Shown: one piece after another, positions 1 to 64,000 of the stretch
Layout of the letters: each line of letters begins with the position of its first letter
How positions within the stretch are numbered: position 1 is the first letter of the stretch
NCBI RefSeq assembly: GCF_001543145.1
Contig: NZ_CP014160.1
Location: forward strand, 372,001 to 436,000
DNA: 64,000 nt
Reading direction: 5' to 3'
Source: Aerococcus sanguinicola
Lineage (GTDB): Bacteria > Bacillota > Bacilli > Lactobacillales > Aerococcaceae
Notes under the pieces: generated by a model
What the model was told of the DNA's origin: nothing
Databases searched by the model: none
Seen by the model: the letters and a program-made list of their open reading frames with translations, nothing else
Program-made: the position numbers and the translations under genes

Positions 1-1892
1 CGGGAGTGTCTGGAAGAACTGGAGCTGGATGAGGACCGGCTCTCCTCTTCTTCCTCTTCCTCGCCCTCGCCCGGATCGCTGTAAGGAATGGTGATGGTGT
101 GGGAGAACTGGACGGTGGCTGGTTTCTCAGGCCCTAGGGAAAGGACCACAGATAGGCTGTCACCGGCTTGGACCTTGGTCGAAGACGAAGGATTTTGACG
201 GATCACCCGGCCCGCTTCCACTTGGTTGGAATACTCACTGGAAGTGGTCAGGTTGAGGCCGATCGAATCCGCATAAGCCTGAACTTCGGACTGGGTCTTC
301 CCAGCCAAGTCTTGGAGGCTAAAGGTCTCCTTCCCCTTGCTGACCTTGAGTGTGACCGTGGTTCCTTTGACCTGGACTTCCTGGCCTGAGCCTGGGTCCT
401 GGTCCACCACATGGCCGGACTTGATCTGGTTATCATAGACCTCTTCCTTCTTCACCTTGAAGCCCTCTTCTTCCAGGTCGCGCTTGGCCTCATCAAAAGG
501 CTTGTCGCGGTAGTCCTTGAGGGTGACCTTCTTGGGACCGGTCGAGACATAGAGGTCAATCTCAGCATCCTCCTTGACCCGGCTGCTGGCTTCCGGATCG
601 GTCCGGGTCACCCGGCCATCCTGGACCTCTTCCGAACTTTCCTCCTGCTGGTCGCCTACCCGGAGGCCGGCTTCTTGAATCAGCTGGACGGCTTGGTCGG
701 GGGTCATCTTGGCCACATCGGGCACTCGGACCCTGGTCATGGCCGAATAAACGGTCACGGACAGAAGCAAGAGGACAACCAGGGCACTGGCCACTAACCA
801 GCGCGGCAGGGATTGGAGCTTGGCCCAGATGCCCTGGGACCGCATCTTTTCAGTCCGGTCCTCGGCTGGGTCTCCAGTCGCTTCTGATCGACTAGCTTCC
901 GGTACTTCCGCCTGGCTAGTAGAGGCTGTCCCAGCAGTCGCCCCGGCAGTGGGCAAAACCAGGGTCTGGTCCAGTTGGTCAGTCTCGGCTTGGGCGTCCA
1001 GGTCCGGCTTGGCCAGGATAATGGTCTCAGCCGCTAAGCCCGGCCCATTGACCAGGGGCACCTCCAGATTTTCGGCATCCAGGGCGGTCGCTAGGTCCTC
1101 GGCCATGTCCCGGCAGCTCTGGTAGCGGTCACTGGGGTCCTTGGCCGTAGCCTTGTAGATCACATTTTGGATGGAATTAGGGATATGGGGCCTTTCCGCG
1201 TCTAAGGCGGGCAGGTCCTCTTGGAAGTGCTTGAGGGCGATAGAAACCGCCGACTCCCCATCGAAGGGCACGTGGCCCGTCAGCATCTCGAAGGACACAA
1301 TCCCCAGGGAATAAATATCCGACTGGGCCGTAGCCAAGCTCCCCCGGGCCTGTTCCGGCGAGAGGTAGTGGACTGAGCCAATGATGGTGGAGGTTTGGGT
1401 AATGGACGTTTCCGTCGAAATAATGGCGATCCCAAAGTCCATGATTTTCACGGTTCCATCGGCCTTAACCATAATATTCTGTGGTTTGAGGTCGCGGTGG
1501 ACGATGCCGTGGTCGTGGGCGCACTGGACCCCGTCGAGGATCTGCAGCATGATGGCCTGGTAGGTCTGGGGCGAGATGGGGTGGTTGTCGCGGATATAAG
1601 TTTTTAAGTCCTTGCCGTCGACATACTCCATGACAATATAATTCTCCCGCTCCTTGTCCCCGATATCATAGACATCCACAATATTGGGATGGTCGAGTTC
1701 GGTAATGGACATGGCCTCGCGCCGAAAGCGGCGGATAGAGTCTGTTTCATCATCTAAATCTAAACGTAAAAATTTGATGGCAACTTGTCGCTCGAGGATG
1801 TGGTCAAAGGCCAGGTAAACATTGGCCATCCCACCGGAACCGATATGACTTAAGAGCTCATAACGCTCATCAATGAGCTGCCCGATTCGCAT
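1..1892 (-). CDS. prkC: PASTA-domain serine/threonine protein kinase (PrkC/Stk type), 3' end cut by window
   Basis: Membrane-anchored Hanks-type kinase that senses muropeptides or lipid II through extracellular PASTA domains and phosphorylates cell-wall and translation targets. The translation starts MRIGQLIDERYELLSHIGSG and carries the glycine loop (about residues 17-22), the VAIK lysine near 40, HRDLKPQN near 130, DFG near 152 and a SPEQARG segment. A hydrophobic span at about 364-384 is followed by three PASTA repeats and then an acidic, Ser-rich tail that runs off position 1. ATG at 1892 is chosen because GAGGGG lies 8 bases upstream; the start overlaps the end of prpC by 23 bases, which suggests translational coupling. 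No stop is seen, so the C-terminus is incomplete. Kinase and phosphatase side by side is the usual Firmicutes pair. Confidence 0.95.
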   Translation of the reverse strand, partial: MRIGQLIDERYELLSHIGSGGMANVYLAFDHILERQVAIKFLRLDLDDETDSIRRFRREAMSITELDHPNIVDVYDIGDKERENYIVMEYVDGKDLKTYIRDNHPISPQTYQAIMLQILDGVQCAHDHGIVHRDLKPQNIMVKADGTVKIMDFGIAIISTETSITQTSTIIGSVHYLSPEQARGSLATAQSDIYSLGIVSFEMLTGHVPFDGESAVSIALKHFQEDLPALDAERPHIPNSIQNVIYKATAKDPSDRYQSCRDMAEDLATALDAENLEVPLVNGPGLAAETIILAKPDLDAQAETDQLDQTLVLPTAGATAGTASTSQAEVPEASRSEATGDPAEDRTEKMRSQGIWAKLQSLPRWLVASALVVLLLLSVTVYSAMTRVRVPDVAKMTPDQAVQLIQEAGLRVGDQQEESSEEVQDGRVTRTDPEASSRVKEDAEIDLYVSTGPKKVTLKDYRDKPFDEAKRDLEEEGFKVKKEEVYDNQIKSGHVVDQDPGSGQEVQVKGTTVTLKVSKGKETFSLQDLAGKTQSEVQAYADSIGLNLTTSSEYSNQVEAGRVIRQNPSSSTKVQAGDSLSVVLSLGPEKPATVQFSHTITIPYSDPGEGEEEEEEESRSSSSSSSSRHS

Positions 1893-2631
1893 ACTCGTCG
1901 CTCCCCTCAATCCGTGCCAAAATCACTGAAATATTATCCTTACCCCCGGCTTGGTTGGCCGCTTCCACCAAACGTTGGATGGACTCGTCCAGGTGGGGGT
2001 AGTGGTCAATGATGGCTAGGATATCCTCATCCGCCAACATATCGCTCAAGCCATCTGAACAGAGGACAAAGACATCATCCGGATAGAGGTGGAGCCGGTC
2101 GATATCCACATAGAAGTCCGGCTTGACGCCCAGAGACTGGGTGATGATATTCTTCTGCGGATGGGCCTTGGCCTCCTCTTCCGAGATCATATTGAGGTCT
2201 AATAGCTCTTGGACATAGGAATGGTCCTTGGTAATCTGCTTGATGGCCCCGTCCCGGATCTGATAGGCCCGGCTGTCGCCGATATGGGCAATGGTCGCCT
2301 CCCGGTCCATCACGGCAATGGCCACCACGGTCGTTCCCATCCCTTCTAGGTCTTGGTATTGCTGGGACTTCTCGATCAAGCGGTCATTAGCATCTTGTAA
2401 GATCAACTGGAACCAGTCCTTGGCCCGCTGGTGGGTCATATCCACCGTCTCCTCCCAGGCCTTACCCACCTGGAAAAGGGCCATCTCACTAGCCACATCG
2501 CCCGCATTCTGCCCGCCCATGCCGTCACACAGGATCAGCAGAGCTTGGTCGGATTGGTTATAAAAGTCTCCCAGCTGGTCTTGGTTCTCCTTGCGCTGGA
2601 TGCCGATATCCGTTAACTTCGCTACTTCCAT
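1870..2631 (-). CDS. prpC: PP2C-family protein phosphatase (Stp/PrpC)
   Basis: Mn/Mg-dependent serine/threonine phosphatase that reverses the neighbouring PrkC kinase. The 253-residue protein has the PP2C metal motifs in order: an early Asp in the TDIGIQRKENQD segment, DGMGG near residue 37, GDSRAY in the middle, CSDGLSD, and a C-terminal GGKDNISVIL. Length matches bacterial single-domain PP2C enzymes (about 245-250). ATG at 2631 directly abuts the rsmB stop codon (2632-2634) and its 3' end overlaps prkC, so the three genes are probably co-transcribed and coupled. Nothing suggests inactivity. Confidence 0.95.
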   Translation of the reverse strand: MEVAKLTDIGIQRKENQDQLGDFYNQSDQALLILCDGMGGQNAGDVASEMALFQVGKAWEETVDMTHQRAKDWFQLILQDANDRLIEKSQQYQDLEGMGTTVVAIAVMDREATIAHIGDSRAYQIRDGAIKQITKDHSYVQELLDLNMISEEEAKAHPQKNIITQSLGVKPDFYVDIDRLHLYPDDVFVLCSDGLSDMLADEDILAIIDHYPHLDESIQRLVEAANQAGGKDNISVILARIEGSDEYANRAAH

Positions 2632-4041
2632 CTAATCACTTCCCTCTGTCTTCTTTCTAAAGTTGGCAATAAAAAAGCCATCGCTGGAATAATAATGGGG
2701 TAAGATTTCCAAACACCCCTGGGCTGTCTGGGCACGCTGGAGCGCCGGTTGTTTAACGGGTACGGCTTCGAGGGCCATCTCCGGATGGCGGTCGAGATAG
2801 GCGGCCACGACAGCTTGGTTCTCTTCTTCTGTTATTGTACAGGTACTATAGGTCAAAAGGCCAGACTTTTTCAAAAGAGGGGTCACTTCGTCTAAGATAG
2901 CCAGTTGGATGGACTGGAGGGCCGTCAAGTCCGCGGCCTCCTTGTGGTAGCGGGTGTCCGGCTTGCGGCGGAAAAGACCCACGCCCGAACAAGGGGCATC
3001 GACTAAGACCCGGTCCAGGCTCTCGGATGCAAAGTCTTGGCCCAAGTGGCGGGCATCCTGGCTGGCCACTTGGACCCGGTTCCGGAGCCCGGTCCGCTCC
3101 AAGTTCTCTTCGATCAAGGGCAGCTTATGGGCTTGGATATCATAGGCATAGACCTGGCCCTGGTCCCCTACCGCCTGGGCTAATTGGACCGTCTTCCCGC
3201 CCGGAGCCGCGCAAGCATCGAGGACCCGGTCACCAGGCTGGACGTTGAGGGCCTGGGCCGCCAGACTAGCTGACTCATCCTGGATGGTGATCAGCCCCTG
3301 CTTAAAGGCTTGGCTCTTGGCAGGATTGCCCTTGGTCACCCGGTAGCTGGCGCTATTAATGGGACTAGCCTCTAGGGCATAGCCCTCCCCTTCCAGGTCT
3401 CGGATAATGGCTGCCGCCCGGTCCGGATCCAGGATGCGGATCGCCGTCGCAGGGGCCTGGTTGAGGGAAGCCATCAAGTCCTCCGCTTCTTCGCCGAAGC
3501 GGTTCCTGAAGTAAGTCACCCAATAGCTGGGCAGGCTGTAGCGGAGAGACGCCGCCTCTAGCTCACTGGCCGCCTTTTCCTCAATAAAGCTTTCCAGCTT
3601 AGGATATTGGCGGAAGCTATTACGCAAGACCCCGTTAGCAAAGCGGCCCAGGCTGGCATTGCCCCGCTTCTTCGCAATCCGCACGGCTTCATTGACGATG
3701 GCGTGCTCGGGGATGGCATCCAGGTAATAATATTGATAATAGCTGAGAAGGATGACCTGCTTGAGCCATTTCTTCACCCGCTTAGGGCGTTTGACCATGT
3801 GGCTGAAGAGGGCCTCGAGCGGAATCTGATACTGGATGGTCCCATAGACTAGCTGGGTGTAGAGAGCCTGGTCGCGCGGAGCCACCGCCTGGTCCTGGAT
3901 GGTCTGGCTGACGACATGGTTGACATAGGCGCCCTCCTGGAAGACCGCCGTCAGACTTTCCATGGCCTGGTAGCGGGCAGACTGCTTGAGGGCCGGCTTA
4001 TTCGAATCGGTCGTTGACGTCAATGTGGCCAGCCCCCCCAT
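2632..4041 (-). CDS. rsmB: 16S rRNA (cytosine-967-C5)-methyltransferase RsmB
   Basis: SAM-dependent methyltransferase that modifies C967 of 16S rRNA. The N-terminal third is a NusB-like helical RNA-binding domain, followed by a Rossmann methyltransferase domain with VLDACAAPGGKT (SAM site), VDAPCSGVG and YSTCTI, which carry the two family cysteines. The open frame runs further upstream inside fmt, to 4125, which would make it longer than RsmB normally is. I chose ATG 4041 (469 residues); a TTG at 4023 preceded by a G-rich stretch is an alternative. Either start overlaps the 3' end of fmt, consistent with the conserved fmt-rsmB order. Confidence 0.93.
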   Translation of the reverse strand: MGGLATLTSTTDSNKPALKQSARYQAMESLTAVFQEGAYVNHVVSQTIQDQAVAPRDQALYTQLVYGTIQYQIPLEALFSHMVKRPKRVKKWLKQVILLSYYQYYYLDAIPEHAIVNEAVRIAKKRGNASLGRFANGVLRNSFRQYPKLESFIEEKAASELEAASLRYSLPSYWVTYFRNRFGEEAEDLMASLNQAPATAIRILDPDRAAAIIRDLEGEGYALEASPINSASYRVTKGNPAKSQAFKQGLITIQDESASLAAQALNVQPGDRVLDACAAPGGKTVQLAQAVGDQGQVYAYDIQAHKLPLIEENLERTGLRNRVQVASQDARHLGQDFASESLDRVLVDAPCSGVGLFRRKPDTRYHKEAADLTALQSIQLAILDEVTPLLKKSGLLTYSTCTITEEENQAVVAAYLDRHPEMALEAVPVKQPALQRAQTAQGCLEILPHYYSSDGFFIANFRKKTEGSD

Positions 4042-4954
4042 TAATGAAACTTGCGCTATCCATCTGCTTCTTGCCATTGGGTTGGATCTCCAGGACATTG
4101 AGGACCTTGCCGTCCCCTGCCGCAATCAGGAATTGGGCCGGTTTCTTCTTGATCCCAACCACGGTTCCCGGCGCCTTGTCGGTCGTCTGGTCAGCTAAGA
4201 CCTCGGTCCGCCAGAACTTCCAGCGCTGGTCCTCATAGAGGGCATAGGCACCCGGCCAGGAGTTGAAGGCCCGGATCTTATTATGGATGGCCTGGGCAGG
4301 CTCCGTCCAGTCGATCCGCTCCTCAGCCTTCTTGATATTGGGCGCATAAGTGGCCTGGTCCTCATCTTGAGGGACCGCTTGTAAGTCCCCGGCAAAAAGG
4401 GCCGGCAGCTTGTCGATTAAGAGCTCAGCCCCCAGGTCAGCTAAGCGGTCAAACATTTCGGCTACTGTCACCTGGTCGTCGATTGGCGCCTTAGCCTGGG
4501 CTAAGATAGGCCCCGCGTCCATGGCAGGCACCATCCGCATCAGGCTGACGCCTGTCTCCTGGTCGCCCTTCCAGATGGCATAGTGGATGGGCGACCCACC
4601 CCGGTATTTAGGGAGGAGACTGGCATGGACATTGACCGCCCCGTACTTGGGCGCTTCCAGCAGGCTTTGGGGCAGGAATTGCCCGTAAGCCGCCGTCACC
4701 AAAAGATCCACCTCTGCTTGGTCAAAGAAGTCGGCAATTTCTTGGTCCGAGGCAATGTGTTCGGGCTGGAAGATTTTGAGCTCGTGGGCTAGGGCCACTT
4801 CCTTAACGGGTGTCGGGGTTAACCGGCGCTTGCGACCCACTGGACGGTCCGGCTGGGTCACAACTGCAACCACTTGGTAGTCGGGCTGGTCCAAGAGGGC
4901 TTGTAAACTTTTTACGGCAAAATCTGGGGTGCCCATAAAGACAATATTTTTCAT
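3998..4954 (-). CDS. fmt: Methionyl-tRNA formyltransferase
   Basis: Formylates initiator Met-tRNA using 10-formyl-tetrahydrofolate. The 318-residue protein opens with NIVFMGTPDFAV, the usual N-terminus, and has the formyl-THF-binding segment HASLLPKYRGGSPIH with the catalytic Asn/His/Asp set of the family expected around residues 105-145; the common GAAPI here reads GGSPI, a conservative change. The C-terminal OB-like domain is present with INGWPG-type residues (FNSWPGAY). A ribosome site AGGAGG precedes the ATG. It sits between priA and rsmB in the usual order; the def gene often found next to it is absent. Confidence 0.96.
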   Translation of the reverse strand: MKNIVFMGTPDFAVKSLQALLDQPDYQVVAVVTQPDRPVGRKRRLTPTPVKEVALAHELKIFQPEHIASDQEIADFFDQAEVDLLVTAAYGQFLPQSLLEAPKYGAVNVHASLLPKYRGGSPIHYAIWKGDQETGVSLMRMVPAMDAGPILAQAKAPIDDQVTVAEMFDRLADLGAELLIDKLPALFAGDLQAVPQDEDQATYAPNIKKAEERIDWTEPAQAIHNKIRAFNSWPGAYALYEDQRWKFWRTEVLADQTTDKAPGTVVGIKKKPAQFLIAAGDGKVLNVLEIQPNGKKQMDSASFINGGAGHIDVNDRFE

Positions 4955-4962
4955 AGTACCTC

Positions 4963-7377
4963 CTAAATAAACGTCATCGGTTCAACATCAATGGCAATAT
5001 AGACTTGTTTCTTGCTCCATTCCTGGGCCATGGCCTGGATCTCCTTGAAGGCCTGGTCCAAGCCGTCGAGCTGGCGGTATTGGAAGAGGAGCTGGAAATA
5101 ATAGCGGTTCTTGAGCCGGGCAATGGGGGCCTGGCTGGGACCGAGAAGCCGCGTGCCCTGGCCCTGGTCATAGGATCTGAGAAAGCGGGCTAACTGGTTC
5201 ATGGCCAGCTGGGCCTCCCGTTCGTCGAAGTGGGAGACCGTCAGGCGGATGGTGTAATAGTAAGGGGAATAGTGGTTCATCTTGCGGTAGGCCATCTCTT
5301 TTTGGTAGAAACGGTCGTAGTCCTGGGTCTGGGCCAGCTGGATGGCATAGTGGTCCGGGTTATAGGTCTGGATAAAGACCCGCCCTGTCAAGTCTCCCCG
5401 GCCGGCCCGTCCGCTGACCTGGGTGAGGAGCTGGAAAGTTTTCTCGCTGGACCGAAAGTCCGGCAGGTTGAGGGCCGTATCGGCGTTGATGACGCCCACC
5501 AGGGTAATATTGGGGAAGTCCAGCCCCTTGGCAATCATCTGGGTACCCAAGAGAATATCGGCCTCCCCAGTCTCCACCTTCTTCAAGAGCCGAGCCGTGC
5601 TCCCCTTGCGCCGGGTGGTGTCATTATCCATCCGCACCAGATTGGCCGTTGGAAAGAGCTCTTCAATCTCTTCTTGGACCCGCTCCGTCCCCGTCCCGAA
5701 GTCCCGCAGGTGCTGGTTCGAGCAGAGGGGACAGCGCTGGGGCAGGTGGATGGAATAGCCGCAGTAGTGACAGTCCAGCGACTTGGCGTGATAGTGGTAG
5801 GTCAGGCTTACATCGCAGTGCTCACACTTGAAGACATAGCCGCAGTCCCGGCACATCATATAGGCCGCATAACCGCGGCGGTTGAGCATGAGCGCCACTT
5901 GTTGGCCCTGGTTCAAGGTCTCCTGGATGGCATCCCGCAGCTTGCGGGAAAATTGATAGTAGTTCTTATGGCGGAATTCCTCGCGCATATCCACAATCTC
6001 CACCTGGGGCAGGGGCTTCTGGTTGGCCCGCTGGCGGATGGTCAAGAGCTGGTAGACCCCGTTCTGGGCCCGGGCCCGGGATTCCAGAGAAGGGGTCGCC
6101 GAACCCAAGACCAGGGGACAGTGGTGGTAGGCCGCCCGCCACTTGGCCAGGTCCCGGGCATGGTAGTGGGGTTGGTCGGCCTGCTTGTAACTGGTCTCAT
6201 GTTCCTCATCGATAATAATCAGCCCCAAATTCTCCAAGGGGGCAAAGATGGAGGACCGGGCCCCCACCACGACCTGGGCTTCTTGGCGCCTGATCCGCCG
6301 CCACTCATCGAATTGTTCCCCAACCGAAAGCTGGCTGTGGAGGACCGCCACCTGGTCGGCAAAGCGTCCCTTCAAGTGGCGGACCATCTGAGGGGTCAAG
6401 GCGATTTCAGGCACCAGGAGCAGGGCCTTTTGCCCCGCTTCAAGCGCCTTCTGGATGAGCTGGAGATAAACCTCCGTCTTCCCGCTCCCAGTCACCCCTT
6501 GGAGGAGGAAGACCTGGTCGGATTGGGCAGCCATGGCCTGGCTGACTTGGTCATAGGCCTGGGCCTGTTCGGGTAGGAGAGGCAGCGGCTCGGTCGCTTC
6601 AAAGTCGCTGTCAGCTAAAGGATCGCGGCGGACCTCCTGCTCGTAGACCTTGAGCCAGCCCTTGCGCTCCCCGGCCCGGACCGTCTGCATGCTGAGGTCA
6701 TAATCCTCCCTCAGCGTCCGGGTGGGCAGGGACTTGCCCTCGAGTTCCATAAGCAGTTCACAGAGGAGGACCTGCTTGTGGGCCGTTTTGGACAGGCCGG
6801 CATGGACTTCCTCTAAATCTTCCCGGTCCAGGAGGGGTTGGATCCAGTTTTCGGTTTTGACCCGCTTCTGGTCCTCCACCCGATATTCCAAGCTCAGCTT
6901 GCCCTGGTCCTTGAGCTTGAGCAAGTTTTTTAAATGGCCGTCCTGGTCAGCTTGGATCCAGGCATAGGCCTCCTTGTCGGCAAAATAATACTGGTGGTCG
7001 AGATAGGGCAAATTTTCCGTAGGGCGGAAGTACTTCTCATACTTGACCTTGAGCAGGCGCGGCAGCATGGCGTGGTAGCAGGTCACCAAGAAAGAAAAAT
7101 AATGGTCGGCCATATAGCGGCCCAGGTCCAGGAGTTCCTGGTTGAGGACGGGCACATCATCCAAGAGGCCGGTCAGGGGCCGGAGCTTCCCCTCATAATC
7201 GCTAGCGGCGACCAGGTCTAGGACATAGGCTTGGACTTCCCGGACACCAAAAGGCACCTCCACCCGCATGCCGGGCTGGACGAGGCCGGCCAGCTCTTCG
7301 GGGATGGCGTAGTCATAGGGCTGGTCGGTTTGTTGGGTTGGGACGTCTACAATGACACGTGCAATGGATTTGCTCAC
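4963..7377 (-). CDS. priA: Primosomal protein N' (replication restart helicase PriA)
   Basis: 3'-5' helicase that reloads the replisome at stalled forks and D-loops. The 804-residue protein has the N-terminal DNA-binding domain, Walker A GVTGSGKTE near residue 296, DEEH box near 389, and zinc-binding cysteine pairs between about 505 and 558 (CRDCGY, CEHCD, CHYCG, CPLC), followed by helicase motifs such as QMIAKGLDFPNITLV and SGRAGRG. Length matches Firmicutes PriA (about 800). It is second-last before fmt in the gmk operon; however, about 700 bp of repeats separate it from rpoZ upstream, so a local promoter is possible, though I could not pick a convincing one. Confidence 0.97.
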   Translation of the reverse strand: MSKSIARVIVDVPTQQTDQPYDYAIPEELAGLVQPGMRVEVPFGVREVQAYVLDLVAASDYEGKLRPLTGLLDDVPVLNQELLDLGRYMADHYFSFLVTCYHAMLPRLLKVKYEKYFRPTENLPYLDHQYYFADKEAYAWIQADQDGHLKNLLKLKDQGKLSLEYRVEDQKRVKTENWIQPLLDREDLEEVHAGLSKTAHKQVLLCELLMELEGKSLPTRTLREDYDLSMQTVRAGERKGWLKVYEQEVRRDPLADSDFEATEPLPLLPEQAQAYDQVSQAMAAQSDQVFLLQGVTGSGKTEVYLQLIQKALEAGQKALLLVPEIALTPQMVRHLKGRFADQVAVLHSQLSVGEQFDEWRRIRRQEAQVVVGARSSIFAPLENLGLIIIDEEHETSYKQADQPHYHARDLAKWRAAYHHCPLVLGSATPSLESRARAQNGVYQLLTIRQRANQKPLPQVEIVDMREEFRHKNYYQFSRKLRDAIQETLNQGQQVALMLNRRGYAAYMMCRDCGYVFKCEHCDVSLTYHYHAKSLDCHYCGYSIHLPQRCPLCSNQHLRDFGTGTERVQEEIEELFPTANLVRMDNDTTRRKGSTARLLKKVETGEADILLGTQMIAKGLDFPNITLVGVINADTALNLPDFRSSEKTFQLLTQVSGRAGRGDLTGRVFIQTYNPDHYAIQLAQTQDYDRFYQKEMAYRKMNHYSPYYYTIRLTVSHFDEREAQLAMNQLARFLRSYDQGQGTRLLGPSQAPIARLKNRYYFQLLFQYRQLDGLDQAFKEIQAMAQEWSKKQVYIAIDVEPMTFI

Positions 7378-7530
7378 AAAATCCTCCTCTCTTTAATTAC
7401 TCTTCTCTTCCATTTTAAACGATTCAAGGCCAGAAACAAATTTTTTCGTTGGGGAATTGATTTATTATGGGATAAAGAAAAAAGCCGGATCAAAACTCCA
7501 GCTTTTAAGAATCAAATTAAATAGTGCTTA

Positions 7531-7706
7531 TGAGCATCCGTTGCGCTTTTGAATTTGCCCCTTTAAGAGCCATGGCACCGGTTCGGGCCAAGGTCCCTCA
7601 CCTAGCAAGTCTCAAACGGTTCGTAAGGCTTACGCCAACGATCCGTAATTCGCTTCGCTTGCTTTTTCATGGCTAAGGGGCAACTTCAACGCTCCACTCC
7701 TGCTCA
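7531..7706 (-). repeat. 175-bp inverted-repeat element, copy 1
   Basis: Full copy in minus orientation, lying between rpoZ and priA. Ends read TGAGCAGGAGTGGAGC and, inverted, TGAGCATCCGTTGCGC. The inner arm word TTGCCCCTT is present on both arms, so the arms pair even though this word differs from other copies. Confidence 0.9.
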
Positions 7707-7844
7707 AATTAAAAATAGCCGGCAAAGTAAATACTGTTTGAACTTTAATGAGTAAGCAATACTAATTACCTTCTCTAGCTCTAGCTATTTTCAAAAATTG
7801 TTTAAAAATCGTGTTTAGCTCTCTATATTTGAGCTGGTACTAAA

Positions 7845-8037
7845 GCAAGCCACACTTGGGGCCTTCGATTGAAGGTTGAGTGCTGGCAAGACACACTCGA
7901 GGCCTCCGATTGCAGACTGAGCGTTGCCAAGCCACACTTGAGGCTCCTGATTGAAGCTTGAGCGTTGCCAAGCCACACTTGAGACACCTGATTGAAGCTT
8001 GAGCGTTGCCAAGCCACACTCGAGGCCTCTGTTTGGG
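7845..8037. repeat. 41-bp hairpin-type array (CCACAC family), 5 units
   Basis: The word CCACAC (once ACACAC) recurs at 7850, 7891, 7932, 7973 and 8014, exactly 41 bp apart. Intra-unit pairing is weak here except in the first unit, where CCTTC and GAAGG close a GATT loop. Right-arm word TGTGGCTTGG on the minus strand resembles the array at 25554-25792, so this may be a decayed member of that family. It lies just 3' of rpoZ. Confidence 0.85.
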
Positions 8038-8052
8038 AATTGAATCCTTGCA

Positions 8053-8081
8053 GAGGCTGGGCGCTAGCGCTCCCTCACACC
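8053..8081 (-). other. Partial 3'-gene element after rpoZ
   Basis: Directly after the rpoZ stop codon the minus strand reads GATA then GGGTGTGAGGGAGCGC, the constant 5' flank of the elements found after thiT, the GW protein gene and uvrB. Here it continues into a short GCGCTAGCGC palindrome and the rest of the element is missing. Confidence 0.7.
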
Positions 8082-8288
8082 CTATCTTAACGATTCTGGG
8101 TCGATAACTAGGTCGTTGGAGGTGATTTCTTCTAGGGCTTGGCCGACGTACTTGGGTGAGCGGTATTCGTTGAGCATGGGGTTGCGGTTGACTTGTAGGT
8201 CGTGGGCGCGTTTGGCGGATACGCTGCACAGGGAGTATTTGGAGTTTACTTTTTCGAGTAAGCGGTCAATGGATGGGTAGATAATCAT
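8082..8288 (-). CDS. rpoZ: DNA-directed RNA polymerase omega subunit
   Basis: Small subunit that helps fold and assemble the beta' subunit of RNA polymerase. The 68-residue protein begins [20 protein letters not shown] and contains the conserved KRAHDL segment followed by NEYRSPKYVGQALEEI, the hallmark of RpoZ/RpoK proteins in Firmicutes. Its ATG overlaps the last base of the gmk stop codon, the standard gmk-rpoZ arrangement, so translation is likely coupled. Immediately downstream lie a partial 3'-gene element and a hairpin array instead of coaBC. Confidence 0.95.
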   Translation of the reverse strand: MIIYPSIDRLLEKVNSKYSLCSVSAKRAHDLQVNRNPMLNEYRSPKYVGQALEEITSNDLVIDPESLR

Positions 8289-8920
8289 TAATTAGTCTCT
8301 CCTTCGTCTAAGTAATTCTCAACCACGTCATCGATGAAGCGGTCAACTTTGAGGTGTTCCGCTTGGATGATGGTTTGGATGTTTTCAACAGCTTTGGATA
8401 CGTCATCGTTTTCAACAACATAATCATACTGGGTCATTAATTGTAATTCGCCCCGGGCTTGTTCCATACGCTTGGCGATGACGTCAGGGGCATCGGTGCC
8501 GCGGTTGACGATCCGGGTTTCGAGTTCGCCCAAGTTTGGTGGCGCTAGGAAAATAAAGACCCCGTCCGGCATCCGGCGTTTCACCTGGAGGGCGCCTTGG
8601 ACTTCAATCTCCAAGAAGACGTCCTTCCCCTGCATAGTCATGTCTTCAATATAGGCCAAGGGGGTGCCGTAATAATTGCCCACGTATTCGGCATATTCTA
8701 ATAATTGTTCTTCTTCAATCATCTGCTCGAACTTGCTGCGGCTAACGAAGAAATAGTCCTGGCCATTCACTTCGCCCTGGCGCGCTTCCCGTGTTGTTGC
8801 TGAGACAGAATAGAAGAATTGGTTACGATCGTGGTCCGTATCGAACAAGGCTTTTCGCACGGTACCTTTTCCCACCCCAGAAGGGCCTGATAAAACAACT
8901 AATAATCCTTTTGATTTCAT
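8288..8920 (-). CDS. gmk: Guanylate kinase
   Basis: Phosphorylates GMP to GDP using ATP, a step in GTP and (p)ppGpp-linked purine metabolism. The 210-residue protein has the P-loop [10 protein letters not shown] at residues 10-19, the GMP-binding region with [17 protein letters not shown], and the lid region [15 protein letters not shown] then IFLAPP. Length is typical (about 205). AAAGGTG lies upstream of the ATG. It is the first gene of the minus-strand operon and is divergent from the SOS-type promoter of the YolD-like gene, 150 bases away. Confidence 0.97.
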
Positions 8921-9069
8921 AGAACACCTTTCACCCTCTGAATTTATATAACAACTATAGTAACATAAATCTCAGCCTTTGACAGTAAGATTACAATTTT
9001 TTTATCATTCTGACCCGTCGCTGATCTGATAGGTCCATTATAACATGAATCAAATTTTTTGTTTTAATA

Positions 9070-9120
9070 TTGACAAGGGAACAAGCGTTCGATATACTAA
9101 GGGTACAGAACATCCGTTCC
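9070..9120 (+). promoter_or_regulatory. Sigma-A promoter overlapped by two LexA (SOS) boxes
   Basis: TTGACA at 9070-9075, a 17-bp spacer, then TATACT at 9093-9098. Two perfect GAAC-N4-GTTC half-site pairs lie at 9079-9090 (inside the spacer) and 9108-9119 (just past the expected start site). The Firmicutes LexA/DinR consensus is CGAACN4GTTCG. Repression of the downstream gene until DNA damage is inferred. Confidence 0.88.
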
Positions 9121-9167
9121 GGTATTTGCGATTATTCATGATAAAATTTCAGTAAAGGAGCCTTCAT

Positions 9168-9557
9168 ATGGAAAAAGTATCCCATTATCAACGTCTAAAA
9201 GCCCTCTTCACCCCCGCCAGCCAGCTTGCGGAAGTCAAGCCGAGTCAAATGAATACAGCCAGCCCAAGCGCTGAACCCAGCCAGCTGACCCAGACCATGC
9301 CCGCCCTAGCCATCGCCCGCGGACTGGACCAGGCCCTGAGCCAAGGCGACCCCATCTACCTGACCGTCAGTCGTAAAAATGGTCCCCTCCTGACCAAGGA
9401 CATCCTCTTTGGCACTGTTAAGCACATCGACAACCACAAAGAACGCATCGTCTTCGCCGAAGCCCTCAACCCCGTCACCCACCTCATCGCCCTCGACCGC
9501 ATCCAGGCCATCAAAGCCGTGGGGAAAGAAAACTTGAAATCCCTCTCTAGCCGATAA
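9168..9557 (+). CDS. YolD-like protein, probable SOS-regulated
   Basis: A 129-residue cytoplasmic protein with a polar, low-complexity N-terminus (about 1-50) and a C-terminal half of short beta strands: DPIYLTVSRKNG, LFGTVKHIDNHKERIVFAE, HLIALDRIQAIKAV. This strand order and the G-x-V-x-x-I-D and L-D-x-I words fit the YolD-like family, which in Firmicutes usually sits beside a Y-family polymerase and is under LexA control. Here it stands alone between gmk and cls. AAAGGAG precedes the ATG by 7-8 bases, and a strong promoter with two LexA boxes lies upstream. Family assignment is from pattern, not a search; the regulatory call is firmer than the function. An intrinsic terminator follows at 9606-9637. 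Confidence 0.75.
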   Translation: MEKVSHYQRLKALFTPASQLAEVKPSQMNTASPSAEPSQLTQTMPALAIARGLDQALSQGDPIYLTVSRKNGPLLTKDILFGTVKHIDNHKERIVFAEALNPVTHLIALDRIQAIKAVGKENLKSLSSR

Positions 9558-9605
9558 CTAGGTCTCATACAGGGGCAAGCAATGATTAAAATATAAAATA
9601 AGATT

Positions 9606-9640
9606 AACAAGCTAGCAAGGCCCTTGCTAGCTTGTTTTCA
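9606..9640 (+). terminator. Intrinsic terminator of the YolD-like gene
   Basis: AACAAGCTAGCAAGG pairs with CCTTGCTAGCTTGTT, followed by T residues. The same stem word recurs in the terminator at 36889. Confidence 0.85.
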
Positions 9641-9679
9641 TTATAGTGAGGAAGAGGTCTGCTTGCCTAGCAGAGGGCA

Positions 9680-9836
9680 ACTTGCTAATCGAGGGCCTGT
9701 TTGCAAGTTAGTGCGAGCCTACTTGCTAATCGAAGTTCTGTTTGAAAGTTGACGCAACCCTACTTTCAAACAGGGCTGGCATTCGAAAGTTACCAAAACC
9801 CTACTTTCAAACGGAGTCGCCATTTGAAACCTCCCA
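9680..9836. repeat. 41-bp hairpin array (ACTT family), 4 units
   Basis: Units start at 9680, 9721, 9762 and 9803. The first has ACTTGC paired with GCAAGT, the last two ACTTTC paired with GAAAGT, and the second is a hybrid (ACTTGC with GAAAGT). Lies between the convergent YolD-like and cls genes. Confidence 0.9.
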
Positions 9837-9931
9837 CTGCTCGATGCAGCCATTCTTGAAGTTCTAACTATTCAAATTCCTAGTTCAAAAGCGAAACAAA
9901 TGCCACCAAGACCATTTCATTCCTCCCAGAT

Positions 9932-9970
9932 AAAAAAGCTGTCCTCTATTGGCAGAGGGCAGCTTTTTTG
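9932..9970. terminator. Bidirectional terminator 3' of cls
   Basis: AAAAAAGCTG-CCTCT stem with AGAGG-CAGCTTTTTT around a short loop. Lies 6 bases past the cls stop on the minus strand. Confidence 0.85.
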
Positions 9971-9975
9971 CTTCA

Positions 9976-11454
9976 TTATAAGATGGGCGAGAGGAGTCGT
10001 GATAAGTTCTGGCGGAGTTTTTTCCACCAGGATTGTTGGTCGAAGTAGGCAGCGTCCAGTGTGGTTGAGACCTTCAAGTCGTCCTGGTAGGCGGCTTTGA
10101 GTTTAGCCACCAGGTCCTTGTCATAGACAAAGGCGTTGACTTCAAAGTTCAGGCTGAAGGAGCGGATATCGAAGTTGGCGGTGCCGACACTGGCGACTTC
10201 ATCGTCGGCAATAACCACCTTGGAATGGAGGAAGCCCTTGTCATAGCGGTGGACGTGGACGCCTTTTTCGATGATCTCCCGGCAGTAGTACTCAGTGGCC
10301 CGGTAGACGAAGGGGTGGTCGGGCTTGCAAGGGATCATGAGGTGGACCTCAACCCCTGACAGGGCCGCGATTTCCAGGGCTTCGTAGACACTCTCATCGG
10401 GTATGAAGTAGGGAGTCTGGATGTAGAGGGTGTGCTCGGCCGAGTTGATCAATTGGATGTAGCCCAGCTTGATCTGGTCGGTGTCGTCTTCCGGCCCGCT
10501 GGACACAATCTGCATGGGGACGTGACCGTGGTCTGCCTCGTTGACTTCCGGGAAATAGGACCGGGCGTCATCCGAGATCTCCAGGAAGTCGTCGTAGCTG
10601 TAGTCCATGGAGGCGCACCAGTCGCGGATAAAGCGGGTCTGCATGGCTTGGACCGCTTCCCCGCGAACGCGCAGGTGGGTGTCCCGCCAGTAGCCCAGGG
10701 GCCCCAGTCCGATGTATTCCTTGGCGATGTTGAAGCCACCGACATAGCCTAAGTCACCATCGATAATGACCAATTTGCGGTGGTTGCGGAAGTTGAGGCG
10801 CAGGTCGACCAGCCAGAAGCCCCGGCTAAAGAAGCCACTGGTCTCTGCCCCTGCCTCCTCCAGCCGGTTGATGTCCTTACGACTGAGTTTCCGGCTGCCT
10901 AAAGGATCATAGAGCAGGCGGACTTTGACCCCCGCCTCTGCTCGCTCAGCCAGGGCTTCCACCACCTGGGAGCCCATCTCATCGGAAGAGAAGATGTAGT
11001 ACTGGATGTGGATATGGTCCTTGGCCTGGCGGATATCTTCCAGGAGCTGGCGCATCTTGGCCTTGCCATCGACGTAGAGATCCACATCATTGCTGTTGGT
11101 CAGGAGGGCATCATCCGTCTGGTAAAAAAGCTTGATCAGACTCTGCTGGCTGGAGGGATAAGTCTTCAAGTCCCGGTGCATGCCATCTTCATTGATGTAC
11201 TTATCGACCAGGCTGCTCATCCCCATAACTTGCTGTTGGGAGAGGGAAAAAATCTTGTCGTCGGACAGGCGTCGGCCAACGAAGAAATAGAGAATAAAAC
11301 CAAAACCAGGCAGGAGGATCAAGACCAAGAGCCAGGCCCAGATCGAAGTGACCGGACGGCGCTGGCGGAAGACCGTGAAGATCGCCAGGATGGTGTTGGC
11401 AATAATAAAGAGCGAAAATAAATTGACTAAAACAGTTTGTGTTGTTTCTAACAT
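9976..11454 (-). CDS. cls: Cardiolipin synthase (phospholipase D family)
   Basis: Condenses two phosphatidylglycerol molecules into cardiolipin at the cytoplasmic membrane. The 492-residue product has two N-terminal membrane spans (about residues 5-25 and 33-55, ending in FILYFFVGRRL) and two PLD catalytic motifs, HRKLVIIDGDLGYVGG near 221 and HSKVVIADDEVASVGTAN near 408. Length matches Firmicutes cardiolipin synthases (about 480-510). The open frame extends 46 codons further upstream through a repeat remnant, but ATG 11454 has AAGAGGTG in front and begins at the normal N-terminus, so the longer start is rejected. A terminator lies just downstream. Confidence 0.95.
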   Translation of the reverse strand: MLETTQTVLVNLFSLFIIANTILAIFTVFRQRRPVTSIWAWLLVLILLPGFGFILYFFVGRRLSDDKIFSLSQQQVMGMSSLVDKYINEDGMHRDLKTYPSSQQSLIKLFYQTDDALLTNSNDVDLYVDGKAKMRQLLEDIRQAKDHIHIQYYIFSSDEMGSQVVEALAERAEAGVKVRLLYDPLGSRKLSRKDINRLEEAGAETSGFFSRGFWLVDLRLNFRNHRKLVIIDGDLGYVGGFNIAKEYIGLGPLGYWRDTHLRVRGEAVQAMQTRFIRDWCASMDYSYDDFLEISDDARSYFPEVNEADHGHVPMQIVSSGPEDDTDQIKLGYIQLINSAEHTLYIQTPYFIPDESVYEALEIAALSGVEVHLMIPCKPDHPFVYRATEYYCREIIEKGVHVHRYDKGFLHSKVVIADDEVASVGTANFDIRSFSLNFEVNAFVYDKDLVAKLKAAYQDDLKVSTTLDAAYFDQQSWWKKLRQNLSRLLSPIL

Positions 11455-11511
11455 GCAGTCACCTCTTAAAAAAAGAGACCGATAAGCTGGTTCTGATTGA
11501 GATGGTGCTGG

Positions 11512-11591
11512 TGAGCATCCGCTGCGCTTTTGAACTGGCTCTATTGAAGAGCCATGGTTAAGGACCAGATTCAAAGCTTCACTACTGCTCA
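11512..11591 (-). repeat. Internally deleted 175-bp element (about 80 bp)
   Basis: Has both ends (TGAGCATCCGCTGCGC and inverted TGAGCAGTAGTGAAGC) and both GCCATGG-side words but lacks the whole central part. Placed just upstream of the cls ribosome site. Confidence 0.8.
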
Positions 11592-11743
11592 AAAATAATT
11601 AGCTGGCTCCCTGTGACTGAGCCATCAATTGCCAACACTAAATAATTAAAGAACCACATAGCTTTCGGCCTCTTTTTGGATTATGAAGTATTTTTTATTT
11701 GGGTTTGTCAGATTGGATGAAGTGTTTTCGAAAAGTCGTGGCG

Positions 11744-11900
11744 GTCTATCTGCTTTCAGCGCTCCCGAGCGCAAATCGGCGCTGACTATTTGCTCTCAAA
11801 GCTGGCGAAGGCAAATTGGCGACTCGCTATTTGCTTTCGGAGCTTGCGAGCGCAAATTGGCGACTTGCTATTTGCTTTCAGCGCTCCCGAGCGCAAATAG
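11744..11900. repeat. 41-bp hairpin array (CTATTTGC family), 4 units
   Basis: CTATCTGC/CTATTTGC at 11746, 11786, 11827 and 11868 pairs with GCAAATAG-like words about 20 bp later. In the last unit CTATTTGC and GCAAATAG match perfectly. Lies between cls and thiT. Confidence 0.9.
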
Positions 11901-11922
11901 TCGCCAAGTCTCACACCCTTCC

Positions 11923-12041
11923 TAGTCGGGTTCGGTCGCGCAGAAGTGGCTCCTCTTCACAAAATCCCTGCGAAGTCTCTCGACTTCTCCGGTCTTTTGC
12001 TCCAGAGGTCCACTTCTACCCGCGCTCCCTCACACCCTTCC
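11923..12041 (-). repeat. 3'-gene structured element after thiT
   Basis: On the minus strand, a few bases past the thiT stop, GGGTGTGAGGGAGCGCGGG, then AGAAGTGG, an inner GAAGTC/GACTTC hairpin, CCACTTCT and the constant end CGAACCCGACTA. Same orientation relative to the gene as the copies at 18809-19046 and 26190-26305. Confidence 0.85.
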
Positions 12042-12641
12042 TTAATCATTCAGGAGTCTCGACCGTTCTTTGCGCGAGATGTACTTGGTGTAGCGCGGGA
12101 TGAAGTATTTGGCGGAGACGTTGAGGGTGACGATTAGGATGGCTAGGGCGATGCCTAGGTTGAGGAGGAAGCTGAGGCCGTTGGTGCGGAAGGCTTCGGC
12201 GAGGCCGGTGCTTTCGGCTTGGATCCAGACCTGGTCGACGAAGCGACAGATAAAGTAGCAGAGGACACCGATTAGCGACCCGGTGACCAGGTTGAGATAG
12301 ACTGAAGACATCCGTCGATTATGCAAGGTGCGTTGGAGGTTGCGGGCAAAGAGTCCGGCGAATCCGACAGCGGCTGAGGCAATGACCAAGGCTAGGCTGT
12401 GGGGCCAATTGGTCAGGGCGTCGGGCACCTGGTAGAGCTGGATGATGCCCACCAAGCCACCCGCCAAGCAAGCTGGCAGAGCTCCCCGGCGGAAGGCATA
12501 GAAGAGGATGAGGACGAGTCCCATCTCCAGACTCAGTCCCGTCTCTCCTAGTTCAGCGGGGAAGACCAGCTGCAAGAGCCCAGCCAGTAGTGCCAGTAAA
12601 AAGCCTTCAATGATTGTCATAAATCGCTGTGATGCTTTCAT
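12042..12641 (-). CDS. thiT: Energy-coupled thiamine transporter S component ThiT
   Basis: Membrane protein of 199 residues with about six hydrophobic segments. The FRRGALPACLAGGLVGIIQL segment, the middle PHSLALVIASAAVGFAGLF segment and the late FRTNGLSFLLNLG segment resemble ThiT, the thiamine-binding S component that docks on the shared ECF energizing module. The family's usual length is about 180-200. The ATG lies 3 bases after the rnjB stop, so it is in an operon with RNase J, and no TPP riboswitch separates them. The assignment rests on pattern; another small ECF S component is possible. Confidence 0.75.
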   Translation of the reverse strand: MKASQRFMTIIEGFLLALLAGLLQLVFPAELGETGLSLEMGLVLILFYAFRRGALPACLAGGLVGIIQLYQVPDALTNWPHSLALVIASAAVGFAGLFARNLQRTLHNRRMSSVYLNLVTGSLIGVLCYFICRFVDQVWIQAESTGLAEAFRTNGLSFLLNLGIALAILIVTLNVSAKYFIPRYTKYISRKERSRLLND

Positions 12642-12644
12642 AAA

Positions 12645-14348
12645 CTATCCTTTCTTTCCGCCCTTCTTCTTGCGACCCTTGCGGTAGTTGGAAGCTTCCA
12701 TAATTACCGGTAGGATCATTGGCCGGCGGTTGGTTTGCTTGAAGAGGAACTTGCCGAGTTCATCACGGATGCCCGATTTGAGCTTGGACCATTGGAAGTT
12801 CTTGTCTTCCAGGTTGTCAAGGACCACCTTGCGAACCCGTTCGCTCGATTCTTTAAGCAAGTCTTCGCTTTCTTTCATGAAGATAAAACCTCGAGAAATG
12901 ATCTCTGGTCCTGCCAGGATCTTGCCTTCGCGGCGGGAGATGGTCAGGACAACGACGAAGATCCCGTCTTCCCCGAGCATGGTCCGGTCGCGGAGCACAA
13001 TATTTCCGATGTCGCCCACGCCAGAACCGTCGATGAGGACATTGCTGGCGGGAACCTTATCGCCGAGGGTCATTTTGCCCTTCTTGTAGGTCAGGGTATC
13101 GCCCTTATCGAGGAGGAAGATCTGGTTTTCTTTAAAACCAATCTGCTCGGCCAATTTCTTGTGGGCGTGCATGAGTTGGTATTCTCCTGACACAGGAATC
13201 AGATACTGAGGCTTCAAGATGGACATGAGGAATTGCAGGTCCTTAGGCGAGGCGTGGCCAGAGGTGTGGTACTTGGACGAGAGTTCCAGGGTGTGGCCCC
13301 CTGCCCGGTAGACCATGTCTTTGGTTTCTGGCACGACTTTTTCCATGTCGGTATTCGGGGTGGTGGCCAAGATGACCAGGTCCCCTTCCTTGATCTTCAG
13401 CTGCTTGTTGCCCCGGGCCTTGGCCATGCGTTGGAGGGCATAGAGGGGCTCGCCGGACTTACCGGTCTCAAGGATAATAATTTCTTCATCCTTATAATTG
13501 CCCAACTGCTCGGTGCGCTTGATCAGGTCCTTGCTCGGTAACTTGAGCTTGTCCAAGCGGATGGCCACATCGATGATCTGTTCCAGAGCTTCCCCTGAAA
13601 TAAAGATATGGCGGCCGGTGGACTGGGCCACGTCGATGATCTGTTGGAGCCGCATGAGGTTGGAAGCGACCGCAGAAACGATCACCCGACCCTCTGCCTT
13701 GACCACTTCATCTTGGAGGGACTCCTTAACCACCACTTCGCTGGCATTCTCGAAATAGGAAGCAGCCTTGCTGGATTCACTGAGAAGGGCCAAAACACCT
13801 TCGCCAGCCACCTGGGTTAGCCGAGCAAAGTCTGTGGCATAGTCTTCCGAAACGGACGCATCCATCTTGAAGTCCCCGGTGTAGACAATATTGCCTTCCG
13901 AGGTCTTCAAGACAATGGCCACGGAATCAGGGAGAGAGTGGGTGGTCTTAATGAAGCTGACCACCACATCTCCAAAATCGATCTCATTATCGTCGTCAAT
14001 CGTATGGAAGTCCTTGAAATTCTTCACGCCCACAGACCGGCTCATCACCTTCAAGAGTTCGATGGTCAACTCGGTCCCAAAAACAGGCACATTGACTTCC
14101 TTCAAGAGATAAGGCAACCCCCCGATAGCATCGGGATGGCCGTGGGTTAAGAAGACCCCGGCAATCCGGTCCTCATTCTCTTTCAAATAGCTAAAGTCAG
14201 GAATCATCACATCGATCCCTAACATTTCATTGGGTGGGTAGACGAGACCGCAATCCAGGATATAGATCATGCCATCGACTTCAACGATGTACATGTCCTT
14301 ACCATTCTCGCGGACGCCCCCCCAGGAAATAAATTTTATTTCACTCAT
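12645..14348 (-). CDS. rnjB: Ribonuclease J, J2-type (altered metal site)
   Basis: Metallo-beta-lactamase/beta-CASP ribonuclease that takes part in mRNA decay and rRNA maturation as a J1/J2 complex. The 567-residue protein has the N-terminal GGVRENGKDMY start, the metal motif region FLTHGHPDAIGG (H69, H71, D73, with Ala74 where active J1 enzymes carry the second His of HxHxDH), the beta-CASP region and the late HTSGHASPKDL motif. Loss of that His is typical of RNase J2 paralogs, which have weak or no nuclease activity alone. The basic tail GRKKKGGKKG may bind RNA. It heads a two-gene operon with thiT. Confidence 0.88.
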   Translation of the reverse strand: MSEIKFISWGGVRENGKDMYIVEVDGMIYILDCGLVYPPNEMLGIDVMIPDFSYLKENEDRIAGVFLTHGHPDAIGGLPYLLKEVNVPVFGTELTIELLKVMSRSVGVKNFKDFHTIDDDNEIDFGDVVVSFIKTTHSLPDSVAIVLKTSEGNIVYTGDFKMDASVSEDYATDFARLTQVAGEGVLALLSESSKAASYFENASEVVVKESLQDEVVKAEGRVIVSAVASNLMRLQQIIDVAQSTGRHIFISGEALEQIIDVAIRLDKLKLPSKDLIKRTEQLGNYKDEEIIILETGKSGEPLYALQRMAKARGNKQLKIKEGDLVILATTPNTDMEKVVPETKDMVYRAGGHTLELSSKYHTSGHASPKDLQFLMSILKPQYLIPVSGEYQLMHAHKKLAEQIGFKENQIFLLDKGDTLTYKKGKMTLGDKVPASNVLIDGSGVGDIGNIVLRDRTMLGEDGIFVVVLTISRREGKILAGPEIISRGFIFMKESEDLLKESSERVRKVVLDNLEDKNFQWSKLKSGIRDELGKFLFKQTNRRPMILPVIMEASNYRKGRKKKGGKKG

Positions 14349-14605
14349 AGAAACCTCCTTAAATGAATTATCCCTAGACAGAAACAGAGCACTCCAACCC
14401 TCTAAATCGGCATGAGTGCTTGCTTCTAAACTAGATTTTTATTTTATAAATTTACTTTTAAATTTTTGGCATTGGTGAATAATGTTAAACACTCTGTTCT
14501 AAAGAAGTCTAACGAATGCTCACCAGCACCGTTTAATTTAATGCTTCTTATTTTTTAGCACCGCTGGTAGCCGATTGAGCACACTTCTCACCGCCACTTG
14601 ATTTA

Positions 14606-14781
14606 TGAGCAGTAGTGGAGCTTTGAAGTTGGTCCTTAGCCATGAAAAAGCAAGCGATGTGAATTAGGGATAGTTGGCTTTAGCCTTTCTAGCCCTTTGA
14701 AGCTCGCTAGGTGAGGGACCTTGGCCCGAACCGATGCCATGGCTCTTCAAGGACCAAATTCAAAAGTGGAACGAATGCTCA
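14606..14781 (+). repeat. 175-bp inverted-repeat element, copy 2
   Basis: Full copy between asd and rnjB. The inner arm word TTGGTCCTT occurs on the left and, inverted, on the right. A stray right end (ACGAATGCTCACCAGCAC) lies at 14513-14531. Confidence 0.9.
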
Positions 14782-14802
14782 TCAGCACCATTTATCTAAA
14801 GC

Positions 14803-15846
14803 TTAAATCAAGTCTTGCTTAATCATTTCTTCGGCGATTTGCACGGAGTTCAATGCGGCACCCTTCCACAAGTTATCTGAAACAATCCAGAGGTGGAAGC
14901 CGTTTGGAACATCCAAATCTTTACGGATCCGGCCGACAAATGTTTCCTTCTTCCCTTCTGCATTGATGGCTTGTGGGTAGACTTGGTTTTGGATATCGTC
15001 TTCAACCACAATGCCAGGTGCTTGGCGCAAGATATCTTGTATCGCTTCAATTGTAACATTATTTTCGCCAATTTCAATATAAACACTCTCAGAATGTGCA
15101 CGAAGAACTGGCACGCGAACGCAAGTGGTGGAAACAGGCAGGTCTTTCAGGCCCATGATCTTCTTAGTTTCGTTGGTCATCTTCATCTCTTCGAAGGTGT
15201 AGTGGTTGTCTTGGAACTTGTCGATCTGTGGCAGGACGTTGAAGGCCATTTGATAGTGCTTGTCGTCACCAGCACAAGGAAGGACTTCCGCTTCAGGGAC
15301 TTCCTTGCCTTCCACAATGGCCTTAGACTGGGCTAAGGTTTCTTCAATGGCTTCAGCCCCAGCTCCGGACACAGCCTGGTAGGTGGACGCAATCACGCGC
15401 TTGAGCCCGTAAGCATCGTGGATAGGCTTGAGGGCAGCCACCATTTGGATGGTTGAGCAGTTCGGGTTGGCGATGAGGCCTTTGTGGTCCTTCAAGGCTT
15501 CAGGGTTAACTTCAGGCACCACCAGTGGGGTATCTGGGTCCATCCGGAAGGCAGAAGTGTTGTCGATGGCCACAGCCCCAGCCTTCACCGCAGCGGGCAC
15601 GAATTTTTCAGAAAGGGCCCCACCAGCAGAGAAGATGGCGATGTCCACACCCTCGAAGGAGTCTTCGGTCAATTCTTCCACTTCATAGGTCTTGTCGCCG
15701 ACAGGAAGGATCTTCCCAGCTGAACGAGCAGAAGCCAAAAGTTTCACATCTTTAACGGGAATTTCCGCTTGAGGGAGGAGGTCACACAATTGTTCCCCCA
15801 CTGCTCCTGTAGCCCCAACGATTGCAACTGTATATTCTTTAGTCAT
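14803..15846 (-). CDS. asd: Aspartate-semialdehyde dehydrogenase
   Basis: NADP-dependent reduction of aspartyl-4-phosphate to aspartate semialdehyde, the branch point to lysine/diaminopimelate, threonine and methionine. The 347-residue protein has the dinucleotide-binding [14 protein letters not shown] at residues 7-20, the catalytic Cys130 in ANPNCSTIQ, and [14 protein letters not shown], all family hallmarks. Length is usual for the Gram-positive type. It stands alone, flanked by repeats on both sides (175-bp element downstream, long palindromic element upstream), so it is likely its own transcription unit. Confidence 0.96.
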
Positions 15847-15870
15847 AGCGCTTCCTCACTTTTCTATCCG

Positions 15871-16050
15871 AAGAGGCTGGGACAAAAGCTTCGTCTTCTT
15901 TTTAAATATAACGAACTTTTTGGCAAAAATCTGTTCCAAAAGTCAGTCCTGACATCACTTCACGAACTATGGGAAATCGTTGATCAACGATTTCCCATAG
16001 TTCGCTCCACTGCTTCAGGCCTAACCGACTTTTGTCACACTCTCTTCTCA
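15871..16050. mobile_element. Long palindromic MITE-like element
   Basis: Imperfect terminal inverted repeat: AAGAGGCTGGGACAAAAG at 15871 against AAGAGAGTGTGACAAAAG read from the other end. At the centre, 15963-16004 is a perfect 42-bp palindrome (21-bp arms starting CGAACTATGGG). Between them CAAAAGTCAGT...CCTGA also pairs with the right side. No coding capacity. GCTGGGACAAAA ends are seen in non-autonomous elements of many Firmicutes; mobility is inferred. Confidence 0.75.
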
Positions 16051-16271
16051 TGATTTTTTTATTAATAGCCTTATTGTATCATATTTGTCAGACAAAGGCG
16101 GGCTTTTTACGAATTCTTAAGTGAGTCTTTGCGGCTTTTTGCCTGCTTTTCGGCTGGAAAAACGGGGCTTGAGGAGGAATCCACTTGGTTATTCTCATCG
16201 TTTTATCATTATCGCTCCTGAACACTTCTTTTTAACGCCTATAAAACCTATATAGGACGGGCTTTTAGGCC

Positions 16272-16300
16272 TTGTTAATTGGTCAAGGATTGATTATAAT
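16272..16300 (+). promoter_or_regulatory. Promoter of the GW-repeat protein gene
   Basis: TTGTTA at 16272-16277, 17-bp spacer, TATAAT at 16295-16300, about 50 bases before the start codon. Confidence 0.75.
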
Positions 16301-16348
16301 ATATGCGATTGCCTTAATTTAATCAGATATTAATCAAAGGAGAGACCT

Positions 16349-18808
16349 ATGAAGAAAACACATTTACTTTTGGCGTCGAACCTCGCTTTGGCCGCCTTCC
16401 TCTATAGCCCTGAAGCTGTAGCGGCGGACGAAGTGACAACTGATGCGCCAAGCGAAGAAAATATCCCAGCGCCTGCTGAAGAAGTTGCACCAGCTGGCCA
16501 AAACCAAGAAGTTGAAGCGCCAAGCAGCCCAGCCGCTGAAACGGAAGCTGCGGAAACCCCTGCCCCTGAAAAGAAAGAAGTCCAAGCTGGCTACTATGCA
16601 GGGACTGACCTCGACAAGCAGCCTGAAATTGTGATTGGCAAGCAAGAAAAGAAGACCAGCCAGCCTCAACTGGATACCCGAAACCAGACCGGTGAAAAGT
16701 ACACCAGCCAACTCCAAGCGACCGATGAATGGATGACCCTCCAATCCGGCAAGCACACCTTGGACAGCCGCCCTTACGGCACCGCTGGCTACGAAACCAT
16801 CCGCGCCAACTTGAAGGACCGCCAAGGTGACTTGGTCAAGGTTTCTTACTATATTTCCACCGAACGCGCTGACTGGGCCTACATCAACTTCCAAGATAGC
16901 CTAGCTGGTTGGGTGGACCGCAAAGCCTTAAGCAAGAAGCTGCCTTTTGACCGCTATACCTCTGACGTGGAAAGCTTAAACTACTATGGCCGTCTGGTGG
17001 GCAACCACACCATCGACTCCAAGCCATGGGGAACCAAGGACTACCAAAACTTAGTCAGCCGCAATGCCTACAAGAACTTAGTCGGCACCAACGTTAAGGT
17101 GAGCCAAGGGGTATCTACCGAACGCGCCAACTGGGTCTACATCGACAGCCTCGACGGCAAGCTCTCTGGCTGGATCGACACCAAGGGCGTACAAAAGGTT
17201 GGCGACGCTTATACTAGCCCAGTGAAGAAGGTCAACTACACCGCCCACCTCAAAGACGGCGACAACACCTTAGATACCAAGCCTTGGGGGATTCCAGGTT
17301 ACCAAACCCTCCGCTCACGGTCACAAATGAAGACCCGCCGCGGCCAAACGGTCCAAGTGTCTGAAGAAGTGTCCACTACTCGGGCGAACTGGGCTTATGT
17401 GACCTTCCAAGACGGCCTAGCTGGTTGGATCGACCGCGCCGGCCTCAAGCCAGGTGCTGGTCCTAAGCGTGCCAATGGGATCGATGACTACACCTCTGCC
17501 CACAAGGATGTGAAGTATGTGGCGACCATCGTTGACGGCAACCACACCTTAGACACCCTTCCTTGGGGGATTCCAGGCTACTCCACCATCGCTAGCCGGG
17601 CCGACATGAAGCGTCACCAAGGCGAACGGGTCCAAGTCAACCAAGAAGTCTCTACCAACCGGGCCAACTGGGCGCACATCACCCTGGCTAACGGGACCAG
17701 CGGCTGGTTCGACATCAAGGGCCTGACCCGCGGCAAGGTAGACTCCTACACCAGCCCTCAAAAATCGGTCAACTATACCGCCACTATTTCTAACGGCAAC
17801 CATACCCTAGATACCCTACCTTGGGGCATTCCTGGCTACAAGACCATCGCCAGTCGTTCTGACATGAAGAAACACACCGGCGACCAAGTCAAGGTAAGTA
17901 GCGAAGTCTCCACCAACCGGGCCGACTGGGCTTACATTACCCTTTCTGACGGGACCAGCGGCTGGTTCGACCGCGCCGGCTTAACCAAGGGCCAAGTCGA
18001 CGTTTACACCTCAAATGCGAAAAACGTCAACTACTCAGCCCGCCTGACCCACGGCAACCACACCCTAGACTCCAAACCATGGGGGATCCCAGGCTTTGAA
18101 ACCATCAAGTCACGGGGCCAAATGAAGGCTTACACCGGCCAAAATGTCCAGGTCAACCAAGAAGTTTCCACTAACCGGGCGGACTGGGTTAACATCACCC
18201 TAGCAGACGGCACGCGCGGCTGGATCGACGCCAAAGCCATTGCGCCAGAACGCGTCCTCAACCACGTGCCTTATGTCAGCCAATACAAACCCGTCTTCGC
18301 ACCATGGGGCTGTGCCGGCGCTGCCTCTGCCATGCTTTTAGGCGCTAAGGACGTCGACTTCAACCTCGACACCCTCATCCGCAACACCCCAATGTACCCA
18401 AGCGATCCAAACGGCCAAAAAGGCGACGTCTTCACCGGCCAAGGCTTCGGCTGGGTCATCAATCCTAAAGGCCTGACCAACTACCTGAAGACCTACTACT
18501 CCGGTGTCAAAAACATCACGGGCGCTAGCACCCAAGAAATCATCGACACCGTCCTCGGCGGCAACCCTGTCCTCTACTACGGCTACTCCTCTTACCAAAA
18601 ACCAGGCGACTATGTTCGTAACCACTGCAAGGTCATCACCGGTTACAAGAACAACGCCTTCCGCGTCTACGACCCACTCTACTCCAACGCCAACAAGGGC
18701 GCGATGACCGGTGGTAAGAACCCAGCCTACGACCTCGGGGCAAAACACTGGCTACCAATCAGCAAGTTCAACCTTGAATATAACGGACAAGCGATTACGA
18801 TCTTGTAA
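16349..18808 (+). CDS. Secreted GW-repeat protein with C-terminal C39-like peptidase domain
   Basis: The 819-residue protein has a signal peptide (MKKTHLLLASNLALAAFLYS, cleaved near AVAADE), a Pro/Ala/Glu-rich linker to about residue 110, six GW/SH3-like repeats of about 85 residues each starting with YTS and ending in GW-[IVF]-D, and a C-terminal domain with WGCAGAASAM (candidate catalytic Cys near 653), HCKVITGY (candidate His near 758) and VYDPLY, as in the Peptidase_C39_2 family. GW modules bind lipoteichoic acid, so the protein is probably held on the wall without an LPXTG motif. What it cleaves is unknown; a wall peptide or bacteriocin-like substrate is possible. AAAGGAGAG precedes the ATG. 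Two structured elements and a terminator follow the stop codon. Confidence 0.88.
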   Translation: MKKTHLLLASNLALAAFLYSPEAVAADEVTTDAPSEENIPAPAEEVAPAGQNQEVEAPSSPAAETEAAETPAPEKKEVQAGYYAGTDLDKQPEIVIGKQEKKTSQPQLDTRNQTGEKYTSQLQATDEWMTLQSGKHTLDSRPYGTAGYETIRANLKDRQGDLVKVSYYISTERADWAYINFQDSLAGWVDRKALSKKLPFDRYTSDVESLNYYGRLVGNHTIDSKPWGTKDYQNLVSRNAYKNLVGTNVKVSQGVSTERANWVYIDSLDGKLSGWIDTKGVQKVGDAYTSPVKKVNYTAHLKDGDNTLDTKPWGIPGYQTLRSRSQMKTRRGQTVQVSEEVSTTRANWAYVTFQDGLAGWIDRAGLKPGAGPKRANGIDDYTSAHKDVKYVATIVDGNHTLDTLPWGIPGYSTIASRADMKRHQGERVQVNQEVSTNRANWAHITLANGTSGWFDIKGLTRGKVDSYTSPQKSVNYTATISNGNHTLDTLPWGIPGYKTIASRSDMKKHTGDQVKVSSEVSTNRADWAYITLSDGTSGWFDRAGLTKGQVDVYTSNAKNVNYSARLTHGNHTLDSKPWGIPGFETIKSRGQMKAYTGQNVQVNQEVSTNRADWVNITLADGTRGWIDAKAIAPERVLNHVPYVSQYKPVFAPWGCAGAASAMLLGAKDVDFNLDTLIRNTPMYPSDPNGQKGDVFTGQGFGWVINPKGLTNYLKTYYSGVKNITGASTQEIIDTVLGGNPVLYYGYSSYQKPGDYVRNHCKVITGYKNNAFRVYDPLYSNANKGAMTGGKNPAYDLGAKHWLPISKFNLEYNGQAITIL

Positions 18809-18926
18809 GGGTGTGAGCAAAGGCGATTAGAAAGGGATGACTGGAGGCAAAGAGGATAAGAGCGGCTTTAGCCGGTCGTTCCACTTTGCAGAAGTCACTC
18901 CCTTTCTGCCTTTGCGAACCCGACTA
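18809..18926 (+). repeat. 3'-gene structured element, variant stems
   Basis: Starts at the base after the stop codon with GGGTGTGAG and ends with CGAACCCGACTA like the other copies, but the stems are different: GCAAAGGC with GCCTTTGC, and AGAAAGGG...GACT with AGTC...CCCTTTCT. An inner GGCTTTAGCC hairpin is also present. Confidence 0.85.
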
Positions 18927-18930
18927 GGAA

Positions 18931-19046
18931 GGGTGAGAGGGAGCGCGGTTAGAAGTGGACCTCTGGAGCAAAAGACCGAAGAAGTCTGAAAGACTTCGCA
19001 GGGATTTTGTGAAGAGGAGCCACTTCTGCGCGACCGAACCCGACTA
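18931..19046 (+). repeat. 3'-gene structured element, common stems
   Basis: Second element in tandem, GGGTGAGAGGGAGCGCGG to CGAACCCGACTA, with AGAAGTGG/CCACTTCT and an inner GAAGTCT/AGACTTC hairpin. Nearly identical to the copy after uvrB. Confidence 0.88.
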
Positions 19047-19084
19047 GAATATGTAACAAAAGTTTTCAACTTTTGTTATCCTCT

Positions 19085-19115
19085 ATCCTCCAGCCTCGTG
19101 CTGGAGGATTTTTTT
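19085..19115 (+). terminator. Intrinsic terminator after the GW-repeat gene
   Basis: ATCCTCCAGC, 5-base loop, GCTGGAGGAT, then seven T. Confidence 0.9.
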
Positions 19116-19144
19116 AAGATCAATGCTGTGCTGAGGCATCCGTT

Positions 19145-19584
19145 CCTGCCTCTTCGACAGCGATTTGGCAGTTTTTTCGCGAGTTACTGCCTATTCTATT
19201 GAGAACTGGCAGCTTCTCAGCATCTTACTGCCTCTTCTCTTAAGAACTGGCAGTTTCTTGGCACCTTACTGCCTCTCCTCTTGAGAACTGGCAGTTTCTC
19301 CGCAAGTTACTGCCTTTTCTCTTAAGAACTGGCAGTTTCTCCGCAAATTACTGCCTTTTCTCTTAAGAACTGGCAGTTTCTCGACATATTACTGCATTTT
19401 CTTCCGCGATATTGCAGTTTCTCGACGCGTTACTGCATCTTCTTCCGTGATAATGCAGTTTCTCAGCGCGTTACTGCATCTTCTCCCGTGATATTGCAGT
19501 TTCTCGACGCGTTACTGCATCTTCACTCGCGATATTGCAGTTTCTCGACGCGTTACTGCAACTGCGCTCATGATATTGCAGTTT
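19145..19584. repeat. 41-bp hairpin array (ACTGC family), 11 units
   Basis: TTACTG at 19184, 19225, 19266, 19307, 19348, 19389, 19430, 19471, 19512 and 19553, all exactly 41 bp apart, plus a partial first unit. Early units pair ACTGCC with GGCAGT; the later ones pair ACTGCA with TGCAGT. The switch occurs on both arms at the same unit. Lies between convergent genes. Confidence 0.95.
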
Positions 19585-19689
19585 CTCAAGCCTGTAGCTC
19601 TGGAAATTTACTAGGTTTATGACAATTTTATAGACAAAACAGCATATTTTGTTCATATTACATTAAAATATCCATCATTAAAAAACATA

Positions 19690-19733
19690 AAAAAGCAGCT
19701 AGTCCCTTCTCTCAGGTCACTAGCTGCTTTATT
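19690..19733 (-). terminator. Terminator of the small membrane protein gene
   Basis: AAAGCAGCTAGT pairs with ACTAGCTGCTTT around an 18-base loop; the minus strand then runs into T residues. Confidence 0.8.
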
Positions 19734-19744
19734 TGTGTTGCTGG

Positions 19745-19927
19745 TTATTTGATTACATTTATTAAAATTAAAGCAATCCCCAGCCATATTATATTTCCAT
19801 AATCAATACGATCCCCAAAATAAAGATCCATTAATATATTTGCAATGATTAAAATGACAAAAAGAAAATTTAAGCAGGTAAGAATTTTTGAGCTAATGTC
19901 TATATTCTTATTAGATTTCAAAATCAA
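19745..19927 (-). CDS. Small two-span membrane protein, unknown function
   Basis: A 60-residue AT-rich reading frame with two hydrophobic segments (about residues 14-34 and 42-59) separated by a short acidic loop containing GDRIDYG. It starts at TTG 19927 or, better spaced from the strong AGGGAGGGG ribosome site, at TTG 19921. A terminator lies 12 bases past the stop. Composition is much more AT-rich than the neighbours, which suggests recent acquisition. I do not recognise a family. The signals on both ends make a real gene more likely than chance. Confidence 0.5.
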   Translation of the reverse strand: MILKSNKNIDISSKILTCLNFLFVILIIANILMDLYFGDRIDYGNIIWLGIALILINVIK

Positions 19928-19991
19928 TTACCCCTCCCTTTTTCAGTTTAATCCATAATGCAAACAATGAAATCCTATTGCTTCTCCAAAT

Positions 19992-20017
19992 CATGAGCAG
20001 GAGTGAAGCGCATGCTC
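19992..20017 (+). repeat. Minimal remnant of the 175-bp element
   Basis: TGAGCAGGAGTG joined directly to the right end GCGCATGCTCA, so only the two termini remain. It sits just 3' of pnp. Confidence 0.65.
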
Positions 20018-20044
20018 AACCATGTGATTGGGTACAATCCCTGT

Positions 20045-22168
20045 CTACTCCGCCTCAGGATCTGTCAGCGCCTTTAGGGAAAGATTGATCCGGCCGCGGT
20101 CGTCGATTTCGATCACCTTCACGCGGACCACATCGCCAATATTTACCACATCTTCTACCTTGTTGGTCCGTTTGTGCTGGAGTTCGGAAATGTGGATCAT
20201 GCCGTTTTGGCCAGGTGCTAGGTCAACGAAGGCGCCGAATTTTTCAATCCGGAAGACCTTGCCTTCGTAGATTTGGCCGACTTCGATCTTCAGAGTCAGC
20301 TGCTCGATGATTTCGATGGCGCGGTCGATCATGGCTTGGTCATCGGAATAGATGGTCACCAGGCCGTCGTCCGCGATGTCAATCTTGGTGCCGGTTTCGT
20401 CGATGATCCCATTGATGGTGTCGCCGCCCTTACCGATTACGACCTTGATTTGGTCTTCGTCGATGCGGATCTTGCCGATCTTAGGCGCATACTTGCTCAG
20501 TTCGGCGCGTGGTTCGGCAATCGTAGAAGTGATTTGGTCGAGGATCTGCATCCGCGCTTGTTTGGCTTGGGCCAGGGATTCGCGCAGGATTTCCTCAGTA
20601 ATTCCCTTGATCTTGATATCCATCTGCAGGGCGGTAATCCCCTCAGCTGTCCCTGCCACCTTGAAGTCCATGTCGCCCAGGTGGTCTTCCAGGCCTTGGA
20701 TGTCAGTCAAAATGGTGTACTTGCTTTCATCGGCTTCGTTCATCACCAGACCCATAGCAATCCCGGCAACTGGCGCCTTGATTGGCACACCGGCATCCAT
20801 CATAGCTAAAGTCGAGGCACAAATGGAAGCTTGGGAAGACGAGCCGTTAGATTCCAGCACTTCCGCCACCAAGCGGATGGTGTATGGGAAGTCTTCTTCA
20901 TCTGGGATCACTTGGCTCAAGGCACGGTGACCCAAAGCCCCGTGGCCGATTTCACGCCGGCCTGGTGAGCCGTAGCGGCCGTTTGATCCAACAGAGAATT
21001 GGGGGAAGTTGTAGTGGTGGATAAAGCGTTGGTCGTAGTCAGGCCCTAAGCCGTCGATGTGTTGGGCTTCAGACAAAGGCGCCAGGGTACAAGCCGACAG
21101 CACTTGGGTTTGGCCCCGGGTAAAGAGACCGGACCCGTGCGCGCGTGGCAGGAGGCCTACCTCAGAAGACAGAGGACGGATCTCGTCGATTTGACGGCCA
21201 TCGGGACGGACCTTGTCATCCGTAATCAGACGGCGGACTTCATTGTACTCCAGCTTGTCAGCCAGGTCAGCCACTTGTTGGTGGAGGCGGATGAAGTCTT
21301 CATCATCGAGGAAGCGCGCATCATAAACAGACAGGATTTCATCCTTAACCGCTTGGATATTTTCCTCCCGTTCCAACTTGTCGAAGGTTTGGATGGCTTC
21401 AACCATGCGTTGGTGGTAATTGGTCACGATCTCCGCTTCCAGCTCAGGATCCAATTCATCCGCTACATAGTCGACCTTTTCTTGGCCAATTTCGTCGATG
21501 ATTTGTTTTTGGAAGTAAGTCATTTCCTTGATATTGGCGTGGCCGAACATGAGGGCTGCCAACATCTCGTCCTCGCTCAGTTCGGACGCAGAAGATTCCA
21601 CCATGTTGATGGCCTTAGAAGTCCCCGCAACCGTCAATTCCAGGTCGGACTGGGCTTCTTGGTCAGCGGTTGGGTTGATCATCAAGTCGCCATTCACCCG
21701 GCCCACATTCACCCCTGCAATCGGCCCTTCAAAAGGAATGCTGGAGATGCCGAGCGCCAGAGAAGACCCGAACATAGCCGCCATCTCAGGGCTGCAGTCA
21801 GGATCCACCGACATCACGGTATTGATCACTTGGACATCATTCTTGTAACCTTCAGGGAAAAGCGGACGGATGGGCCGGTCAATCAAACGCGCCGTCAACG
21901 TCGCATGCTCACTTGGACGTCCTTCCCGCTTAATATAACCGCCCGGAATCTTACCCGCAGCGTACATCTTCTCTTCATAAAGCACTTGGAGAGGGAAGAA
22001 ATCCTGCCCTTCCTTAGGCTCCTTAGCCCCAACCACAGCCGTCAAAACAACCGTCTCCCCGTAACGCACGAGGACCGCCGCAGAGGCCTGCTTAGCCAAC
22101 TGACCAATCTCAACCTGGAGCGGACGCCCCGCCCAGTTCATTTTATAGACTTTCTTTTCTTCTGACAT
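20045..22168 (-). CDS. pnp: Polyribonucleotide nucleotidyltransferase (PNPase)
   Basis: Phosphorolytic 3'-5' exoribonuclease of the RNA degradosome. The 707-residue protein has two RNase PH-like domains (with [14 protein letters not shown] in the first and [18 protein letters not shown] in the second), the linking helical domain, a KH domain ([20 protein letters not shown], about 548-600) and an S1 domain ([20 protein letters not shown], about 618-690). The longer open frame to 22186 is rejected because AAAGGAG lies 6 bases before ATG 22168. In many Firmicutes pnp follows rpsO, and here too rpsO is upstream on the same strand, but 1.2 kb of repeats separates them. Confidence 0.97.
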
Positions 22169-22446
22169 GTCATGCTCCTTTATCATATCTTTGCATGGCG
22201 TCGTAAGCTACTAAACAAAGAACTAAAGCCAGATCCAAGGCCAGGCCCCACTTCTTTGGTTAGTAGGAATTACAGACGCCGCTTACCATTACAAACAACA
22301 ATCATCCCATAAAAATTAACTTACACTAGTATCCATAGGCAGAAAAGTAGATCCTGCGTAGACACTAACAAATTCAACATAAAAATCAGCTTGAATTCAC
22401 CCGTGAGCAGAGCCCGTAGCCATCTCAGAGGTGAGAGAGATAGCGC

Positions 22447-22606
22447 CTATTTGCCTTTGACTGACCTGAGTGCAGATAGCAGGTCGCCAGTTTGCACTCG
22501 AGCGCTCTGAGCGCAAATAGCAGCTCACCAGTTTGCATTCGAGTGACCTGAATGCGGATAGCAAGTCATCAATTTGCATTCGAACGCTCTGAGTGCAGAT
22601 AGCAAG
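22447..22606. repeat. 41-bp hairpin array (CTATTTGC family, reverse orientation), 4 units
   Basis: GCAGATAG/GCAAATAG words at 22472, 22513, 22554 and 22595, 41 bp apart, paired with TTTGCA-type words upstream. Same stem family as 11744-11900 and 29051-29249 but on the other strand. Confidence 0.9.
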
Positions 22607-22673
22607 TCGCCAGCACAATCCCCGCACAACCACTAACAAAGCACCAAGCAAAAAGCAGCTTGGAAGCCAGTCA

Positions 22674-22846
22674 TGAGCAGGAGTGGAGCTTGAAAGGGAT
22701 CGTTAGCCGTGAACAAGCAAGCGAAGCGAATTACGTATCGTAGGCGCAGCCGTACGAGACGTTTGAGTCTCGCTAGGTGAGGGACCTTGGCCCGAACCGA
22801 TGCCACGGCTCTTTAACGATCACTTTCAAGACGGAACGTATGCTCA
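22674..22846 (+). repeat. 175-bp inverted-repeat element, copy 3
   Basis: Full copy in the pnp-rpsO spacer. Arms carry GATCGTTAGCCGTG and, inverted, GATCGTTAAAGAGCCGTGG: both differ from copy 2 in the same places. Confidence 0.9.
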
Positions 22847-22911
22847 TCAGCACAGTCCCCCACACAACCACTATCAAAGCACCAAACAAAAAGCAGCTTG
22901 GAATCTACTCA

Positions 22912-23085
22912 TGAGCAGGAGTGGAGCTTGAGTTTGATCGTTAGCCATGAAAAAGAAAGCGATGTGAATTAGGGATCGTAGGCGCTAGCCGTACTAGCCC
23001 TTTGAAGCTCGCTAGGTGAGAGACCTTGGCTCTCACCGGTTCCATGGCTCTTTAACGAGCAAACTCAAGACGGAACGCATGCTCA
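22912..23085 (+). repeat. 175-bp inverted-repeat element, copy 4
   Basis: Full copy, arms with TTTGATCGTTAGCCATG against an inverted TTTGCTCGTTAAAGAGCCATG; one arm-arm mismatch. Confidence 0.88.
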
Positions 23086-23148
23086 CAGCACAATCCCCGC
23101 ACAACCACTAACAAAGCACCAAGCAAAAAGCAGCTTGGAAGCCAGTCA

Positions 23149-23322
23149 TGAGCAGAAGTGCAGCGTTGAAGTTGGGCCTTAGCCATGAAAAGCAAGCAAT
23201 GTGAATTAGGGATCGTAGGCGGAGCCGTACGAGCCCTTTGAAGCTTGCTAGGCGAGAGACCGAGGCTCGAGCCGGTGCCATGGCTTTTCAAGGCCCAAAT
23301 TCAACAGCGGAACGTATGCTCA
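23149..23322 (+). repeat. 175-bp inverted-repeat element, copy 5
   Basis: Full copy, arms with TTGGGCCTTAGCCATG and inverted TTTGGGCCTTGAAAAGCCATG. Confidence 0.9.
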
Positions 23323-23365
23323 CAGCACAGCTCCCAAAAAATCCAAGCTCATTTTTCTTAATAAA

Positions 23366-23397
23366 AAGGCGAGATCCAATTGCTCGAATCTCGCTTT
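23366..23397 (-). terminator. Terminator of rpsO
   Basis: GGCGAGAT and ATCTCGC arms around a short loop; T-rich tails in both directions. Located 12 bases past the rpsO stop on the minus strand. Confidence 0.85.
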
Positions 23398-23409
23398 TTT
23401 GACATCGAA

Positions 23410-23679
23410 TTAGCGACGTAAACCTAAGCTTTGGATCAAGTTACGGTAACGAGTAACATCCTTGTTACGTAAATAAGCTAATAAGTTACGACGGTGACCA
23501 ATCTTCTTCATTAAGCCACGGTATGAGTGGTGGTCTTTCTTATGCGTTTGGGCATGGGCGTTCAGCGCATTGATTTCTGCGGTAAGTACAGCGATTTGTA
23601 CTTCTGGGCTCCCAGTATCCCCTTCATGCGTTGCATATTTTTCGATAATTTGTGTTTTTTCTTCTTTTGAAATTGCCAT
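23410..23679 (-). CDS. rpsO: 30S ribosomal protein S15
   Basis: Primary 16S rRNA-binding protein of the small-subunit platform. The 89-residue product [20 protein letters not shown] has the [11 protein letters not shown] and [20 protein letters not shown] segments of S15; length is exactly the family norm. The longer frame to 23808 is rejected because AGAGGTG lies before ATG 23679 and the extra residues have no S15 similarity. The leader of about 100 bases has short inverted stretches (TGCCGTCATGGCA) that could serve autoregulation, but I cannot show this. Confidence 0.97.
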
Positions 23680-23834
23680 TTTGACAACACCTCTTTCTAT
23701 ATTTTTGCCTAGAACTGAGTCGATCGTCGGTGACTCGCAAAGACTAAGTACTAGGTCATGCCATGACGGCACTCTCCAAAGTATACGCCCAAAAGGTTCA
23801 GAATGCAAGGGAAAATGCCTAAAAGATTTCTCAC

Positions 23835-24713
23835 TTAGTCTGCCAGGGGCCGGTGCTTGGCCAGGGTTCCCATACCGATCGAGCCCTTGCCGCCATGGGT
23901 CCCCAAAACAGGGGTCAGATAGCCGATCATACAGTCCAGGTCCGGATGCTGGCCGTGGATGGCTGCCTTAAATTCCTCCGCTTCTTCCGGCACTCCCCCG
24001 TGGGCAAAAGCCAGGCGGATGCCTTGGGGATAGGCCGCGATGGCTTCATCCAGGAGTTTCTGGTAGGCTTGGATAACCTTCTTCTTGGTCCGGACTTTGT
24101 CATAGAGGACCACCTCACCGGCCGCATTGAAGTAGGCCACCACGTTGATTCGGAGCAGGCTGCCCAATTTAGCGGTCAGTAAGGAAGCCCGTCCCCCTTT
24201 CACGAAGGTCTTCAGGTCCGGAATCACCACATAGATCCGGGAATTGTCGCCGATCCACTGGAGCTCTTCAGCCAGGCGGTCAGCCGGCCAGCCCGCTTCC
24301 AGCATCTCTAAGCCTTCAATCAGGATGTGCTGCATCTGGAAAGAGGTCCCCTTGGAATCAATGTAATAAGTCTTGAAGTCATCAGCGAATTCCTCCAGCA
24401 CCATCCGCGCCGTCTTCAGGGTGCCGCTGATCTTGCTGGAGAGGAAGATGGCGAAGACCGTATCATAGCCGCCCGCAATAATCTCCTGGGCCCGCTTGTA
24501 GAAGGCCAGGGGTTCCGGTTGGGAGGTCTGGGGCAATTCAGGCGAAGCATCTAAGTAGTCGTAGAAGGCTTGGGCTGCCTCGGGTTCAGCAGTGTCCGCA
24601 AACTCCTTGCCATCCGGAAAGCGCATCGACAAGTCCACTTGAAAGACATTGTCCCGGTTTCTCAACTCATCCGGCAAACTTGCTGTACTATCAATGATAA
24701 ATGCTGCTTTCAT
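23835..24713 (-). CDS. DegV-family fatty-acid-binding protein (FakB type)
   Basis: FakB proteins bind a fatty acid and present it to the kinase FakA, so that exogenous fatty acids enter phospholipid synthesis. The 292-residue protein begins [16 protein letters not shown], has QTSQPEP around residue 60, [15 protein letters not shown] near 92, and the late [11 protein letters not shown] and LAFAHGG segments. All are DegV-family positions; length (about 280-290) fits. It is a single gene between rpsO and the divergent PAP2 gene. Which fatty acid class it prefers cannot be read from sequence. Confidence 0.88.
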
Positions 24714-24853
24714 CCCGTCACTCCATTTCTTATTCTTACTCTACATTGTAACAGAGAACTTTTCCAAAGTCTGTTCTAACCCCTCTTAAAAAAGACTTTA
24801 TTTTTCTTTAAATTAGCGTAAAATAAAGGTATTGCATTATTTGGAGGAAAAAC

Positions 24854-25498
24854 ATGAAAACATCTTACCTGTGGGCCGCTGGACTCGCTGGCCTGCCTTT
24901 TCTAATCATCTTGTGCCTAGTTGCGACGGGAAATCCCGCCCTCTTGGCCATGGACCAGGCGGTGAACACGGCCCTCTACGGCGGCCACTACCCTCTCTTG
25001 GTCCCCATCATCCGTGCCTTCACCTACCTGGGCGACAACTACCTGCAGCTGACCTTCATCGCGCTGTTGGCCCTCTGGCTCCTCTACAAAAAAGAAAAAC
25101 AAGTGGCTCTCTGGCTGGTCCTGTCAAACTTCCTGACCATCTCCGGCATCAACCAGCTGGTCAAATTCCTGATCCAGCGGCCGCGGCCTGACCTCTTCGA
25201 CCACCTGATCCTGGTCGGCGGCTACTCCTTCCCCAGCGGCCACTCCATGGGCTCGGTCGTCTTCTACGGCACTCTGGCCCTGACCCTGGTCTACCTCTGG
25301 CCCAAACACTTCAAACATCCCGCCCTCCTCTACTCTTTGGTGGGCCTCCTCTCCCTAGCTCTGGCCTGGTCGCGCATCTTCCTCGGTGTCCACTACTTCT
25401 CCGACACCCTGGCCGGCCTCTCCCTCGGCCTAACCTGCCTCATCCTCGCCAAAGCCGCCATGGACCGCTGGGTAGATGAGCGACCCCAAGTAGAATAA
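24854..25498 (+). CDS. PAP2-family membrane phosphatase
   Basis: A 214-residue integral membrane protein with about six hydrophobic segments and the three-part acid phosphatase signature: KFLIQRPRPD (motif 1), PSGHSMGSV (motif 2) and SRIFLGVHYFSDTLAG (motif 3). Members remove a phosphate from undecaprenyl diphosphate or phosphatidylglycerol phosphate on the outer face of the membrane; which one is used here is not decided by sequence. GGAGGAAAAAC precedes the ATG. A terminator follows at 25505. Confidence 0.88.
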   Translation: MKTSYLWAAGLAGLPFLIILCLVATGNPALLAMDQAVNTALYGGHYPLLVPIIRAFTYLGDNYLQLTFIALLALWLLYKKEKQVALWLVLSNFLTISGINQLVKFLIQRPRPDLFDHLILVGGYSFPSGHSMGSVVFYGTLALTLVYLWPKHFKHPALLYSLVGLLSLALAWSRIFLGVHYFSDTLAGLSLGLTCLILAKAAMDRWVDERPQVE

Positions 25499-25504
25499 AA
25501 GATG

Positions 25505-25531
25505 AAACCAGGCTCCCGGCCTGGTTTTTCA
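25505..25531 (+). terminator. Terminator of the PAP2 gene
   Basis: AACCAGGC, TCCC loop, GCCTGGTT then T residues. Confidence 0.9.
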
Positions 25532-25553
25532 TTTTGGTTGGGGGTTAGAGGGG

Positions 25554-25792
25554 GCAACCCACAATCAAGCTGGTTGAGTGTGGGTTGATAATCGGCAAGG
25601 CACAATAAAACCGATCGAGTGTGGGTTGGCGAGCTCCAAGACACAGTGAACCTGCCCAAGTGTGGGTTGCCAATAGTTAAGGTACACTCACGATATACGA
25701 GTGTGGGTTGACAGTTTTCAATCCACACTCATAATGGCCGAATGTGGATTGACACCACCCAAGCCACAATCACGGCAGACGAGTGTGGCTTA
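25554..25792. repeat. 41-bp hairpin array (CCACA/TGTGG family), 6 units
   Basis: GTGTGG or ATGTGG at 25578, 25619, 25660, 25701, 25742 and 25783, each exactly 41 bp apart. Unit 1 pairs CAACCCACA with TGTGGGTTG, unit 5 AATCCACA with TGTGGATT, unit 6 AAGCCACA with TGTGGCTT: the third stem position changes on both arms together. Confidence 0.95.
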
Positions 25793-25817
25793 TCCATTCC
25801 CCCTCCCTATAAAAACA

Positions 25818-25853
25818 CAAAAACCAGACCCCAGGAATTTCGGGATCTGGTTT
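25818..25853. terminator. Bidirectional hairpin terminator
   Basis: AAAAACCAGA-CCC paired with GGG-TCTGGTTTTT; A and T tracts at both sides. Confidence 0.8.
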
Positions 25854-25986
25854 TTCTCTCATTTTTACATTAATTATTAAGGAACATTCTTATCACACTA
25901 GACAATATTGATAAAACCACAGCATCTGTTCACCAATACCCCATTATTATAAGTGATATTTTGATGGTAGAACACAATATTGATAG

Positions 25987-26160
25987 GAGCAGGAGTGGAG
26001 CCTTGAAAGTGATCGTTAGCCGTGACCAAGCAAGTGAAGCGAATTACGTATCGTAGGCGCCAGCCGTACGAAACGTTTGAGTCTCGCTAGGTGAGGGACC
26101 TTGGCCCGAACCGGTGCCACGGCTCTTTAACGATCACTTTCAAGAGCGCAACGCATGCTC
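25987..26160 (+). repeat. 175-bp inverted-repeat element, copy 6
   Basis: Full copy 3' of uvrB; arms carry GATCGTTAGCCGTG and inverted GATCGTTAAAGAGCCGTGG as in copy 3. Confidence 0.9.
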
Positions 26161-26189
26161 CTCAGCACCGTCCCAAAAATCACACCCTG

Positions 26190-26305
26190 TAGTCGGGTTC
26201 GGTCGCGCAGAAGTGGCTCCTCTTCACAAAATCCCTGCGAAGTCTTTCAGACTTCTCCGGTCTTTTGCTCCAGAGGTCCACTTCTAACCGCGCTCCCTCA
26301 CACCC
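26190..26305 (-). repeat. 3'-gene structured element after uvrB
   Basis: On the minus strand GGGTGTGAGGGAGCGCGG begins right after the uvrB stop codon and the element ends CGAACCCGACTA; AGAAGTGG/CCACTTCT and GAAGTCT/AGACTTC stems as in 18931-19046. Confidence 0.88.
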
Positions 26306-28321
26306 TTATTTAATCTTAAATTCTGCTTTCAATTCCATCAAGACATCACGCAGCTCTGCGGCGCGTTCGAACTCCAAGTCCTTGGCCGCTTGCCGCATTT
26401 CCATTTCCAGGTTGTGGACGGCTTCTTCTTTTTCATTGCGCTTGAGGGCGCGGATGCTTTCGGTGAGGGATTCGGATTCTTCGGCCAGGTTGACGTCGGA
26501 AGTGATCCGGATCGAATCGTGGATTTCCTTTTTGATGGTTTGCGGGGTAATGCCGTGCTCCTTGTTGTAGGCCTGCTGGATTTTCCGCCGGCGGGCTGTT
26601 TCATCCATGGCATAGCGCATGGACCCGGTGATGTGGTCGGCGTACATGATCACGTGGCCGGAAGAGTTCCGCGCTGCCCGGCCAATGGTCTGGATGAGCG
26701 AGCGTTCATTACGCAGGAAGCCTTCCTTGTCGGCGTCCAAGATGGCCACCAAGGAGACTTCCGGCACGTCGATCCCCTCCCGCAAGAGGTTGATCCCAAC
26801 GAGGACATCGAAGACGCCCAGGCGCAGGTCGCGGATAATCTCGGTCCGCTCCAGGGTCTTGATGTCCGAGTGGAGGTACTTGACCCGGATGCCAATCTCT
26901 TCCAGGTAGTCGGTCAAGTCTTCGGACATCTGCTTGGTCAGGGTCGTGATAAAGACCCGCTCTTCCTTGTCCACCCGTTCGTTGATCTCGCTGACCAAAT
27001 CGTCGATCTGCCCCTTGATGGGACGGACTTCCACTTGCGGGTCGAGGAGGCCAGTGGGTCGGATGATCTGTTCGACCACTTCCCCATGGGCCAGGTCCAC
27101 TTCATAGTCGCCCGGTGTCGCCGAGACGTAAATGGCCTGGTTGACCTTCTTCTCGAACTCCTCCAGCTTGAGGGGCCGGTTGTCCAGGGCACTCAGCAGG
27201 CGGAAACCGTAGTCGATCAGCTGCTGCTTGCGGGCCTGGTCCCCATTGTACATCCCGCGCACCTGGGGCATGGTCATGTGGGACTCGTCCACCATGAGCA
27301 ACCAGTCGTCCGGGAAGAAGTCCAGCAAGGTATAAGGCGCCTCACCCGGCTTCCGACCGTCCATGTGGCGGGAATAGTTCTCAATCCCATTACAATAGCC
27401 CATCTCCAGGAGCATCTCAATATCATAGCGGGTCCGCTGCTCCAGCCTTTGCGCCTCCAGCAACTTATTGTCCGCTTCCAATTCCTTGAGCCGCTCGTCC
27501 AGTTCCGCCTCAATGGTTTGCACGGCCCGAAGAATCTGTTCCTGGTTAGCGACAAAGTGGGTCGCCGGGAAGATCGGATAGTGCTTGACATCATTCTTCA
27601 CTTCGCCCGTCAGCACATCCACCTCGCGGATCCGGTCGATCTCATCACCAAAAAATTCCACCCGGATAGCCGAAGAATCACGTGAGGCCAGGAAGACCTC
27701 CACCACATCCCCGCGCACACGAAAAGTCCCCCGCTGGAAGTCAAAATCATTGCGCTCAAACTGCATATCCACCAGCTTGCGCATAAAATCATTGCGTTCC
27801 ATCTCCTGACCCTCGCGGATGGACAAGACATGGTCCCGGTATTCTTCTGGATTCACCAAACCATAGATACAGGACACCGAGGCCACAATCACCACATCCC
27901 GGCGTTCCAAGAGGGCTGAGGTGGCCGAGTGGCGGAGCTTGTCGATCTCATCATTGACCGAGGCTGACTTTTCGATATAAGAGTCGCTCGAAGGCACATA
28001 GGCTTCCGGCTGGTAATAATCATAGTAGGAAACGAAATATTCCACCGCATTGTTGGGGAAGAATTCCTTCAGCTCCCCGTAGAGCTGGCCAGCCAGGGTC
28101 TTATTGTGGGCCAGGACCAGGGTCGGCCGGTTGGTCTGGGCAATCACATTGGCCATGGTGAAGGTCTTCCCCGTCCCCGTGCCCCCTAAGAGCACCTGGG
28201 CCTGGTCGCCCGCTTCCACCCCTTCAACTAATTCTTTAATGGCTTCCGGCTGGTCCCCGTTCGGTTCATAGGGGGCCACCAGATCAAATTTTTGATTCGA
28301 CATCAGTGTTTGATTATCCAT
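26306..28321 (-). CDS. uvrB: Excinuclease ABC subunit B
   Basis: Damage-verification helicase-like subunit of nucleotide excision repair. The protein of about 671 residues has [11 protein letters not shown] (Walker A, near 45), the beta-hairpin region [28 protein letters not shown] (DEAD-like motif), helicase motifs through [10 protein letters not shown], and a C-terminal UVR motif ([20 protein letters not shown]) that contacts UvrC. ATG 28321 (MDNQTLMSN) is preferred over the frame's first ATG at 28342; the later ATG of MSNQKF is also possible. No LexA box is visible in the 100 bases upstream, unlike uvrB of many Firmicutes. A structured element follows the stop directly. Confidence 0.96.
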
Positions 28322-28406
28322 GCACGATCCACTCCATTCCACCCTATTCTATCATTTTAAGCCGTGTGGGGCCACTTTGGCGGACCAGGATAAATTTCTT
28401 TTCCCC

Positions 28407-28435
28407 TTGCATCTGGAGAAAATATTCGATATAAT
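28407..28435 (+). promoter_or_regulatory. Promoter of rpsT
   Basis: TTGCAT at 28407-28412, 17-bp spacer, TATAAT at 28430-28435. Confidence 0.85.
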
Positions 28436-28487
28436 ATTTCTGTTAGTGACTCATCACTTGAAATCTATCACAGAAAGAGGTGCTCTC

Positions 28488-28742
28488 ATGCCACAAATTC
28501 AATCAGCAATCAAGCGTGTACGCCAAGAAGAAAAACGTACTGCTCAAAACGGTAAAAAATTAAGCAAGATGCGTACAGCGATGAAGAAATTCGAACAAGC
28601 TGCCGAAGCTGGTGCCGACAACGCCCCAGAATTATTCGTTCAAGCTTCTAAGGAACTTGACCAAGCAGCTGGTAAGAACTTAATTCACAGCAACAAAGCA
28701 GCTCGTGAAAAATCACGTCTCGCTAAAAAATTAAACAAATAA
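28488..28742 (+). CDS. rpsT: 30S ribosomal protein S20
   Basis: Primary 16S rRNA-binding protein. The 84-residue product [20 protein letters not shown] is basic and helical with the late [20 protein letters not shown] segment of S20. The frame is open further upstream, but GAAAGAGGTG lies before ATG 28488, which gives the family's length (about 84). It has its own promoter and terminator. In many Firmicutes rpsT lies next to holA; here a Fic gene and repeats intervene. Confidence 0.96.
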
Positions 28743-28751
28743 TTATTTGAT

Positions 28752-28785
28752 GAAACCAGCCGATCGGAATGATCGGCTGGTTTTT
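28752..28785 (+). terminator. Terminator of rpsT
   Basis: AACCAGCCGATC and GATCGGCTGGTT arms, 5-base loop, followed by T residues. Confidence 0.92.
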
Positions 28786-28804
28786 TCTTTTAGGGGCTGT
28801 GCTG

Positions 28805-28980
28805 TGAGCATCCGTTGCGCTGTTGAATTTGGGCCTTGAAGAGCCATGGCACCGGCTCGAGCCTCGGTCTCTCGCCTAGCAAGAGTCAAACGGTTCGTAC
28901 GGCTATCGCCTACGATCCGTAATTCCCTTTGCTTGCTTTTTCATGGCTAAGGCCTAACTTCAACGCTCCACTCCTGCTCA
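28805..28980 (-). repeat. 175-bp inverted-repeat element, copy 7
   Basis: Full copy, minus orientation, directly after the rpsT terminator; arms share TTGGGCCTT / TTAGGCCTT words. The flanking spacer found in the pnp-rpsO triplication also follows it. Confidence 0.88.
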
Positions 28981-29050
28981 AAGACAAACCCCCAGCTGAT
29001 TTTTGCTTGGTGCTTTGTTAGTAGTTGTGCAAAAGCTGTTCCGGTGAGAT

Positions 29051-29249
29051 GCTATCTGCTTTCGGGCCTCTTGAGTGCAAATTGACGAGCTGCTATCTGC
29101 TCTCAGGGCTTGAGAGCGCAAATTGACGAGACGCTATCTGCTTTCAGGACTCTTGAGTGCAAATTGGCAAATGCTATCTGCTCTCAGAGCTCTTGAGCGC
29201 AAATTGACAAGTGCTATTTGCTTTCGGGGCTCTCGAATGCAAATAGGCG
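29051..29249. repeat. 41-bp hairpin array (CTATTTGC family), 5 units
   Basis: GCTATCTG/GCTATTTG at 29051, 29092, 29133, 29173 and 29213 (steps 41, 41, 40, 40). Right arms GTGCAAAT or GCGCAAAT; the last unit pairs CTATTTGC with GCAAATAG perfectly, and its inner TTTCGG/CTCGAA part adds to the stem. Confidence 0.9.
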
Positions 29250-29350
29250 ACTTGCGAACGGCATCCCCACCCACAATAGGATTGTCATTTTTCCTAAGGC
29301 TGACAAGATGTTATACTTAGCTTTACAGAGAAGCGATGGGGGTGAAGATG

Positions 29351-29947
29351 ATGAAGAATGAAGAATACCAAACGAAACGGCGAGCCCACGAGCTTTGGGA
29401 CCTCAATCTTATCGATGAATTTGAAGTTGGGAGTTTTAGAGGCTTGGCAGATATCCATGCTTATTTGTTCCAAGATTTTCCGGAAGTCCATCCAGGCGAA
29501 GTGCGGCAGGTCAATCTTTCTAAGGGAAATTTCCGCTTTGCCAGTGTGCTCTACTTAGAGTCAGCGATTCAGGCGGTCGAAGCCATGCCAGAAAATAATT
29601 TCGACGCGATAATTGATAAATATACCGAAATGAATGTGGTCCATCCTTTTAGAGAAGGAAATGGGCGGTCGACGCGGATTTGGCTGGATCAAATATTGAA
29701 AGAAAATTTATCGATTTGTATTGATTGGTCGCTTATCGACAAAAGAGACTACTTGTCTGCCATGGCATTAAGTCCGGCTAACAACAATCTCTTGAAGATG
29801 CTCCTAAAAAACGCGCTGACCGATGAAGTTGATAACCGTTTAGTTTATATGAAAGGAATCGACCAATCCTACGCCTATGAAGATATGGCCGACTATCCGT
29901 ATTATGAAATCGAGGGATCGAATGGTGGGGAAAGTGATGGTGAATAA
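29351..29947 (+). CDS. Fic-domain protein (AMPylation/filamentation family)
   Basis: The 198-residue protein carries a canonical Fic motif HPFREGNGR at residues 98-106, with the flap region VNLSKGNFRFA upstream. Fic enzymes transfer AMP or another nucleotide moiety to a target hydroxyl. No antitoxin gene lies beside it, and I see no clear inhibitory S/TxxxE(G/N) helix at the N-terminus, while the C-terminus ends in an acidic tail (IEGSNGGESDGE). The start is uncertain: ATG at 29336, 29348 or 29351; GGGGGTG fits 29351 best. It lies alone between rpsT and the convergent holA operon. Target and role are unknown. Confidence 0.85.
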   Translation: MKNEEYQTKRRAHELWDLNLIDEFEVGSFRGLADIHAYLFQDFPEVHPGEVRQVNLSKGNFRFASVLYLESAIQAVEAMPENNFDAIIDKYTEMNVVHPFREGNGRSTRIWLDQILKENLSICIDWSLIDKRDYLSAMALSPANNNLLKMLLKNALTDEVDNRLVYMKGIDQSYAYEDMADYPYYEIEGSNGGESDGE

Positions 29948-29984
29948 AAAATTAGCTGCTATCTATAAGGCGAGTTAACGCCCT

Positions 29985-30178
29985 ACTTGCCAAGAGACAC
30001 CCTCGTTTGAAAGTTGCCCCCCTCTGACTTGCAAAGCTGTCGGGTGTTTGAAAGTTAGTGCCATCGAACTTTCAAACTGGCGAGTCATTTGAAAGTTGAC
30101 ACCCTCTGACTTGCAAACTTAGCGGGTGTTTAAAAGTTGGCATCAGGCGACTCACAAACCAAGGCTCTATTTAAAAAT
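29985..30178. repeat. 41-bp hairpin array (ACTT family), 5 units
   Basis: ACTTGC, ACTTTC or ACTCAC at 29985, 30027, 30068, 30109 and 30150 (steps 42, 41, 41, 41), with GAAAGT right arms. Only the third unit (ACTTTCAAA) pairs fully with its right arm; the others look half-converted. Confidence 0.85.
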
Positions 30179-30290
30179 TCGCGGTCAACTACTCGCTAAT
30201 AGCAGTCTCATTAGTGAATACACTCCTTTTCCAAGAAAAGCAAGAGCTATATTTTCTAACAGTGATTAGAAATCCTATACCAGTTACTTG

Positions 30291-30466
30291 TGAGCAGGAG
30301 TGGAGCTTTGAAGTTGGCCTTTAGCCATGACCAAGCAAGCGATGTGAATTAGGGATAGTTGGCGTTAGCCTTACTAGCCCTTTGAAGCTCGCTAGGTGAG
30401 GGACCTTGGCCCGAACCGGTGCCATGGCTCTTGAAAGGCCAAATTCAAAAGCGGAACGCATGCTCA
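30291..30466 (+). repeat. 175-bp inverted-repeat element, copy 8
   Basis: Full copy between Fic and holA; arms carry TTGGCCTTTAGCCATG and inverted TTTGGCCTTTCAAGAGCCATG. Confidence 0.9.
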
Positions 30467-30486
30467 CTAGCACAATTTGTATACAA

Positions 30487-30538
30487 AAAACACCGCGCTA
30501 ACTTTCTCCTCTCCATGAAGGAAGTTAGCGCGGTGCTT
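30487..30538 (-). terminator. Terminator of the comEA-comEC-holA operon
   Basis: CACCGCGCTAACTT pairs with AAGTTAGCGCGGTG; A/T tails on both sides. Lies 9 bases past the holA stop. Confidence 0.92.
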
Positions 30539-30546
30539 TTTCATTA

Positions 30547-31566
30547 TTACCCGCAAAAGCGCAGGATGAACCATTCGATGCCGAGGTCTTGGTCGACGCG
30601 GCCGGTTTTGATCCGGTAGTCGAGGTCGACTAGGGCCAGGTAGGCTTGGATCAGGCGGTCGCCGGGGTAGGCAGAGGCTTGTTTGCTGGCCATCTTGATC
30701 CGGTAGGGGTGGGCAGACAGGGCCTTGGCCATGGAGCCCTGGTCGTAGCCCATGCGCTGGAATTGGTTGATCTGGCAGTAGAGGCGGAAGTTAGACATGA
30801 GGAGGGCCAGGATGGCGATGGGCGACTGCTTGTCAGCGATCAGTTGCCGGTAGAGGCTGAGTGCTGCTTCGGCCTGGCCGCGCATCAGGTAGTCGGTCAG
30901 GTGGAAGATATCGTCATCGATGGAGGGCTCGACCAGGAGGCGGACATCTTGGGCGGTGATCCGGTCCGCGTCAGCCGTGAAGAGCTGGAGCTTGGCCATC
31001 TCATCCATGGTCCGGCTGAGCTTATAATTGGTCCGCTCGAGGAAGAGCTTGACGGCGTCCCGGTCCATGGCCTGGTCCAGCTGGGAGACATAGCCCTCCA
31101 GATAGCGGGCTACCTGGTCGGGTTTCATCTCGCCCACGTCCACTAGGCTGGCCGCTTTTTTTAATTGCTTCACGACCTTCTTGCGGTTGTCCAGCTTCTC
31201 ATAGGGGGCCTCGATCACCAGAACGACTTCCTCAGCGGGATGGTCCAGGTAGGCCAGGAGCTCGTCCGGGTCCTGCTTGACCGCCCCCTTGCCCTTGTCC
31301 CCGGTCAAAAAGCTGGGATGGCTGAGCCAGATAATCCGCGTCTCTTGAAAAAAAGAAATGGTATTGGCTTCCAGCATGGCGTCGGACAGGGCCTGTTCTT
31401 GGAGGTCGACGTGGACAAAGTTAAAGGCATTGACTTCCCCGCCCAGGACCGAGTCAACCAGGGTCTGGCGAAAACGGTCCACCAAATAGGTCTCCTGGCC
31501 AAGCAAAAGATAGACCGGAGCCCACTTGCCCGCCTTGATATTTTGCAGCTGTTTTTGAATTTCCAC
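30547..31566 (-). CDS. holA: DNA polymerase III subunit delta
   Basis: Clamp-loader subunit that opens the beta sliding clamp. The 339-residue protein begins MEIQKQLQNIKAGKWAPVYL and continues LLGQETYLVD, a HolA/YqeN-type N-terminus, with the degenerate AAA+ fold and a C-terminal helical collar. Start is GTG 31566, four bases after the comEC stop, with GGAGG-like AGAAGGGGAA upstream, so it is translationally linked to comEC. This comEA-comEC-holA order is the usual Firmicutes one. Confidence 0.93.
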   Translation of the reverse strand: MEIQKQLQNIKAGKWAPVYLLLGQETYLVDRFRQTLVDSVLGGEVNAFNFVHVDLQEQALSDAMLEANTISFFQETRIIWLSHPSFLTGDKGKGAVKQDPDELLAYLDHPAEEVVLVIEAPYEKLDNRKKVVKQLKKAASLVDVGEMKPDQVARYLEGYVSQLDQAMDRDAVKLFLERTNYKLSRTMDEMAKLQLFTADADRITAQDVRLLVEPSIDDDIFHLTDYLMRGQAEAALSLYRQLIADKQSPIAILALLMSNFRLYCQINQFQRMGYDQGSMAKALSAHPYRIKMASKQASAYPGDRLIQAYLALVDLDYRIKTGRVDQDLGIEWFILRFCG

Positions 31567-31569
31567 GCG

Positions 31570-33906
31570 TCATTCCCCTTCTTCTAATTGGATCGTCCTT
31601 TCTATTGTAGCGGATTTTGGGCTAAAAATATAGTGGATGCCCCCCATTTCGTCTGTCCGCCAGACCTGAGCGCCCACCGCTTCCAAGTCGGCCAAGACCC
31701 GGGGGCTGGGATGGCCATAGCGGTTGTTCTGGCCCACCGAAATCACCGCATGCCGGGGCTGCAAGCTAGCTAAGACTTCAGGCGGCGAGGAATGGTCCGA
31801 GCCGTGGTGGGCCACCTTGAGATAGTCCAGGTCCCGCCCCCGAAGACGCTGGGCCATGGCTTCCTCCGCCTGTCCTTCCGTATCCCCGGTAAAGAGAAAG
31901 GAATGCCCGTAGAGCTCGGCCCAGATGACCAGGGAATCCGCATTGTCCCCCTGGCCCAGCTGGTCGGGCTGGATGATGTCAAAGGTTGCCTGGCGCCCCA
32001 GCTGGAGCCGGTCGCCGGTTCGGAGCCAGACCCAACCTTGCCGGGTCAAGCCCTGCCAATCCGCCAAGACTGCTTCATCCTGGGCCAAACCAATAGGCAA
32101 GTAGAGTTTATCCACCGGCAGGTTTTCACAGATTTCTTCAAGGGAGCCATAATGGTCATAGTCGGAGTGGCTGATAAAGATCCCGTCCAAGTGGCGGACC
32201 CCTTCCGCCCGGAGCGCTGGCAAGATGTCTCGACCGGCCACCGTAGACGTCTTACGGCGGACCTGCCAGGGCTCGCGGTCAAAGAAGCTAGGCTGGCTGC
32301 CTGCATCGATCAGGTAGTTGCCCTGGTTAAAAGGCAGGCGGACCAGGAGGCAGTCCCCCTGACCAATAGCGAGCGCCGACACCTGGCCCTGGACCTTGAG
32401 ATTGGGCCAGAGGTAGATGACTAAGAGCAGGCTCAGTAAAGAGAGCCCAGCCTTACGCCTGATCTGGCCTGCTTGAAGACAAGCCAATACGGCGACCAGG
32501 GCCAGTCCATAAAGAAAAACGAGCCAGGCCGGCAAGTGGCCGGTGACCCAGGTCAAGCCCTGCCATTGGCTTAGCGCCTGGGAGATTTTTTCGAGGAGGT
32601 GGAGGGCTTGCCCTAGGAGGCCCTGGAAACCGAGCAAGAAATTAGCCAGACCTAGGGCGTGGAGGACCAGTAAAAGCAGGAGGACCGGGATCAATACGGA
32701 GGAGAAGAGGAGGCTGTAGAAGTAATTCACCACAAGAGAGAGCCAGGAGAAGGCATGGTTGTGGACCAGGAGGAAGGGCAGACTGACCAAGGAACAGGCC
32801 AGGGACCGCGTCAGTTCACGGAGGAGGGGCCGCGGAGTCAGACGCCGGATGCCGCCGTCAAGGACTAAGAGGGTTACAGCCAGGGCAAAGGAGAGCTGGA
32901 AGCCCAGGGAGAAGATGGCGGTGGGCTGGCCGATGACCAGGACAATGAGCGCCCAGGACGTTCCCTCCAGGCTGGACGGCGGCCGTCCCAAAGCCCGGCA
33001 GAGGACCTGGTAGAGGTAGACCCCAATAGCCCGCACCATCCCGTAAGGCCAGGCCAGGAGGGTCCCGTAGACCAGGAGGAGGACCAGAGCCAGACCATCG
33101 AAGTAGTCCAGGAGTCCGCCCAGGCGGAGGTAGACATAGCGGCAGTGCTTGAGGAGGAAGTTCACGTGGAAGCCGCTCAGGGAGAAGAGGTGGATCATGC
33201 CGATAGTCTGGTAGGAGGCCATGGCGTCCGGGTCGATCCACTGGCTGTCGTTAAAAAAGAGGGCGAGGACATAGGCCCGGACCTGGTCATTAGCTAGCCG
33301 GCCCAAGCCTTGGCGGACTCCGACCTGGGCCTCAGCCAAAAAGGCCCGCCAACCCCGCTGGACAGCAAGCGGCCGCATGGCTTCCAGGTCCCCCAGGTAA
33401 AAAATCCCCTGGCGGTCTAAATAAGCCCGGTAGTTGAAGAGATAGCGGTTGCGGTTGGGCTGGGGTTGGCTGAGCTCACCCTTGACCTGCCAGGTGAGGG
33501 CCTGGTCCAAACCCTCAAAGGCCACCTGCTCTTCTTCTGATGCCAAGCGGTAAAAGGCCTGTATCCGCTCGGTCTGCCCTTCCCCTAGGACCACATCGCC
33601 CTGGAACTTGACCTGGTCCCCGTCCACCTGCAGGGTTGCCAGGTCCATAGCTAGCGCCCCTTCAAAAGCCCCCGCCTCCAAGAGAGAAGACGAGCCCCCA
33701 GCCTGCCAGGCAAAATAGGCCAAGCAAAGGCCAGCTAGGACTAGGGTCGAACGAAAAAAGCGGGGTTCTTTTAAATAAGCGAGTCGGACCAGGAGGAGGA
33801 TAAGGCCGGCTGCGGACCAGATGGACGGCGCTAAAACAAGGCAAGCCGCCAGGAGGACAAGGAGGGCCCAGCTGACAATATGGTAGGATTTTAACCGGTC
33901 CAGCAT
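31570..33906 (-). CDS. comEC: DNA internalization competence protein ComEC/Rec2
   Basis: Membrane channel that brings single-stranded DNA into the cytoplasm during transformation. The 778-residue protein has N-terminal membrane spans and an OB-like soluble region, the central competence domain (YQTIGMIHLFSLSGFHVNFLL and following spans), and a C-terminal metallo-beta-lactamase domain with ISHSDYDHYGSLEE, LFTGDTEGQAEE and VAHHGSDHSS, the metal-binding words. Length fits Firmicutes ComEC (about 730-780). The ATG sits one base after the comEA stop. It appears intact, which argues for a functional uptake channel; other competence genes would lie outside this window. Confidence 0.95.
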   Translation of the reverse strand: MLDRLKSYHIVSWALLVLLAACLVLAPSIWSAAGLILLLVRLAYLKEPRFFRSTLVLAGLCLAYFAWQAGGSSSLLEAGAFEGALAMDLATLQVDGDQVKFQGDVVLGEGQTERIQAFYRLASEEEQVAFEGLDQALTWQVKGELSQPQPNRNRYLFNYRAYLDRQGIFYLGDLEAMRPLAVQRGWRAFLAEAQVGVRQGLGRLANDQVRAYVLALFFNDSQWIDPDAMASYQTIGMIHLFSLSGFHVNFLLKHCRYVYLRLGGLLDYFDGLALVLLLVYGTLLAWPYGMVRAIGVYLYQVLCRALGRPPSSLEGTSWALIVLVIGQPTAIFSLGFQLSFALAVTLLVLDGGIRRLTPRPLLRELTRSLACSLVSLPFLLVHNHAFSWLSLVVNYFYSLLFSSVLIPVLLLLLVLHALGLANFLLGFQGLLGQALHLLEKISQALSQWQGLTWVTGHLPAWLVFLYGLALVAVLACLQAGQIRRKAGLSLLSLLLVIYLWPNLKVQGQVSALAIGQGDCLLVRLPFNQGNYLIDAGSQPSFFDREPWQVRRKTSTVAGRDILPALRAEGVRHLDGIFISHSDYDHYGSLEEICENLPVDKLYLPIGLAQDEAVLADWQGLTRQGWVWLRTGDRLQLGRQATFDIIQPDQLGQGDNADSLVIWAELYGHSFLFTGDTEGQAEEAMAQRLRGRDLDYLKVAHHGSDHSSPPEVLASLQPRHAVISVGQNNRYGHPSPRVLADLEAVGAQVWRTDEMGGIHYIFSPKSATIERTIQLEEGE

Positions 33907-33907
33907 C

Positions 33908-34612
33908 CTAGTCCACCGTCAGCTGGGGGCGCAACTTGTCCAGGGTCTTCTCGCCGATCCCCGACACTTGGGCCAGGTCATCCACCGTCTGGAAGGGGCC
34001 GTTCGCCTCCCGGTAGGCAATGATATCCGCCGCCTTCTTCTCCCCCACCCCGGACAGGGTCTGGAGCTCCGCGCTGTCCGCCGTGTTCAGGTTGACCTGG
34101 TTGCCGGGTGTTTGGTCTCCCGAAGAGGCAGGGGCCTGGCTCCCGCCTGTCTGGACCGCCAGCTTCAAGTTGTCCGGCACTTCCTCACCCTGGCGCGGGA
34201 TGTAGACCAACATCTGGTCCTCCAAGCGCTGGGCGAAGTTGACCTGGTCCTGGTCCGCCTCGGGCAAGAAGCCGCCCGCCAACATAACCGCGTCGTAGAC
34301 CCGCATGCCCGCCTCCACCTGGTAGAGCTTGGGTTCCTTGACCGCCCCCTTGACGTCCACATAGAGGGTTTCTTGGGCAGGCGGCGGACTGGCAGAGGAT
34401 TCGGCTGTTTCTGGGGCAGGCTCGACTGGTTCGGGCTGGTCGGCCAAGGCTTCTACTGGGACTTCTTCCACTAAGTCAGCGCTTTGATTGCCTCCTAAAA
34501 AACGGCCTAGGAAGAAAAGGGCTAGGCAGAGGGCGACCAAGGCACCGATGAGATAGCGGCCGTAGTCATGCACGATGTCTTGAACAGATAAATTTTTCCA
34601 ACGATTCCACAT
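33908..34612 (-). CDS. comEA: Competence DNA receptor ComEA
   Basis: Membrane-anchored receptor that binds double-stranded DNA at the cell surface. The 234-residue protein has one N-terminal span (about residues 20-38), a Pro/Glu-rich stalk, a SLBB-like domain (ETLYVDVKGAVKEP to about 150), a Ser/Gly linker and a C-terminal helix-hairpin-helix domain (VNLNTADSAELQTLSGVGEK, then VSGIGEKTLDKL). Layout and length match Gram-positive ComEA. First gene of the comEA-comEC-holA operon. I see no ComX-type TACGAATA box upstream. Confidence 0.95.
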   Translation of the reverse strand: MWNRWKNLSVQDIVHDYGRYLIGALVALCLALFFLGRFLGGNQSADLVEEVPVEALADQPEPVEPAPETAESSASPPPAQETLYVDVKGAVKEPKLYQVEAGMRVYDAVMLAGGFLPEADQDQVNFAQRLEDQMLVYIPRQGEEVPDNLKLAVQTGGSQAPASSGDQTPGNQVNLNTADSAELQTLSGVGEKKAADIIAYREANGPFQTVDDLAQVSGIGEKTLDKLRPQLTVD

Positions 34613-34712
34613 CTTATCACCTCATAGATATATAAACGCTGGAGGGGCGAAATTCATCAAGTGATTTTAAGTATTTAAAAGAACTTTTCTTTTCTAATGG
34701 AAGTTGTGCTGG

Positions 34713-34886
34713 TGAGCATGCGTTGCGCTTCGAGTTTGATCGTTAAAAAGCCATGGCACCGGCTCGAGCCTTGGTCTCTCGCCTAGCGAGCTTCAAACGG
34801 CTAGTAGCGGCTTACGCCGACTATCCGTAATTCACATCGCTTGCTTTTTCATGGCTAACGATCAAACTCGAGCTCCACTCCTGCTC
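34713..34886 (-). repeat. 175-bp inverted-repeat element, copy 9
   Basis: Full copy, minus orientation, upstream of comEA. Arms carry CTCGAGTTTGATCGTTAGCC and the inverted CTTCGAGTTTGATCGTTA; the arm word CGAGTTTGATCG is unique to this copy and is present on both sides. Confidence 0.9.
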
Positions 34887-34989
34887 ACAACATGATTTTC
34901 TAAAATTATTTATATAACTAGTTAAAATCATTGATGGATTCTTTTGAATGGAGAAGAGAAAACAGAAATTCTGGCGGCTTAGAATTCTG

Positions 34990-35144
34990 CTACTTGTAAA
35001 CAGAGGCTTTGTTTGAAAGTTCACTGCCTGCTACTTGTAAACAAGGGCCCTGTTTGAAAGTTAACCACATTCTACTTGTAAACAAAAGGCTTGTTTGAAA
35101 GCTCGCCGCCTGCTACTTATAAAGAAGGGCTTTGTTTGAAAGTT
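34990..35144. repeat. 41-bp hairpin array (ACTT/AAAGT family), 4 units
   Basis: ACTTGTAAAC or ACTTATAAAG at 34992, 35033, 35074 and 35115, exactly 41 bp apart; right arms GTTTGAAAGT. The arms pair as ACTT-x-x-AAAC with GTTT-x-x-AAGT. Confidence 0.9.
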
Positions 35145-35204
35145 CGCCCCCAATTCAAAACAATTCAATCGAGCTGACTTCTACTTCCACTCCTTGACAA
35201 CAAA

Positions 35205-35235
35205 AAAGGCTGGGACAGGGATCCCGAGCCTTTTA
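35205..35235 (-). terminator. Terminator of rsmD
   Basis: AAAGGCT-GGGAC with the GATCCC-GAGCCTTT side; T run on the minus strand. A remnant right end of the 175-bp element lies between it and rsmD (35288-35310). Confidence 0.75.
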
Positions 35236-35324
35236 CACGTCTTAATTTAACAATGAATATGCTATCTAAATGTGTCAACCCGTTAATTATGAATCGAAGT
35301 GGAACGCATGCTCACCGTTCAACC

Positions 35325-35885
35325 TTAGCCCCTATACCGATACGTGACCAGCCGGGTGATGCCCATGGTGACGTCCTGCCAGCCTTCTAAGTGGCCGATG
35401 GTTTGAGGGAGGTCGTCTTCTTTGCCGAGTTCGCAGAGGATGATGGCGTCGTCGGCCAGGCAGTCCAGCTCTTGGAATTCTTCTAGGATTTCCAGTAATT
35501 TTTGGCCCTCATAGGGTGGGTCGAGGAGGACCAGGTCGAAGCGGAGGTCAGCGTTTCCCTCTAACAATTGCTTGAGGCCGCGCCGGTTGTCGCCGCGCAG
35601 GAGCTCGTAGCGGTCGGTCAGGCGGAGGGTCTCCACGTTGTCCTGGATGGTGGCTTGGGCCTTGCGATTGTTCTCGAAGGCATAGATCTTTTCGATCCCC
35701 CGTGATAGGGCCTCGATACCAAGGGCACCCGACCCCGCGTAGAAGTCCAGTCCAATGCCCCCATTAAAATATGGCCCGATACGATTGAACATGGATTCCT
35801 TGATCTTATCCGTTGTCGGACGGGTGTTCTTGCCCGGTACTGCCTTGAGTCGTCGGCCACCCATTTCGCCTGCAATCACTCGCAT
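35325..35885 (-). CDS. rsmD: 16S rRNA (guanine-966-N2)-methyltransferase RsmD
   Basis: SAM-dependent methyltransferase of G966 in 16S rRNA. The 186-residue protein begins MRVIAGEMGGRRLKAVPGKN and has RPTTDKIKESMFN, the SAM-binding LDFYAGSGALGIEALSRG and the catalytic LLDPPY motif. Length is normal (about 180-190). In most Firmicutes coaD follows it directly; here a terminator and repeats follow instead, so coaD is not adjacent. Start ATG 35885 has AAAAGGGGG upstream. Confidence 0.94.
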   Translation of the reverse strand: MRVIAGEMGGRRLKAVPGKNTRPTTDKIKESMFNRIGPYFNGGIGLDFYAGSGALGIEALSRGIEKIYAFENNRKAQATIQDNVETLRLTDRYELLRGDNRRGLKQLLEGNADLRFDLVLLDPPYEGQKLLEILEEFQELDCLADDAIILCELGKEDDLPQTIGHLEGWQDVTMGITRLVTYRYRG

Positions 35886-36032
35886 GTCAAAATTCCCCCT
35901 TTTGAATCAATTCTTCTCCTTCAAATTCTAACCGAAAATCACAAGCAGGTAAAGCGGCTTCGCTTGAATTTTCATTCAATTAATCATATAATTATCCACA
36001 ACTGTTTATTCATTTGGAAAGGATGACGACAA

Positions 36033-36764
36033 ATGACCAAACCTATCATTGGCATTCCAATGAATCGGCTGACGAGTGACGACGAACATTACACCGGCCT
36101 GCCGATTTTTTATACACATGAAGGCTTTCCCAAGGGCCTGATCAAGGCTGGTGGGACGCCGATCTTCTTCCCGCTGACGCAAAAGGCGGAAACGGAATAC
36201 TACCTGGACCTCGTCGATGCCGTCATCTTCACCGGAGGCCAGGACCTGTCGCCCCACCTCTACGGCGAAGAGCCGGGCTTCAAGCTCCAGAATATCTCCC
36301 ACGAGCGGGATATCTTCGAGATGGCGGTCTTCCACTCGGCCTGGAAGCGCAAACTTCCGATTCTCGGCGTCTGTCGGGGCATGCAGCTGATGAACGTTAG
36401 CCTGGGCGGGTCCCTCTACCAAGACCTGAGCGAGAACCCCGACGTCCGCATCCAGCACGTGCAAAAGTCGGCCACCAACATCGCCACCCACAGCATCCGC
36501 GTCAAGGCCAACTCCTGGATCAGCCAGTCCTACTTCGACGGCGACCTGGTCAACTCCTACCACCACCAAGGTGTCAAAAAAGTCGCCGACGCCCTCCAAG
36601 CCACCGCCTGGAGCCCAGACGGCGTCGTCGAAGCTATCGAAGCCAAAGACGACGACCACTTCGCAGTCGGCGTCCAATTCCACCCCGAATGGCACCACGC
36701 CCACGGACCATCCGAAGACTTCTTTAAGGGCTTTATTGATACCATTAAAGAACTCAAGAAATAA
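36033..36764 (+). CDS. Class I glutamine amidotransferase-like hydrolase (PuuD/gamma-glutamyl-GABA hydrolase family)
   Basis: A 243-residue cytoplasmic enzyme of the peptidase C26 group. It has PIIGIPMNR at the start, FTGGQDLSPHLYGEEP (about 67-82), the nucleophile Cys in ILGVCRGMQLMNV, VNSYHHQGVKKV, and the His-Glu pair in VGVQFHPEW. PuuD-type members split gamma-glutamyl amides such as gamma-glutamyl-GABA. The true substrate here is unknown. GGAAAGGATG precedes the ATG and a strong terminator lies at 36889; it is a single-gene unit. The unusually high use of C-ending codons resembles the PAP2 and GW genes. Confidence 0.88.
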   Translation: MTKPIIGIPMNRLTSDDEHYTGLPIFYTHEGFPKGLIKAGGTPIFFPLTQKAETEYYLDLVDAVIFTGGQDLSPHLYGEEPGFKLQNISHERDIFEMAVFHSAWKRKLPILGVCRGMQLMNVSLGGSLYQDLSENPDVRIQHVQKSATNIATHSIRVKANSWISQSYFDGDLVNSYHHQGVKKVADALQATAWSPDGVVEAIEAKDDDHFAVGVQFHPEWHHAHGPSEDFFKGFIDTIKELKK

Positions 36765-36888
36765 CACTGATCAGCCGAGTTGTGCATGCTCGAAAATAAT
36801 TGATAGATCTATGATTATTGTGCGATTATTTCCAAGATATCAATAAAATGCGAACAGGCTGCATTCAAAATAAAATCTATTGATCAAC

Positions 36889-36924
36889 AAGCTAGCAAGG
36901 CGGGCCTGCCTTGCTAGCTTTTTC
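36889..36924 (+). terminator. Terminator of the PuuD-like gene
   Basis: AAGCTAGCAAGGC and GCCTTGCTAGCTT arms, then T residues. Confidence 0.9.
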
Positions 36925-36950
36925 CTTATGGGGAAAGGATTTGGATGGCA

Positions 36951-37145
36951 ACTTGCGAATGGAGGCTGGGTTTGCAAATTGGATTAGGGCTACTTGCGAA
37001 TAGGGCTGTTGTTTGCAAGTAGATCGGCGGTAACTTGCGAATGACCCTCCCCTTTGCAAGTAAGACAATTGCAACTCGCAAATGCCCCCTCTGTTTGCAA
37101 GTAGAGCACCAGCTACTTGCGAATGCCCCTCCCCTTCGCAAGTTC
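36951..37145. repeat. 41-bp hairpin array (ACTTGC/GCAAGT family), 5 units
   Basis: ACTTGC or ACTCGC at 36951, 36992, 37033, 37074 and 37115, exactly 41 bp apart; right arms GCAAGT or GCAAAT about 23 bp downstream. Unit 2 pairs TACTTGC with GCAAGTA fully. Confidence 0.93.
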
Positions 37146-37189
37146 GCCGCCACTGCCGAAGACCAACCACCCTCCTTTCACCCAAAGCC

Positions 37190-37226
37190 ATAAAAAAAGA
37201 CAAGAGCCGGAGCCCTTGCCTATCTC
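37190..37226 (-). terminator. Terminator of the first LPXTG gene
   Basis: CAAGAGCCGG and AGCCCTTG form a stem; a T run follows on the minus strand. Closely similar to the one at 38326. Confidence 0.75.
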
Positions 37227-37277
37227 GTCCGATCATATCATGCTAAGGTTTTCGCTTCTTATTCAATTAAGAAAGAA

Positions 37278-38135
37278 TTATTTTTCTTCTTTCTTCTTAC
37301 CGAATACTAAAGCAGTACCAGCAGAAGCTAAGGCTAAGCCTAATACAGCAGGAGCTGCAGAAGCTACGGCACCAGTCTTAGGTAAGGTAGATTTAGCTTT
37401 CTTAGCAGCTTCTTTCTTACCGTTAGCTTTAACAGCGTCAGCTTTCTTAGCCGCTACTTTCTTGTCGGCAGCTTTTTTAGCGTCTGCTTTGGCAGCTGGT
37501 TTAACAGCTTTCTTGTCAACAGCTTTTTTATCTTCTACTTTAGCGTCTTTCTTAGGATCTGCTTTCTTGTCTTCTTTCTTAGGTTCTGCTTTTTTGTCTT
37601 CTTTAGCAGCTTTTTCTACGAAGCTGAAAGTTGGAGTCCATTTACCTGAAGCAGTTTGAACAGCATCAACATGGTTGTTAACTTGTGCTAATGCAGTGCC
37701 TTCTAATTTAGAACGGTCTAACATTGCTTGACCAATTTCGATAGCTTTTTCTTTAGTTTCTGCTTCGTATTCGTATGGTGAATAGTTAGGATCTTCAGCT
37801 TTAACTTCTTCTTGTTGTTCTACAGCTGGTTTACCAGATACACTTGTAGGAACGCCATCAGCGTCTACAGATGTTTTGAATTGGTTTGAAGCATCAGGTG
37901 TTGCAGCAGGTTTGTCTGCTGGTTTGTCTGTAGGAGTGTCAGCTGGTTTGTCAGTGTTAGTATCTGCTGGGTTAACGTCTGCGTTGCCACCAAGAATGAT
38001 GTTACCGTCTTTGTCAACTGGAGCAGTGTAAGCTGGAGCAGCTTCAGCAACTTGTAAGCTAGTTGCAAATAATGCCCCTGCGGCAGCGGTAGTAGCGACT
38101 GATGTTAATAAAACTTTTTTGAAGTTCATATTCAT
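37278..38135 (-). CDS. LPXTG cell-wall-anchored protein, Lys/Ala-rich stalk (paralog A)
   Basis: The 285-residue surface protein has a signal peptide (NFKKVLLTSVATTAAAGALF, cleaved after AEA), a Thr/Asp/Pro-rich segment with DTPTDKPAD repeats, a globular piece of about 60 residues shared with the next gene (YEYEAETKEKAIEIGQAML to WTPTFSFVEK), a Lys/Ala-rich highly charged stalk, and LPKTG near residue 249 followed by a hydrophobic span and KKKEEK. It is thus a sortase A substrate. ATG 38135 has GAGAGG upstream; ATG 38129 is also possible. Function is not recognised. It and paralog B are a tandem duplication. Confidence 0.88.
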   Translation of the reverse strand: MNMNFKKVLLTSVATTAAAGALFATSLQVAEAAPAYTAPVDKDGNIILGGNADVNPADTNTDKPADTPTDKPADKPAATPDASNQFKTSVDADGVPTSVSGKPAVEQQEEVKAEDPNYSPYEYEAETKEKAIEIGQAMLDRSKLEGTALAQVNNHVDAVQTASGKWTPTFSFVEKAAKEDKKAEPKKEDKKADPKKDAKVEDKKAVDKKAVKPAAKADAKKAADKKVAAKKADAVKANGKKEAAKKAKSTLPKTGAVASAAPAVLGLALASAGTALVFGKKKEEK

Positions 38136-38325
38136 ACATCCTCTCATAAGATAAAATTTTTATTCGGCGAACCCAGGACACGACCTTGGCTCTTGCCTAG
38201 TTCAAATCATACCCCATTGTCGATTACAAGAGAAAGAAAAATCTTCTAGGAAAATTCACAATCAGATGAAAGCTTGATTCTACCGCATTTCATAAATAAT
38301 CAAATATTTCGATATATAAGAAGAA

Positions 38326-38356
38326 TAAAAAAGGCAAGAGCCGAAGCCCTTGCCTA
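38326..38356 (-). terminator. Terminator of the second LPXTG gene
   Basis: GGCAAG-GC paired with GC-CTTGCC around CGAA; A tract before the stem becomes the T tract on the minus strand. Confidence 0.82.
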
Positions 38357-38407
38357 TCTCGTTCGATCATATTTAGCTAAGTGTCATTCGATTTAAAAGG
38401 GAAAGAC

Positions 38408-39490
38408 TTATTTGTCTTCTTTCTTCTTACCAAATGCGAAGGCAGTACCAACAGAAGCTAAGGCTAAGCCTAATACAGCAGGAGCTGCAGAAGCTACGGC
38501 ACCAGTCTTAGGTAAAGTAGATTTAGCTTTCTTAGCAGCTTCTTTCTTAGCTACATCTTTGTTACCGTTAGCTTTAACAGCTTCAGATTTCTTAGCCGCT
38601 ACTTTCTTATCAGCAGCAACTTGTTTGTCTGATTTGCCAGCTTTTTTGTTGTCTTTCTTGTCTTCAGCCTTAGGATCTTCTTTTCCAGCTTCTGATTTGT
38701 TGTCTTTCTTATCTTCAGCCTTAGGATCTTTCTTATCTTCGGCTTTTTCGTCTTTCTTGTCTGCAGGCTTCTTGTTATCTTCTTCAGCTGGAGTTTCTTC
38801 TTTTTCTACAAAGCTGAAGCTTGGCGTCCATTTACCTGAAGCAGTTTGAACAGCATCAACATGGTTGTTAACTTGTGCTAAAGCAGTTCCTTCTAATTTA
38901 GAACGTTTAAGCATAGCTTCACCAATTTCGATAGCAGCTTCTTTAGTTTCTGCTTCATATTCATATGGTGATTCTGGTAATTCATTCTTAGTATCTACAT
39001 TAGGTGAAATAACATAGTGATATGTTTTTTCGCCATTTGTCATAGATTCAGAAATTTTAATTTCTGCACCTTCAACGTAAGTAGGGTCATTCTTAGCAGC
39101 TTCTTCTGCTTCTTGTGCAGTAGCATAGCCCTTTTCGTTTTGAGCGGTATCAACTTTTCCAGTTTCTGGTTTAGTTTCTGGAGTTGTAGTAGTGTTTTCT
39201 TCACTTCCAGGAGTTTCGAACATTACATCAGGAACTGGTGCATTGTTAGAAGGTTTAGTTTCTGCTTCTTGAGCAGATTTTTGTAAGTTTTCTTCAACTT
39301 GTTTTTGTGCAGCTTTACGAGCAGCAGCTTGTTCAGGAGTTTCTTCTGGTAATACTGGAACACCATCTGCATTAGTTTCTGGTGTAAATGCTGGAGCTGC
39401 TTGTGCAACGTCAGCGTTAGCTGCAAAGAATGCACCTGCAGCAGCAGTTGTAGCAACTGATGTTAATAGAACTTTTTTCAAGTTTTTCAT
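38408..39490 (-). CDS. LPXTG cell-wall-anchored protein, Lys/Ala-rich stalk (paralog B)
   Basis: A 360-residue relative of the neighbouring protein. It has the same signal peptide core (KKVLLTSVATTAAAGAFF), a longer Glu/Thr-rich N-terminal part, an extra segment with KNDPTYVEGAEIKISESMTN, the shared piece YEYEAETKEAAIEIGEAML to WTPSFSFVEK, a stalk rich in KDEKAEDKKD words, and LPKTG plus membrane anchor. AAGGAGG lies 8 bases before ATG 39490, so the longer frame to 39517 is rejected. The C-terminal 60 residues of the two proteins are nearly identical, which points to recent duplication or gene conversion. Confidence 0.88.
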   Translation of the reverse strand: MKNLKKVLLTSVATTAAAGAFFAANADVAQAAPAFTPETNADGVPVLPEETPEQAAARKAAQKQVEENLQKSAQEAETKPSNNAPVPDVMFETPGSEENTTTTPETKPETGKVDTAQNEKGYATAQEAEEAAKNDPTYVEGAEIKISESMTNGEKTYHYVISPNVDTKNELPESPYEYEAETKEAAIEIGEAMLKRSKLEGTALAQVNNHVDAVQTASGKWTPSFSFVEKEETPAEEDNKKPADKKDEKAEDKKDPKAEDKKDNKSEAGKEDPKAEDKKDNKKAGKSDKQVAADKKVAAKKSEAVKANGNKDVAKKEAAKKAKSTLPKTGAVASAAPAVLGLALASVGTAFAFGKKKEDK

Positions 39491-40169
39491 AGATATTTCC
39501 TCCTTGACTTTAGTCAAAAATTTCTAGTAACGATTACTTAATGTAGAGTTTAAATTCAGTAATGAATTTGTTCCTCTCCCTACACACCCTTAGTATAACG
39601 TAAAATTCTAAATTAGTCACATAAAAATCATAAATAATTCATGAAACTTGTTATTTTTTTCTTTCCTGTTCCTAATTTTGAAGATTTACTATTACATTAA
39701 GAGCACCATAACATTGACTGAACCAATCTTATGTACATGACGAGTTTAATGCATATCGAATTAAAAAGCAAGCTAATCTTCACCTTTTCTTCACTTTCTG
39801 AAGCCTTTTCATCTTTTCATTCCTGAATAGATAAAATTTACTCCTGAACAGTCTGAAAAAATTAAGAGAGTAACACTGAAATAAATAATTAAAACCATTA
39901 ATTGTTCATATTGGATTAACTTTGACTATAAACTTTTAGAATAATTCATAAGAGTCGCTTTATAAAGGAGCGCTATACTTCTATTTTTGATATCCTAATG
40001 CTCAAAAAGTGAGCAAATATTCACTATTTTTATACATTGGTTATATGATTCCTTGAAAATAATTTTGGTTTTAGCTATATTAAATTTAAGCGCGCTTTAT
40101 AATGTCGTATAGCTTATGAATTATTGATGTCTCATTATCAGAAACTGATTGAATGGAGGACCTTTTAAT
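39491..40169. other. AT-rich intergenic region, no gene seen
   Basis: About 680 bp of AT-rich sequence between the divergent LPXTG and Xre genes. It holds the promoter at 40053-40081 and a small overlapping pair of inverted repeats at 40000-40030 (GCTCA/TGAGC and AGTGA/TCACT) that could be an operator. No reading frame with a ribosome site was found. Confidence 0.6.
40053..40081 (+). promoter_or_regulatory. Candidate promoter of the phage-like cassette
   Basis: TTGAAA at 40053-40058, 17-bp spacer, TATATT at 40076-40081, about 90 bases before the Xre gene. Confidence 0.55.
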
Positions 40170-40412
40170 ATGAAATTTTCCATTAAAGCTTGCCGAATTA
40201 ACTGCGGGCTTTCAGCAGAAACTGTTGCCGATTTTTGTGGAATCCATGTTCAGACTTTACGTCGCTATGAGCGGGACAGCAGTTCCATGCCTTGTCAGGT
40301 GCTCGAAAACTTGTGCTATCTCTACCAGATGGAGAAGGAACACATCTACTTGGGATCCGCCGACGAACTCGTCGTGACAATCAATTCAATTCGAGGCGAA
40401 CGTGTGCTCTAG
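40170..40412 (+). CDS. Xre/Cro-type helix-turn-helix protein
   Basis: An 80-residue DNA-binding protein: KFSIKACRINCGLSAETVAD then FCGIHVQTLRRYERDSSSMP is a typical Cro/CI helix-turn-helix (about residues 5-45), followed by LENLCYLYQMEKEHIYLG, which is the usual last helix. ATG 40170 has GGAGG at proper distance; the open frame's first ATG (40149) is rejected. Such proteins regulate phage or mobile element genes. It is the first gene of the plus-strand cassette; its operator may be the inverted repeats near 40000. Confidence 0.75.
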   Translation: MKFSIKACRINCGLSAETVADFCGIHVQTLRRYERDSSSMPCQVLENLCYLYQMEKEHIYLGSADELVVTINSIRGERVL

Positions 40413-40508
40413 TATCTCCTATGCTCATTAATTCTCAAATAATGAGTCAAAATATTGCTTTTATACGCTATTTTCAATCCTTACATCAACACCTAGGAGG
40501 TTCAATTG

Positions 40509-40853
40509 ATGATTAAGCATATCTGCCCTAGCCCCCAAACGTCTTATTTTCGGATTAAGAAAACCAGTAATTACTCGGTGATAGACAATGATTTTCTACA
40601 TCGCTCCGATTTGTCCTGGAAAGCAAAAGGTATCTTGGCCTACTTGCTCTCCCTCCCTGATGATTGGGTGATCCGAATAGAAACAGTTAAGGCTCAGGCC
40701 ACTGACGGAAAAACTTCTTTTCGTAGTGGTTGGACGGAGCTAGTCAAACAGGGTTATATCGAACGCAATCCCGTTCGTAACGGAGCTGGCCAGCGCATTA
40801 AATACTGGGAAACTGTTGTCTACGAACGCCCTCTCTACCGAATGGGACGTTAA
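40509..40853 (+). CDS. Winged-helix protein of the phage replication/helix-turn-helix type, short
   Basis: A 114-residue protein with a YFRIKKTSNYSVIDNDFLHRS start and WKAKGILAYLLSLPDDWVIR, then a second helical part with TSFRSGWTELVKQGYIERNP. This is the N-terminal winged-helix domain common in phage and plasmid replication-associated proteins. Those are usually 200-300 residues; here the protein ends shortly after the domain, so it may be truncated. CTAGGAGG precedes ATG 40509 (TTG 40506 is an alternative). Confidence 0.6.
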   Translation: MIKHICPSPQTSYFRIKKTSNYSVIDNDFLHRSDLSWKAKGILAYLLSLPDDWVIRIETVKAQATDGKTSFRSGWTELVKQGYIERNPVRNGAGQRIKYWETVVYERPLYRMGR

Positions 40854-40885
40854 ACAAAAGCTTGATACTTGCAAGCCTATATCTA

Positions 40886-40922
40886 GGTTTCCAGTAACTA
40901 GGAAAGCTAGTTACTGGAAACC
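40886..40922. promoter_or_regulatory. Perfect 16-bp-arm inverted repeat
   Basis: GGTTTCCAGTAACTAG, loop GAAAG, then the exact complement. No T tract follows, so it is either a protein site or an RNA hairpin rather than a normal terminator. Confidence 0.75.
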
Positions 40923-40935
40923 AGCGACTACTAAG

Positions 40936-40980
40936 TACTAAGTAACAAAATACTAATTAACAAAAGACTAATTATACAAT
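40936..40980 (+). repeat. Three 15-bp direct repeats (iteron-like)
   Basis: TACTAAGTAACAAAA, TACTAATTAACAAAA and GACTAATTATACAAT follow one another without gaps, just upstream of the next gene. They look like a binding array; whether for replication or regulation is unknown. Confidence 0.65.
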
Positions 40981-41022
40981 TACGTATTGACAAAATTAAT
41001 TAAATTAATCAAGGAGGCCCAA

Positions 41023-41508
41023 ATGAACGAAGATCTTTTCTTGGTAGACAGCGAAAAATTTATCGAACGCTTGCTTTTTGCTCAAACCATCACGCAAATC
41101 GAAAATCTCGAAGAAGTTATTCTAGCGGACTATCCCACGACGAGTGACCTCGCACTCGGCCTAGTGGAATGCTTCTATGATCTTGAGACGGAGATCCATC
41201 TTCCTCTCATCGAGAAGCGAATTGGGGAAGCTTTCGTCCAGCTCTACACCCTATCTCGCCTGACTAAGATCAAGCTTGAGCTCTCCTACCGCTATGTGGA
41301 GGGACTTTCAGTCAATCGCGAGCTCGGACTCCTAGTTAAGGAGCTACGTAACGAAGGCCTGATCTACCACCCTCTTAACCACTTGCTCTACGCCTTGTGG
41401 TCCATGACAGAGACGGTATTTGACCTCAGCTTCCCAGAAACTATTTACGCCTACGCCAGAGGACTAGCCCCTGAATCCCCCGCTGAATTCCGACCGTCAC
41501 TGGGCTAG
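41023..41508 (+). CDS. Unknown helical protein of the phage-like cassette
   Basis: A 161-residue acidic protein starting MNEDLFLVDSEKFIERLLFA, predicted to be almost all helical, with no membrane span and no motif I recognise. ATG 41023 is chosen because AAGGAGG precedes it by 8 bases; the longer frame from 40987 would overlap the iteron-like repeats. It is flanked by the 15-bp repeats upstream and a strong terminator downstream, so it forms a separate transcription unit between the HTH protein and the sigma factor. Confidence 0.65.
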   Translation: MNEDLFLVDSEKFIERLLFAQTITQIENLEEVILADYPTTSDLALGLVECFYDLETEIHLPLIEKRIGEAFVQLYTLSRLTKIKLELSYRYVEGLSVNRELGLLVKELRNEGLIYHPLNHLLYALWSMTETVFDLSFPETIYAYARGLAPESPAEFRPSLG

Positions 41509-41530
41509 ACCACTAATTATCGACTAGCTT

Positions 41531-41562
41531 GCAGGTTATCGACAGGATAACCTGCTTTTTTT
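41531..41562 (+). terminator. Terminator before the sigma factor gene
   Basis: GCAGGTTATC and GATAACCTGC arms around GACAG, then seven or more T. Confidence 0.92.
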
Positions 41563-41600
41563 ATGCTCACTTTTGATACAAATTTGCTAAAAAGGAGCTA

Positions 41601-41651
41601 ATGCAAAAGCGACAGGGCTCCCTTATCATAAAGTTAGACCACATGACCTGA
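41601..41651 (+). CDS. Possible 16-residue leader peptide of the sigma factor gene
   Basis: AAAAAGGAG followed 3 bases later by ATG and a short frame MQKRQGSLIIKLDHMT ending at TGA 41649-41651, just before the ribosome site of the sigma factor gene. Could be a translated leader or chance. Confidence 0.3.
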   Translation: MQKRQGSLIIKLDHMT

Positions 41652-41668
41652 CCAAGAAAGGAGCCCCT

Positions 41669-42172
41669 ATGTCTGATTCAACTGCTATCCTTGACCAGTT
41701 TACGCCTCTTTTCCACCACGTACTCGCTCGCTTCTCCATTGCACCCTATCACGCAGACTACGAAGACTTGCTCCAGGAACTCCGACTCAAAGCCCTTAAG
41801 GTTGCTGAAGCTTTCGAGGGAGATATTCTCCAGTCGGACCGCTTCCGCTTTACAGCTTACCTCAAACGAGCCTTGTCCTGGTACTGCCTAGATCTCTTAC
41901 GTCGTTTACCACAGGCTGCCAGTTCCCTAGAGGAGCTCCACTACCTCAAGGACGAGGCCCAGCGTGAATACTCTCTAGAAGTCCAAGTTTTTCTATCTCA
42001 TGCCAAAAAGTTACTTACTACCAAAGAATACCAGACAGTCCTTCACTTACAAGCTGGCCACTCTCTCGCCAGCATCGCCGAAGCTGATGGCGTATCTCGC
42101 CAAGCCGTACATTCCAGACTCAAAAATATCCGCCAGAAACTTCTTCCCCTAGCTCACATTCTTCGACCTTGA
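41669..42172 (+). CDS. Sigma-70-like RNA polymerase sigma factor (ComX/SigH-like, short)
   Basis: A 167-residue protein with region 2 (YHADYEDLLQELRLKALKVA, then FRFTAYLKRALSWYCLDLLRR) and region 4 (LTTKEYQTVLHLQAGHSLAS and IAEADGVSRQAVHSRLKNIR), the latter a clear helix-turn-helix. No region 1 or 3, as in ComX and other short alternative sigma factors. AAGAAAGGAGCCCCT precedes the ATG. It heads the DUF1659-DUF2922-holin-endolysin genes, which suggests that it drives them, but I can only infer this. It could equally be an autonomous phage late regulator. Confidence 0.72.
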   Translation: MSDSTAILDQFTPLFHHVLARFSIAPYHADYEDLLQELRLKALKVAEAFEGDILQSDRFRFTAYLKRALSWYCLDLLRRLPQAASSLEELHYLKDEAQREYSLEVQVFLSHAKKLLTTKEYQTVLHLQAGHSLASIAEADGVSRQAVHSRLKNIRQKLLPLAHILRP

Positions 42173-42201
42173 CATTCACTCAGCATTTTTCGTTCTTAAG
42201 G

Positions 42202-42215
42202 TGTCATGCATGACA
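42202..42215. promoter_or_regulatory. Perfect 14-bp palindrome upstream of DUF1659 gene
   Basis: TGTCATGCATGACA, located between the sigma factor gene and the DUF1659 ribosome site; a possible operator or sigma-specific element. Confidence 0.45.
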
Positions 42216-42238
42216 TCAGAAAAAAGGAGGAAACAAAA

Positions 42239-42436
42239 ATGAAATCATTTGAAAGCGCCCGTCTGCAACTCATCGGCTTCGATACCGAGGAGGGTAAGGA
42301 CAAGAAAATCCATATCAACAACTTAAAAGAAGCTGTGACAAGTGAAGAGGCAAATGCAGTTAAAGAAGCCTACAACAGCCTGTCAACCTACGACATTTTC
42401 GGTGTTGCAGAAATTGTCACTAACGTATTTGCTTAA
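42239..42436 (+). CDS. DUF1659-like small protein
   Basis: A 65-residue protein beginning MKSFESARLQLIGFDTEEGK, with KIHINNLKEAVTSEEANAVK and a C-terminal FGVAEIVTNVFA. This fits the DUF1659 family of small Firmicutes proteins that occur next to DUF2922 proteins. AAAGGAGG lies before ATG 42239; the longer frame from 42206 is rejected. Function unknown. It is 22 bases from the DUF2922 gene, so both are co-transcribed. Confidence 0.7.
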   Translation: MKSFESARLQLIGFDTEEGKDKKIHINNLKEAVTSEEANAVKEAYNSLSTYDIFGVAEIVTNVFA

Positions 42437-42458
42437 GATTTAAAAGGAGGAATATAAG

Positions 42459-42710
42459 ATGCCAGAAGTGACACAAAATCTTGAACTCAATTTCAAGAAC
42501 TCACTCGGAAAGTCGACTCGAATCAGCATCGCTAATCCACGCTTGGACGTTACAGCAGAGCAAGCTCAAGCTGCTATTGAAACTATCGCTGGAGCAGAAG
42601 CCTTCGTAACACCAGAGGGCACCATTGTCTATGATGAAGCGGTCTCCGCTCGCTATGTCACTCGCCAAGTTGACGAAGTTTATGTAGCTGGAGAAGAACC
42701 TCTAGCCTAG
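42459..42710 (+). CDS. DUF2922-like small protein
   Basis: An 83-residue protein with the LELNFKNSLGKSTRISIANP start, then RLDVTAEQAQAAIETIAGAE and YVTRQVDEVYVAG, the typical DUF2922 layout of two strands, a helix and a late strand. Function unknown in all relatives. Partner of the DUF1659 gene. AAAGGAGG precedes the ATG; a terminator at 42723 ends this pair. Confidence 0.72.
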   Translation: MPEVTQNLELNFKNSLGKSTRISIANPRLDVTAEQAQAAIETIAGAEAFVTPEGTIVYDEAVSARYVTRQVDEVYVAGEEPLA

Positions 42711-42722
42711 GTCCACTCGCTC

Positions 42723-42755
42723 AGGCCTCGCTGGTATTCAGCGGGGCTTTTAATA
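42723..42755 (+). terminator. Terminator after DUF2922 gene
   Basis: GCCTCGCTG, GTATT loop, CAGCGGGGC, then TTTT. Confidence 0.8.
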
Positions 42756-42860
42756 TCTGTTCCCCTATTTAATCCTGACAATCAGCCCACGACTTATAGT
42801 TTGTCCAGGAGCTCATGACTCTTCAATTTTATGCATTCTTATACCAGGAGGTACTAGCCT

Positions 42861-43127
42861 ATGACAATTATTGAACTTGGAAGTTTGGCAGGAGCCATCT
42901 TAACCCTAGTAACTCTCATTCACCGCCTAGTTAAGTTGATTACTGCTATCCATGACCTCATTCAACGCATCGACAGTATTCAAGAAAGCTTAGACCAACA
43001 GCTCCGAGCCCGCCAAGAATTAGCCCAGGAAGTCGCTTGCCAGGGCTATCAGATTAAAATTCAGCAGGAAGCCATTCAGAAATTTAAAGCCGCTCTAAAA
43101 GAGATGGAGGTGGAGACATGTTCTTAA
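42861..43127 (+). CDS. Small membrane protein with coiled-coil tail
   Basis: An 88-residue protein with one hydrophobic N-terminal span (about residues 5-30), then helical, Gln-rich segments (IHDLIQRIDSIQESLDQQLR and onward) likely to form a coiled coil. It resembles in layout the small YvrJ-like or holin-associated proteins that accompany DUF1659/DUF2922 and lysis genes, but I do not have a firm family. CAGGAGG precedes the ATG. Its end overlaps the holin start by 10 bases, so the two are coupled. Confidence 0.62.
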   Translation: MTIIELGSLAGAILTLVTLIHRLVKLITAIHDLIQRIDSIQESLDQQLRARQELAQEVACQGYQIKIQQEAIQKFKAALKEMEVETCS

Positions 43128-43351
43128 ATAATGATGCCTACGACAAGGCTAAGTGGTTGGTCCTAATCTTCTTACCTGCTCTAGCAGTTCTCGTCAAAGG
43201 GATTGGCGAGGTCCTTTATTGGGATGCCGTTGACGTCTGGGTGACCCTTATCAACTTAGGAACTGCTTTTTTAGGAACGATATTACAAATTTCAAGTCAT
43301 CATTATTATGGAGGAGGGAATGGCCATGGTCAGCAGCCAAGATATCCTTAA
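43118..43351 (+). CDS. Phage-type holin
   Basis: A 77-residue protein beginning MFLNNDAYDKAKWLVLIFLP with two hydrophobic spans (about residues 11-28 and 42-60) and a Gly/His-rich hydrophilic end. The NDxxYDxxKWxxLIxLPA pattern is that of small Gram-positive phage holins. It would form the membrane hole that releases the endolysin. It overlaps the gene before it by 10 bases and the endolysin by 32, a compact lysis arrangement. Confidence 0.82.
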   Translation: MFLNNDAYDKAKWLVLIFLPALAVLVKGIGEVLYWDAVDVWVTLINLGTAFLGTILQISSHHYYGGGNGHGQQPRYP

Positions 43352-44144
43352 TTGTGCTCGTAAGTATTTGGGTGTTCGCCAATGGTCCCCCACTCATAAA
43401 GATCTCATCGACCGCTACAACAGTATCTTGCCGCGTCCCGTTGGCTATACAATGACCTATGCCGATGACTGGTGCGACGCCTTCGTCACAGCAGTCGCTG
43501 ATGAAGTCGGAGCTTCGCATCTTATCGGACGCGAATGTGGCGTCCAGCGTCACATCCATCGCTTCAACCAGCTAGGAATCTGGTTGGGACGAACTTATCC
43601 CAAATCGGCCGATATCATTAGCTTTGATTGGGATGGCGCCGGTTTTGCGGACCATATTGGCTTTGTCGAAAGTGTTTCAGCTGGTCAAATAACCACTATC
43701 GAAGGGAATTCTGCTAACATGGTAAGGCGAAATAGATATAGATGGAATGACTGGAGAATCAAAGGTTACGCCCGGCCTCACTATGGTTCAAATGCCAAAC
43801 CTAGCGTCAAAGACTACGAATTAGCTAAAGAAGTCCTTGATGCCAAATGGGGCAACGGTAGCGACCGCATTCGTCGCCTCAAATCCGCTGGTCACAATCC
43901 GATAACTATCCAGCAGGCGGTTAATAACTTGGTCAAGTTACGTGACGCCAAAGAGGTCACCATCGCCCAGCACGCCACCCATTGGCAGACAGGTGAACGC
44001 ATCCATCCTAAAGTTTTAGGTAAGACCTATAAGGTAGTTAATGAAAAGCCTGTCAAGCAGAGCCGCAGTCAGAAAGCTTACCTGCTTGCGACTCCAGGTG
44101 CGTACCTAGGTTGGCTTCTTGAGCAAGATGTTGCTTACCCTTAA
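43320..44144 (+). CDS. Phage-type endolysin with Cpl-7-like repeat
   Basis: The 274-residue protein has an N-terminal CHAP-like or related amidase/peptidase domain (ARKYLGVRQWSPTHKDLIDRY, DDWCDAFVTAVADEVGA with the candidate Cys near residue 47, and ADHIGFVESV with the candidate His near 113), a middle Cpl-7 wall-binding motif (AKEVLDAKWGNGSDRIRRLK, then INPI-like HNPITIQQAVNNL) and a basic C-terminal SH3-like part. There is no signal peptide, so export needs the holin. ATG 43320 sits 5 bases after GGAGG; ATG 43326 is possible. Confidence 0.82.
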   Translation: MAMVSSQDILNCARKYLGVRQWSPTHKDLIDRYNSILPRPVGYTMTYADDWCDAFVTAVADEVGASHLIGRECGVQRHIHRFNQLGIWLGRTYPKSADIISFDWDGAGFADHIGFVESVSAGQITTIEGNSANMVRRNRYRWNDWRIKGYARPHYGSNAKPSVKDYELAKEVLDAKWGNGSDRIRRLKSAGHNPITIQQAVNNLVKLRDAKEVTIAQHATHWQTGERIHPKVLGKTYKVVNEKPVKQSRSQKAYLLATPGAYLGWLLEQDVAYP

Positions 44145-44187
44145 TCCTCACTCTGACTACTAGCGTATAAGAATAATAGAAAGCCGA

Positions 44188-44264
44188 GAGCCAGATTACA
44201 TTCTCCTATCTCTGTCAAACAATAGATGGCAGGAGAAATAAGGAAGATGATCCGGCTCTTTTAA
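44188..44264 (+). terminator. Structured terminator after the endolysin gene
   Basis: Outer AGAGCC/GGCTCT and inner TTCTCCT/AGGAGAA arms, followed by TTTT. Larger than normal terminators. Confidence 0.55.
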
Positions 44265-44453
44265 TATTACTTAACTCTTATCTATTATCCCTCATTAACC
44301 AAGGTTTAATAGGATTTTTAATGGCTAATGAGACTTCATCTTTAGTAGTCTAACCATCTGATATAGTACAGTTCTGCTATAAATTGAGCAGATTAACCAA
44401 AAACATGAATTATTTGAAGTCACCTATTCTGTACCCTTAGAATTTCCAAGAAA

Positions 44454-44502
44454 AAACTCTATAGCAAGCCAAATGGCTCATTGATTCACTATAGAGACTT
44501 TT
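44454..44502 (-). terminator. Terminator of the tasA-like operon
   Basis: AAACTCTATAG and CTATAGAG arms around 24 bases; A tract before the stem gives T residues on the minus strand. Confidence 0.7.
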
Positions 44503-44541
44503 CTCATCAATCAATTTCGTTAATCATTGTCAGTCATTTTT

Positions 44542-45645
44542 TTAGTCTGATCCCCCTTCATCTTCGAATTCGATGACCTGCCATATATTCGGATTCTGGT
44601 CTGGAATATCATCGACCGAATAATCCGCTATTAATTGGTAAGGAATCTCCTTATAAACAACAATTTCTCCCTGGTGATATTCTTGCCCCTCTTTCCAGAG
44701 AGTTCCTTGATCAGCTTTAGGGGCATTGTCTTGAGGACTAGTATTTGGTTCTGATTGTTCAGGCTCTAATTTCTCCTCTTCTAATTTCTCCTCTTCTAAT
44801 TTTTCCCAGATGTTGGGAAAGTCTGAAGGAAGTTCCCCCTGCGAACGATCAGCTGATAGGATATAGCGTTCATTGTTTAGGAGGACTTGATCGCCTTTAT
44901 GATAAAGTTTATCTTCCTGCCATTCTTTCTCACCTTCTTCCTCCATCGAAAGACCAGCATATGGAGCGATGGACCAAGCTGTTCCTACAACTCGCCAAGG
45001 GTTATTCTCTAAATCTGGCTCAAAGTTACTATTTCCACTCACTGTACTTTCATACAACTTCCCTTTGTAAGAGACAATATCCCCTTCATTATAGAGAACA
45101 TAGCGGAACCAAGGGTCAACGGTCCAAGTTTTGGGAAGGTGTTCCCAACGATTTGAATTTGGAGAGGGTGGCGTTTGAGTAATCGTATTAGGGTTGTGGG
45201 GAATACTCCCAGTGTAACGATAATATGCCTTATTAAATATAACGATATCGCCATTGTAATAATGGTGGAACCAGCGATATTCTGCCGTATTTTCACTATA
45301 GATCATCGGCTGAGCCCAGTTGGTATTCGGTTGCGTTGGATTAAAACGCTGGTCTGTTCGATCAATAGAATGAAGGGTTTCATAAACCAGTAAATTCTCA
45401 TTATTATCTTCAACGATAACAATGGTCCCCTCTTCTATTCGATCTGGCCAAGTGTCAGGTGCATTGAGATCTAAGTAAATGACTTTGCGATTACTTAAAT
45501 CTGAATAGATCCATTTGCCAATCACAACATTCCCTGTTTAGGATTGCGCTTGAGGATTCTCTAAATGACTTGACCAGTAAGCCCATATATTGGGAGTCAA
45601 AATAGTCATCAGGCCAAGAAGTAATAAGATTTTAATTTTTTTCAT
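44542..45645 (-). pseudogene. Secreted carbohydrate-binding-like protein split by an in-frame TAA
   Basis: Frame from ATG 45645 gives a signal-peptide-like start (MKKIKILLLLGLMTILTPNI, then WAYWSSHLE) and stops at TAA 45538-45540 after 35 codons. The same frame continues TGNVVIGKWIYSDLSNR and stays open to 44542 for 327 more codons (from GTG 45525). The AYWSS...GNVVIGKW pattern is that of SipW-processed proteins. The rest carries four or so modules with aromatic residues like CBM5/12 chitin-binding repeats (for example YNEGDIVSYKGKLYEST and YHQGEIVVYKEIPYQ), and an EEEKLEEEKLEP linker. Its start overlaps sipW by 14 bases, so it is the third gene of the tasA-like operon. One base change explains the stop; a sequencing error, a true null or a readthrough are all possible. 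Confidence 0.78.
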
Positions 45646-46168
45646 ATCTTCTCTCCTCCCGACCGCTTATTCGACAAATTAACCAAACAATAACAGCAGA
45701 TAGCGTCATTGTGCCGAGACCAACTTTTGACCTCAGAAACAGAACGACATGGCCTAATTTAGGGATCACATGGTTCGCTTGACCCAAAATTTGATTAGAT
45801 TGAATTCCCCAGTAATCCCACAGTTTCTTGTCAGTGACGCTGAAAGGTTTTGTTTTAAAAATAATTTTTCCAGACTGACTCGTCTGTATATCTGCAATGG
45901 AATGCACCACATAAAAACGATCAGAAAGTTCAAAGGCAATGATATCGCCTGCCTGCAAGTCCTCTTGATCGACTGGCTCAACAATCACAATGTCACCAGG
46001 ATAAAATTTAGGCTCCATCGAATCAGTTTTAACGATAAAAGGCTTAAAACCAAATGTATTAATAGCTAAATAGGGATCCAAGTGATTCACCGTAAAATAA
46101 AAACCTATAAAGAAGATGATAAGGAAAGCTAAAGCTTTCCTTATCATCTGAATGCATCGATATAACAT
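45632..46168 (-). CDS. sipW: ER-type signal peptidase I (SipW-like)
   Basis: Membrane peptidase that processes TasA-like fibre proteins. The 178-residue protein has an N-terminal membrane span, KTDSMEPKFYPGDIVIVEP with the catalytic Ser, FYVVHSIADI with His in place of the usual Lys (the ER/SipW type), and a C-terminal span before the RREERRYEKN end. The frame is open to GTG 46186; ATG 46168 is taken because it gives a normal N-terminus, but ATG 46147 is also possible. It overlaps the third gene by 14 bases and follows the TasA-like gene directly. Confidence 0.87.
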   Translation of the reverse strand: MLYRCIQMIRKALAFLIIFFIGFYFTVNHLDPYLAINTFGFKPFIVKTDSMEPKFYPGDIVIVEPVDQEDLQAGDIIAFELSDRFYVVHSIADIQTSQSGKIIFKTKPFSVTDKKLWDYWGIQSNQILGQANHVIPKLGHVVLFLRSKVGLGTMTLSAVIVWLICRISGREERRYEKN

Positions 46169-46175
46169 AGCAAAC

Positions 46176-46751
46176 CTATTCAACACTGAAGTTTAGGTTA
46201 ACTAGGATATTTTTACCTACTATATCATCATACTGAGCTTTATCTCTAGGTTCAGTTAATGTAACCGTCACTCTAACCTCAACGGCTTCACCATCTGCTG
46301 TAATTTCTGCTGTGGATGGATCAATGGATAAGTTCACTAGCTCATTGTTTGCAGCTTGCGCCCCTTCAATTTCACCAGTTCCGGTAACACTCAGAGTACG
46401 ATTGATCGCGTCATCTGCATCGATAATATTTTTATCACCAGATTCTTGCCATTTTACAGTATAGGTAACTTGGAAGCTTTCAACATTTTGTTCCGTACCT
46501 CCGACACTTACATTAGCTTTTCCTTGGGGAACTAATTTTTTCCCTTCATTTGCTAAAGTTTTGCTAACGTCTAATTGTGTCGCAATGGATTCCCCTTCAC
46601 CAATCACAACTGTTTCTTGCTGTGACTGGTCATTGGGGCCACCTACATTACCGACCCAATAAGTATATACGCCACCAATGGTTACACCTAGTAAAAGAAA
46701 TAATAGTAACCAAAGTAAAGATTTTTTCTTTTTATTTTCCTTTTCTTCCAT
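46176..46751 (-). CDS. TasA/camelysin-like secreted protein
   Basis: A 191-residue protein with a basic start, one span (LLWLLLFLLLGVTIGGVYTY) and the YTYWVGNVGGPN cleavage region usual for SipW substrates, then a beta-rich domain with a Thr/Val pattern (VTYTVKWQESGD, VRVTVTLTEPRDKAQY and ILVNLNFSVE). TasA relatives form extracellular fibres in biofilm matrix. The short length resembles the Firmicutes relatives in front of sipW. GAGGAGG precedes ATG 46751; the first ATG of the frame (46769) is rejected. First gene of the operon with sipW and the interrupted carbohydrate-binding gene. Confidence 0.75.
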   Translation of the reverse strand: MEEKENKKKKSLLWLLLFLLLGVTIGGVYTYWVGNVGGPNDQSQQETVVIGEGESIATQLDVSKTLANEGKKLVPQGKANVSVGGTEQNVESFQVTYTVKWQESGDKNIIDADDAINRTLSVTGTGEIEGAQAANNELVNLSIDPSTAEITADGEAVEVRVTVTLTEPRDKAQYDDIVGKNILVNLNFSVE

Positions 46752-46884
46752 TAATATTTTCCTCCTCATAAAAACTTTTATCTACTATTATATTTAGTAT
46801 ACCTAAGCATTTACATAAAAACAAGGAAATTTATGAATAAGTAGTTTCTATTATTGTAAAATTAATGGATATTTACAAAAAATA

Positions 46885-46937
46885 AAATCCGCCAATAACG
46901 CTGCCTTTTACAACGTTATTGACGGATTATTTTATTG
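46885..46937 (-). terminator. Terminator of the collagen-like surface protein gene
   Basis: AATCCG-CAATAACG paired with CGTTATTG-CGGATT; T residues follow on the minus strand. Confidence 0.85.
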
Positions 46938-47000
46938 GCTAGTTCTATAGCCTATTTTTATAGTTTTTATTATCTCCTTTCTTTTATTATAAACAATGCT

Positions 47001-50000
47001 CTATTTTCTCTTTCTTCTACCTAGTACTAAGCTACCAACACCTACAAATAGACTAATTGCAATTGCTCCAGCAGACATACCAGCCACTGCACCTGTTTGA
47101 GGTAAGCGGCTATTAGCAACTACACTTTGTTTTTCTTTTGCTTGCTTACGGTTAAATGAAGTTGTTTCTCCAGTAATCGTGTAGCCATCTCTAGTCTTAG
47201 AGTTTTCTAGGTTTGAATCTTGGGCTTTTGGATCTTCTGGCTTAGGTCCCTCTGGCTTAGGATCTTCTGGCTTAGGTTCCTCTGGCTTAGGATCTTCTGG
47301 CTTAGGATCTTCTGGTTTAGGATCTTCTGGCTTAGGATCTTCTGGCTTCGGATCTTCTGGCTTAGGATCTTCTGGTTTCGGATCTTCTGGCTTAGGTTCC
47401 TCTGGCTTAGGATCTTCTGGTTTAGGATCTTCTGGCTTAGGATCTTCTGGCTTCGGATCTTCTGGCTTAGGATCTTCTGGTTTCGGATCTTCTGGTTTCG
47501 GATCTTCTGGCTTAGGATCTTCTGGCTTAGGATCTTCTGGCTTAGGATCTTCTGGCTTAGGATCTTCTGGCTTAGGATCTTCTGGCTTAGGATCTTCTGG
47601 CTTAGGATCTTCTGGCTTAGGATCTTCTGATTTTGGATCCTCTGGTTTCGGATCCTCTGACTTAGGTTGGCAACATGGAATTTCAAGGATTTCTTTTGTA
47701 TTATCCGTAAACACAATCGTTAATCGACCATCTTTACTATAGATCTTCTTAATTCCTCTGCCATCTTTACCGTCTCTGATAAAGTGACGGCTCGATTCCT
47801 TACCTTCTGGATCTTTAACAATCACCCATAGACCACTGTCACCATCTGCATCCTTACCAGGAACTGTTTCAAGACTTGGTGAGCGACCGTCTTGGCCATC
47901 CTTGCCGTCACGAACGAATTCGCGTGAAACTTCATTACCATCTCCATCGAAGATAATAATCCATTGGCCACTATCCCCATGTTCATTCTTACCAGGTTCT
48001 ACTTTAGCAGAAGGGGTCTTACCATCTTGACCATCACGGATGAATTCACGAACGATTTCATTGCCATGACCGTCTTCGATAATCAACCATCTGCCCACAT
48101 TGCCTTGGCTATCTTTGCCTTTTTCAGTACGGATTTGTGGGGTTTGACCATCTTGACCATCCTTGCCATCGCGACCATGGTAGATGGTATGTGTTTCAGT
48201 CGAGCCATCTGGATGCGTTATCTTAATACTTAAGCCGATTTCTTTACCATCAGAATCAAGGATCTTTTCAGTACTTAGAAGCGGTGATTTCCCATCTTTT
48301 CCGTCCTGTCCATCCTTGCCATCGCGCACAAATTGACGGTCTAATTCTTGGCCCGTGTCACGGTCACGGATAATCAACCACATACCTGACTGTCCGTTGA
48401 AGGTACCAGGTTCAGTTGATGCAGTTATAGACTTGCCGTCTTTACCGTCACGAATGATGTGTGTATGGCTTGTTCCATTGGCATGGTGGATGGTGATTTC
48501 TAGACCTTCTGCAGTTTCTCGTGATGAGATATCAGCTGATTTACCATCTTGACCATCAGCAATAAATTCACGGTCAATTTCTTGAAGGGTCTCTCTATCG
48601 CGGATAATCAACCAAGCACCTGATTGTCCTTTATGGTCGCCACGTTCCGTTGTCGCAATAATGGATTTCCCATCGCGACCATCTTTTCCATCCTTACCAT
48701 CTTTCCCATGTTTAATCAGACGAGTTTCTTCTGACCCATCTGGATGGGTAATAGTAATCTTATAACCAATTTCTTGGCCATTCGGATCTACCAATGCTTC
48801 TGTCTTAATATCTGCAGACTTGCCATCCTTGCCATCTTTACCGTTGGCAACAAAGTCTCGATCGAGTTCTTTACCTGTTACACTATCTTGAACAATGATC
48901 CAAACACCATCTTGACCTTGGAAATGACCTGGTTCTGTAGAAACAGTCACTGACTTGCCGTCCTTACCGTCTTGGCCATCTTTCCCATCGGCTACAAATT
49001 CAGTAGAGACAATTTCATCAGAAGTGAATTGGCCGTCACCGTTCTTATCGAAGTAAGTGATAATCCAGCTGCCTGATTCTCCGGCTTCGTTTGGTCCATT
49101 CACGACGTGTACATAAGATGATTTACCATCTTTTCCGTCTTGACCATCTTGACCTGGAGTACCTTGGTCACCCTTTTCACCTTTTTCGCCATCTTTGACG
49201 AAGGTTTCTTTGATGATTTCGTTGCTTTCTGGGTCTCTCACAATGATCTTCACACCAGATTCAGAGTTTGGATCATTTGGATCTTTTTCAACACGTTCAC
49301 TTTCAACGATTGGCGTCTTGCCATCTTTACCGTCGGTACCGTTTGTACCATCGAAGATGAATTCACGGCTGATTTCACGTTCACCTGGGTCAACTTGACC
49401 GTTATTGTTGGTGTCTTCGTGAACGATTACCCATGTACCTGGGCGATCTTTACCACTTTCATCGGCTTTGGTTCCCCGTTCGGTCTTAGCTAGGACGGAT
49501 TTTCCGTCTCGGCCGTCTTGACCATCTTGGCCTGGGGTACCTTGTTCACCCTTCTCACCTTGTGGGCCTTGAGGACCTTGTTCGCCACGCTCACCTGGAT
49601 CACCCTTTTCGCCGTCTTTGACGAAGATTTCTTTGATGATGTCATTGGTTTCTGGGTCTCTGACAATGATCTTCACACCAGATTCAGAGTTTGGATCATT
49701 TGGATCTTTTTCAACGCGTTCACTTTCAACGATTGGCGTCTTACCATCTTTACCGTCGGTACCGTTTGTACCATCGAAGATGAATTCACGGCTGATTTCA
49801 CGTTCGCCTGGGTCAACTTGACCGTTATTGTTGGTGTCTTCGTGAACGATTACCCATGTGCCTGGACGGTCTTTACCTGTTTCATCGGCTTTGGTGCCGC
49901 GTTCGGTCTTAGCTAGAACAGATTTTCCGTCTCGGCCGTCTTGACCATCTTGGCCTGGGGTACCTTGTTCACCCTTCTCACCTTGTGGACCTTGCTCACC

Positions 50001-52841
50001 TGGATCACCTTTTTCGCCATCTTTGACGAAGGTTTCAGAGATTAACTCACCTTGACTTCCGTCTGGGTTCACCTTATAAACACGGATCCATGAACCGCTT
50101 GGACTATTAGGATCGGCTGGATTTTCTTTACCACGTTCAGTCTTAGCGGTTACAGAAGTTCCATTGGTGCCGTTGTTTCCATCCGTCCCGTCTTGCCCAT
50201 CTGGGATAAAGATAACCTTCTCATCTTCAAACTGGTTAGTATTCGGATTGAAGATCTTAATCGTAACTCGAGAGCCTCTCACTTCCTTGCCAGTTTCTGG
50301 GTGTCGGTCGGTTACCCGTGTCGTTTCAACAATCGGTTTACTTGGTAGCAATGGTTCCTTAGGTTTAGCTGCTGGAATTTCCACCCGTCGTCCAGTGTTG
50401 TAGATAATGGTGACACTGCCGTCAGGATTGGTCTTAGTTTCAGTAATTGCTTCAAAATTATACCCAAAGATTTGACTTTGTGGCTCTTGAACAACTTCAC
50501 GAGAAACTTCCCGCCAGTATTGACCCCGCATATATCTAAAGTTATTAGGATTGAAGCCAGGAACGTTTTCTGGATTCACATGTTCATAAAGAACTCGTAC
50601 ACGGCCATCTTGTCCTGGACGAATTTCACGAATCTGACCTGCCGGAAGAGAAGGATCATAGCGGAATTCTGTTGGATATGAAGAATCTTCAACCGTCATT
50701 TCATAAGCAGGGCCAGTCTCAACTTGTTGTTGTCTTCTTTGGTAAACATAAGTGATTTCTTGGGTCATACCTGCTTTAAAGTTTCCACTGGTTGTCCGTC
50801 CATCTGGCGAATAAGTCGGATTATTTCTTGGAGCTTCGGTTCGAACGAAGGTATAACCTGGACGATTTTCCGCACCTGTTGTGTATTGCTCGTTGACGGT
50901 CCCATATTGCGGAGTTTCTGTAATCGTATCGTCAACACTCACGACACGGCCGTTCTCATCAACGGTTTCATAGCGGTGACGTTCAACAAAGATCCCAGGT
51001 GTATTCTGACCTGAAGCGGCAGATGAACTATGAGTTGTTGAAATCGTTAAGGTTTTCCAATGCTCTCTAGAATTAGACTCATTATTTTTGTTTCTAAGCG
51101 TCAAATGCATTTCGCTGTTAATCCGTTGATTAGCTTGTTGGTTTTTCGGACTAGTCACCGTATAAACGATATACTTCTTACCAGTAGCTGGCCCATTACC
51201 TACATTAAAGCGTACACCTTCAGAATCTTGATAAGATCTTCCAGAAACTTCACGAACATAGCGCGGATTTACTTCCGGATTAAAGCTATCCGTAAAGGCA
51301 CGATCGTCCAAGACCTCATAAACCTTCATGGATTCCAGATTACTAGTATTTGATTCAAAGAGAATCGTGTGTGGTCCATGGTTCATATTACGTCCGTCAC
51401 GGTTGATATACCAAACTTCTTTGGCTGTATAGTGGTTGGGATCTGTTCGATTCGTCTCAACGTGCGTTCCATCAACCGCTCGATATTTATTATTGGTAGC
51501 GTCACCGTTGATATTATTAAAGTGGTAGGCAATATTTTCTGTGTATGGTGTTCCTGCAATCGTCACGGTGACAGGATAATTCTTGAAATTATCTGTAATC
51601 TTATCGTAGAAAGGCTGAGTCCCTTGGCGTAGAGCAGCTCTTATATTATTCTTACCATTCACCCAGTCTGTAAAGCGGTAAATCACTCGGTTCTGATCAG
51701 CGTCATAGTAAGCTTTAGCAACAACTGCATTACCAGGACCGATTAAATCTTTAGGAGTTGCTGGGATATTAAGGCCACCCGGTCTTAGATATTGACCATA
51801 ATCAAGAATAAAGTAGTCCCCTGCTTGCACTTGCCCGGAGACTGCGATATCGACATCAAGACGAGCATAGCCACCTTCATTATCATGAACATAGTCTGTT
51901 TCACGATTACTACCATCAAGTTGCTTAAAGTCAGCATTAGTCACTTGAATTTGGTTTGCGACATTCTGTCCTCCACGAACAGACCAGCTGCTGGTAGGTA
52001 AAACCGCAAAAATTTGTCCTTTTTCACGTAAGCGATGGCTCTCTGCATAGGCTAAAGCTGCTTTTGTTAATTCCTCTCTCAAACTTAAGCCATTGCTTAT
52101 ATTTTGAGGATTAATCTCAGCGAGTAAACCTTCAACATCTTTCGGATCATAAACTTCCGCTAATTTAGAACGTAAGACCTGCTTGGGATTATCAGAAGCT
52201 GCAAGTTCTTTTGCGAAATCATCGAGCGCTGCTTGTTGATTGGTATCGCTCGTATTTTCATTCTTAACAGCGTTTTGATGGGCATTTCTCTGTTGATTTT
52301 CTTCTAGGATAGCCTTCTCCTTAGAATCAGCTACCGAAGATTTTTCACTAGAAGGTTCATTAATATCTTGTGTCTTATTTTTTTCTTTGTCTTCATTATG
52401 ATTAGAATCAACAGTTAATTCTTCAGGTTGTTTATCCTGTGTATTTACTTCAACAGGTGTTTTTGTATCATTTTTCTCTTCTTTCGAATTATTGTCTAAT
52501 GGACTTGTTTCATCACTAGACTCCATATTTGATTGTTCACTATTGTTTGGAATTAAATTAGAATTTAGTTCATTTTCTGGATTTTCTAGCCCGTTATTGT
52601 TTACAGTATCTTCTACTGCTGGCGCGTCTATTGGCACATCTGAAATTGCGCTTTCAGAAGCTTCGACTTTTTCTTGTTCTTGAATACTCGCTGCTTGGAC
52701 GACAGCGACATTTCCAGCAAAAAGTAAGCCTGCTGCAACTGCCACAGAGGCTACACCAATATTTAATCGTTTAATCGAATAACGATAAAACTTGTTACTT
52801 TGTTTTTCCTCTCTAAGCTTAGTATTATTTTTTCCAACCAT
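47001..52841 (-). CDS. Giant LPXTG surface protein with collagen-like and PEDPK repeats
   Basis: The 1946-residue protein has a YSIRK-like export signal (YSIKRLNIGVASVAVAAGLL), an acidic Ser/Asn-rich stretch, an adhesin-like head of about 400 residues (roughly 280-640) with EVLDDRAFTDSFNPE, a MucBP-like segment (YETVDENGRVVSVDDTITET and ITYVYQRRQQQ), a long region of collagen-like G-x-y repeats (KGDPGEQGPQGEKGEQG) alternating with 45-residue modules ending FVRDGKDG, roughly 28 PEDPK units near the C-terminus, and an LPQTG anchor with a KRK end. Two 423-bp blocks within 49140-49916 are near identical. AGGAGGAAG precedes ATG 52841. The head suggests binding of a host ligand; which one is unknown. 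Confidence 0.92.
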   Translation of the reverse strand: MVGKNNTKLREEKQSNKFYRYSIKRLNIGVASVAVAAGLLFAGNVAVVQAASIQEQEKVEASESAISDVPIDAPAVEDTVNNNGLENPENELNSNLIPNNSEQSNMESSDETSPLDNNSKEEKNDTKTPVEVNTQDKQPEELTVDSNHNEDKEKNKTQDINEPSSEKSSVADSKEKAILEENQQRNAHQNAVKNENTSDTNQQAALDDFAKELAASDNPKQVLRSKLAEVYDPKDVEGLLAEINPQNISNGLSLREELTKAALAYAESHRLREKGQIFAVLPTSSWSVRGGQNVANQIQVTNADFKQLDGSNRETDYVHDNEGGYARLDVDIAVSGQVQAGDYFILDYGQYLRPGGLNIPATPKDLIGPGNAVVAKAYYDADQNRVIYRFTDWVNGKNNIRAALRQGTQPFYDKITDNFKNYPVTVTIAGTPYTENIAYHFNNINGDATNNKYRAVDGTHVETNRTDPNHYTAKEVWYINRDGRNMNHGPHTILFESNTSNLESMKVYEVLDDRAFTDSFNPEVNPRYVREVSGRSYQDSEGVRFNVGNGPATGKKYIVYTVTSPKNQQANQRINSEMHLTLRNKNNESNSREHWKTLTISTTHSSSAASGQNTPGIFVERHRYETVDENGRVVSVDDTITETPQYGTVNEQYTTGAENRPGYTFVRTEAPRNNPTYSPDGRTTSGNFKAGMTQEITYVYQRRQQQVETGPAYEMTVEDSSYPTEFRYDPSLPAGQIREIRPGQDGRVRVLYEHVNPENVPGFNPNNFRYMRGQYWREVSREVVQEPQSQIFGYNFEAITETKTNPDGSVTIIYNTGRRVEIPAAKPKEPLLPSKPIVETTRVTDRHPETGKEVRGSRVTIKIFNPNTNQFEDEKVIFIPDGQDGTDGNNGTNGTSVTAKTERGKENPADPNSPSGSWIRVYKVNPDGSQGELISETFVKDGEKGDPGEQGPQGEKGEQGTPGQDGQDGRDGKSVLAKTERGTKADETGKDRPGTWVIVHEDTNNNGQVDPGEREISREFIFDGTNGTDGKDGKTPIVESERVEKDPNDPNSESGVKIIVRDPETNDIIKEIFVKDGEKGDPGERGEQGPQGPQGEKGEQGTPGQDGQDGRDGKSVLAKTERGTKADESGKDRPGTWVIVHEDTNNNGQVDPGEREISREFIFDGTNGTDGKDGKTPIVESERVEKDPNDPNSESGVKIIVRDPESNEIIKETFVKDGEKGEKGDQGTPGQDGQDGKDGKSSYVHVVNGPNEAGESGSWIITYFDKNGDGQFTSDEIVSTEFVADGKDGQDGKDGKSVTVSTEPGHFQGQDGVWIIVQDSVTGKELDRDFVANGKDGKDGKSADIKTEALVDPNGQEIGYKITITHPDGSEETRLIKHGKDGKDGKDGRDGKSIIATTERGDHKGQSGAWLIIRDRETLQEIDREFIADGQDGKSADISSRETAEGLEITIHHANGTSHTHIIRDGKDGKSITASTEPGTFNGQSGMWLIIRDRDTGQELDRQFVRDGKDGQDGKDGKSPLLSTEKILDSDGKEIGLSIKITHPDGSTETHTIYHGRDGKDGQDGQTPQIRTEKGKDSQGNVGRWLIIEDGHGNEIVREFIRDGQDGKTPSAKVEPGKNEHGDSGQWIIIFDGDGNEVSREFVRDGKDGQDGRSPSLETVPGKDADGDSGLWVIVKDPEGKESSRHFIRDGKDGRGIKKIYSKDGRLTIVFTDNTKEILEIPCCQPKSEDPKPEDPKSEDPKPEDPKPEDPKPEDPKPEDPKPEDPKPEDPKPEDPKPEDPKPEDPKPEDPKPEDPKPEDPKPEDPKPEDPKPEEPKPEDPKPEDPKPEDPKPEDPKPEDPKPEDPKPEDPKPEEPKPEDPKPEGPKPEDPKAQDSNLENSKTRDGYTITGETTSFNRKQAKEKQSVVANSRLPQTGAVAGMSAGAIAISLFVGVGSLVLGRRKRK
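47230..47660 (-). repeat. 15-bp tandem repeat coding PEDPK
   Basis: GGATCTTCTGGCTTA and near variants repeat about 28 times in frame within the surface protein gene, with GGTTCC (PEEPK) and synonymous variants mixed in. The length is a multiple of three, so copy-number change alters the wall-spanning stalk without breaking the frame. Confidence 0.92.
49140..49916 (-). repeat. Duplicated 423-bp collagen-like module
   Basis: Two copies about 423 bp apart encode almost the same residues (VLAKTERGTKAD to GVKIIVRDPE). A difference of ETFVKDG and EIFVKDG and the linking collagen segment separates them. Confidence 0.85.
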
Positions 52842-52895
52842 AAAGACTTCCTCCTAGTCAAAATTAGTTTATTTGATTTGAGATAAGTCCATGGT

Positions 52896-52916
52896 AAAAA
52901 AAAAAAAAAAAAAAAA
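52896..52916. repeat. 21-A homopolymer upstream of the surface protein gene
   Basis: Twenty-one consecutive A on the plus strand, which is T21 about 55 bases upstream of ATG 52841. Long tracts like this change length by slippage during replication. Confidence 0.95.
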
Positions 52917-53251
52917 TAAATTCTTTCACGATCAGCTTTTTAAAACATTTTTTGTTCATTAAAAACACATAAGAGAACTAGAATTTAGCACGTAATATTA
53001 ACGTTTTCATAGGCCCTACTCTTAATTGGATTAGTACATTATTGTTTTAAAAAATGACAATTCTAAATGATGAAAAATCATCATAAATTATCATTACATT
53101 TTTGATAGAGAAGTTTAGGCATGAATTTATTGCTTAATGACTAATTACTTATAGTCCCAATCTATTATTTATTTAAAACCCATAAATGATAACAAAAAAC
53201 AAAAAACGTACACTTTAGCCCTTATAAATACTTACAAATACAATTATTTGT

Positions 53252-53460
53252 AAAAAAAGCGGTAAAGCAAAATTGCTTTACCGCCAAATCTACCGACGAA
53301 ATGTTAGCATTTATCATATTTTTTACGTGAGTTTCTACGAAGAATCGGTAGACAAGTTGTGGCGCAAGGAGTGCCACAACTTAAATTAAACCATATATTT
53401 TTATTTTTGTAAAGGCTTTAATTATTATTCGAAATATTCCATTTATTAAGTCAGGTATTG
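53252..53460 (+). repeat. 200-bp structured direct repeat, copy 1
   Basis: Contains GCGGTAAAGC/GCTTTACCGC, TCTACCGA/TCGGTAGA and AAGTTGTGGC/GCCACAACTT pairs in order. Copy 2 lies at 54106-54310. Confidence 0.85.
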
Positions 53461-53544
53461 AGCATTGTAACAAAGGAATGTTCCTAGGTTATTCGATTCC
53501 TTGAAATAGTCTAACTTTTTAATACTCGCATACTTAATGATACA

Positions 53545-53698
53545 TTAATTATTTTTATCATTTTTGTCTTCCCCATGCGAAACACCTATAGCAGTCCCTA
53601 TTGCTATACCAACGTCTATTCCAACCCCTATATTATCTGCCAAAAATAGAACCAAAAATTATACCTAATCTAATCCATAATCCTAAATCTCTTTTCAT
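53545..53698 (-). pseudogene. Small glycine-zipper-like membrane protein, frameshifted
   Basis: ATG 53698 (cut by a stop after about 21 codons) encodes MKRDLGLWIRLGIIFGSIFG; from the other frame it continues LADNIGVGIDVGIAIGTAIG and ends VSHGEDKNDKNN at TAA 53545. The two frames differ by one base. GGAGGATAAGT precedes the ATG. The pattern is that of a common small Firmicutes membrane protein with GxxxG repeats. Function unknown. Confidence 0.6.
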
Positions 53699-53756
53699 AC
53701 TTATCCTCCTCCAATAGAATAAGAGTATAATGTTGAATACTAGCTATAACTATAAA

Positions 53757-53942
53757 CTAGCTATCAATTACTACATGATTTGAACATTTTATTGTTGTAC
53801 TCGCTCCTATTAGAATACTAACAGCAGCACTAAATCTTCCTATATTTTCTAAACCACATAATAAAGTCCACCATATACTTTTCTTTTTTACTCTTTTTTG
53901 AACACTGAATAATTTGAATTCTTCATCGCAATCTCCTTTCAC
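53757..53942 (-). pseudogene. Doubtful short frame, probably decayed
   Basis: A 61-codon frame with a hydrophobic end (ENIGRFSAAVSILIGASTTI). The good ribosome site AAAGGAG points to an ATG in another frame, giving MKNSNYSVFKKE and then a stop, so a frameshift near 53900 seems to separate start and body. AT-rich and between the two direct repeats. Confidence 0.3.
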
Positions 53943-54105
53943 AATTAACCAATAATTATAAACAATTATCTAGTATTAACAGATAATTGATATGTAGTAC
54001 CCATCGGCATCACTGTAAACATTTTGATTATGCACGCCAAGAAAGAAAATGATTTGATTATGATTAAAATAATTTTAATCTATTTGAATTGTCAATTTAA
54101 ATTTG

Positions 54106-54310
54106 AAAAAAAGCGGTAAAGCAAAATCGCTTTACCGCCAAATCTACCGACGCAATGTTAGGTTTTATTATACTTTTACGTGAGTTTCTTTGGAGAGTCG
54201 GTAGAAGAGTTGTGGAACAAAGCCACATTTAAATTAGACCATAAACTTTTATCTTTGTAAAGGCTTCAATTATTATTCGGAATATTCCGCTTATTAAGTT
54301 AGATATCGCT
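54106..54310 (+). repeat. 200-bp structured direct repeat, copy 2
   Basis: Same hairpins as copy 1, about 850 bp away. The last hairpin is shorter (TTGTGG/GCCACA). It ends about 100 bases before the GntR promoter. Confidence 0.85.
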
Positions 54311-54411
54311 TAGCCTCTTAACAAGCTTATTTTCTTCTCTTTTACTCAATTAATCTCAGCTTAGGATATTCACTATTTACCTTAATCACCAATAGCATTC
54401 TCCAAACAAAC

Positions 54412-54473
54412 TTGACAGAAATCTCCTCCCAGAATATACTGTACATATATATCATATACTATATACAAAGGAG
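54412..54473 (+). promoter_or_regulatory. Promoter and likely operator of the GntR-ABC operon
   Basis: TTGACA at 54412-54417, 17-bp spacer, TATACT at 54435-54440. Downstream GTACATATATATCATATAC is an imperfect inverted repeat between the start site and the ribosome site, a plausible operator for the GntR protein. Confidence 0.8.
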
Positions 54474-54475
54474 CT

Positions 54476-54853
54476 ATGACTTTGAACATCACCCTATCCA
54501 AATTTTCCAAAGACCCCTTGTACCAGCAGATTATAAGCGAGATTAAGCGCAATATCTTGTCTGGCCAGTTGAAGGAGGAAGAGCAGTTGCCTTCGATCAG
54601 ACAGCTGGCCAAGGACTTAGAAGTGAGTGTGATCACGGTTAAGAAGGCTTATGAGAAGCTCGAGCAGGAGCATTTTTTGATGACGGTGCCCTACCAGGGG
54701 ACTTATGTGGCCCACTTAGATACCGACCAGATTGAAGCGAAGATTTTGGCAGAGATCGATCAGGGTCTGGAGGAGATCGCGACCAAGGCCAAGAGTATCG
54801 ACCTCACTGCCCAGGACCTGACCCAACGCCTGTTAGAAAGAATGGAGGAATAA
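54476..54853 (+). CDS. GntR-family regulator, YtrA subfamily
   Basis: The 125-residue protein has an N-terminal winged helix typical of GntR (KDPLYQQIISEIKRNILSGQ, LPSIRQLAKDLEVSVITVKK) and a short helical C-terminal part (about residues 80-125) without an effector domain, as in YtrA. Such regulators repress an adjacent ABC transporter and respond to cell-wall-active peptides or similar stress. It starts the operon with the ATPase and permease genes; AAAGGAG precedes ATG 54476, which overlaps the operator region closely. Confidence 0.9.
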   Translation: MTLNITLSKFSKDPLYQQIISEIKRNILSGQLKEEEQLPSIRQLAKDLEVSVITVKKAYEKLEQEHFLMTVPYQGTYVAHLDTDQIEAKILAEIDQGLEEIATKAKSIDLTAQDLTQRLLERMEE

Positions 54854-54856
54854 GGA

Positions 54857-55672
54857 GTGACTTACGCCATTGAACTGAGCAATGTTTCTAAGAATCTAGG
54901 AGACTTCCGCATTGACCAGATGAATTTACAGATCCCTAAAGGTTATATCACCGGCTTTATTGGCCCCAACGGTGCGGGCAAGTCGACGACTATCCGGCTG
55001 ATTATGGATTTAGTTAAAGCCGACGCTGGCGACATTAAAATTCTCGGCCTGGACCACCAGGAAGCTGGCAAGGCCGCCCGCGACCGGATTGGCTTTGTCT
55101 ATCCCGAGAATGTGTTTTACGAGAATTTGACCGTGGCAGCTACTGGTCAGGTGGTGGGTGGTTTTTATGCCAAGTGGGATAAGGATACTTTCCGTCAGCT
55201 CTGCCAGGACTTTTGCCTCCCTCTCAAAAAGCAGGTGAAGGACTTATCCACGGGCATGAAGGTCAAGCTGTCGCTGGCGGTGGCCCTGAGTCATCATGCA
55301 GACTTAATCATCCTGGATGAACCAACTTCCGGTCTCGACCCCCTTGTTCGTTCGGAAGTTTTGGACCTTCTCTATGACCTCATCCAAGACCAAGACAAGA
55401 CCGTCCTCTTCTCCAGCCACATCACTAGTGACTTGGAAAAAATTGCCGACTATGTGGTCTTGATCCAGGACGGCCGCCTGGTCAAGGGGGCTAGCGACCT
55501 GCTCGATGCCGACACCCGGCCGCTCCTGGCAGGGCTCAGGGAAAGTTCTACCGGCTTTGTTGGCCTGACCCAGGAAGCGGACACCTTCCGGGAACTCTAT
55601 GGCGAGAAAGTTCTCATCGAACCCGCCTCCCTGGAAGAAATCATGGTCTATAGCTTGAAAGGAGCGCATTAA
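54857..55672 (+). CDS. ABC transporter ATP-binding protein
   Basis: The 271-residue protein has Walker A GPNGAGKST (near 36), Q-loop region near 82, the signature LSTGMKVKLSLA (near 131), Walker B LIILDEPTSGLDP and the H-loop SSH. It is the BceA/YtrB-like single-domain type with a C-terminal extension of about 50 residues. The start is GTG 54857, three bases after the gntR stop, with AAGGAG within the stop region, so translation is coupled. Substrate unknown; export or sensing of a peptide is likely from context. Confidence 0.9.
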   Translation: MTYAIELSNVSKNLGDFRIDQMNLQIPKGYITGFIGPNGAGKSTTIRLIMDLVKADAGDIKILGLDHQEAGKAARDRIGFVYPENVFYENLTVAATGQVVGGFYAKWDKDTFRQLCQDFCLPLKKQVKDLSTGMKVKLSLAVALSHHADLIILDEPTSGLDPLVRSEVLDLLYDLIQDQDKTVLFSSHITSDLEKIADYVVLIQDGRLVKGASDLLDADTRPLLAGLRESSTGFVGLTQEADTFRELYGEKVLIEPASLEEIMVYSLKGAH

Positions 55673-56287
55673 ATGAAAGCCTTACTCTACAAAGACTGGC
55701 AAATCGGTCACAAGCTCTTGTTCCTATCCTTAGCGGTGAGCCTGCTGGTACTCTTTATTGTAGGAGATGGCCAGTTTCCGCTGTCACTCGGCCTTATGCT
55801 CGCCCTCTTCAATATCCGAAACATCGACGGGCTTGACGACAAGCGGCCCTACCAACAATTGATCCAGAGCCTGCCTGTCACTCGCAAGGAAGTGGTCGCC
55901 GGCAAGATCCTCTCCCACTTCATTCAAGTAGCCATCCTCATCATCCCGATCATTGGCTTGAACGCCTTGATCCCCGGCTATACGGCCAACAGCCTCTCTG
56001 AAGTCCTCTTGTTGGGCCTGCTTGCGGTTTTCCTACTTGTCGGCTACCAATTCACCTACACCCTCTTCGGGCCCGTCTTCATGAACTACGTCAGCATCGC
56101 CCTCTTCCTGGTCCTCATCACATTCGGCTGGTCCATCTTCAACAGCGCCTTCGTCCAAGGCCTCATCCGCCAGCTCCTGACCATGGACCAGACCCTCCTC
56201 ATCCTCTCCGCCAGCCTGTTCTGCCTCATCCTCGCCTCCGCCCTCTTCATCCTAACCGTGAAAATCTATGAGCGAAAAGACCTCTAG
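55673..56287 (+). CDS. ABC-2 type permease protein
   Basis: A 204-residue membrane protein with about six spans (for example KLLFLSLAVSLLVLFIVG, HFIQVAILIIPIIGLNALIP and LLLGLLAVFLLVGYQF) and the cytosolic loop KRPYQQLIQSLPVTRKEVVA typical of ABC-2/YhaP-like subunits. Its ATG follows the ATPase stop codon directly. With the ATPase it would form a homodimeric exporter. The 3' half has strong C-ending codon preference. No homologous substrate is evident. Confidence 0.85.
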   Translation: MKALLYKDWQIGHKLLFLSLAVSLLVLFIVGDGQFPLSLGLMLALFNIRNIDGLDDKRPYQQLIQSLPVTRKEVVAGKILSHFIQVAILIIPIIGLNALIPGYTANSLSEVLLLGLLAVFLLVGYQFTYTLFGPVFMNYVSIALFLVLITFGWSIFNSAFVQGLIRQLLTMDQTLLILSASLFCLILASALFILTVKIYERKDL

Positions 56288-56360
56288 TGACTGTGTGGTA
56301 ATCCCCATTGACCTGAAAAGCGACTAGATGGTCGCTTGTGGGGCTGGCAGGTGTGCTGGG

Positions 56361-56482
56361 ATTCGGCAATGTCGCTCAGGATAATGCCGGTACGCAGTCT
56401 GATTCGGCATTGTCTCCTGCGCTAATGCTGATACGCGATCTGATTCGGCAATACCTTCTAGATTAATGCCGTTTCAACAAGC
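56361..56482. repeat. 41-bp hairpin array (CGGCAT family), 3 units
   Basis: ATTCGG at 56361, 56402 and 56443, exactly 41 bp apart; GGCAAT or GGCATT pairs with AATGCC or AATGCT about 20 bases later. Confidence 0.88.
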
Positions 56483-56533
56483 CAGGCCTACTATTTTGAA
56501 TCAGTTCCTACTATATTAATACCAAATTTATAA

Positions 56534-56586
56534 CAAGCCAGGCTGCCTCCCCTCTCAAGCGGACAAGAGAAGCAGCCTGGCTTTTC
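56534..56586. terminator. Terminator between the ABC operon and the giant adhesin
   Basis: AAGCCAGGCTGC and GCAGCCTGGCTT arms plus an inner CTCTC/GAGAG part; T residues follow on the plus strand. Confidence 0.88.
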
Positions 56587-56659
56587 GATTTGTGCTGAAC
56601 TTGCTAGTTTTTCCTATGATGAAGCTCTTTCTCCGCGAGAAAGAGCCTTTCCTTTTGAG

Positions 56660-56880
56660 AAGAGGCAGTTTATAGCCGACTTACTGCCTCTTCTCTTAAG
56701 AATTGGCAGTTTCTTGCCGACTTACTGCCTCTTCTCTTAAGAACTGGCAGCTTCTTGCTGACTTACTGCCTCTTCTCTTAAAAACTGGCAGTTTCTTGCC
56801 GACTTACTGCCTCTTCCCTTGAGAACTGGCAGTTTCTTTCCGACTTACTGCCTCTTCCTTTGAGAACTGGCAGCTTCTTT
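56660..56880. repeat. 41-bp hairpin array (ACTGCC family), about 6 units
   Basis: TTACTG at 56681, 56722, 56763, 56804 and 56845, exactly 41 bp apart, plus a half unit before. Pairs ACTGCC with GGCAGT. Same stem family as the array at 19145-19584, 37 kb away. Confidence 0.93.
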
Positions 56881-56888
56881 GCCAGTTA

Positions 56889-57036
56889 CCGACATAAGAA
56901 GCCAGCTTATGTCACTTTCCAGCTGACTTAACGACATATCCTTTTCCTTATGTCGCTATGTCACCATGATACCGACAGATCCCTATCCCTTGTGTCGCTA
57001 AGTCACCAAGATACCGACATATCGCACGCCTCATGT
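56889..57036. repeat. 41-bp hairpin array (CGACATA family), 4 units
   Basis: CGACATA or CGACAGA at 56890, 56932, 56973 and 57015 (steps 42, 41, 42); TATGTC or TGTGTCG pairs on the right. It continues from the previous array without a gap but with a different stem. Confidence 0.88.
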
Positions 57037-57111
57037 CAATAACTCGCCCCTCACAGACCAGCTCCTCCACAAAAATTCCACTTCCTTACATATTATACCC
57101 GCCCACACAAA

Positions 57112-57146
57112 AAGCCCCCGCACATTCTCGTGCGAGGGCTTCTTCT
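57112..57146 (-). terminator. Terminator of the giant Rib adhesin gene
   Basis: AGCCC-CGCAC and GTGCG-GGGCT arms; the minus strand continues into TTTTT. Confidence 0.88.
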
Positions 57147-57174
57147 TATTCAGCTTTGGCGGTCAAGAGAGAGC

Positions 57175-60100
57175 TTAGTCTTTCTTTTTGCCTTTGCCGA
57201 GTGCCAGTAAGCTACCAGCGCCGACTAATGCGAGGGCGAGGCCGCTCGTTAGGCCGACTAGGGCTCCGGTTTGTGGGAGTTTGGTCTTCGTTTTGGCTGC
57301 TTTGGCATGGCCTTGGCCTGCTTGGCTAGCTTTTGGAAGAGCGCTTGGTGCTTTTTGGTCCACTTTGACAGTGCCTTGAGCTGCTTTTTGAGGAGCGGCT
57401 GGTTTGGCAACTGGAGTGGCTGGTTGAGCTGGTTTGACAGTGTTGCTTGGTGCGACAACTTTATCAGAACCATTGTCATCGCGTCCAGCGGCGTGGCCTT
57501 TGACTGGAACCACGACTTCCTTCTTACCGCCTGGTAATTCTGGGTCGGTGATGGTCACAGTGATTGGGCCGTCAACGTCGGTACCTGGTGTCACTTCAAC
57601 TTCACCGGTTGTTGGGTTGATGACAACAGGAATGTCCTTGCCGTCTTCATCCTTAGCGGTGACTTTAGTGTCCTTATCAGGGTTATTCACCTTGATGCCA
57701 GTACCTTGTTGGTCGTTAGTTGGGTTGACTTCCTTGACTTGTGAATCATCCACCGTGGTTGGCTTCTTGTAGTCAGGAGCTGCGCCGCCTTTAGCTTTCA
57801 CGATCACCCATACTTGGGCAGCTTCAGTGGTGCCGTCTGGTAGGGTGACAGTCACATCGATGATGGTGTCGCCCACTTTATCCGTAGATGGGAGGCTTTG
57901 ACCTTCATTGATGGTTACCTTGTAAGAGCCTTCAGGAACGCCGACTACGACGATGGCCTTGGTGATGTCGTCTGCGGTCAAGCTTTCGCCGACATGCTTA
58001 ACAACTGGGTGGGATTCGATTGGGTAAGCGACAGCTGGGTCACCCTTGCGCGTTGTTTCGCCCGTTGCCTTTTGAACGGTTGCGGTTTCAACGGCAGGTT
58101 TCTTACCTTCTTCAGTTTGTTCAACCGTCACCTTGTCCCCAGCGAAAAGTTTGTTGGCAGGAACTTTGACAGACCAGTTACCGATACCGTCAACTGTGGT
58201 TTCGCCAATGACATTGCCGTCCTTGTCTTTCACCACAATCTTAGCATCTGGCACGCCGTTACCTTCCACGATTTCGTCGCCTTCATGGATGGCTTCGATG
58301 GTAGGCTTAGCCGATTGGTCAGACCCGTTGTCATCGCGACCTGCTTCGTGGCCCTTAACAGGAACGGTCACTTCTTGCTTGCCGCCTGGGAGGTCTGGGT
58401 CCGTTACGGTAACGGTGATAGGACCGTCAACATCCTTACCTGGAGTGACTTCAACTTCGCCGGTTTCAGGGTTGATGACTACAGAAACGTCTTTGCCGTC
58501 TTCATCCTTGGCAGTCACCTTGGTTTCCTTACCCGCGTTGTTAACCTTGATGCCAGTGCCTTGTTTTTCGTCAGTTGGGTTAACTTCCTTAACGGCTGAG
58601 TCATCAACATTGGTCTTTTCACGAACTAAGTCAGTACCTGGGATGGTGTCTTTAGAGCCATCTGGGTAAGTGATGGTAGCTGTGCCGTCCTTGCCGATTT
58701 CAACCTTGGTTGGGTTTTGGCCTTCCTTAGCTGCTGGGAATTTATCCTTGTTGGCGTCTTCGATAGCCTTCTTAACTTGAGCTTTTTCGTCGTCAGTTAA
58801 GTTGTTCTTGTCAGCGACTGGAGTCTTTTCAGCTGGGACAGTTGGGTCAGTAAGATCTGCTTGAGTCTTGTCTGAACCGTTGTCATCGCGGCCTGCTTCA
58901 TGACCTTCGACTGGAACAGTCACTTCTTTCTTACCGCCTGGGAGGTCTGGATCGTTAACAGTTACCACGATTGGGCCGTCAACATTGGTACCTGGAGTGA
59001 CTTCCACTTCGCCGGTTTCAGGGTTGATAACGACAGGAACATCCTTGCCATCTTCATCCTTAGCAGAGACAGTAGTGTCTTTGTCCTTGTTGTTGACTTT
59101 AATGCCGGTGCCTTGTTTATCGCCGGTTGGCTTAACAGGTTTAACCGCTGAGTCATCAACATTGGTCTTTTCACGAACTAAGTCAGTACCTGGGATGGTG
59201 TCTTTCGAACCGTCTGGGTAGGTGATCGTAGCAGTACCGTCCTTGCCAATTTCAACCTTAGTTGCTGATTGACCTTCCTTAGGCGCTGGGAATTTATCCT
59301 TGTTAGCGTCTTCGATAGCCTTCTTAACAGTGTTCTTTTCGTCATCTGTTAAGTTATTCTTATCAGCAACTGGAGTTTTCTCAGCTGGGACAGTTGGGTC
59401 AGTAAGATCTGCTTGGGTCTTACCTGAGTTGTTATCGTCGTTACCTTTTTCGTGACCTTCGACTGGAACTTCGAATGTTTGTTTACCTTCTGGTAAGTCT
59501 TTGTCTTCAACAGTCACGGTGATTGGCCCATCAACCTTAGTACCAGGTGTTACGGAAACCTTGCCTGTTTCTGGGTCAACAGTTACAGGAACATCTTGGC
59601 CGTCTTCATCCTTAGCAGTCACCTTAGTTGGGGTCTTGTCGTCTTTGTTCTTCACAACAAGTCCGGTGTCTTGAGGATCGTTAGTTGGCTTAACAGTCTT
59701 AGGCGTACCTTCAACCGTTGTCTTAGGTCTTTCAACAACTAAGTCTGTGCCTGGGATGGTGTCCTTAGAACCGTCTGGGTAGATAATTGTAGCTGTACCG
59801 TCTGGGCCAACTTCAACAGTTGTTGGGTTTTGACCTTCTGCAGGAGCAGGGAATTTATCCTTGTTGGCATCTTCGACAGCTTTCTTAACCTTAGCTTTTT
59901 CTTCAGGAGTTAAGTTGGTCTTGTCTTCGACTTCAGTCTTAGCTGGCTTAGTTGGGTCAGTTAAGTCTGCTTGGGTCTTACCTGAGTTGTTGTCATCGCG
60001 ACCTTTTTCGTGGCCTTCGACTGGGACTTCGAATGTTTGTTTACCGTTTGGTAAGTCTTTGTCTTCAACAGTTACAGTGATTGGGCCGTCTACCTTAGTA

Positions 60101-60566
60101 CCAGGTGTTACGGAAACTTTACCTGTTTCTGGGTCAACAGTTACAGGAACATCGTTGCCATCTTCGTCCTTGGCAGTCACCTTAGTTGGGGTCTTGTCAT
60201 CTTGGTTCTTAACAACAAGTCCGGTGTCTTGAGGATCCTTGGTTGGCTTAACTGGCTTAGGCGTACCTTCAACCGTGGTCTTAGGCCGTTCAACGACTAG
60301 GTCCGTACCTGGGATGGTGTCTTTAGAACCATCTGGGTAGGTAATAGTTGCGTTACCCTTGTCATCAACTGTTACAGCTGTTGGTTTTTGACCTTCCTTG
60401 GCTGCTGGGAACTTGTCCTTGTTGGCATCCTCAATAGCTTTCTTAACCTTGTCTTTTTCTTCTGGAGTTAAGCTATCTTTGTTTTCAACTTCAGTCTTAG
60501 CTGGGACGGTTGGATCAGTAAGATCTGCTTGGGTCTTACCTGAATTGTTGTCATCGCGACCTTTTC
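57175..60566 (-). pseudogene. Giant LPXTG adhesin, C-terminal part after a frameshift
   Basis: This frame continues the protein of 60468-64000 in a different reading frame from about 60562. It has repeats of about 180 residues (TQADLTDPTVPAEKTPVADK through TVPVEGHE), four whole ones and a last half, an Ig-like piece (AKIVVKDKDGNVIGETTVDG), a Rib-like piece, and an LPQTG anchor with a KGKKKD end. The first ATG in this frame is at 60180, but nothing resembling a ribosome site or signal peptide lies there, so it cannot be a separate gene. Type given as pseudogene only because the frame is broken; see the N-terminal part. Confidence 0.85.
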
Positions 60567-63500
60567 GTGACCTTCAACTGGGACTTCGAATGTTTGTTTA
60601 CCTTCTGGCAAGTCTTTATCTTCAACTGTTACAGTGATTGGACCGTCAACCTTAGTACCAGGGGTTACGGAAACTTTACCAGTTTCTGGGTCAACAGTTA
60701 CAGGAACATCATTGCCGTCTTCGTCCTTAGCAGTCACCTTAGTTGGAGTCTTGTCGTCTTGGTTCTTCACAACAAGGCCGGTGTCTTGAGGCTCATCCGT
60801 TGCTTTGACTGGCTTAGGTGTACCTTCAACAGTGGTCTTAGGTCTTTCAACAACTAAGTCCGTACCTGGGATGGTGTCCTTAGAACCGTCTGGGTAAGTG
60901 ATGGTTGCATTACCCTTGTCATCAACTGTTACAGCTGTTGGGTTTTGGCCGTCCTTAGGCGCAGGGAATTTATCCTTATTAGCATCCTCGACAGCTTTCT
61001 TAACCTTGTCTTTTTCTTCTGGGGTTAAGCTATCTTTGTTTTCAACTTCAGTCTTAGCTGGGACAGTTGGATTAGTTGTTTCAGCTTGGGTTGGGTTCTC
61101 AGAAACTTTAACAGTTACTGGGACTTCATCCTTAGTCCCATCTGGGTAAGTCACGACAACCTTAGCTGGCTTGTCACCAGGAGTCTTAGTATCAACAGGT
61201 GTTTCAAATTCGAACTTGGTGCCTTGAGGTAACTTGTCGGCATCCTTGATACCATCTTTGGCGTTTGGTGTTCCACCAACTTTAGTGTTGATATCTTGAC
61301 CTTGTGGGTTGTTCTTTTCTGCGTCGGTTAAGTCATTGACTTTAACAGTTACAGGAACTTCATCCTTAGTACCGTCTGGGTAAGTTACCACAACAGTAGC
61401 TGGTTTGTCACCTGGTGTCTTGGTGTCGACTGGTTCCTTGAAGTCGAACTTGGTGCCTTGAGGTAACTTGTCAGCATCCTTGATACCATCTTTAGCGTTT
61501 GGTGTTTCACCAACTTTAGTGTTGATATCTTGGCCTTGTGGATCGTTCTTTTCTGCATCAGTTAAGTCATTGACCTTAACAGTTACAGGAACTTCATCTG
61601 TAGATCCGTCTGGGTAAGTTACCACAACAGTAGCTGGTTTGTCACCTGAAGTCTTAGTATCGACTGGTTCCTTGAAGGCAACTTTAGTACCTTGTGGAAG
61701 GTCTTTCAGGTTCGCAATAGAATCTTCGGCCTTAGGTGTTTCGCCAACCTTAACAGTTTGGTCCTTAGCTTGTGGTTCGTTCTTTTCTGCGTCAGTCAAG
61801 TCTTTGACCTTAACAGTTACAGGAACTTCATCTGTTGATCCGTCTGGGTAGGTGACAACAACGGTTGCTTTTTGGTCACCAGGTGTTGATGTATTAACTG
61901 GTTCTTTGTATGCAACTTTAGTACCTTGTGGAAGATCTTTCAAGTTCGCAATAGAATCTTCAGCCTTAGGTGTTTGGCCAACTTTAACAGTTTGGTCCTT
62001 AGCTTGTGGATCGTTCTTTTCTGCGTCGGTTAAGTCTTTGACTTTAACAGTTACAGGAACTTCATCTGTTGATCCGTCTGGGTAGGTGACAACAACGGTT
62101 GCTTTTTGGTCACCAGGTGTTGATGTATTAACTGGTTCTTTGTATGCAACTTTAGTACCTTGTGGAAGATCTTTCAAGTTCGCAATGGAATCTTCGGCCT
62201 TAGGTGTTTGGCCAACTTTAACAGTTTGGTCCTTAGCTTGTGGGTCGTTCTTTTCTGCGTCGGTTAAGTCTTTGACTTGAACTTTGGCAGGAACTTCATC
62301 CGTAGTACCGTCTGGGTAGGTTACGACAACTGTTGCTTGTTTTTCACCTGGGGTCTTAGTATCGACTGGTTCCTTGAAGGCAACTTTAGTACCTTGTGGA
62401 AGGTCTTTCAAGTTCGCAATGGAATCTTCGGCCTTAGGTGTTTCGCCAACTTTAACAGTTTGATCCTTAGCTTGTGGATCGTTCTTTTCTGCATCAGTTA
62501 AGTCTTTGACTTTAACAGTAGCAGGAACTTCATCCGTAGTACCGTCTGGGTAAGTCACAACAACAGTAGCTTTCTTGTCACCAGGTGTTGACGTATTAAC
62601 TGGTTCTTTGTAAGCAACTTTAGTGCCCTTAGGTAGGTCAGTTAAGTTCGCAATGGAATCTTCGGCCTTAGGTGTTTGGCCAACCTTGACAGTTTGGTCC
62701 TTAGCTTGTGGATCGTTCTTTTCTGCGTCGGTCTTCTTAGTGGCGTTAGCTACAATCACTTCGTCTTTAGTAATTGCTGTGTTAGGTGCGACGGACCATG
62801 TGATTGGCTCTTTGTAGTCATTAGCCTTGGCTGGGTCGATGGTGGCTGCTGGGTATTTGTCTGCTGGAATGCCCTTGCCATCTCTGACGTGGAGGACTTT
62901 TTCTGGAACTTGGGTGCCTTCGCCAGCTTTGAGGGTTACCTTGTGATAGCCTTGTGGAACTTCTTCGTTTGGATCAGTCGCTTCGATCACGTCAGGACGT
63001 TGGGCCACGTTGAAGCTTGCTTCTGTTTGATCCGTTGTCTTGTCGCCGTAAGTGACTACAACTGGAACTTTGACAGCCTTGCCTTCGTCAGCGGCTTGAG
63101 GTGTATAGCTAACTTCTCCTGTCTTAGGATCAACCTTAGCGCCCTTAGGAGCACCTTCACCTAAAGCGAAAGTTGCGTCAGCTGGTTTATCAGCTGGTTG
63201 ATTAGCGCTGTCCTTGAAGCTTGGGGCTTTCGATTTGGCAGCTTGACCAACATTGGCTTCAGTTGGTTCATAGCTTGGTTCTAAAGCATCCTTATCCTGT
63301 TGTTTAACCGTGATTGGGGCCTTAGATTCTGCCTTGAGTTCGCCAGTCTTACCTGGAACAGTGACTTCAACCTTCTTACCGTCATGGTCTTTCTTGGTTA
63401 GAGGGGTATCTGGGGTGTAGTTTGGCACATCTTTGAGGCCAACTTTAATGCCGTACTTGCCGAAGTCTTTTGGTTCAACAACTTTTTCCACGCCATTGGC

Positions 63501-64000
63501 ATCGGTTAATTTCACCTGGGTGCCGGCTGGGTCAAGCTTGTTGTCGCCTTCTTTGCCTTCGGTGTAGGCCTTCTTAGTTGGGTCTTTAACGATTTCAACC
63601 TTAGCGATACCAACATTGTCTTCGTTGAAGCGTTTATCTTCGTAAACAGAGTGGTATTCGCGGGTGTCGCCTGTCAAGCCTTCTTCAATTGGGGTATCCT
63701 TGACTAATTCATTGTCAAAGATAGGTTCCCATGCTGACCATTTCTTAGCTGGATTGTCCGCAACTGGGTTAGTAGGTACAACCGCATCAAACTTTTCTTG
63801 GATAGCTGGATCGTTGAATTTGGTACCCTTGAGAACGTCGAAGGCTTTCACCTTAGAATTGTCCGCAAATTTACCCGTTACTGAACCGTCCTTGGTGTCC
63901 GCATTGAATTTCAGACGCACATAGCCTTCTGGAACAGGAGAGTTTGGATCAGTGGCGTCCTTGATCTTGTCTTGTTCAGCCACATGGATTGGCGCATTGG
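60468..64000 (-). CDS. Giant Rib-repeat LPXTG adhesin, N-terminal part (5' end outside the window)
   Basis: Open from the window edge to the stop at 60468. It carries a globular N-terminal region (SPVPEGYVRLKFNADTKDGS), an Ig-like stretch, a SPLKTGEVSYTP-type module, and seven Rib/alpha-like repeats of about 78 residues (DPQAKDQTVKVGQTPKAEDS), five of one type and two of another (GQDINTKVGETPNAKDGI). Then begins the 180-residue repeat found in the C-terminal part. The last 25 or so residues before the stop (VAMTTIQVRPKQILLIQ) are out of frame: the codon run GAA AAA GGT lost one A (T4 at 60562-60565, T5 in the other copies). The intact protein would be over 2200 residues. Rib repeats extend adhesins outward; the ligand is unknown. 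Confidence 0.88.
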   Translation of the reverse strand, partial: NAPIHVAEQDKIKDATDPNSPVPEGYVRLKFNADTKDGSVTGKFADNSKVKAFDVLKGTKFNDPAIQEKFDAVVPTNPVADNPAKKWSAWEPIFDNELVKDTPIEEGLTGDTREYHSVYEDKRFNEDNVGIAKVEIVKDPTKKAYTEGKEGDNKLDPAGTQVKLTDANGVEKVVEPKDFGKYGIKVGLKDVPNYTPDTPLTKKDHDGKKVEVTVPGKTGELKAESKAPITVKQQDKDALEPSYEPTEANVGQAAKSKAPSFKDSANQPADKPADATFALGEGAPKGAKVDPKTGEVSYTPQAADEGKAVKVPVVVTYGDKTTDQTEASFNVAQRPDVIEATDPNEEVPQGYHKVTLKAGEGTQVPEKVLHVRDGKGIPADKYPAATIDPAKANDYKEPITWSVAPNTAITKDEVIVANATKKTDAEKNDPQAKDQTVKVGQTPKAEDSIANLTDLPKGTKVAYKEPVNTSTPGDKKATVVVTYPDGTTDEVPATVKVKDLTDAEKNDPQAKDQTVKVGETPKAEDSIANLKDLPQGTKVAFKEPVDTKTPGEKQATVVVTYPDGTTDEVPAKVQVKDLTDAEKNDPQAKDQTVKVGQTPKAEDSIANLKDLPQGTKVAYKEPVNTSTPGDQKATVVVTYPDGSTDEVPVTVKVKDLTDAEKNDPQAKDQTVKVGQTPKAEDSIANLKDLPQGTKVAYKEPVNTSTPGDQKATVVVTYPDGSTDEVPVTVKVKDLTDAEKNEPQAKDQTVKVGETPKAEDSIANLKDLPQGTKVAFKEPVDTKTSGDKPATVVVTYPDGSTDEVPVTVKVNDLTDAEKNDPQGQDINTKVGETPNAKDGIKDADKLPQGTKFDFKEPVDTKTPGDKPATVVVTYPDGTKDEVPVTVKVNDLTDAEKNNPQGQDINTKVGGTPNAKDGIKDADKLPQGTKFEFETPVDTKTPGDKPAKVVVTYPDGTKDEVPVTVKVSENPTQAETTNPTVPAKTEVENKDSLTPEEKDKVKKAVEDANKDKFPAPKDGQNPTAVTVDDKGNATITYPDGSKDTIPGTDLVVERPKTTVEGTPKPVKATDEPQDTGLVVKNQDDKTPTKVTAKDEDGNDVPVTVDPETGKVSVTPGTKVDGPITVTVEDKDLPEGKQTFEVPVEGHEKVAMTTIQVRPKQILLIQPSQLRLKLKTKIA
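61639..62700 (-). repeat. Rib-type tandem repeats, 234-bp period
   Basis: At least four consecutive copies of a 234-bp unit (78 codons) nearly identical in DNA, for example the pairs at 61852 and 62086. Such identity points to recent unequal exchange. Confidence 0.85.

Follow-up and report, generated by a model that had tools for sequence, protein, structure and literature searches.

Where neither Noc nor SlmA can be recognised in a bacterium, it is an open question how division is kept off the nucleoid and how the domains of the chromosome are marked. Both points are raised by a 64-kb window of the Aerococcus sanguinicola genome (the window being the whole stretch of DNA analysed, to whose numbering array coordinates refer), in which arrays of tandem palindromic units lie between genes, unlike in sequence and closely similar in period. 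The original prediction was that thirteen such arrays share a 41-bp step across five or more families, that they reflect one copying or binding machinery, and that they might act at the level of the nucleoid, of transcription ends or of genome maintenance.

The arrays and their period

All thirteen arrays were located at the predicted positions. Family A (half-sites CAAnCCACAmTC) occupies 7846..8042 (5 units of 41 bp) and 25555..25792 (6 units, flanked on each side by a terminator-like site). Family B (half-sites CWACTTKCRAAY) is found at 9678..9833 (4 units in a convergent gap, again with a terminator-like site on each side), 29985..30221 (6 units by eye, 5 by a scan that begins at 30025), 34990..35145 (4 units) and 36949..37145 (5 units), and family C (half-sites CTATTTGCnYTC) at 11746..11900 (4 units), 22447..22602 (4 units) and 29052..29246 (5 units); no strand is assigned to these three families. 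On the plus strand lie family D (ACTGCM...KGCAGTTTCT) at 19145..19584 (11 units, every step being 41 bp) and 56640..56876 (6 units), family F (CGGCAT/ATGCCG) at 56360..56475 (3 units) and family E (CGACATA/TATGTCG) at 56885..57044 (4 units with steps of 42, 41 and 42 bp). The five or more families originally envisaged reduce to two groups with related half-sites, A/B/C and D/E/F. The half-sites of family B often read AAGTAG, which may be compared with the GTAG head of REP elements.

The common step is confirmed. TRF gave a period of 41 for 12 of the 13 arrays and 42 for the E array. Matches in the TRF rows ranged from 70-92% and indels from 0-4%; the array at 25554 had no TRF row and was recovered by a lag scan. 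Steps in family C are either 40 or 41 bp, and E-prime (CGGACA) arrays, which lie outside the window, have steps of 42 bp. In a self-similarity scan of noncoding DNA lag 41 scored 1004 positions, where the median for lags 8-300 was 0; the runners-up were its multiples 82, 123 and 164, and the count at lag 41 in coding DNA was 0. When the window and 20 evenly spread 20-kb stretches were scanned, 41 was the best lag in 30 arrays and the second commonest lag in only 3. Period 41 is enriched over other periods in the DNA read. In total 45 lag-41 arrays were counted in 636 kb, a sample partly picked for known arrays, and chromosome-wide there are 58 merged A, B and D loci. Arrays range in size from 2 to 11 units. 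Among the papers listed by literature searches none on these arrays was seen, which does not prove that none exists.

Half-sites, spacers and placement

The unit of families A, B and C consists of a 12-bp half-site, 9 bp, an inverted half-site and 8 bp (12-9-12-8), and half-site orientation alternates approximately every 20.5 bp, or about two helical turns. Across 203 pairs of neighbouring units the half-sites differed at a frequency of 0.22 (1071/4872) and the spacers at 0.51 (1768/3451). Between different arrays the arms were 0.67-0.72 identical and the spacers 0.32-0.37, compared with 0.41-0.57 for spacers within one array, which are thus related to each other; CRISPR was rejected on the grounds of these related spacers and of the variable half-sites. 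Spacer length is far more constant. The inner offset was 21 in 300 of 308 array units, the outer step left its mode in only 1/89 A steps and 6/108 B steps, and the outer steps of family C were 40 bp (24 cases), 41 bp (17) or 33 bp (2), whereas flanking intergenic DNA, with 87 gap openings per 908 substitutions, predicts some 170 indels for the spacer changes observed. A geometric constraint common to the arrays, in which spacer sequence varies freely and spacer length is kept, is accordingly supported, and such spacers are a plain case in nature of what looks like selection acting on the geometry of DNA.

Within the array blocks described below, arrays were present in 13/25 convergent, 19/76 tandem and 1/19 divergent gaps (convergent versus divergent, p=0.001; tandem versus divergent, p=0.07). 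No clear link was found between the polarity of A/B/C arrays and either replichore or gene strand. Two dispersed repeats, X and Y, occupy the same gaps as the arrays. The siting at gene 3' ends and the palindromic arms would suit elements acting in RNA, such as 3' stem-loops that terminate transcription, stabilise the mRNA or direct its processing. Covariation is seen in the stems of D/E/F: with both strands counted, D pair 5 gave z=+6.9, E pairs 1 and 6 gave +5.0 and +4.0, and F pair 1 gave +7.4 in a set that mixed D and F. In 36 sense-strand rows of D, F and E-prime there were 15 G.U and 10 A.C combinations. Covariation of the D/E/F stems would also be expected under an RNA or cruciform reading. 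The A/B/C arms, on the other hand, showed little covariation, with z>0 in 6/36 arm pairs and values running from -4.6 to +3.1 (the highest being B pair 6, with B pair 3 at +2.2), and on the sense strand G.U was not in excess (115 versus 130 A.C, p=0.37); these arms behave like duplex-DNA sites and not like RNA hairpins. Moreover, a terminator-like site stands between the gene end and the facing array at 98/124 gene ends, against 18/124 after shuffling, an RNA role does not need a fixed loop length, and Rfam gave no match at the gathering threshold anywhere in the 64-kb window. A transcription-end role exerted through RNA is thus not supported for A/B/C and may still apply to D/E/F, whose stems covary; as an account of the arrays as a whole we regard RNA-level elements as very improbable.

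The chromosome map and a candidate docking system

The replication origin lies near 942 kb, with dnaA at 941 kb and a coincident skew switch. Genome-wide there are 90 units of family A and 100 of family B, all within 270-1535 kb (reversed-pattern control, 0), and 35 forward and 10 reverse hits to family D (control, 0). A direction rule was considered for D, its left-arm loci being forward and its sole right-arm locus (7 hits) reverse, and was dropped because the loci are too few; of the other three reverse hits, two overlap forward arrays and one is an isolated hit with 3 mismatches. The arrays form three blocks and, for families A, B and D, leave approximately 749 kb around the terminus empty. 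When 540 kb of this was read for all families it contained no array, yet it held 15 X and 14 Y elements. Arrays were present in 0/85 suitable gaps of the terminus zone and 32/101 in the blocks (p=2e-10). With only three blocks behind the map, the empty terminus amounts to few independent observations and the p values make it look stronger than it is. The regions 531-779 and 1216-1514 kb are also nearly free of arrays (1/46 gaps), and both dispersed repeats are thinner near the terminus, X falling from 72 to 15 and Y from 31 to 14 between 643 origin-side kb, partly picked for arrays, and the 540 terminus-side kb. A consensus-based search for a dif site gave nothing clear. The terminus-free map pertains to the A. 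sanguinicola genome only, the genome of the related species (G001) being a 50-contig draft.

Noc sites in B. subtilis and S. aureus and SlmA sites in E. coli are described as many dispersed palindromes that are under-represented around the terminus (PMC4726725). The arrays resemble them in being dispersed, palindromic and, on the three-block map of the one genome, depleted around the terminus. They differ in that the known sites are some 70 palindromes of 14 bp for Noc and 24-52 for SlmA, whereas the present arrays have 2-11 units, carry several different sequences and space their half-sites by about two helical turns. One ParB_N protein (ParB or Noc) was found per genome in 15/15 genomes, and by this search there is therefore no Noc paralogue.

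The explanation that we tentatively favour is that the arrays are docking rows for a candidate DNA-binding protein and that their role probably lies at the level of the nucleoid, as it does for Noc or SlmA sites. Such a protein would bind the half-sites, the two-turn spacing would set neighbouring half-sites on one face of the helix and so let bound dimers touch, arrays would grow and shrink through tandem duplication and loss, and the terminus-free layout would either couple nucleoid position to division or structure the domains on the origin side. A/B/C and D/E/F probably each have a cognate protein of their own; no cognate for the arrays was found. The data support the shared constraint and do not establish the single copying or binding machinery first proposed, given two groups of sites and no protein found; copying machinery is not required because whole-unit differences in copy number between species suit ordinary tandem duplication. 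Among the roles suggested a nucleoid array is the best fit, the map being terminus-free, though this role is deduced and not observed. A more ambitious form, distinctly unlikely in our estimation, is that one or two putative proteins polymerise along helically phased arrays in untranscribed DNA, painting the origin side, leaving the terminus bare and signalling where and when to divide in the absence of Noc or SlmA. If a protein does bind the arrays, this genome offers existing sites, a prediction of how they must be spaced and a map that spares the terminus, each open to test, and chromosome organisation in these bacteria would become directly testable.

Related genomes and competing explanations

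Arrays also occur in G001, and confinement to a single genome is thereby refuted. In this related species array place and family were kept at the loci compared, with six genes 86-93.5% identical, and unit number differed by whole units within otherwise alignable arrays. The arrays at 22447 and 25555 are in the same place, as is that at 19145 with 5 units; there are 2 units at the counterpart of 29052, one extra 41-bp unit at that of 34990, and 8, 4 and 4 units at those of 56360, 56640 and 56885 respectively. A Fic-domain gene (29336-29947), flanked here by C and B arrays, is missing from the related species, where C and B units join. This would suit recombination or cassette sites, with arrays as targets for gene gain and loss; by eye, however, the join is out of register, several genes lying between arrays are housekeeping genes, and no match came from searching phages and plasmids with a D array, plasmids with a B array, or viral contigs with the exact patterns of B and D, in collections that may omit near relatives. 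Cassette sites are scarcely credible, and a phage or plasmid origin was rejected on the same searches.

The main rival to docking rows is a palindromic repeat, neutral or selfish, that spread regionally and grew by tandem slippage without any host function. Head-to-tail units, whole-unit changes between species, clustering in three blocks and the gaps shared with X and Y all agree with this, and in some genomes REPs cluster near their own rayt gene (PMC2817692). Nevertheless, half-sites have stayed alike while spacers are near random, spacer length exceeds in constancy what the flanks predict, places and families persist across two species, and a Y1 transposase is present in neither genome, and we consider a neutral origin somewhat unlikely. 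That last point bears equally on REP/BIME-like elements at gene ends, which would bind gyrase or a different topoisomerase and take up the supercoils that transcription generates. REP/BIME elements are extragenic palindromic units, clustered and alternating in orientation (PMC2817692), and the arrays share the extragenic palindromes and the alternation; here convergent gaps hold them most often and divergent gaps seldom. They differ in their fixed pitch of about 41 bp, in a map whose terminus zone has arrays in 0/20 convergent gaps despite convergent transcription there, and in a genome lacking the RAYT-like gene: PF01797 had no match in A. sanguinicola or G001, and the five of 15 genomes of the genus that did match were all without B-pattern hits. 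REP-RAYT was rejected as the identity of the arrays for want of this gene in the two genomes, and a topoisomerase-binding function is quite improbable.

Family B was found by pattern search in 2/15 genomes of the genus, so whatever its role may be it is not a general one. Lag-41 arrays numbered 0 in 400 kb from six other genomes of the genus and 0 in 400 kb from eleven genomes, nine of which are outside it. A general 41-bp class in Bacilli was rejected, the yield from 80 named loci being three lag-41 arrays at two of them (L039 twice, L056 once), whose geometry differs by eye; one L039 array gave a single weak hit in 198 genomes.

TIGR arrays, which accompany Tas proteins, are built of tandem units, each with a pair of conserved and a pair of variable segments of about 9-12 nt (PMC12045711), and conserved and variable segments alternate here as well. 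However, the present arrays occur at dozens of loci and the spacers of each are related and not unique guides. TIGR-Tas was rejected, as no Nop-domain Tas gene (PF01798) was found in A. sanguinicola, the domain being found in 4/14 control genomes. Pneumococcal BOX elements are intergenic elements of a Firmicute in which boxB copies are tandem, and the EFAR elements of Enterococcus faecalis are miniature palindromes that vary in length and lie near stem-loops. BOX elements, named in a table of PMC2267715, are set apart, by description only, by the half-site geometry of the arrays and their several unlike sequences at one pitch. EFAR elements resemble the arrays, at the level of description, in being palindromic and variable in length.

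Unit structure and constancy of the 41-bp period

The original prediction held that thirteen intergenic arrays share one period of 41 bp, and TRF together with a lag scan bore this out, all 13 being real with a single period dominant. Twelve of the 13 were picked up by TRF, with matches of 70-92% and indels of 0-4%, and the array at 25554 was recovered by the lag scan instead. The period was also enriched over others: in noncoding DNA of the window (372,001-436,000 of a single-contig genome of 2.03 Mb) lag 41 scored 1004 against a median of 0 over lags 8-300, the next-highest peaks were multiples of 41, and coding DNA scored 0 at this lag.

The arrays form families named by their half-site or stem words. 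In each unit of families A, B and C a 12-bp half-site is separated by 9 bp from its inverted counterpart, and a further 8 bp complete the unit, so that half-site centres are spaced 21 and 20 bp apart; the half-sites are CAAnCCACAmTC (A), CWACTTKCRAAY (B) and CTATTTGCnYTC (C). In families D, E, E-prime and F the stems are shorter and the halves are separated by 19-22 bp, with outer bases that appear related by eye (GWTA...TTTC). The pitch is constant at 40-42 across families although stem span varies. Two arrays that lie in one gap mostly belong, by eye, to different families within a single group, A being paired with B or C and D with E or F; one D-D pair is an exception. An A half-site variant, CAATCCACA (e.g. 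window 7846-8042), matches the DnaA box TTATCCACA at 7/9 letters; the B and C half-sites look unlike it. At one locus outside the window (L161:9244-9482) a B array seems by eye to carry a higher-order repeat of 123 bp, or three units.

Between neighbouring units (203 pairs) arms differed at 1071 of 4872 positions and spacers at 1768 of 3451, and across arrays identity was 0.67-0.72 in arms and 0.32-0.37 in spacers. The inner offset was 21 in 300/308 units. The unit search assumed a fixed geometry, with offsets of 20-22, and therefore misses badly broken units; the low TRF indel rate is independent of that search. Outer steps deviated from the mode in 1/89 cases for A and 6/108 for B, and those of C were 40 bp (n=24), 41 bp (n=17) or 33 bp (n=2). 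Flanking intergenic alignments between the source genome and G001, a 50-contig draft of a related species of the genus, contained 908 substitutions and 87 gap openings (some HSPs join paralogous repeats), a ratio at which the observed spacer substitutions should have been accompanied by some 170 indels.

Distribution over the chromosome and among genes

Genome-wide pattern scans found 90 units of family A and 100 of family B; for D there were 35 forward and 10 reverse matches, and every reversed-pattern control gave 0. Positions transcribed by hand from these scans merged into 58 loci in three blocks (270-531, 779-1216 and 1515-1555 kb); C, E and F were mapped within the stretches read only. 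The gene dnaA maps to 941 kb, close to dnaN and recF, and GC skew and coding strand change there and change back at 1.88-1.90 Mb, the antipode of dnaA being at 1.96 Mb. An array-free stretch of 749 kb is centred at 1929 kb. In the 540 kb of it that were read there were no arrays at lags 40-42, 15 copies of dispersed intergenic element X and 14 of a second such element, Y, while 643 kb outside it, partly chosen for arrays, yielded 51 arrays along with 72 copies of X and 31 of Y. Arrays occupied 32/101 non-divergent gaps (at least 200 bp after subtracting arrays) in the blocks, 1/46 between them and 0/85 in the terminus zone. A gap of the observed size was never reached in 100,000 draws of uniform placement of the 58 loci, but the independent evidence for a terminus gap is much thinner than the draws suggest because there are only three blocks.

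With genes called by a simple ORF-based caller, the array-bearing proportion of gaps of at least 200 bp within blocks was 13/25 for convergent, 19/76 for tandem and 1/19 for divergent gaps (p=0.001 for convergent against divergent gaps and p=0.07 for tandem against divergent). A site resembling an intrinsic terminator lay between gene and array at 98/124 array-facing gene 3' ends of the two genomes, arrays in a common gap being counted separately, compared with 18/124 shuffled segments, and convergent-gap arrays (n=36) had one on both sides in 21 cases, on one side in 13 and on neither in 2, counts in which the finder may include X or Y hairpins. One terminator-like hairpin, AACAAGCTAGCAAGG..CCTTGCTAGCTTGTT, recurs beside many B arrays (left of window 9678 and 36949; loci L011, L013 and L148), and at several places an A array lies beyond it.

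Candidate function and the case for neutral spread

In families A, B and C the two arms of a unit scarcely covary: z exceeded 0 in 6/36 arm pairs, with extremes of +3.1 (B pair 6) and -4.6, and in 142 units from tandem contexts the sense-strand counts were 115 G.U and 130 A.C (p=0.37). From sequence, these families would act as DNA rather than RNA elements. Covariation is present in the stems of D, E and F (z=+6.9 at D pair 5 in a test that counted both strands; in a single orientation C-G 38, A-T 26, A-G 11, others 3), and for that reason these families may act as RNA or as cruciforms.

Half-site words are conserved, and spacers vary freely in sequence at a fixed length; together with the two-turn alternation and the placement beyond terminators, these traits fit the arrays being candidate docking rows for a putative DNA-binding protein. 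The terminus-free map resembles that of Noc and SlmA sites, which are likewise scarce around the terminus and, when placed there as arrays, delay division (PMC4726725). Each of the 15 genus genomes has a single ParB-type protein, with no sign of a second, Noc-like one. The strongest rival is a neutral repeat that spread regionally, for which REPs near their rayt gene (PMC2817692) offer a parallel.

Arrays in relatives and neighbouring repeats

The B pattern occurred in 2/15 genus genomes, the source genome and G001, and a D array was matched in 3/40 genomes, these two and one from another taxonomic family (28 bases only). The best named matches of the source genome's pnp gene were from Trichococcus, Granulicatella and other Lactobacillales, in a collection that seems to omit its own genus, a result consistent with Aerococcus. 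Nine of ten window arrays compared (19-57 kb) had a counterpart of the same family at the same place in G001; for the tenth (30 kb), the neighbouring C units there are followed directly by two B units, without the intervening Fic gene. In the window that Fic-domain gene (29336-29947) is flanked by two arrays, and the C/B join in G001 looks out of register. Unit counts in the source genome vs G001 were 11 vs 5 and 6 vs 4 (D), 3 vs 8 (F) and 4 vs 5 (B), and six genes of the region had identities of 86-93.5%. Nine array-bearing G001 stretches, selected by array matches, mapped to the same blocks of the source genome in 7 cases and outside the DNA read in 2. Unrelated arrays with a 41-bp lag, of a geometry that may differ, were seen in a Candidatus Tetragenococcus pullicola MAG (L039:893-1072 and 9974-10440, one directly after a pnp match) and in a Bacillus (L056:12445-12571).

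Element X (~185 bp, TGAGCAGGAGTGGAGC ... GCATGCTCA) has sharp ends and arms that seem by eye to covary, and numbered 87 copies across the 1.18 Mb read. Its window copies, at 7519-7706, 14603-14793, 22674-23329 (three copies), 25987-26174, 28798-28982, 30291-30478 and 34704-34890, had no match in Rfam. Element Y (~125 bp, TAGTCGGGTTCGG ..., palindromic by eye) adjoins many arrays, with 45 copies over the same DNA, including window 11917-12042, 18926-19047 and 26180-26315. The window also holds three long genes rich in repeats: one at 47001-52841 that carries a YSIRK signal along with collagen-type repeats and, at 47230-47666, a 15-bp repeat in 29 copies, one at 57175-60180 with aRib domains, and one at 60468-63983 with 234-bp repeats.
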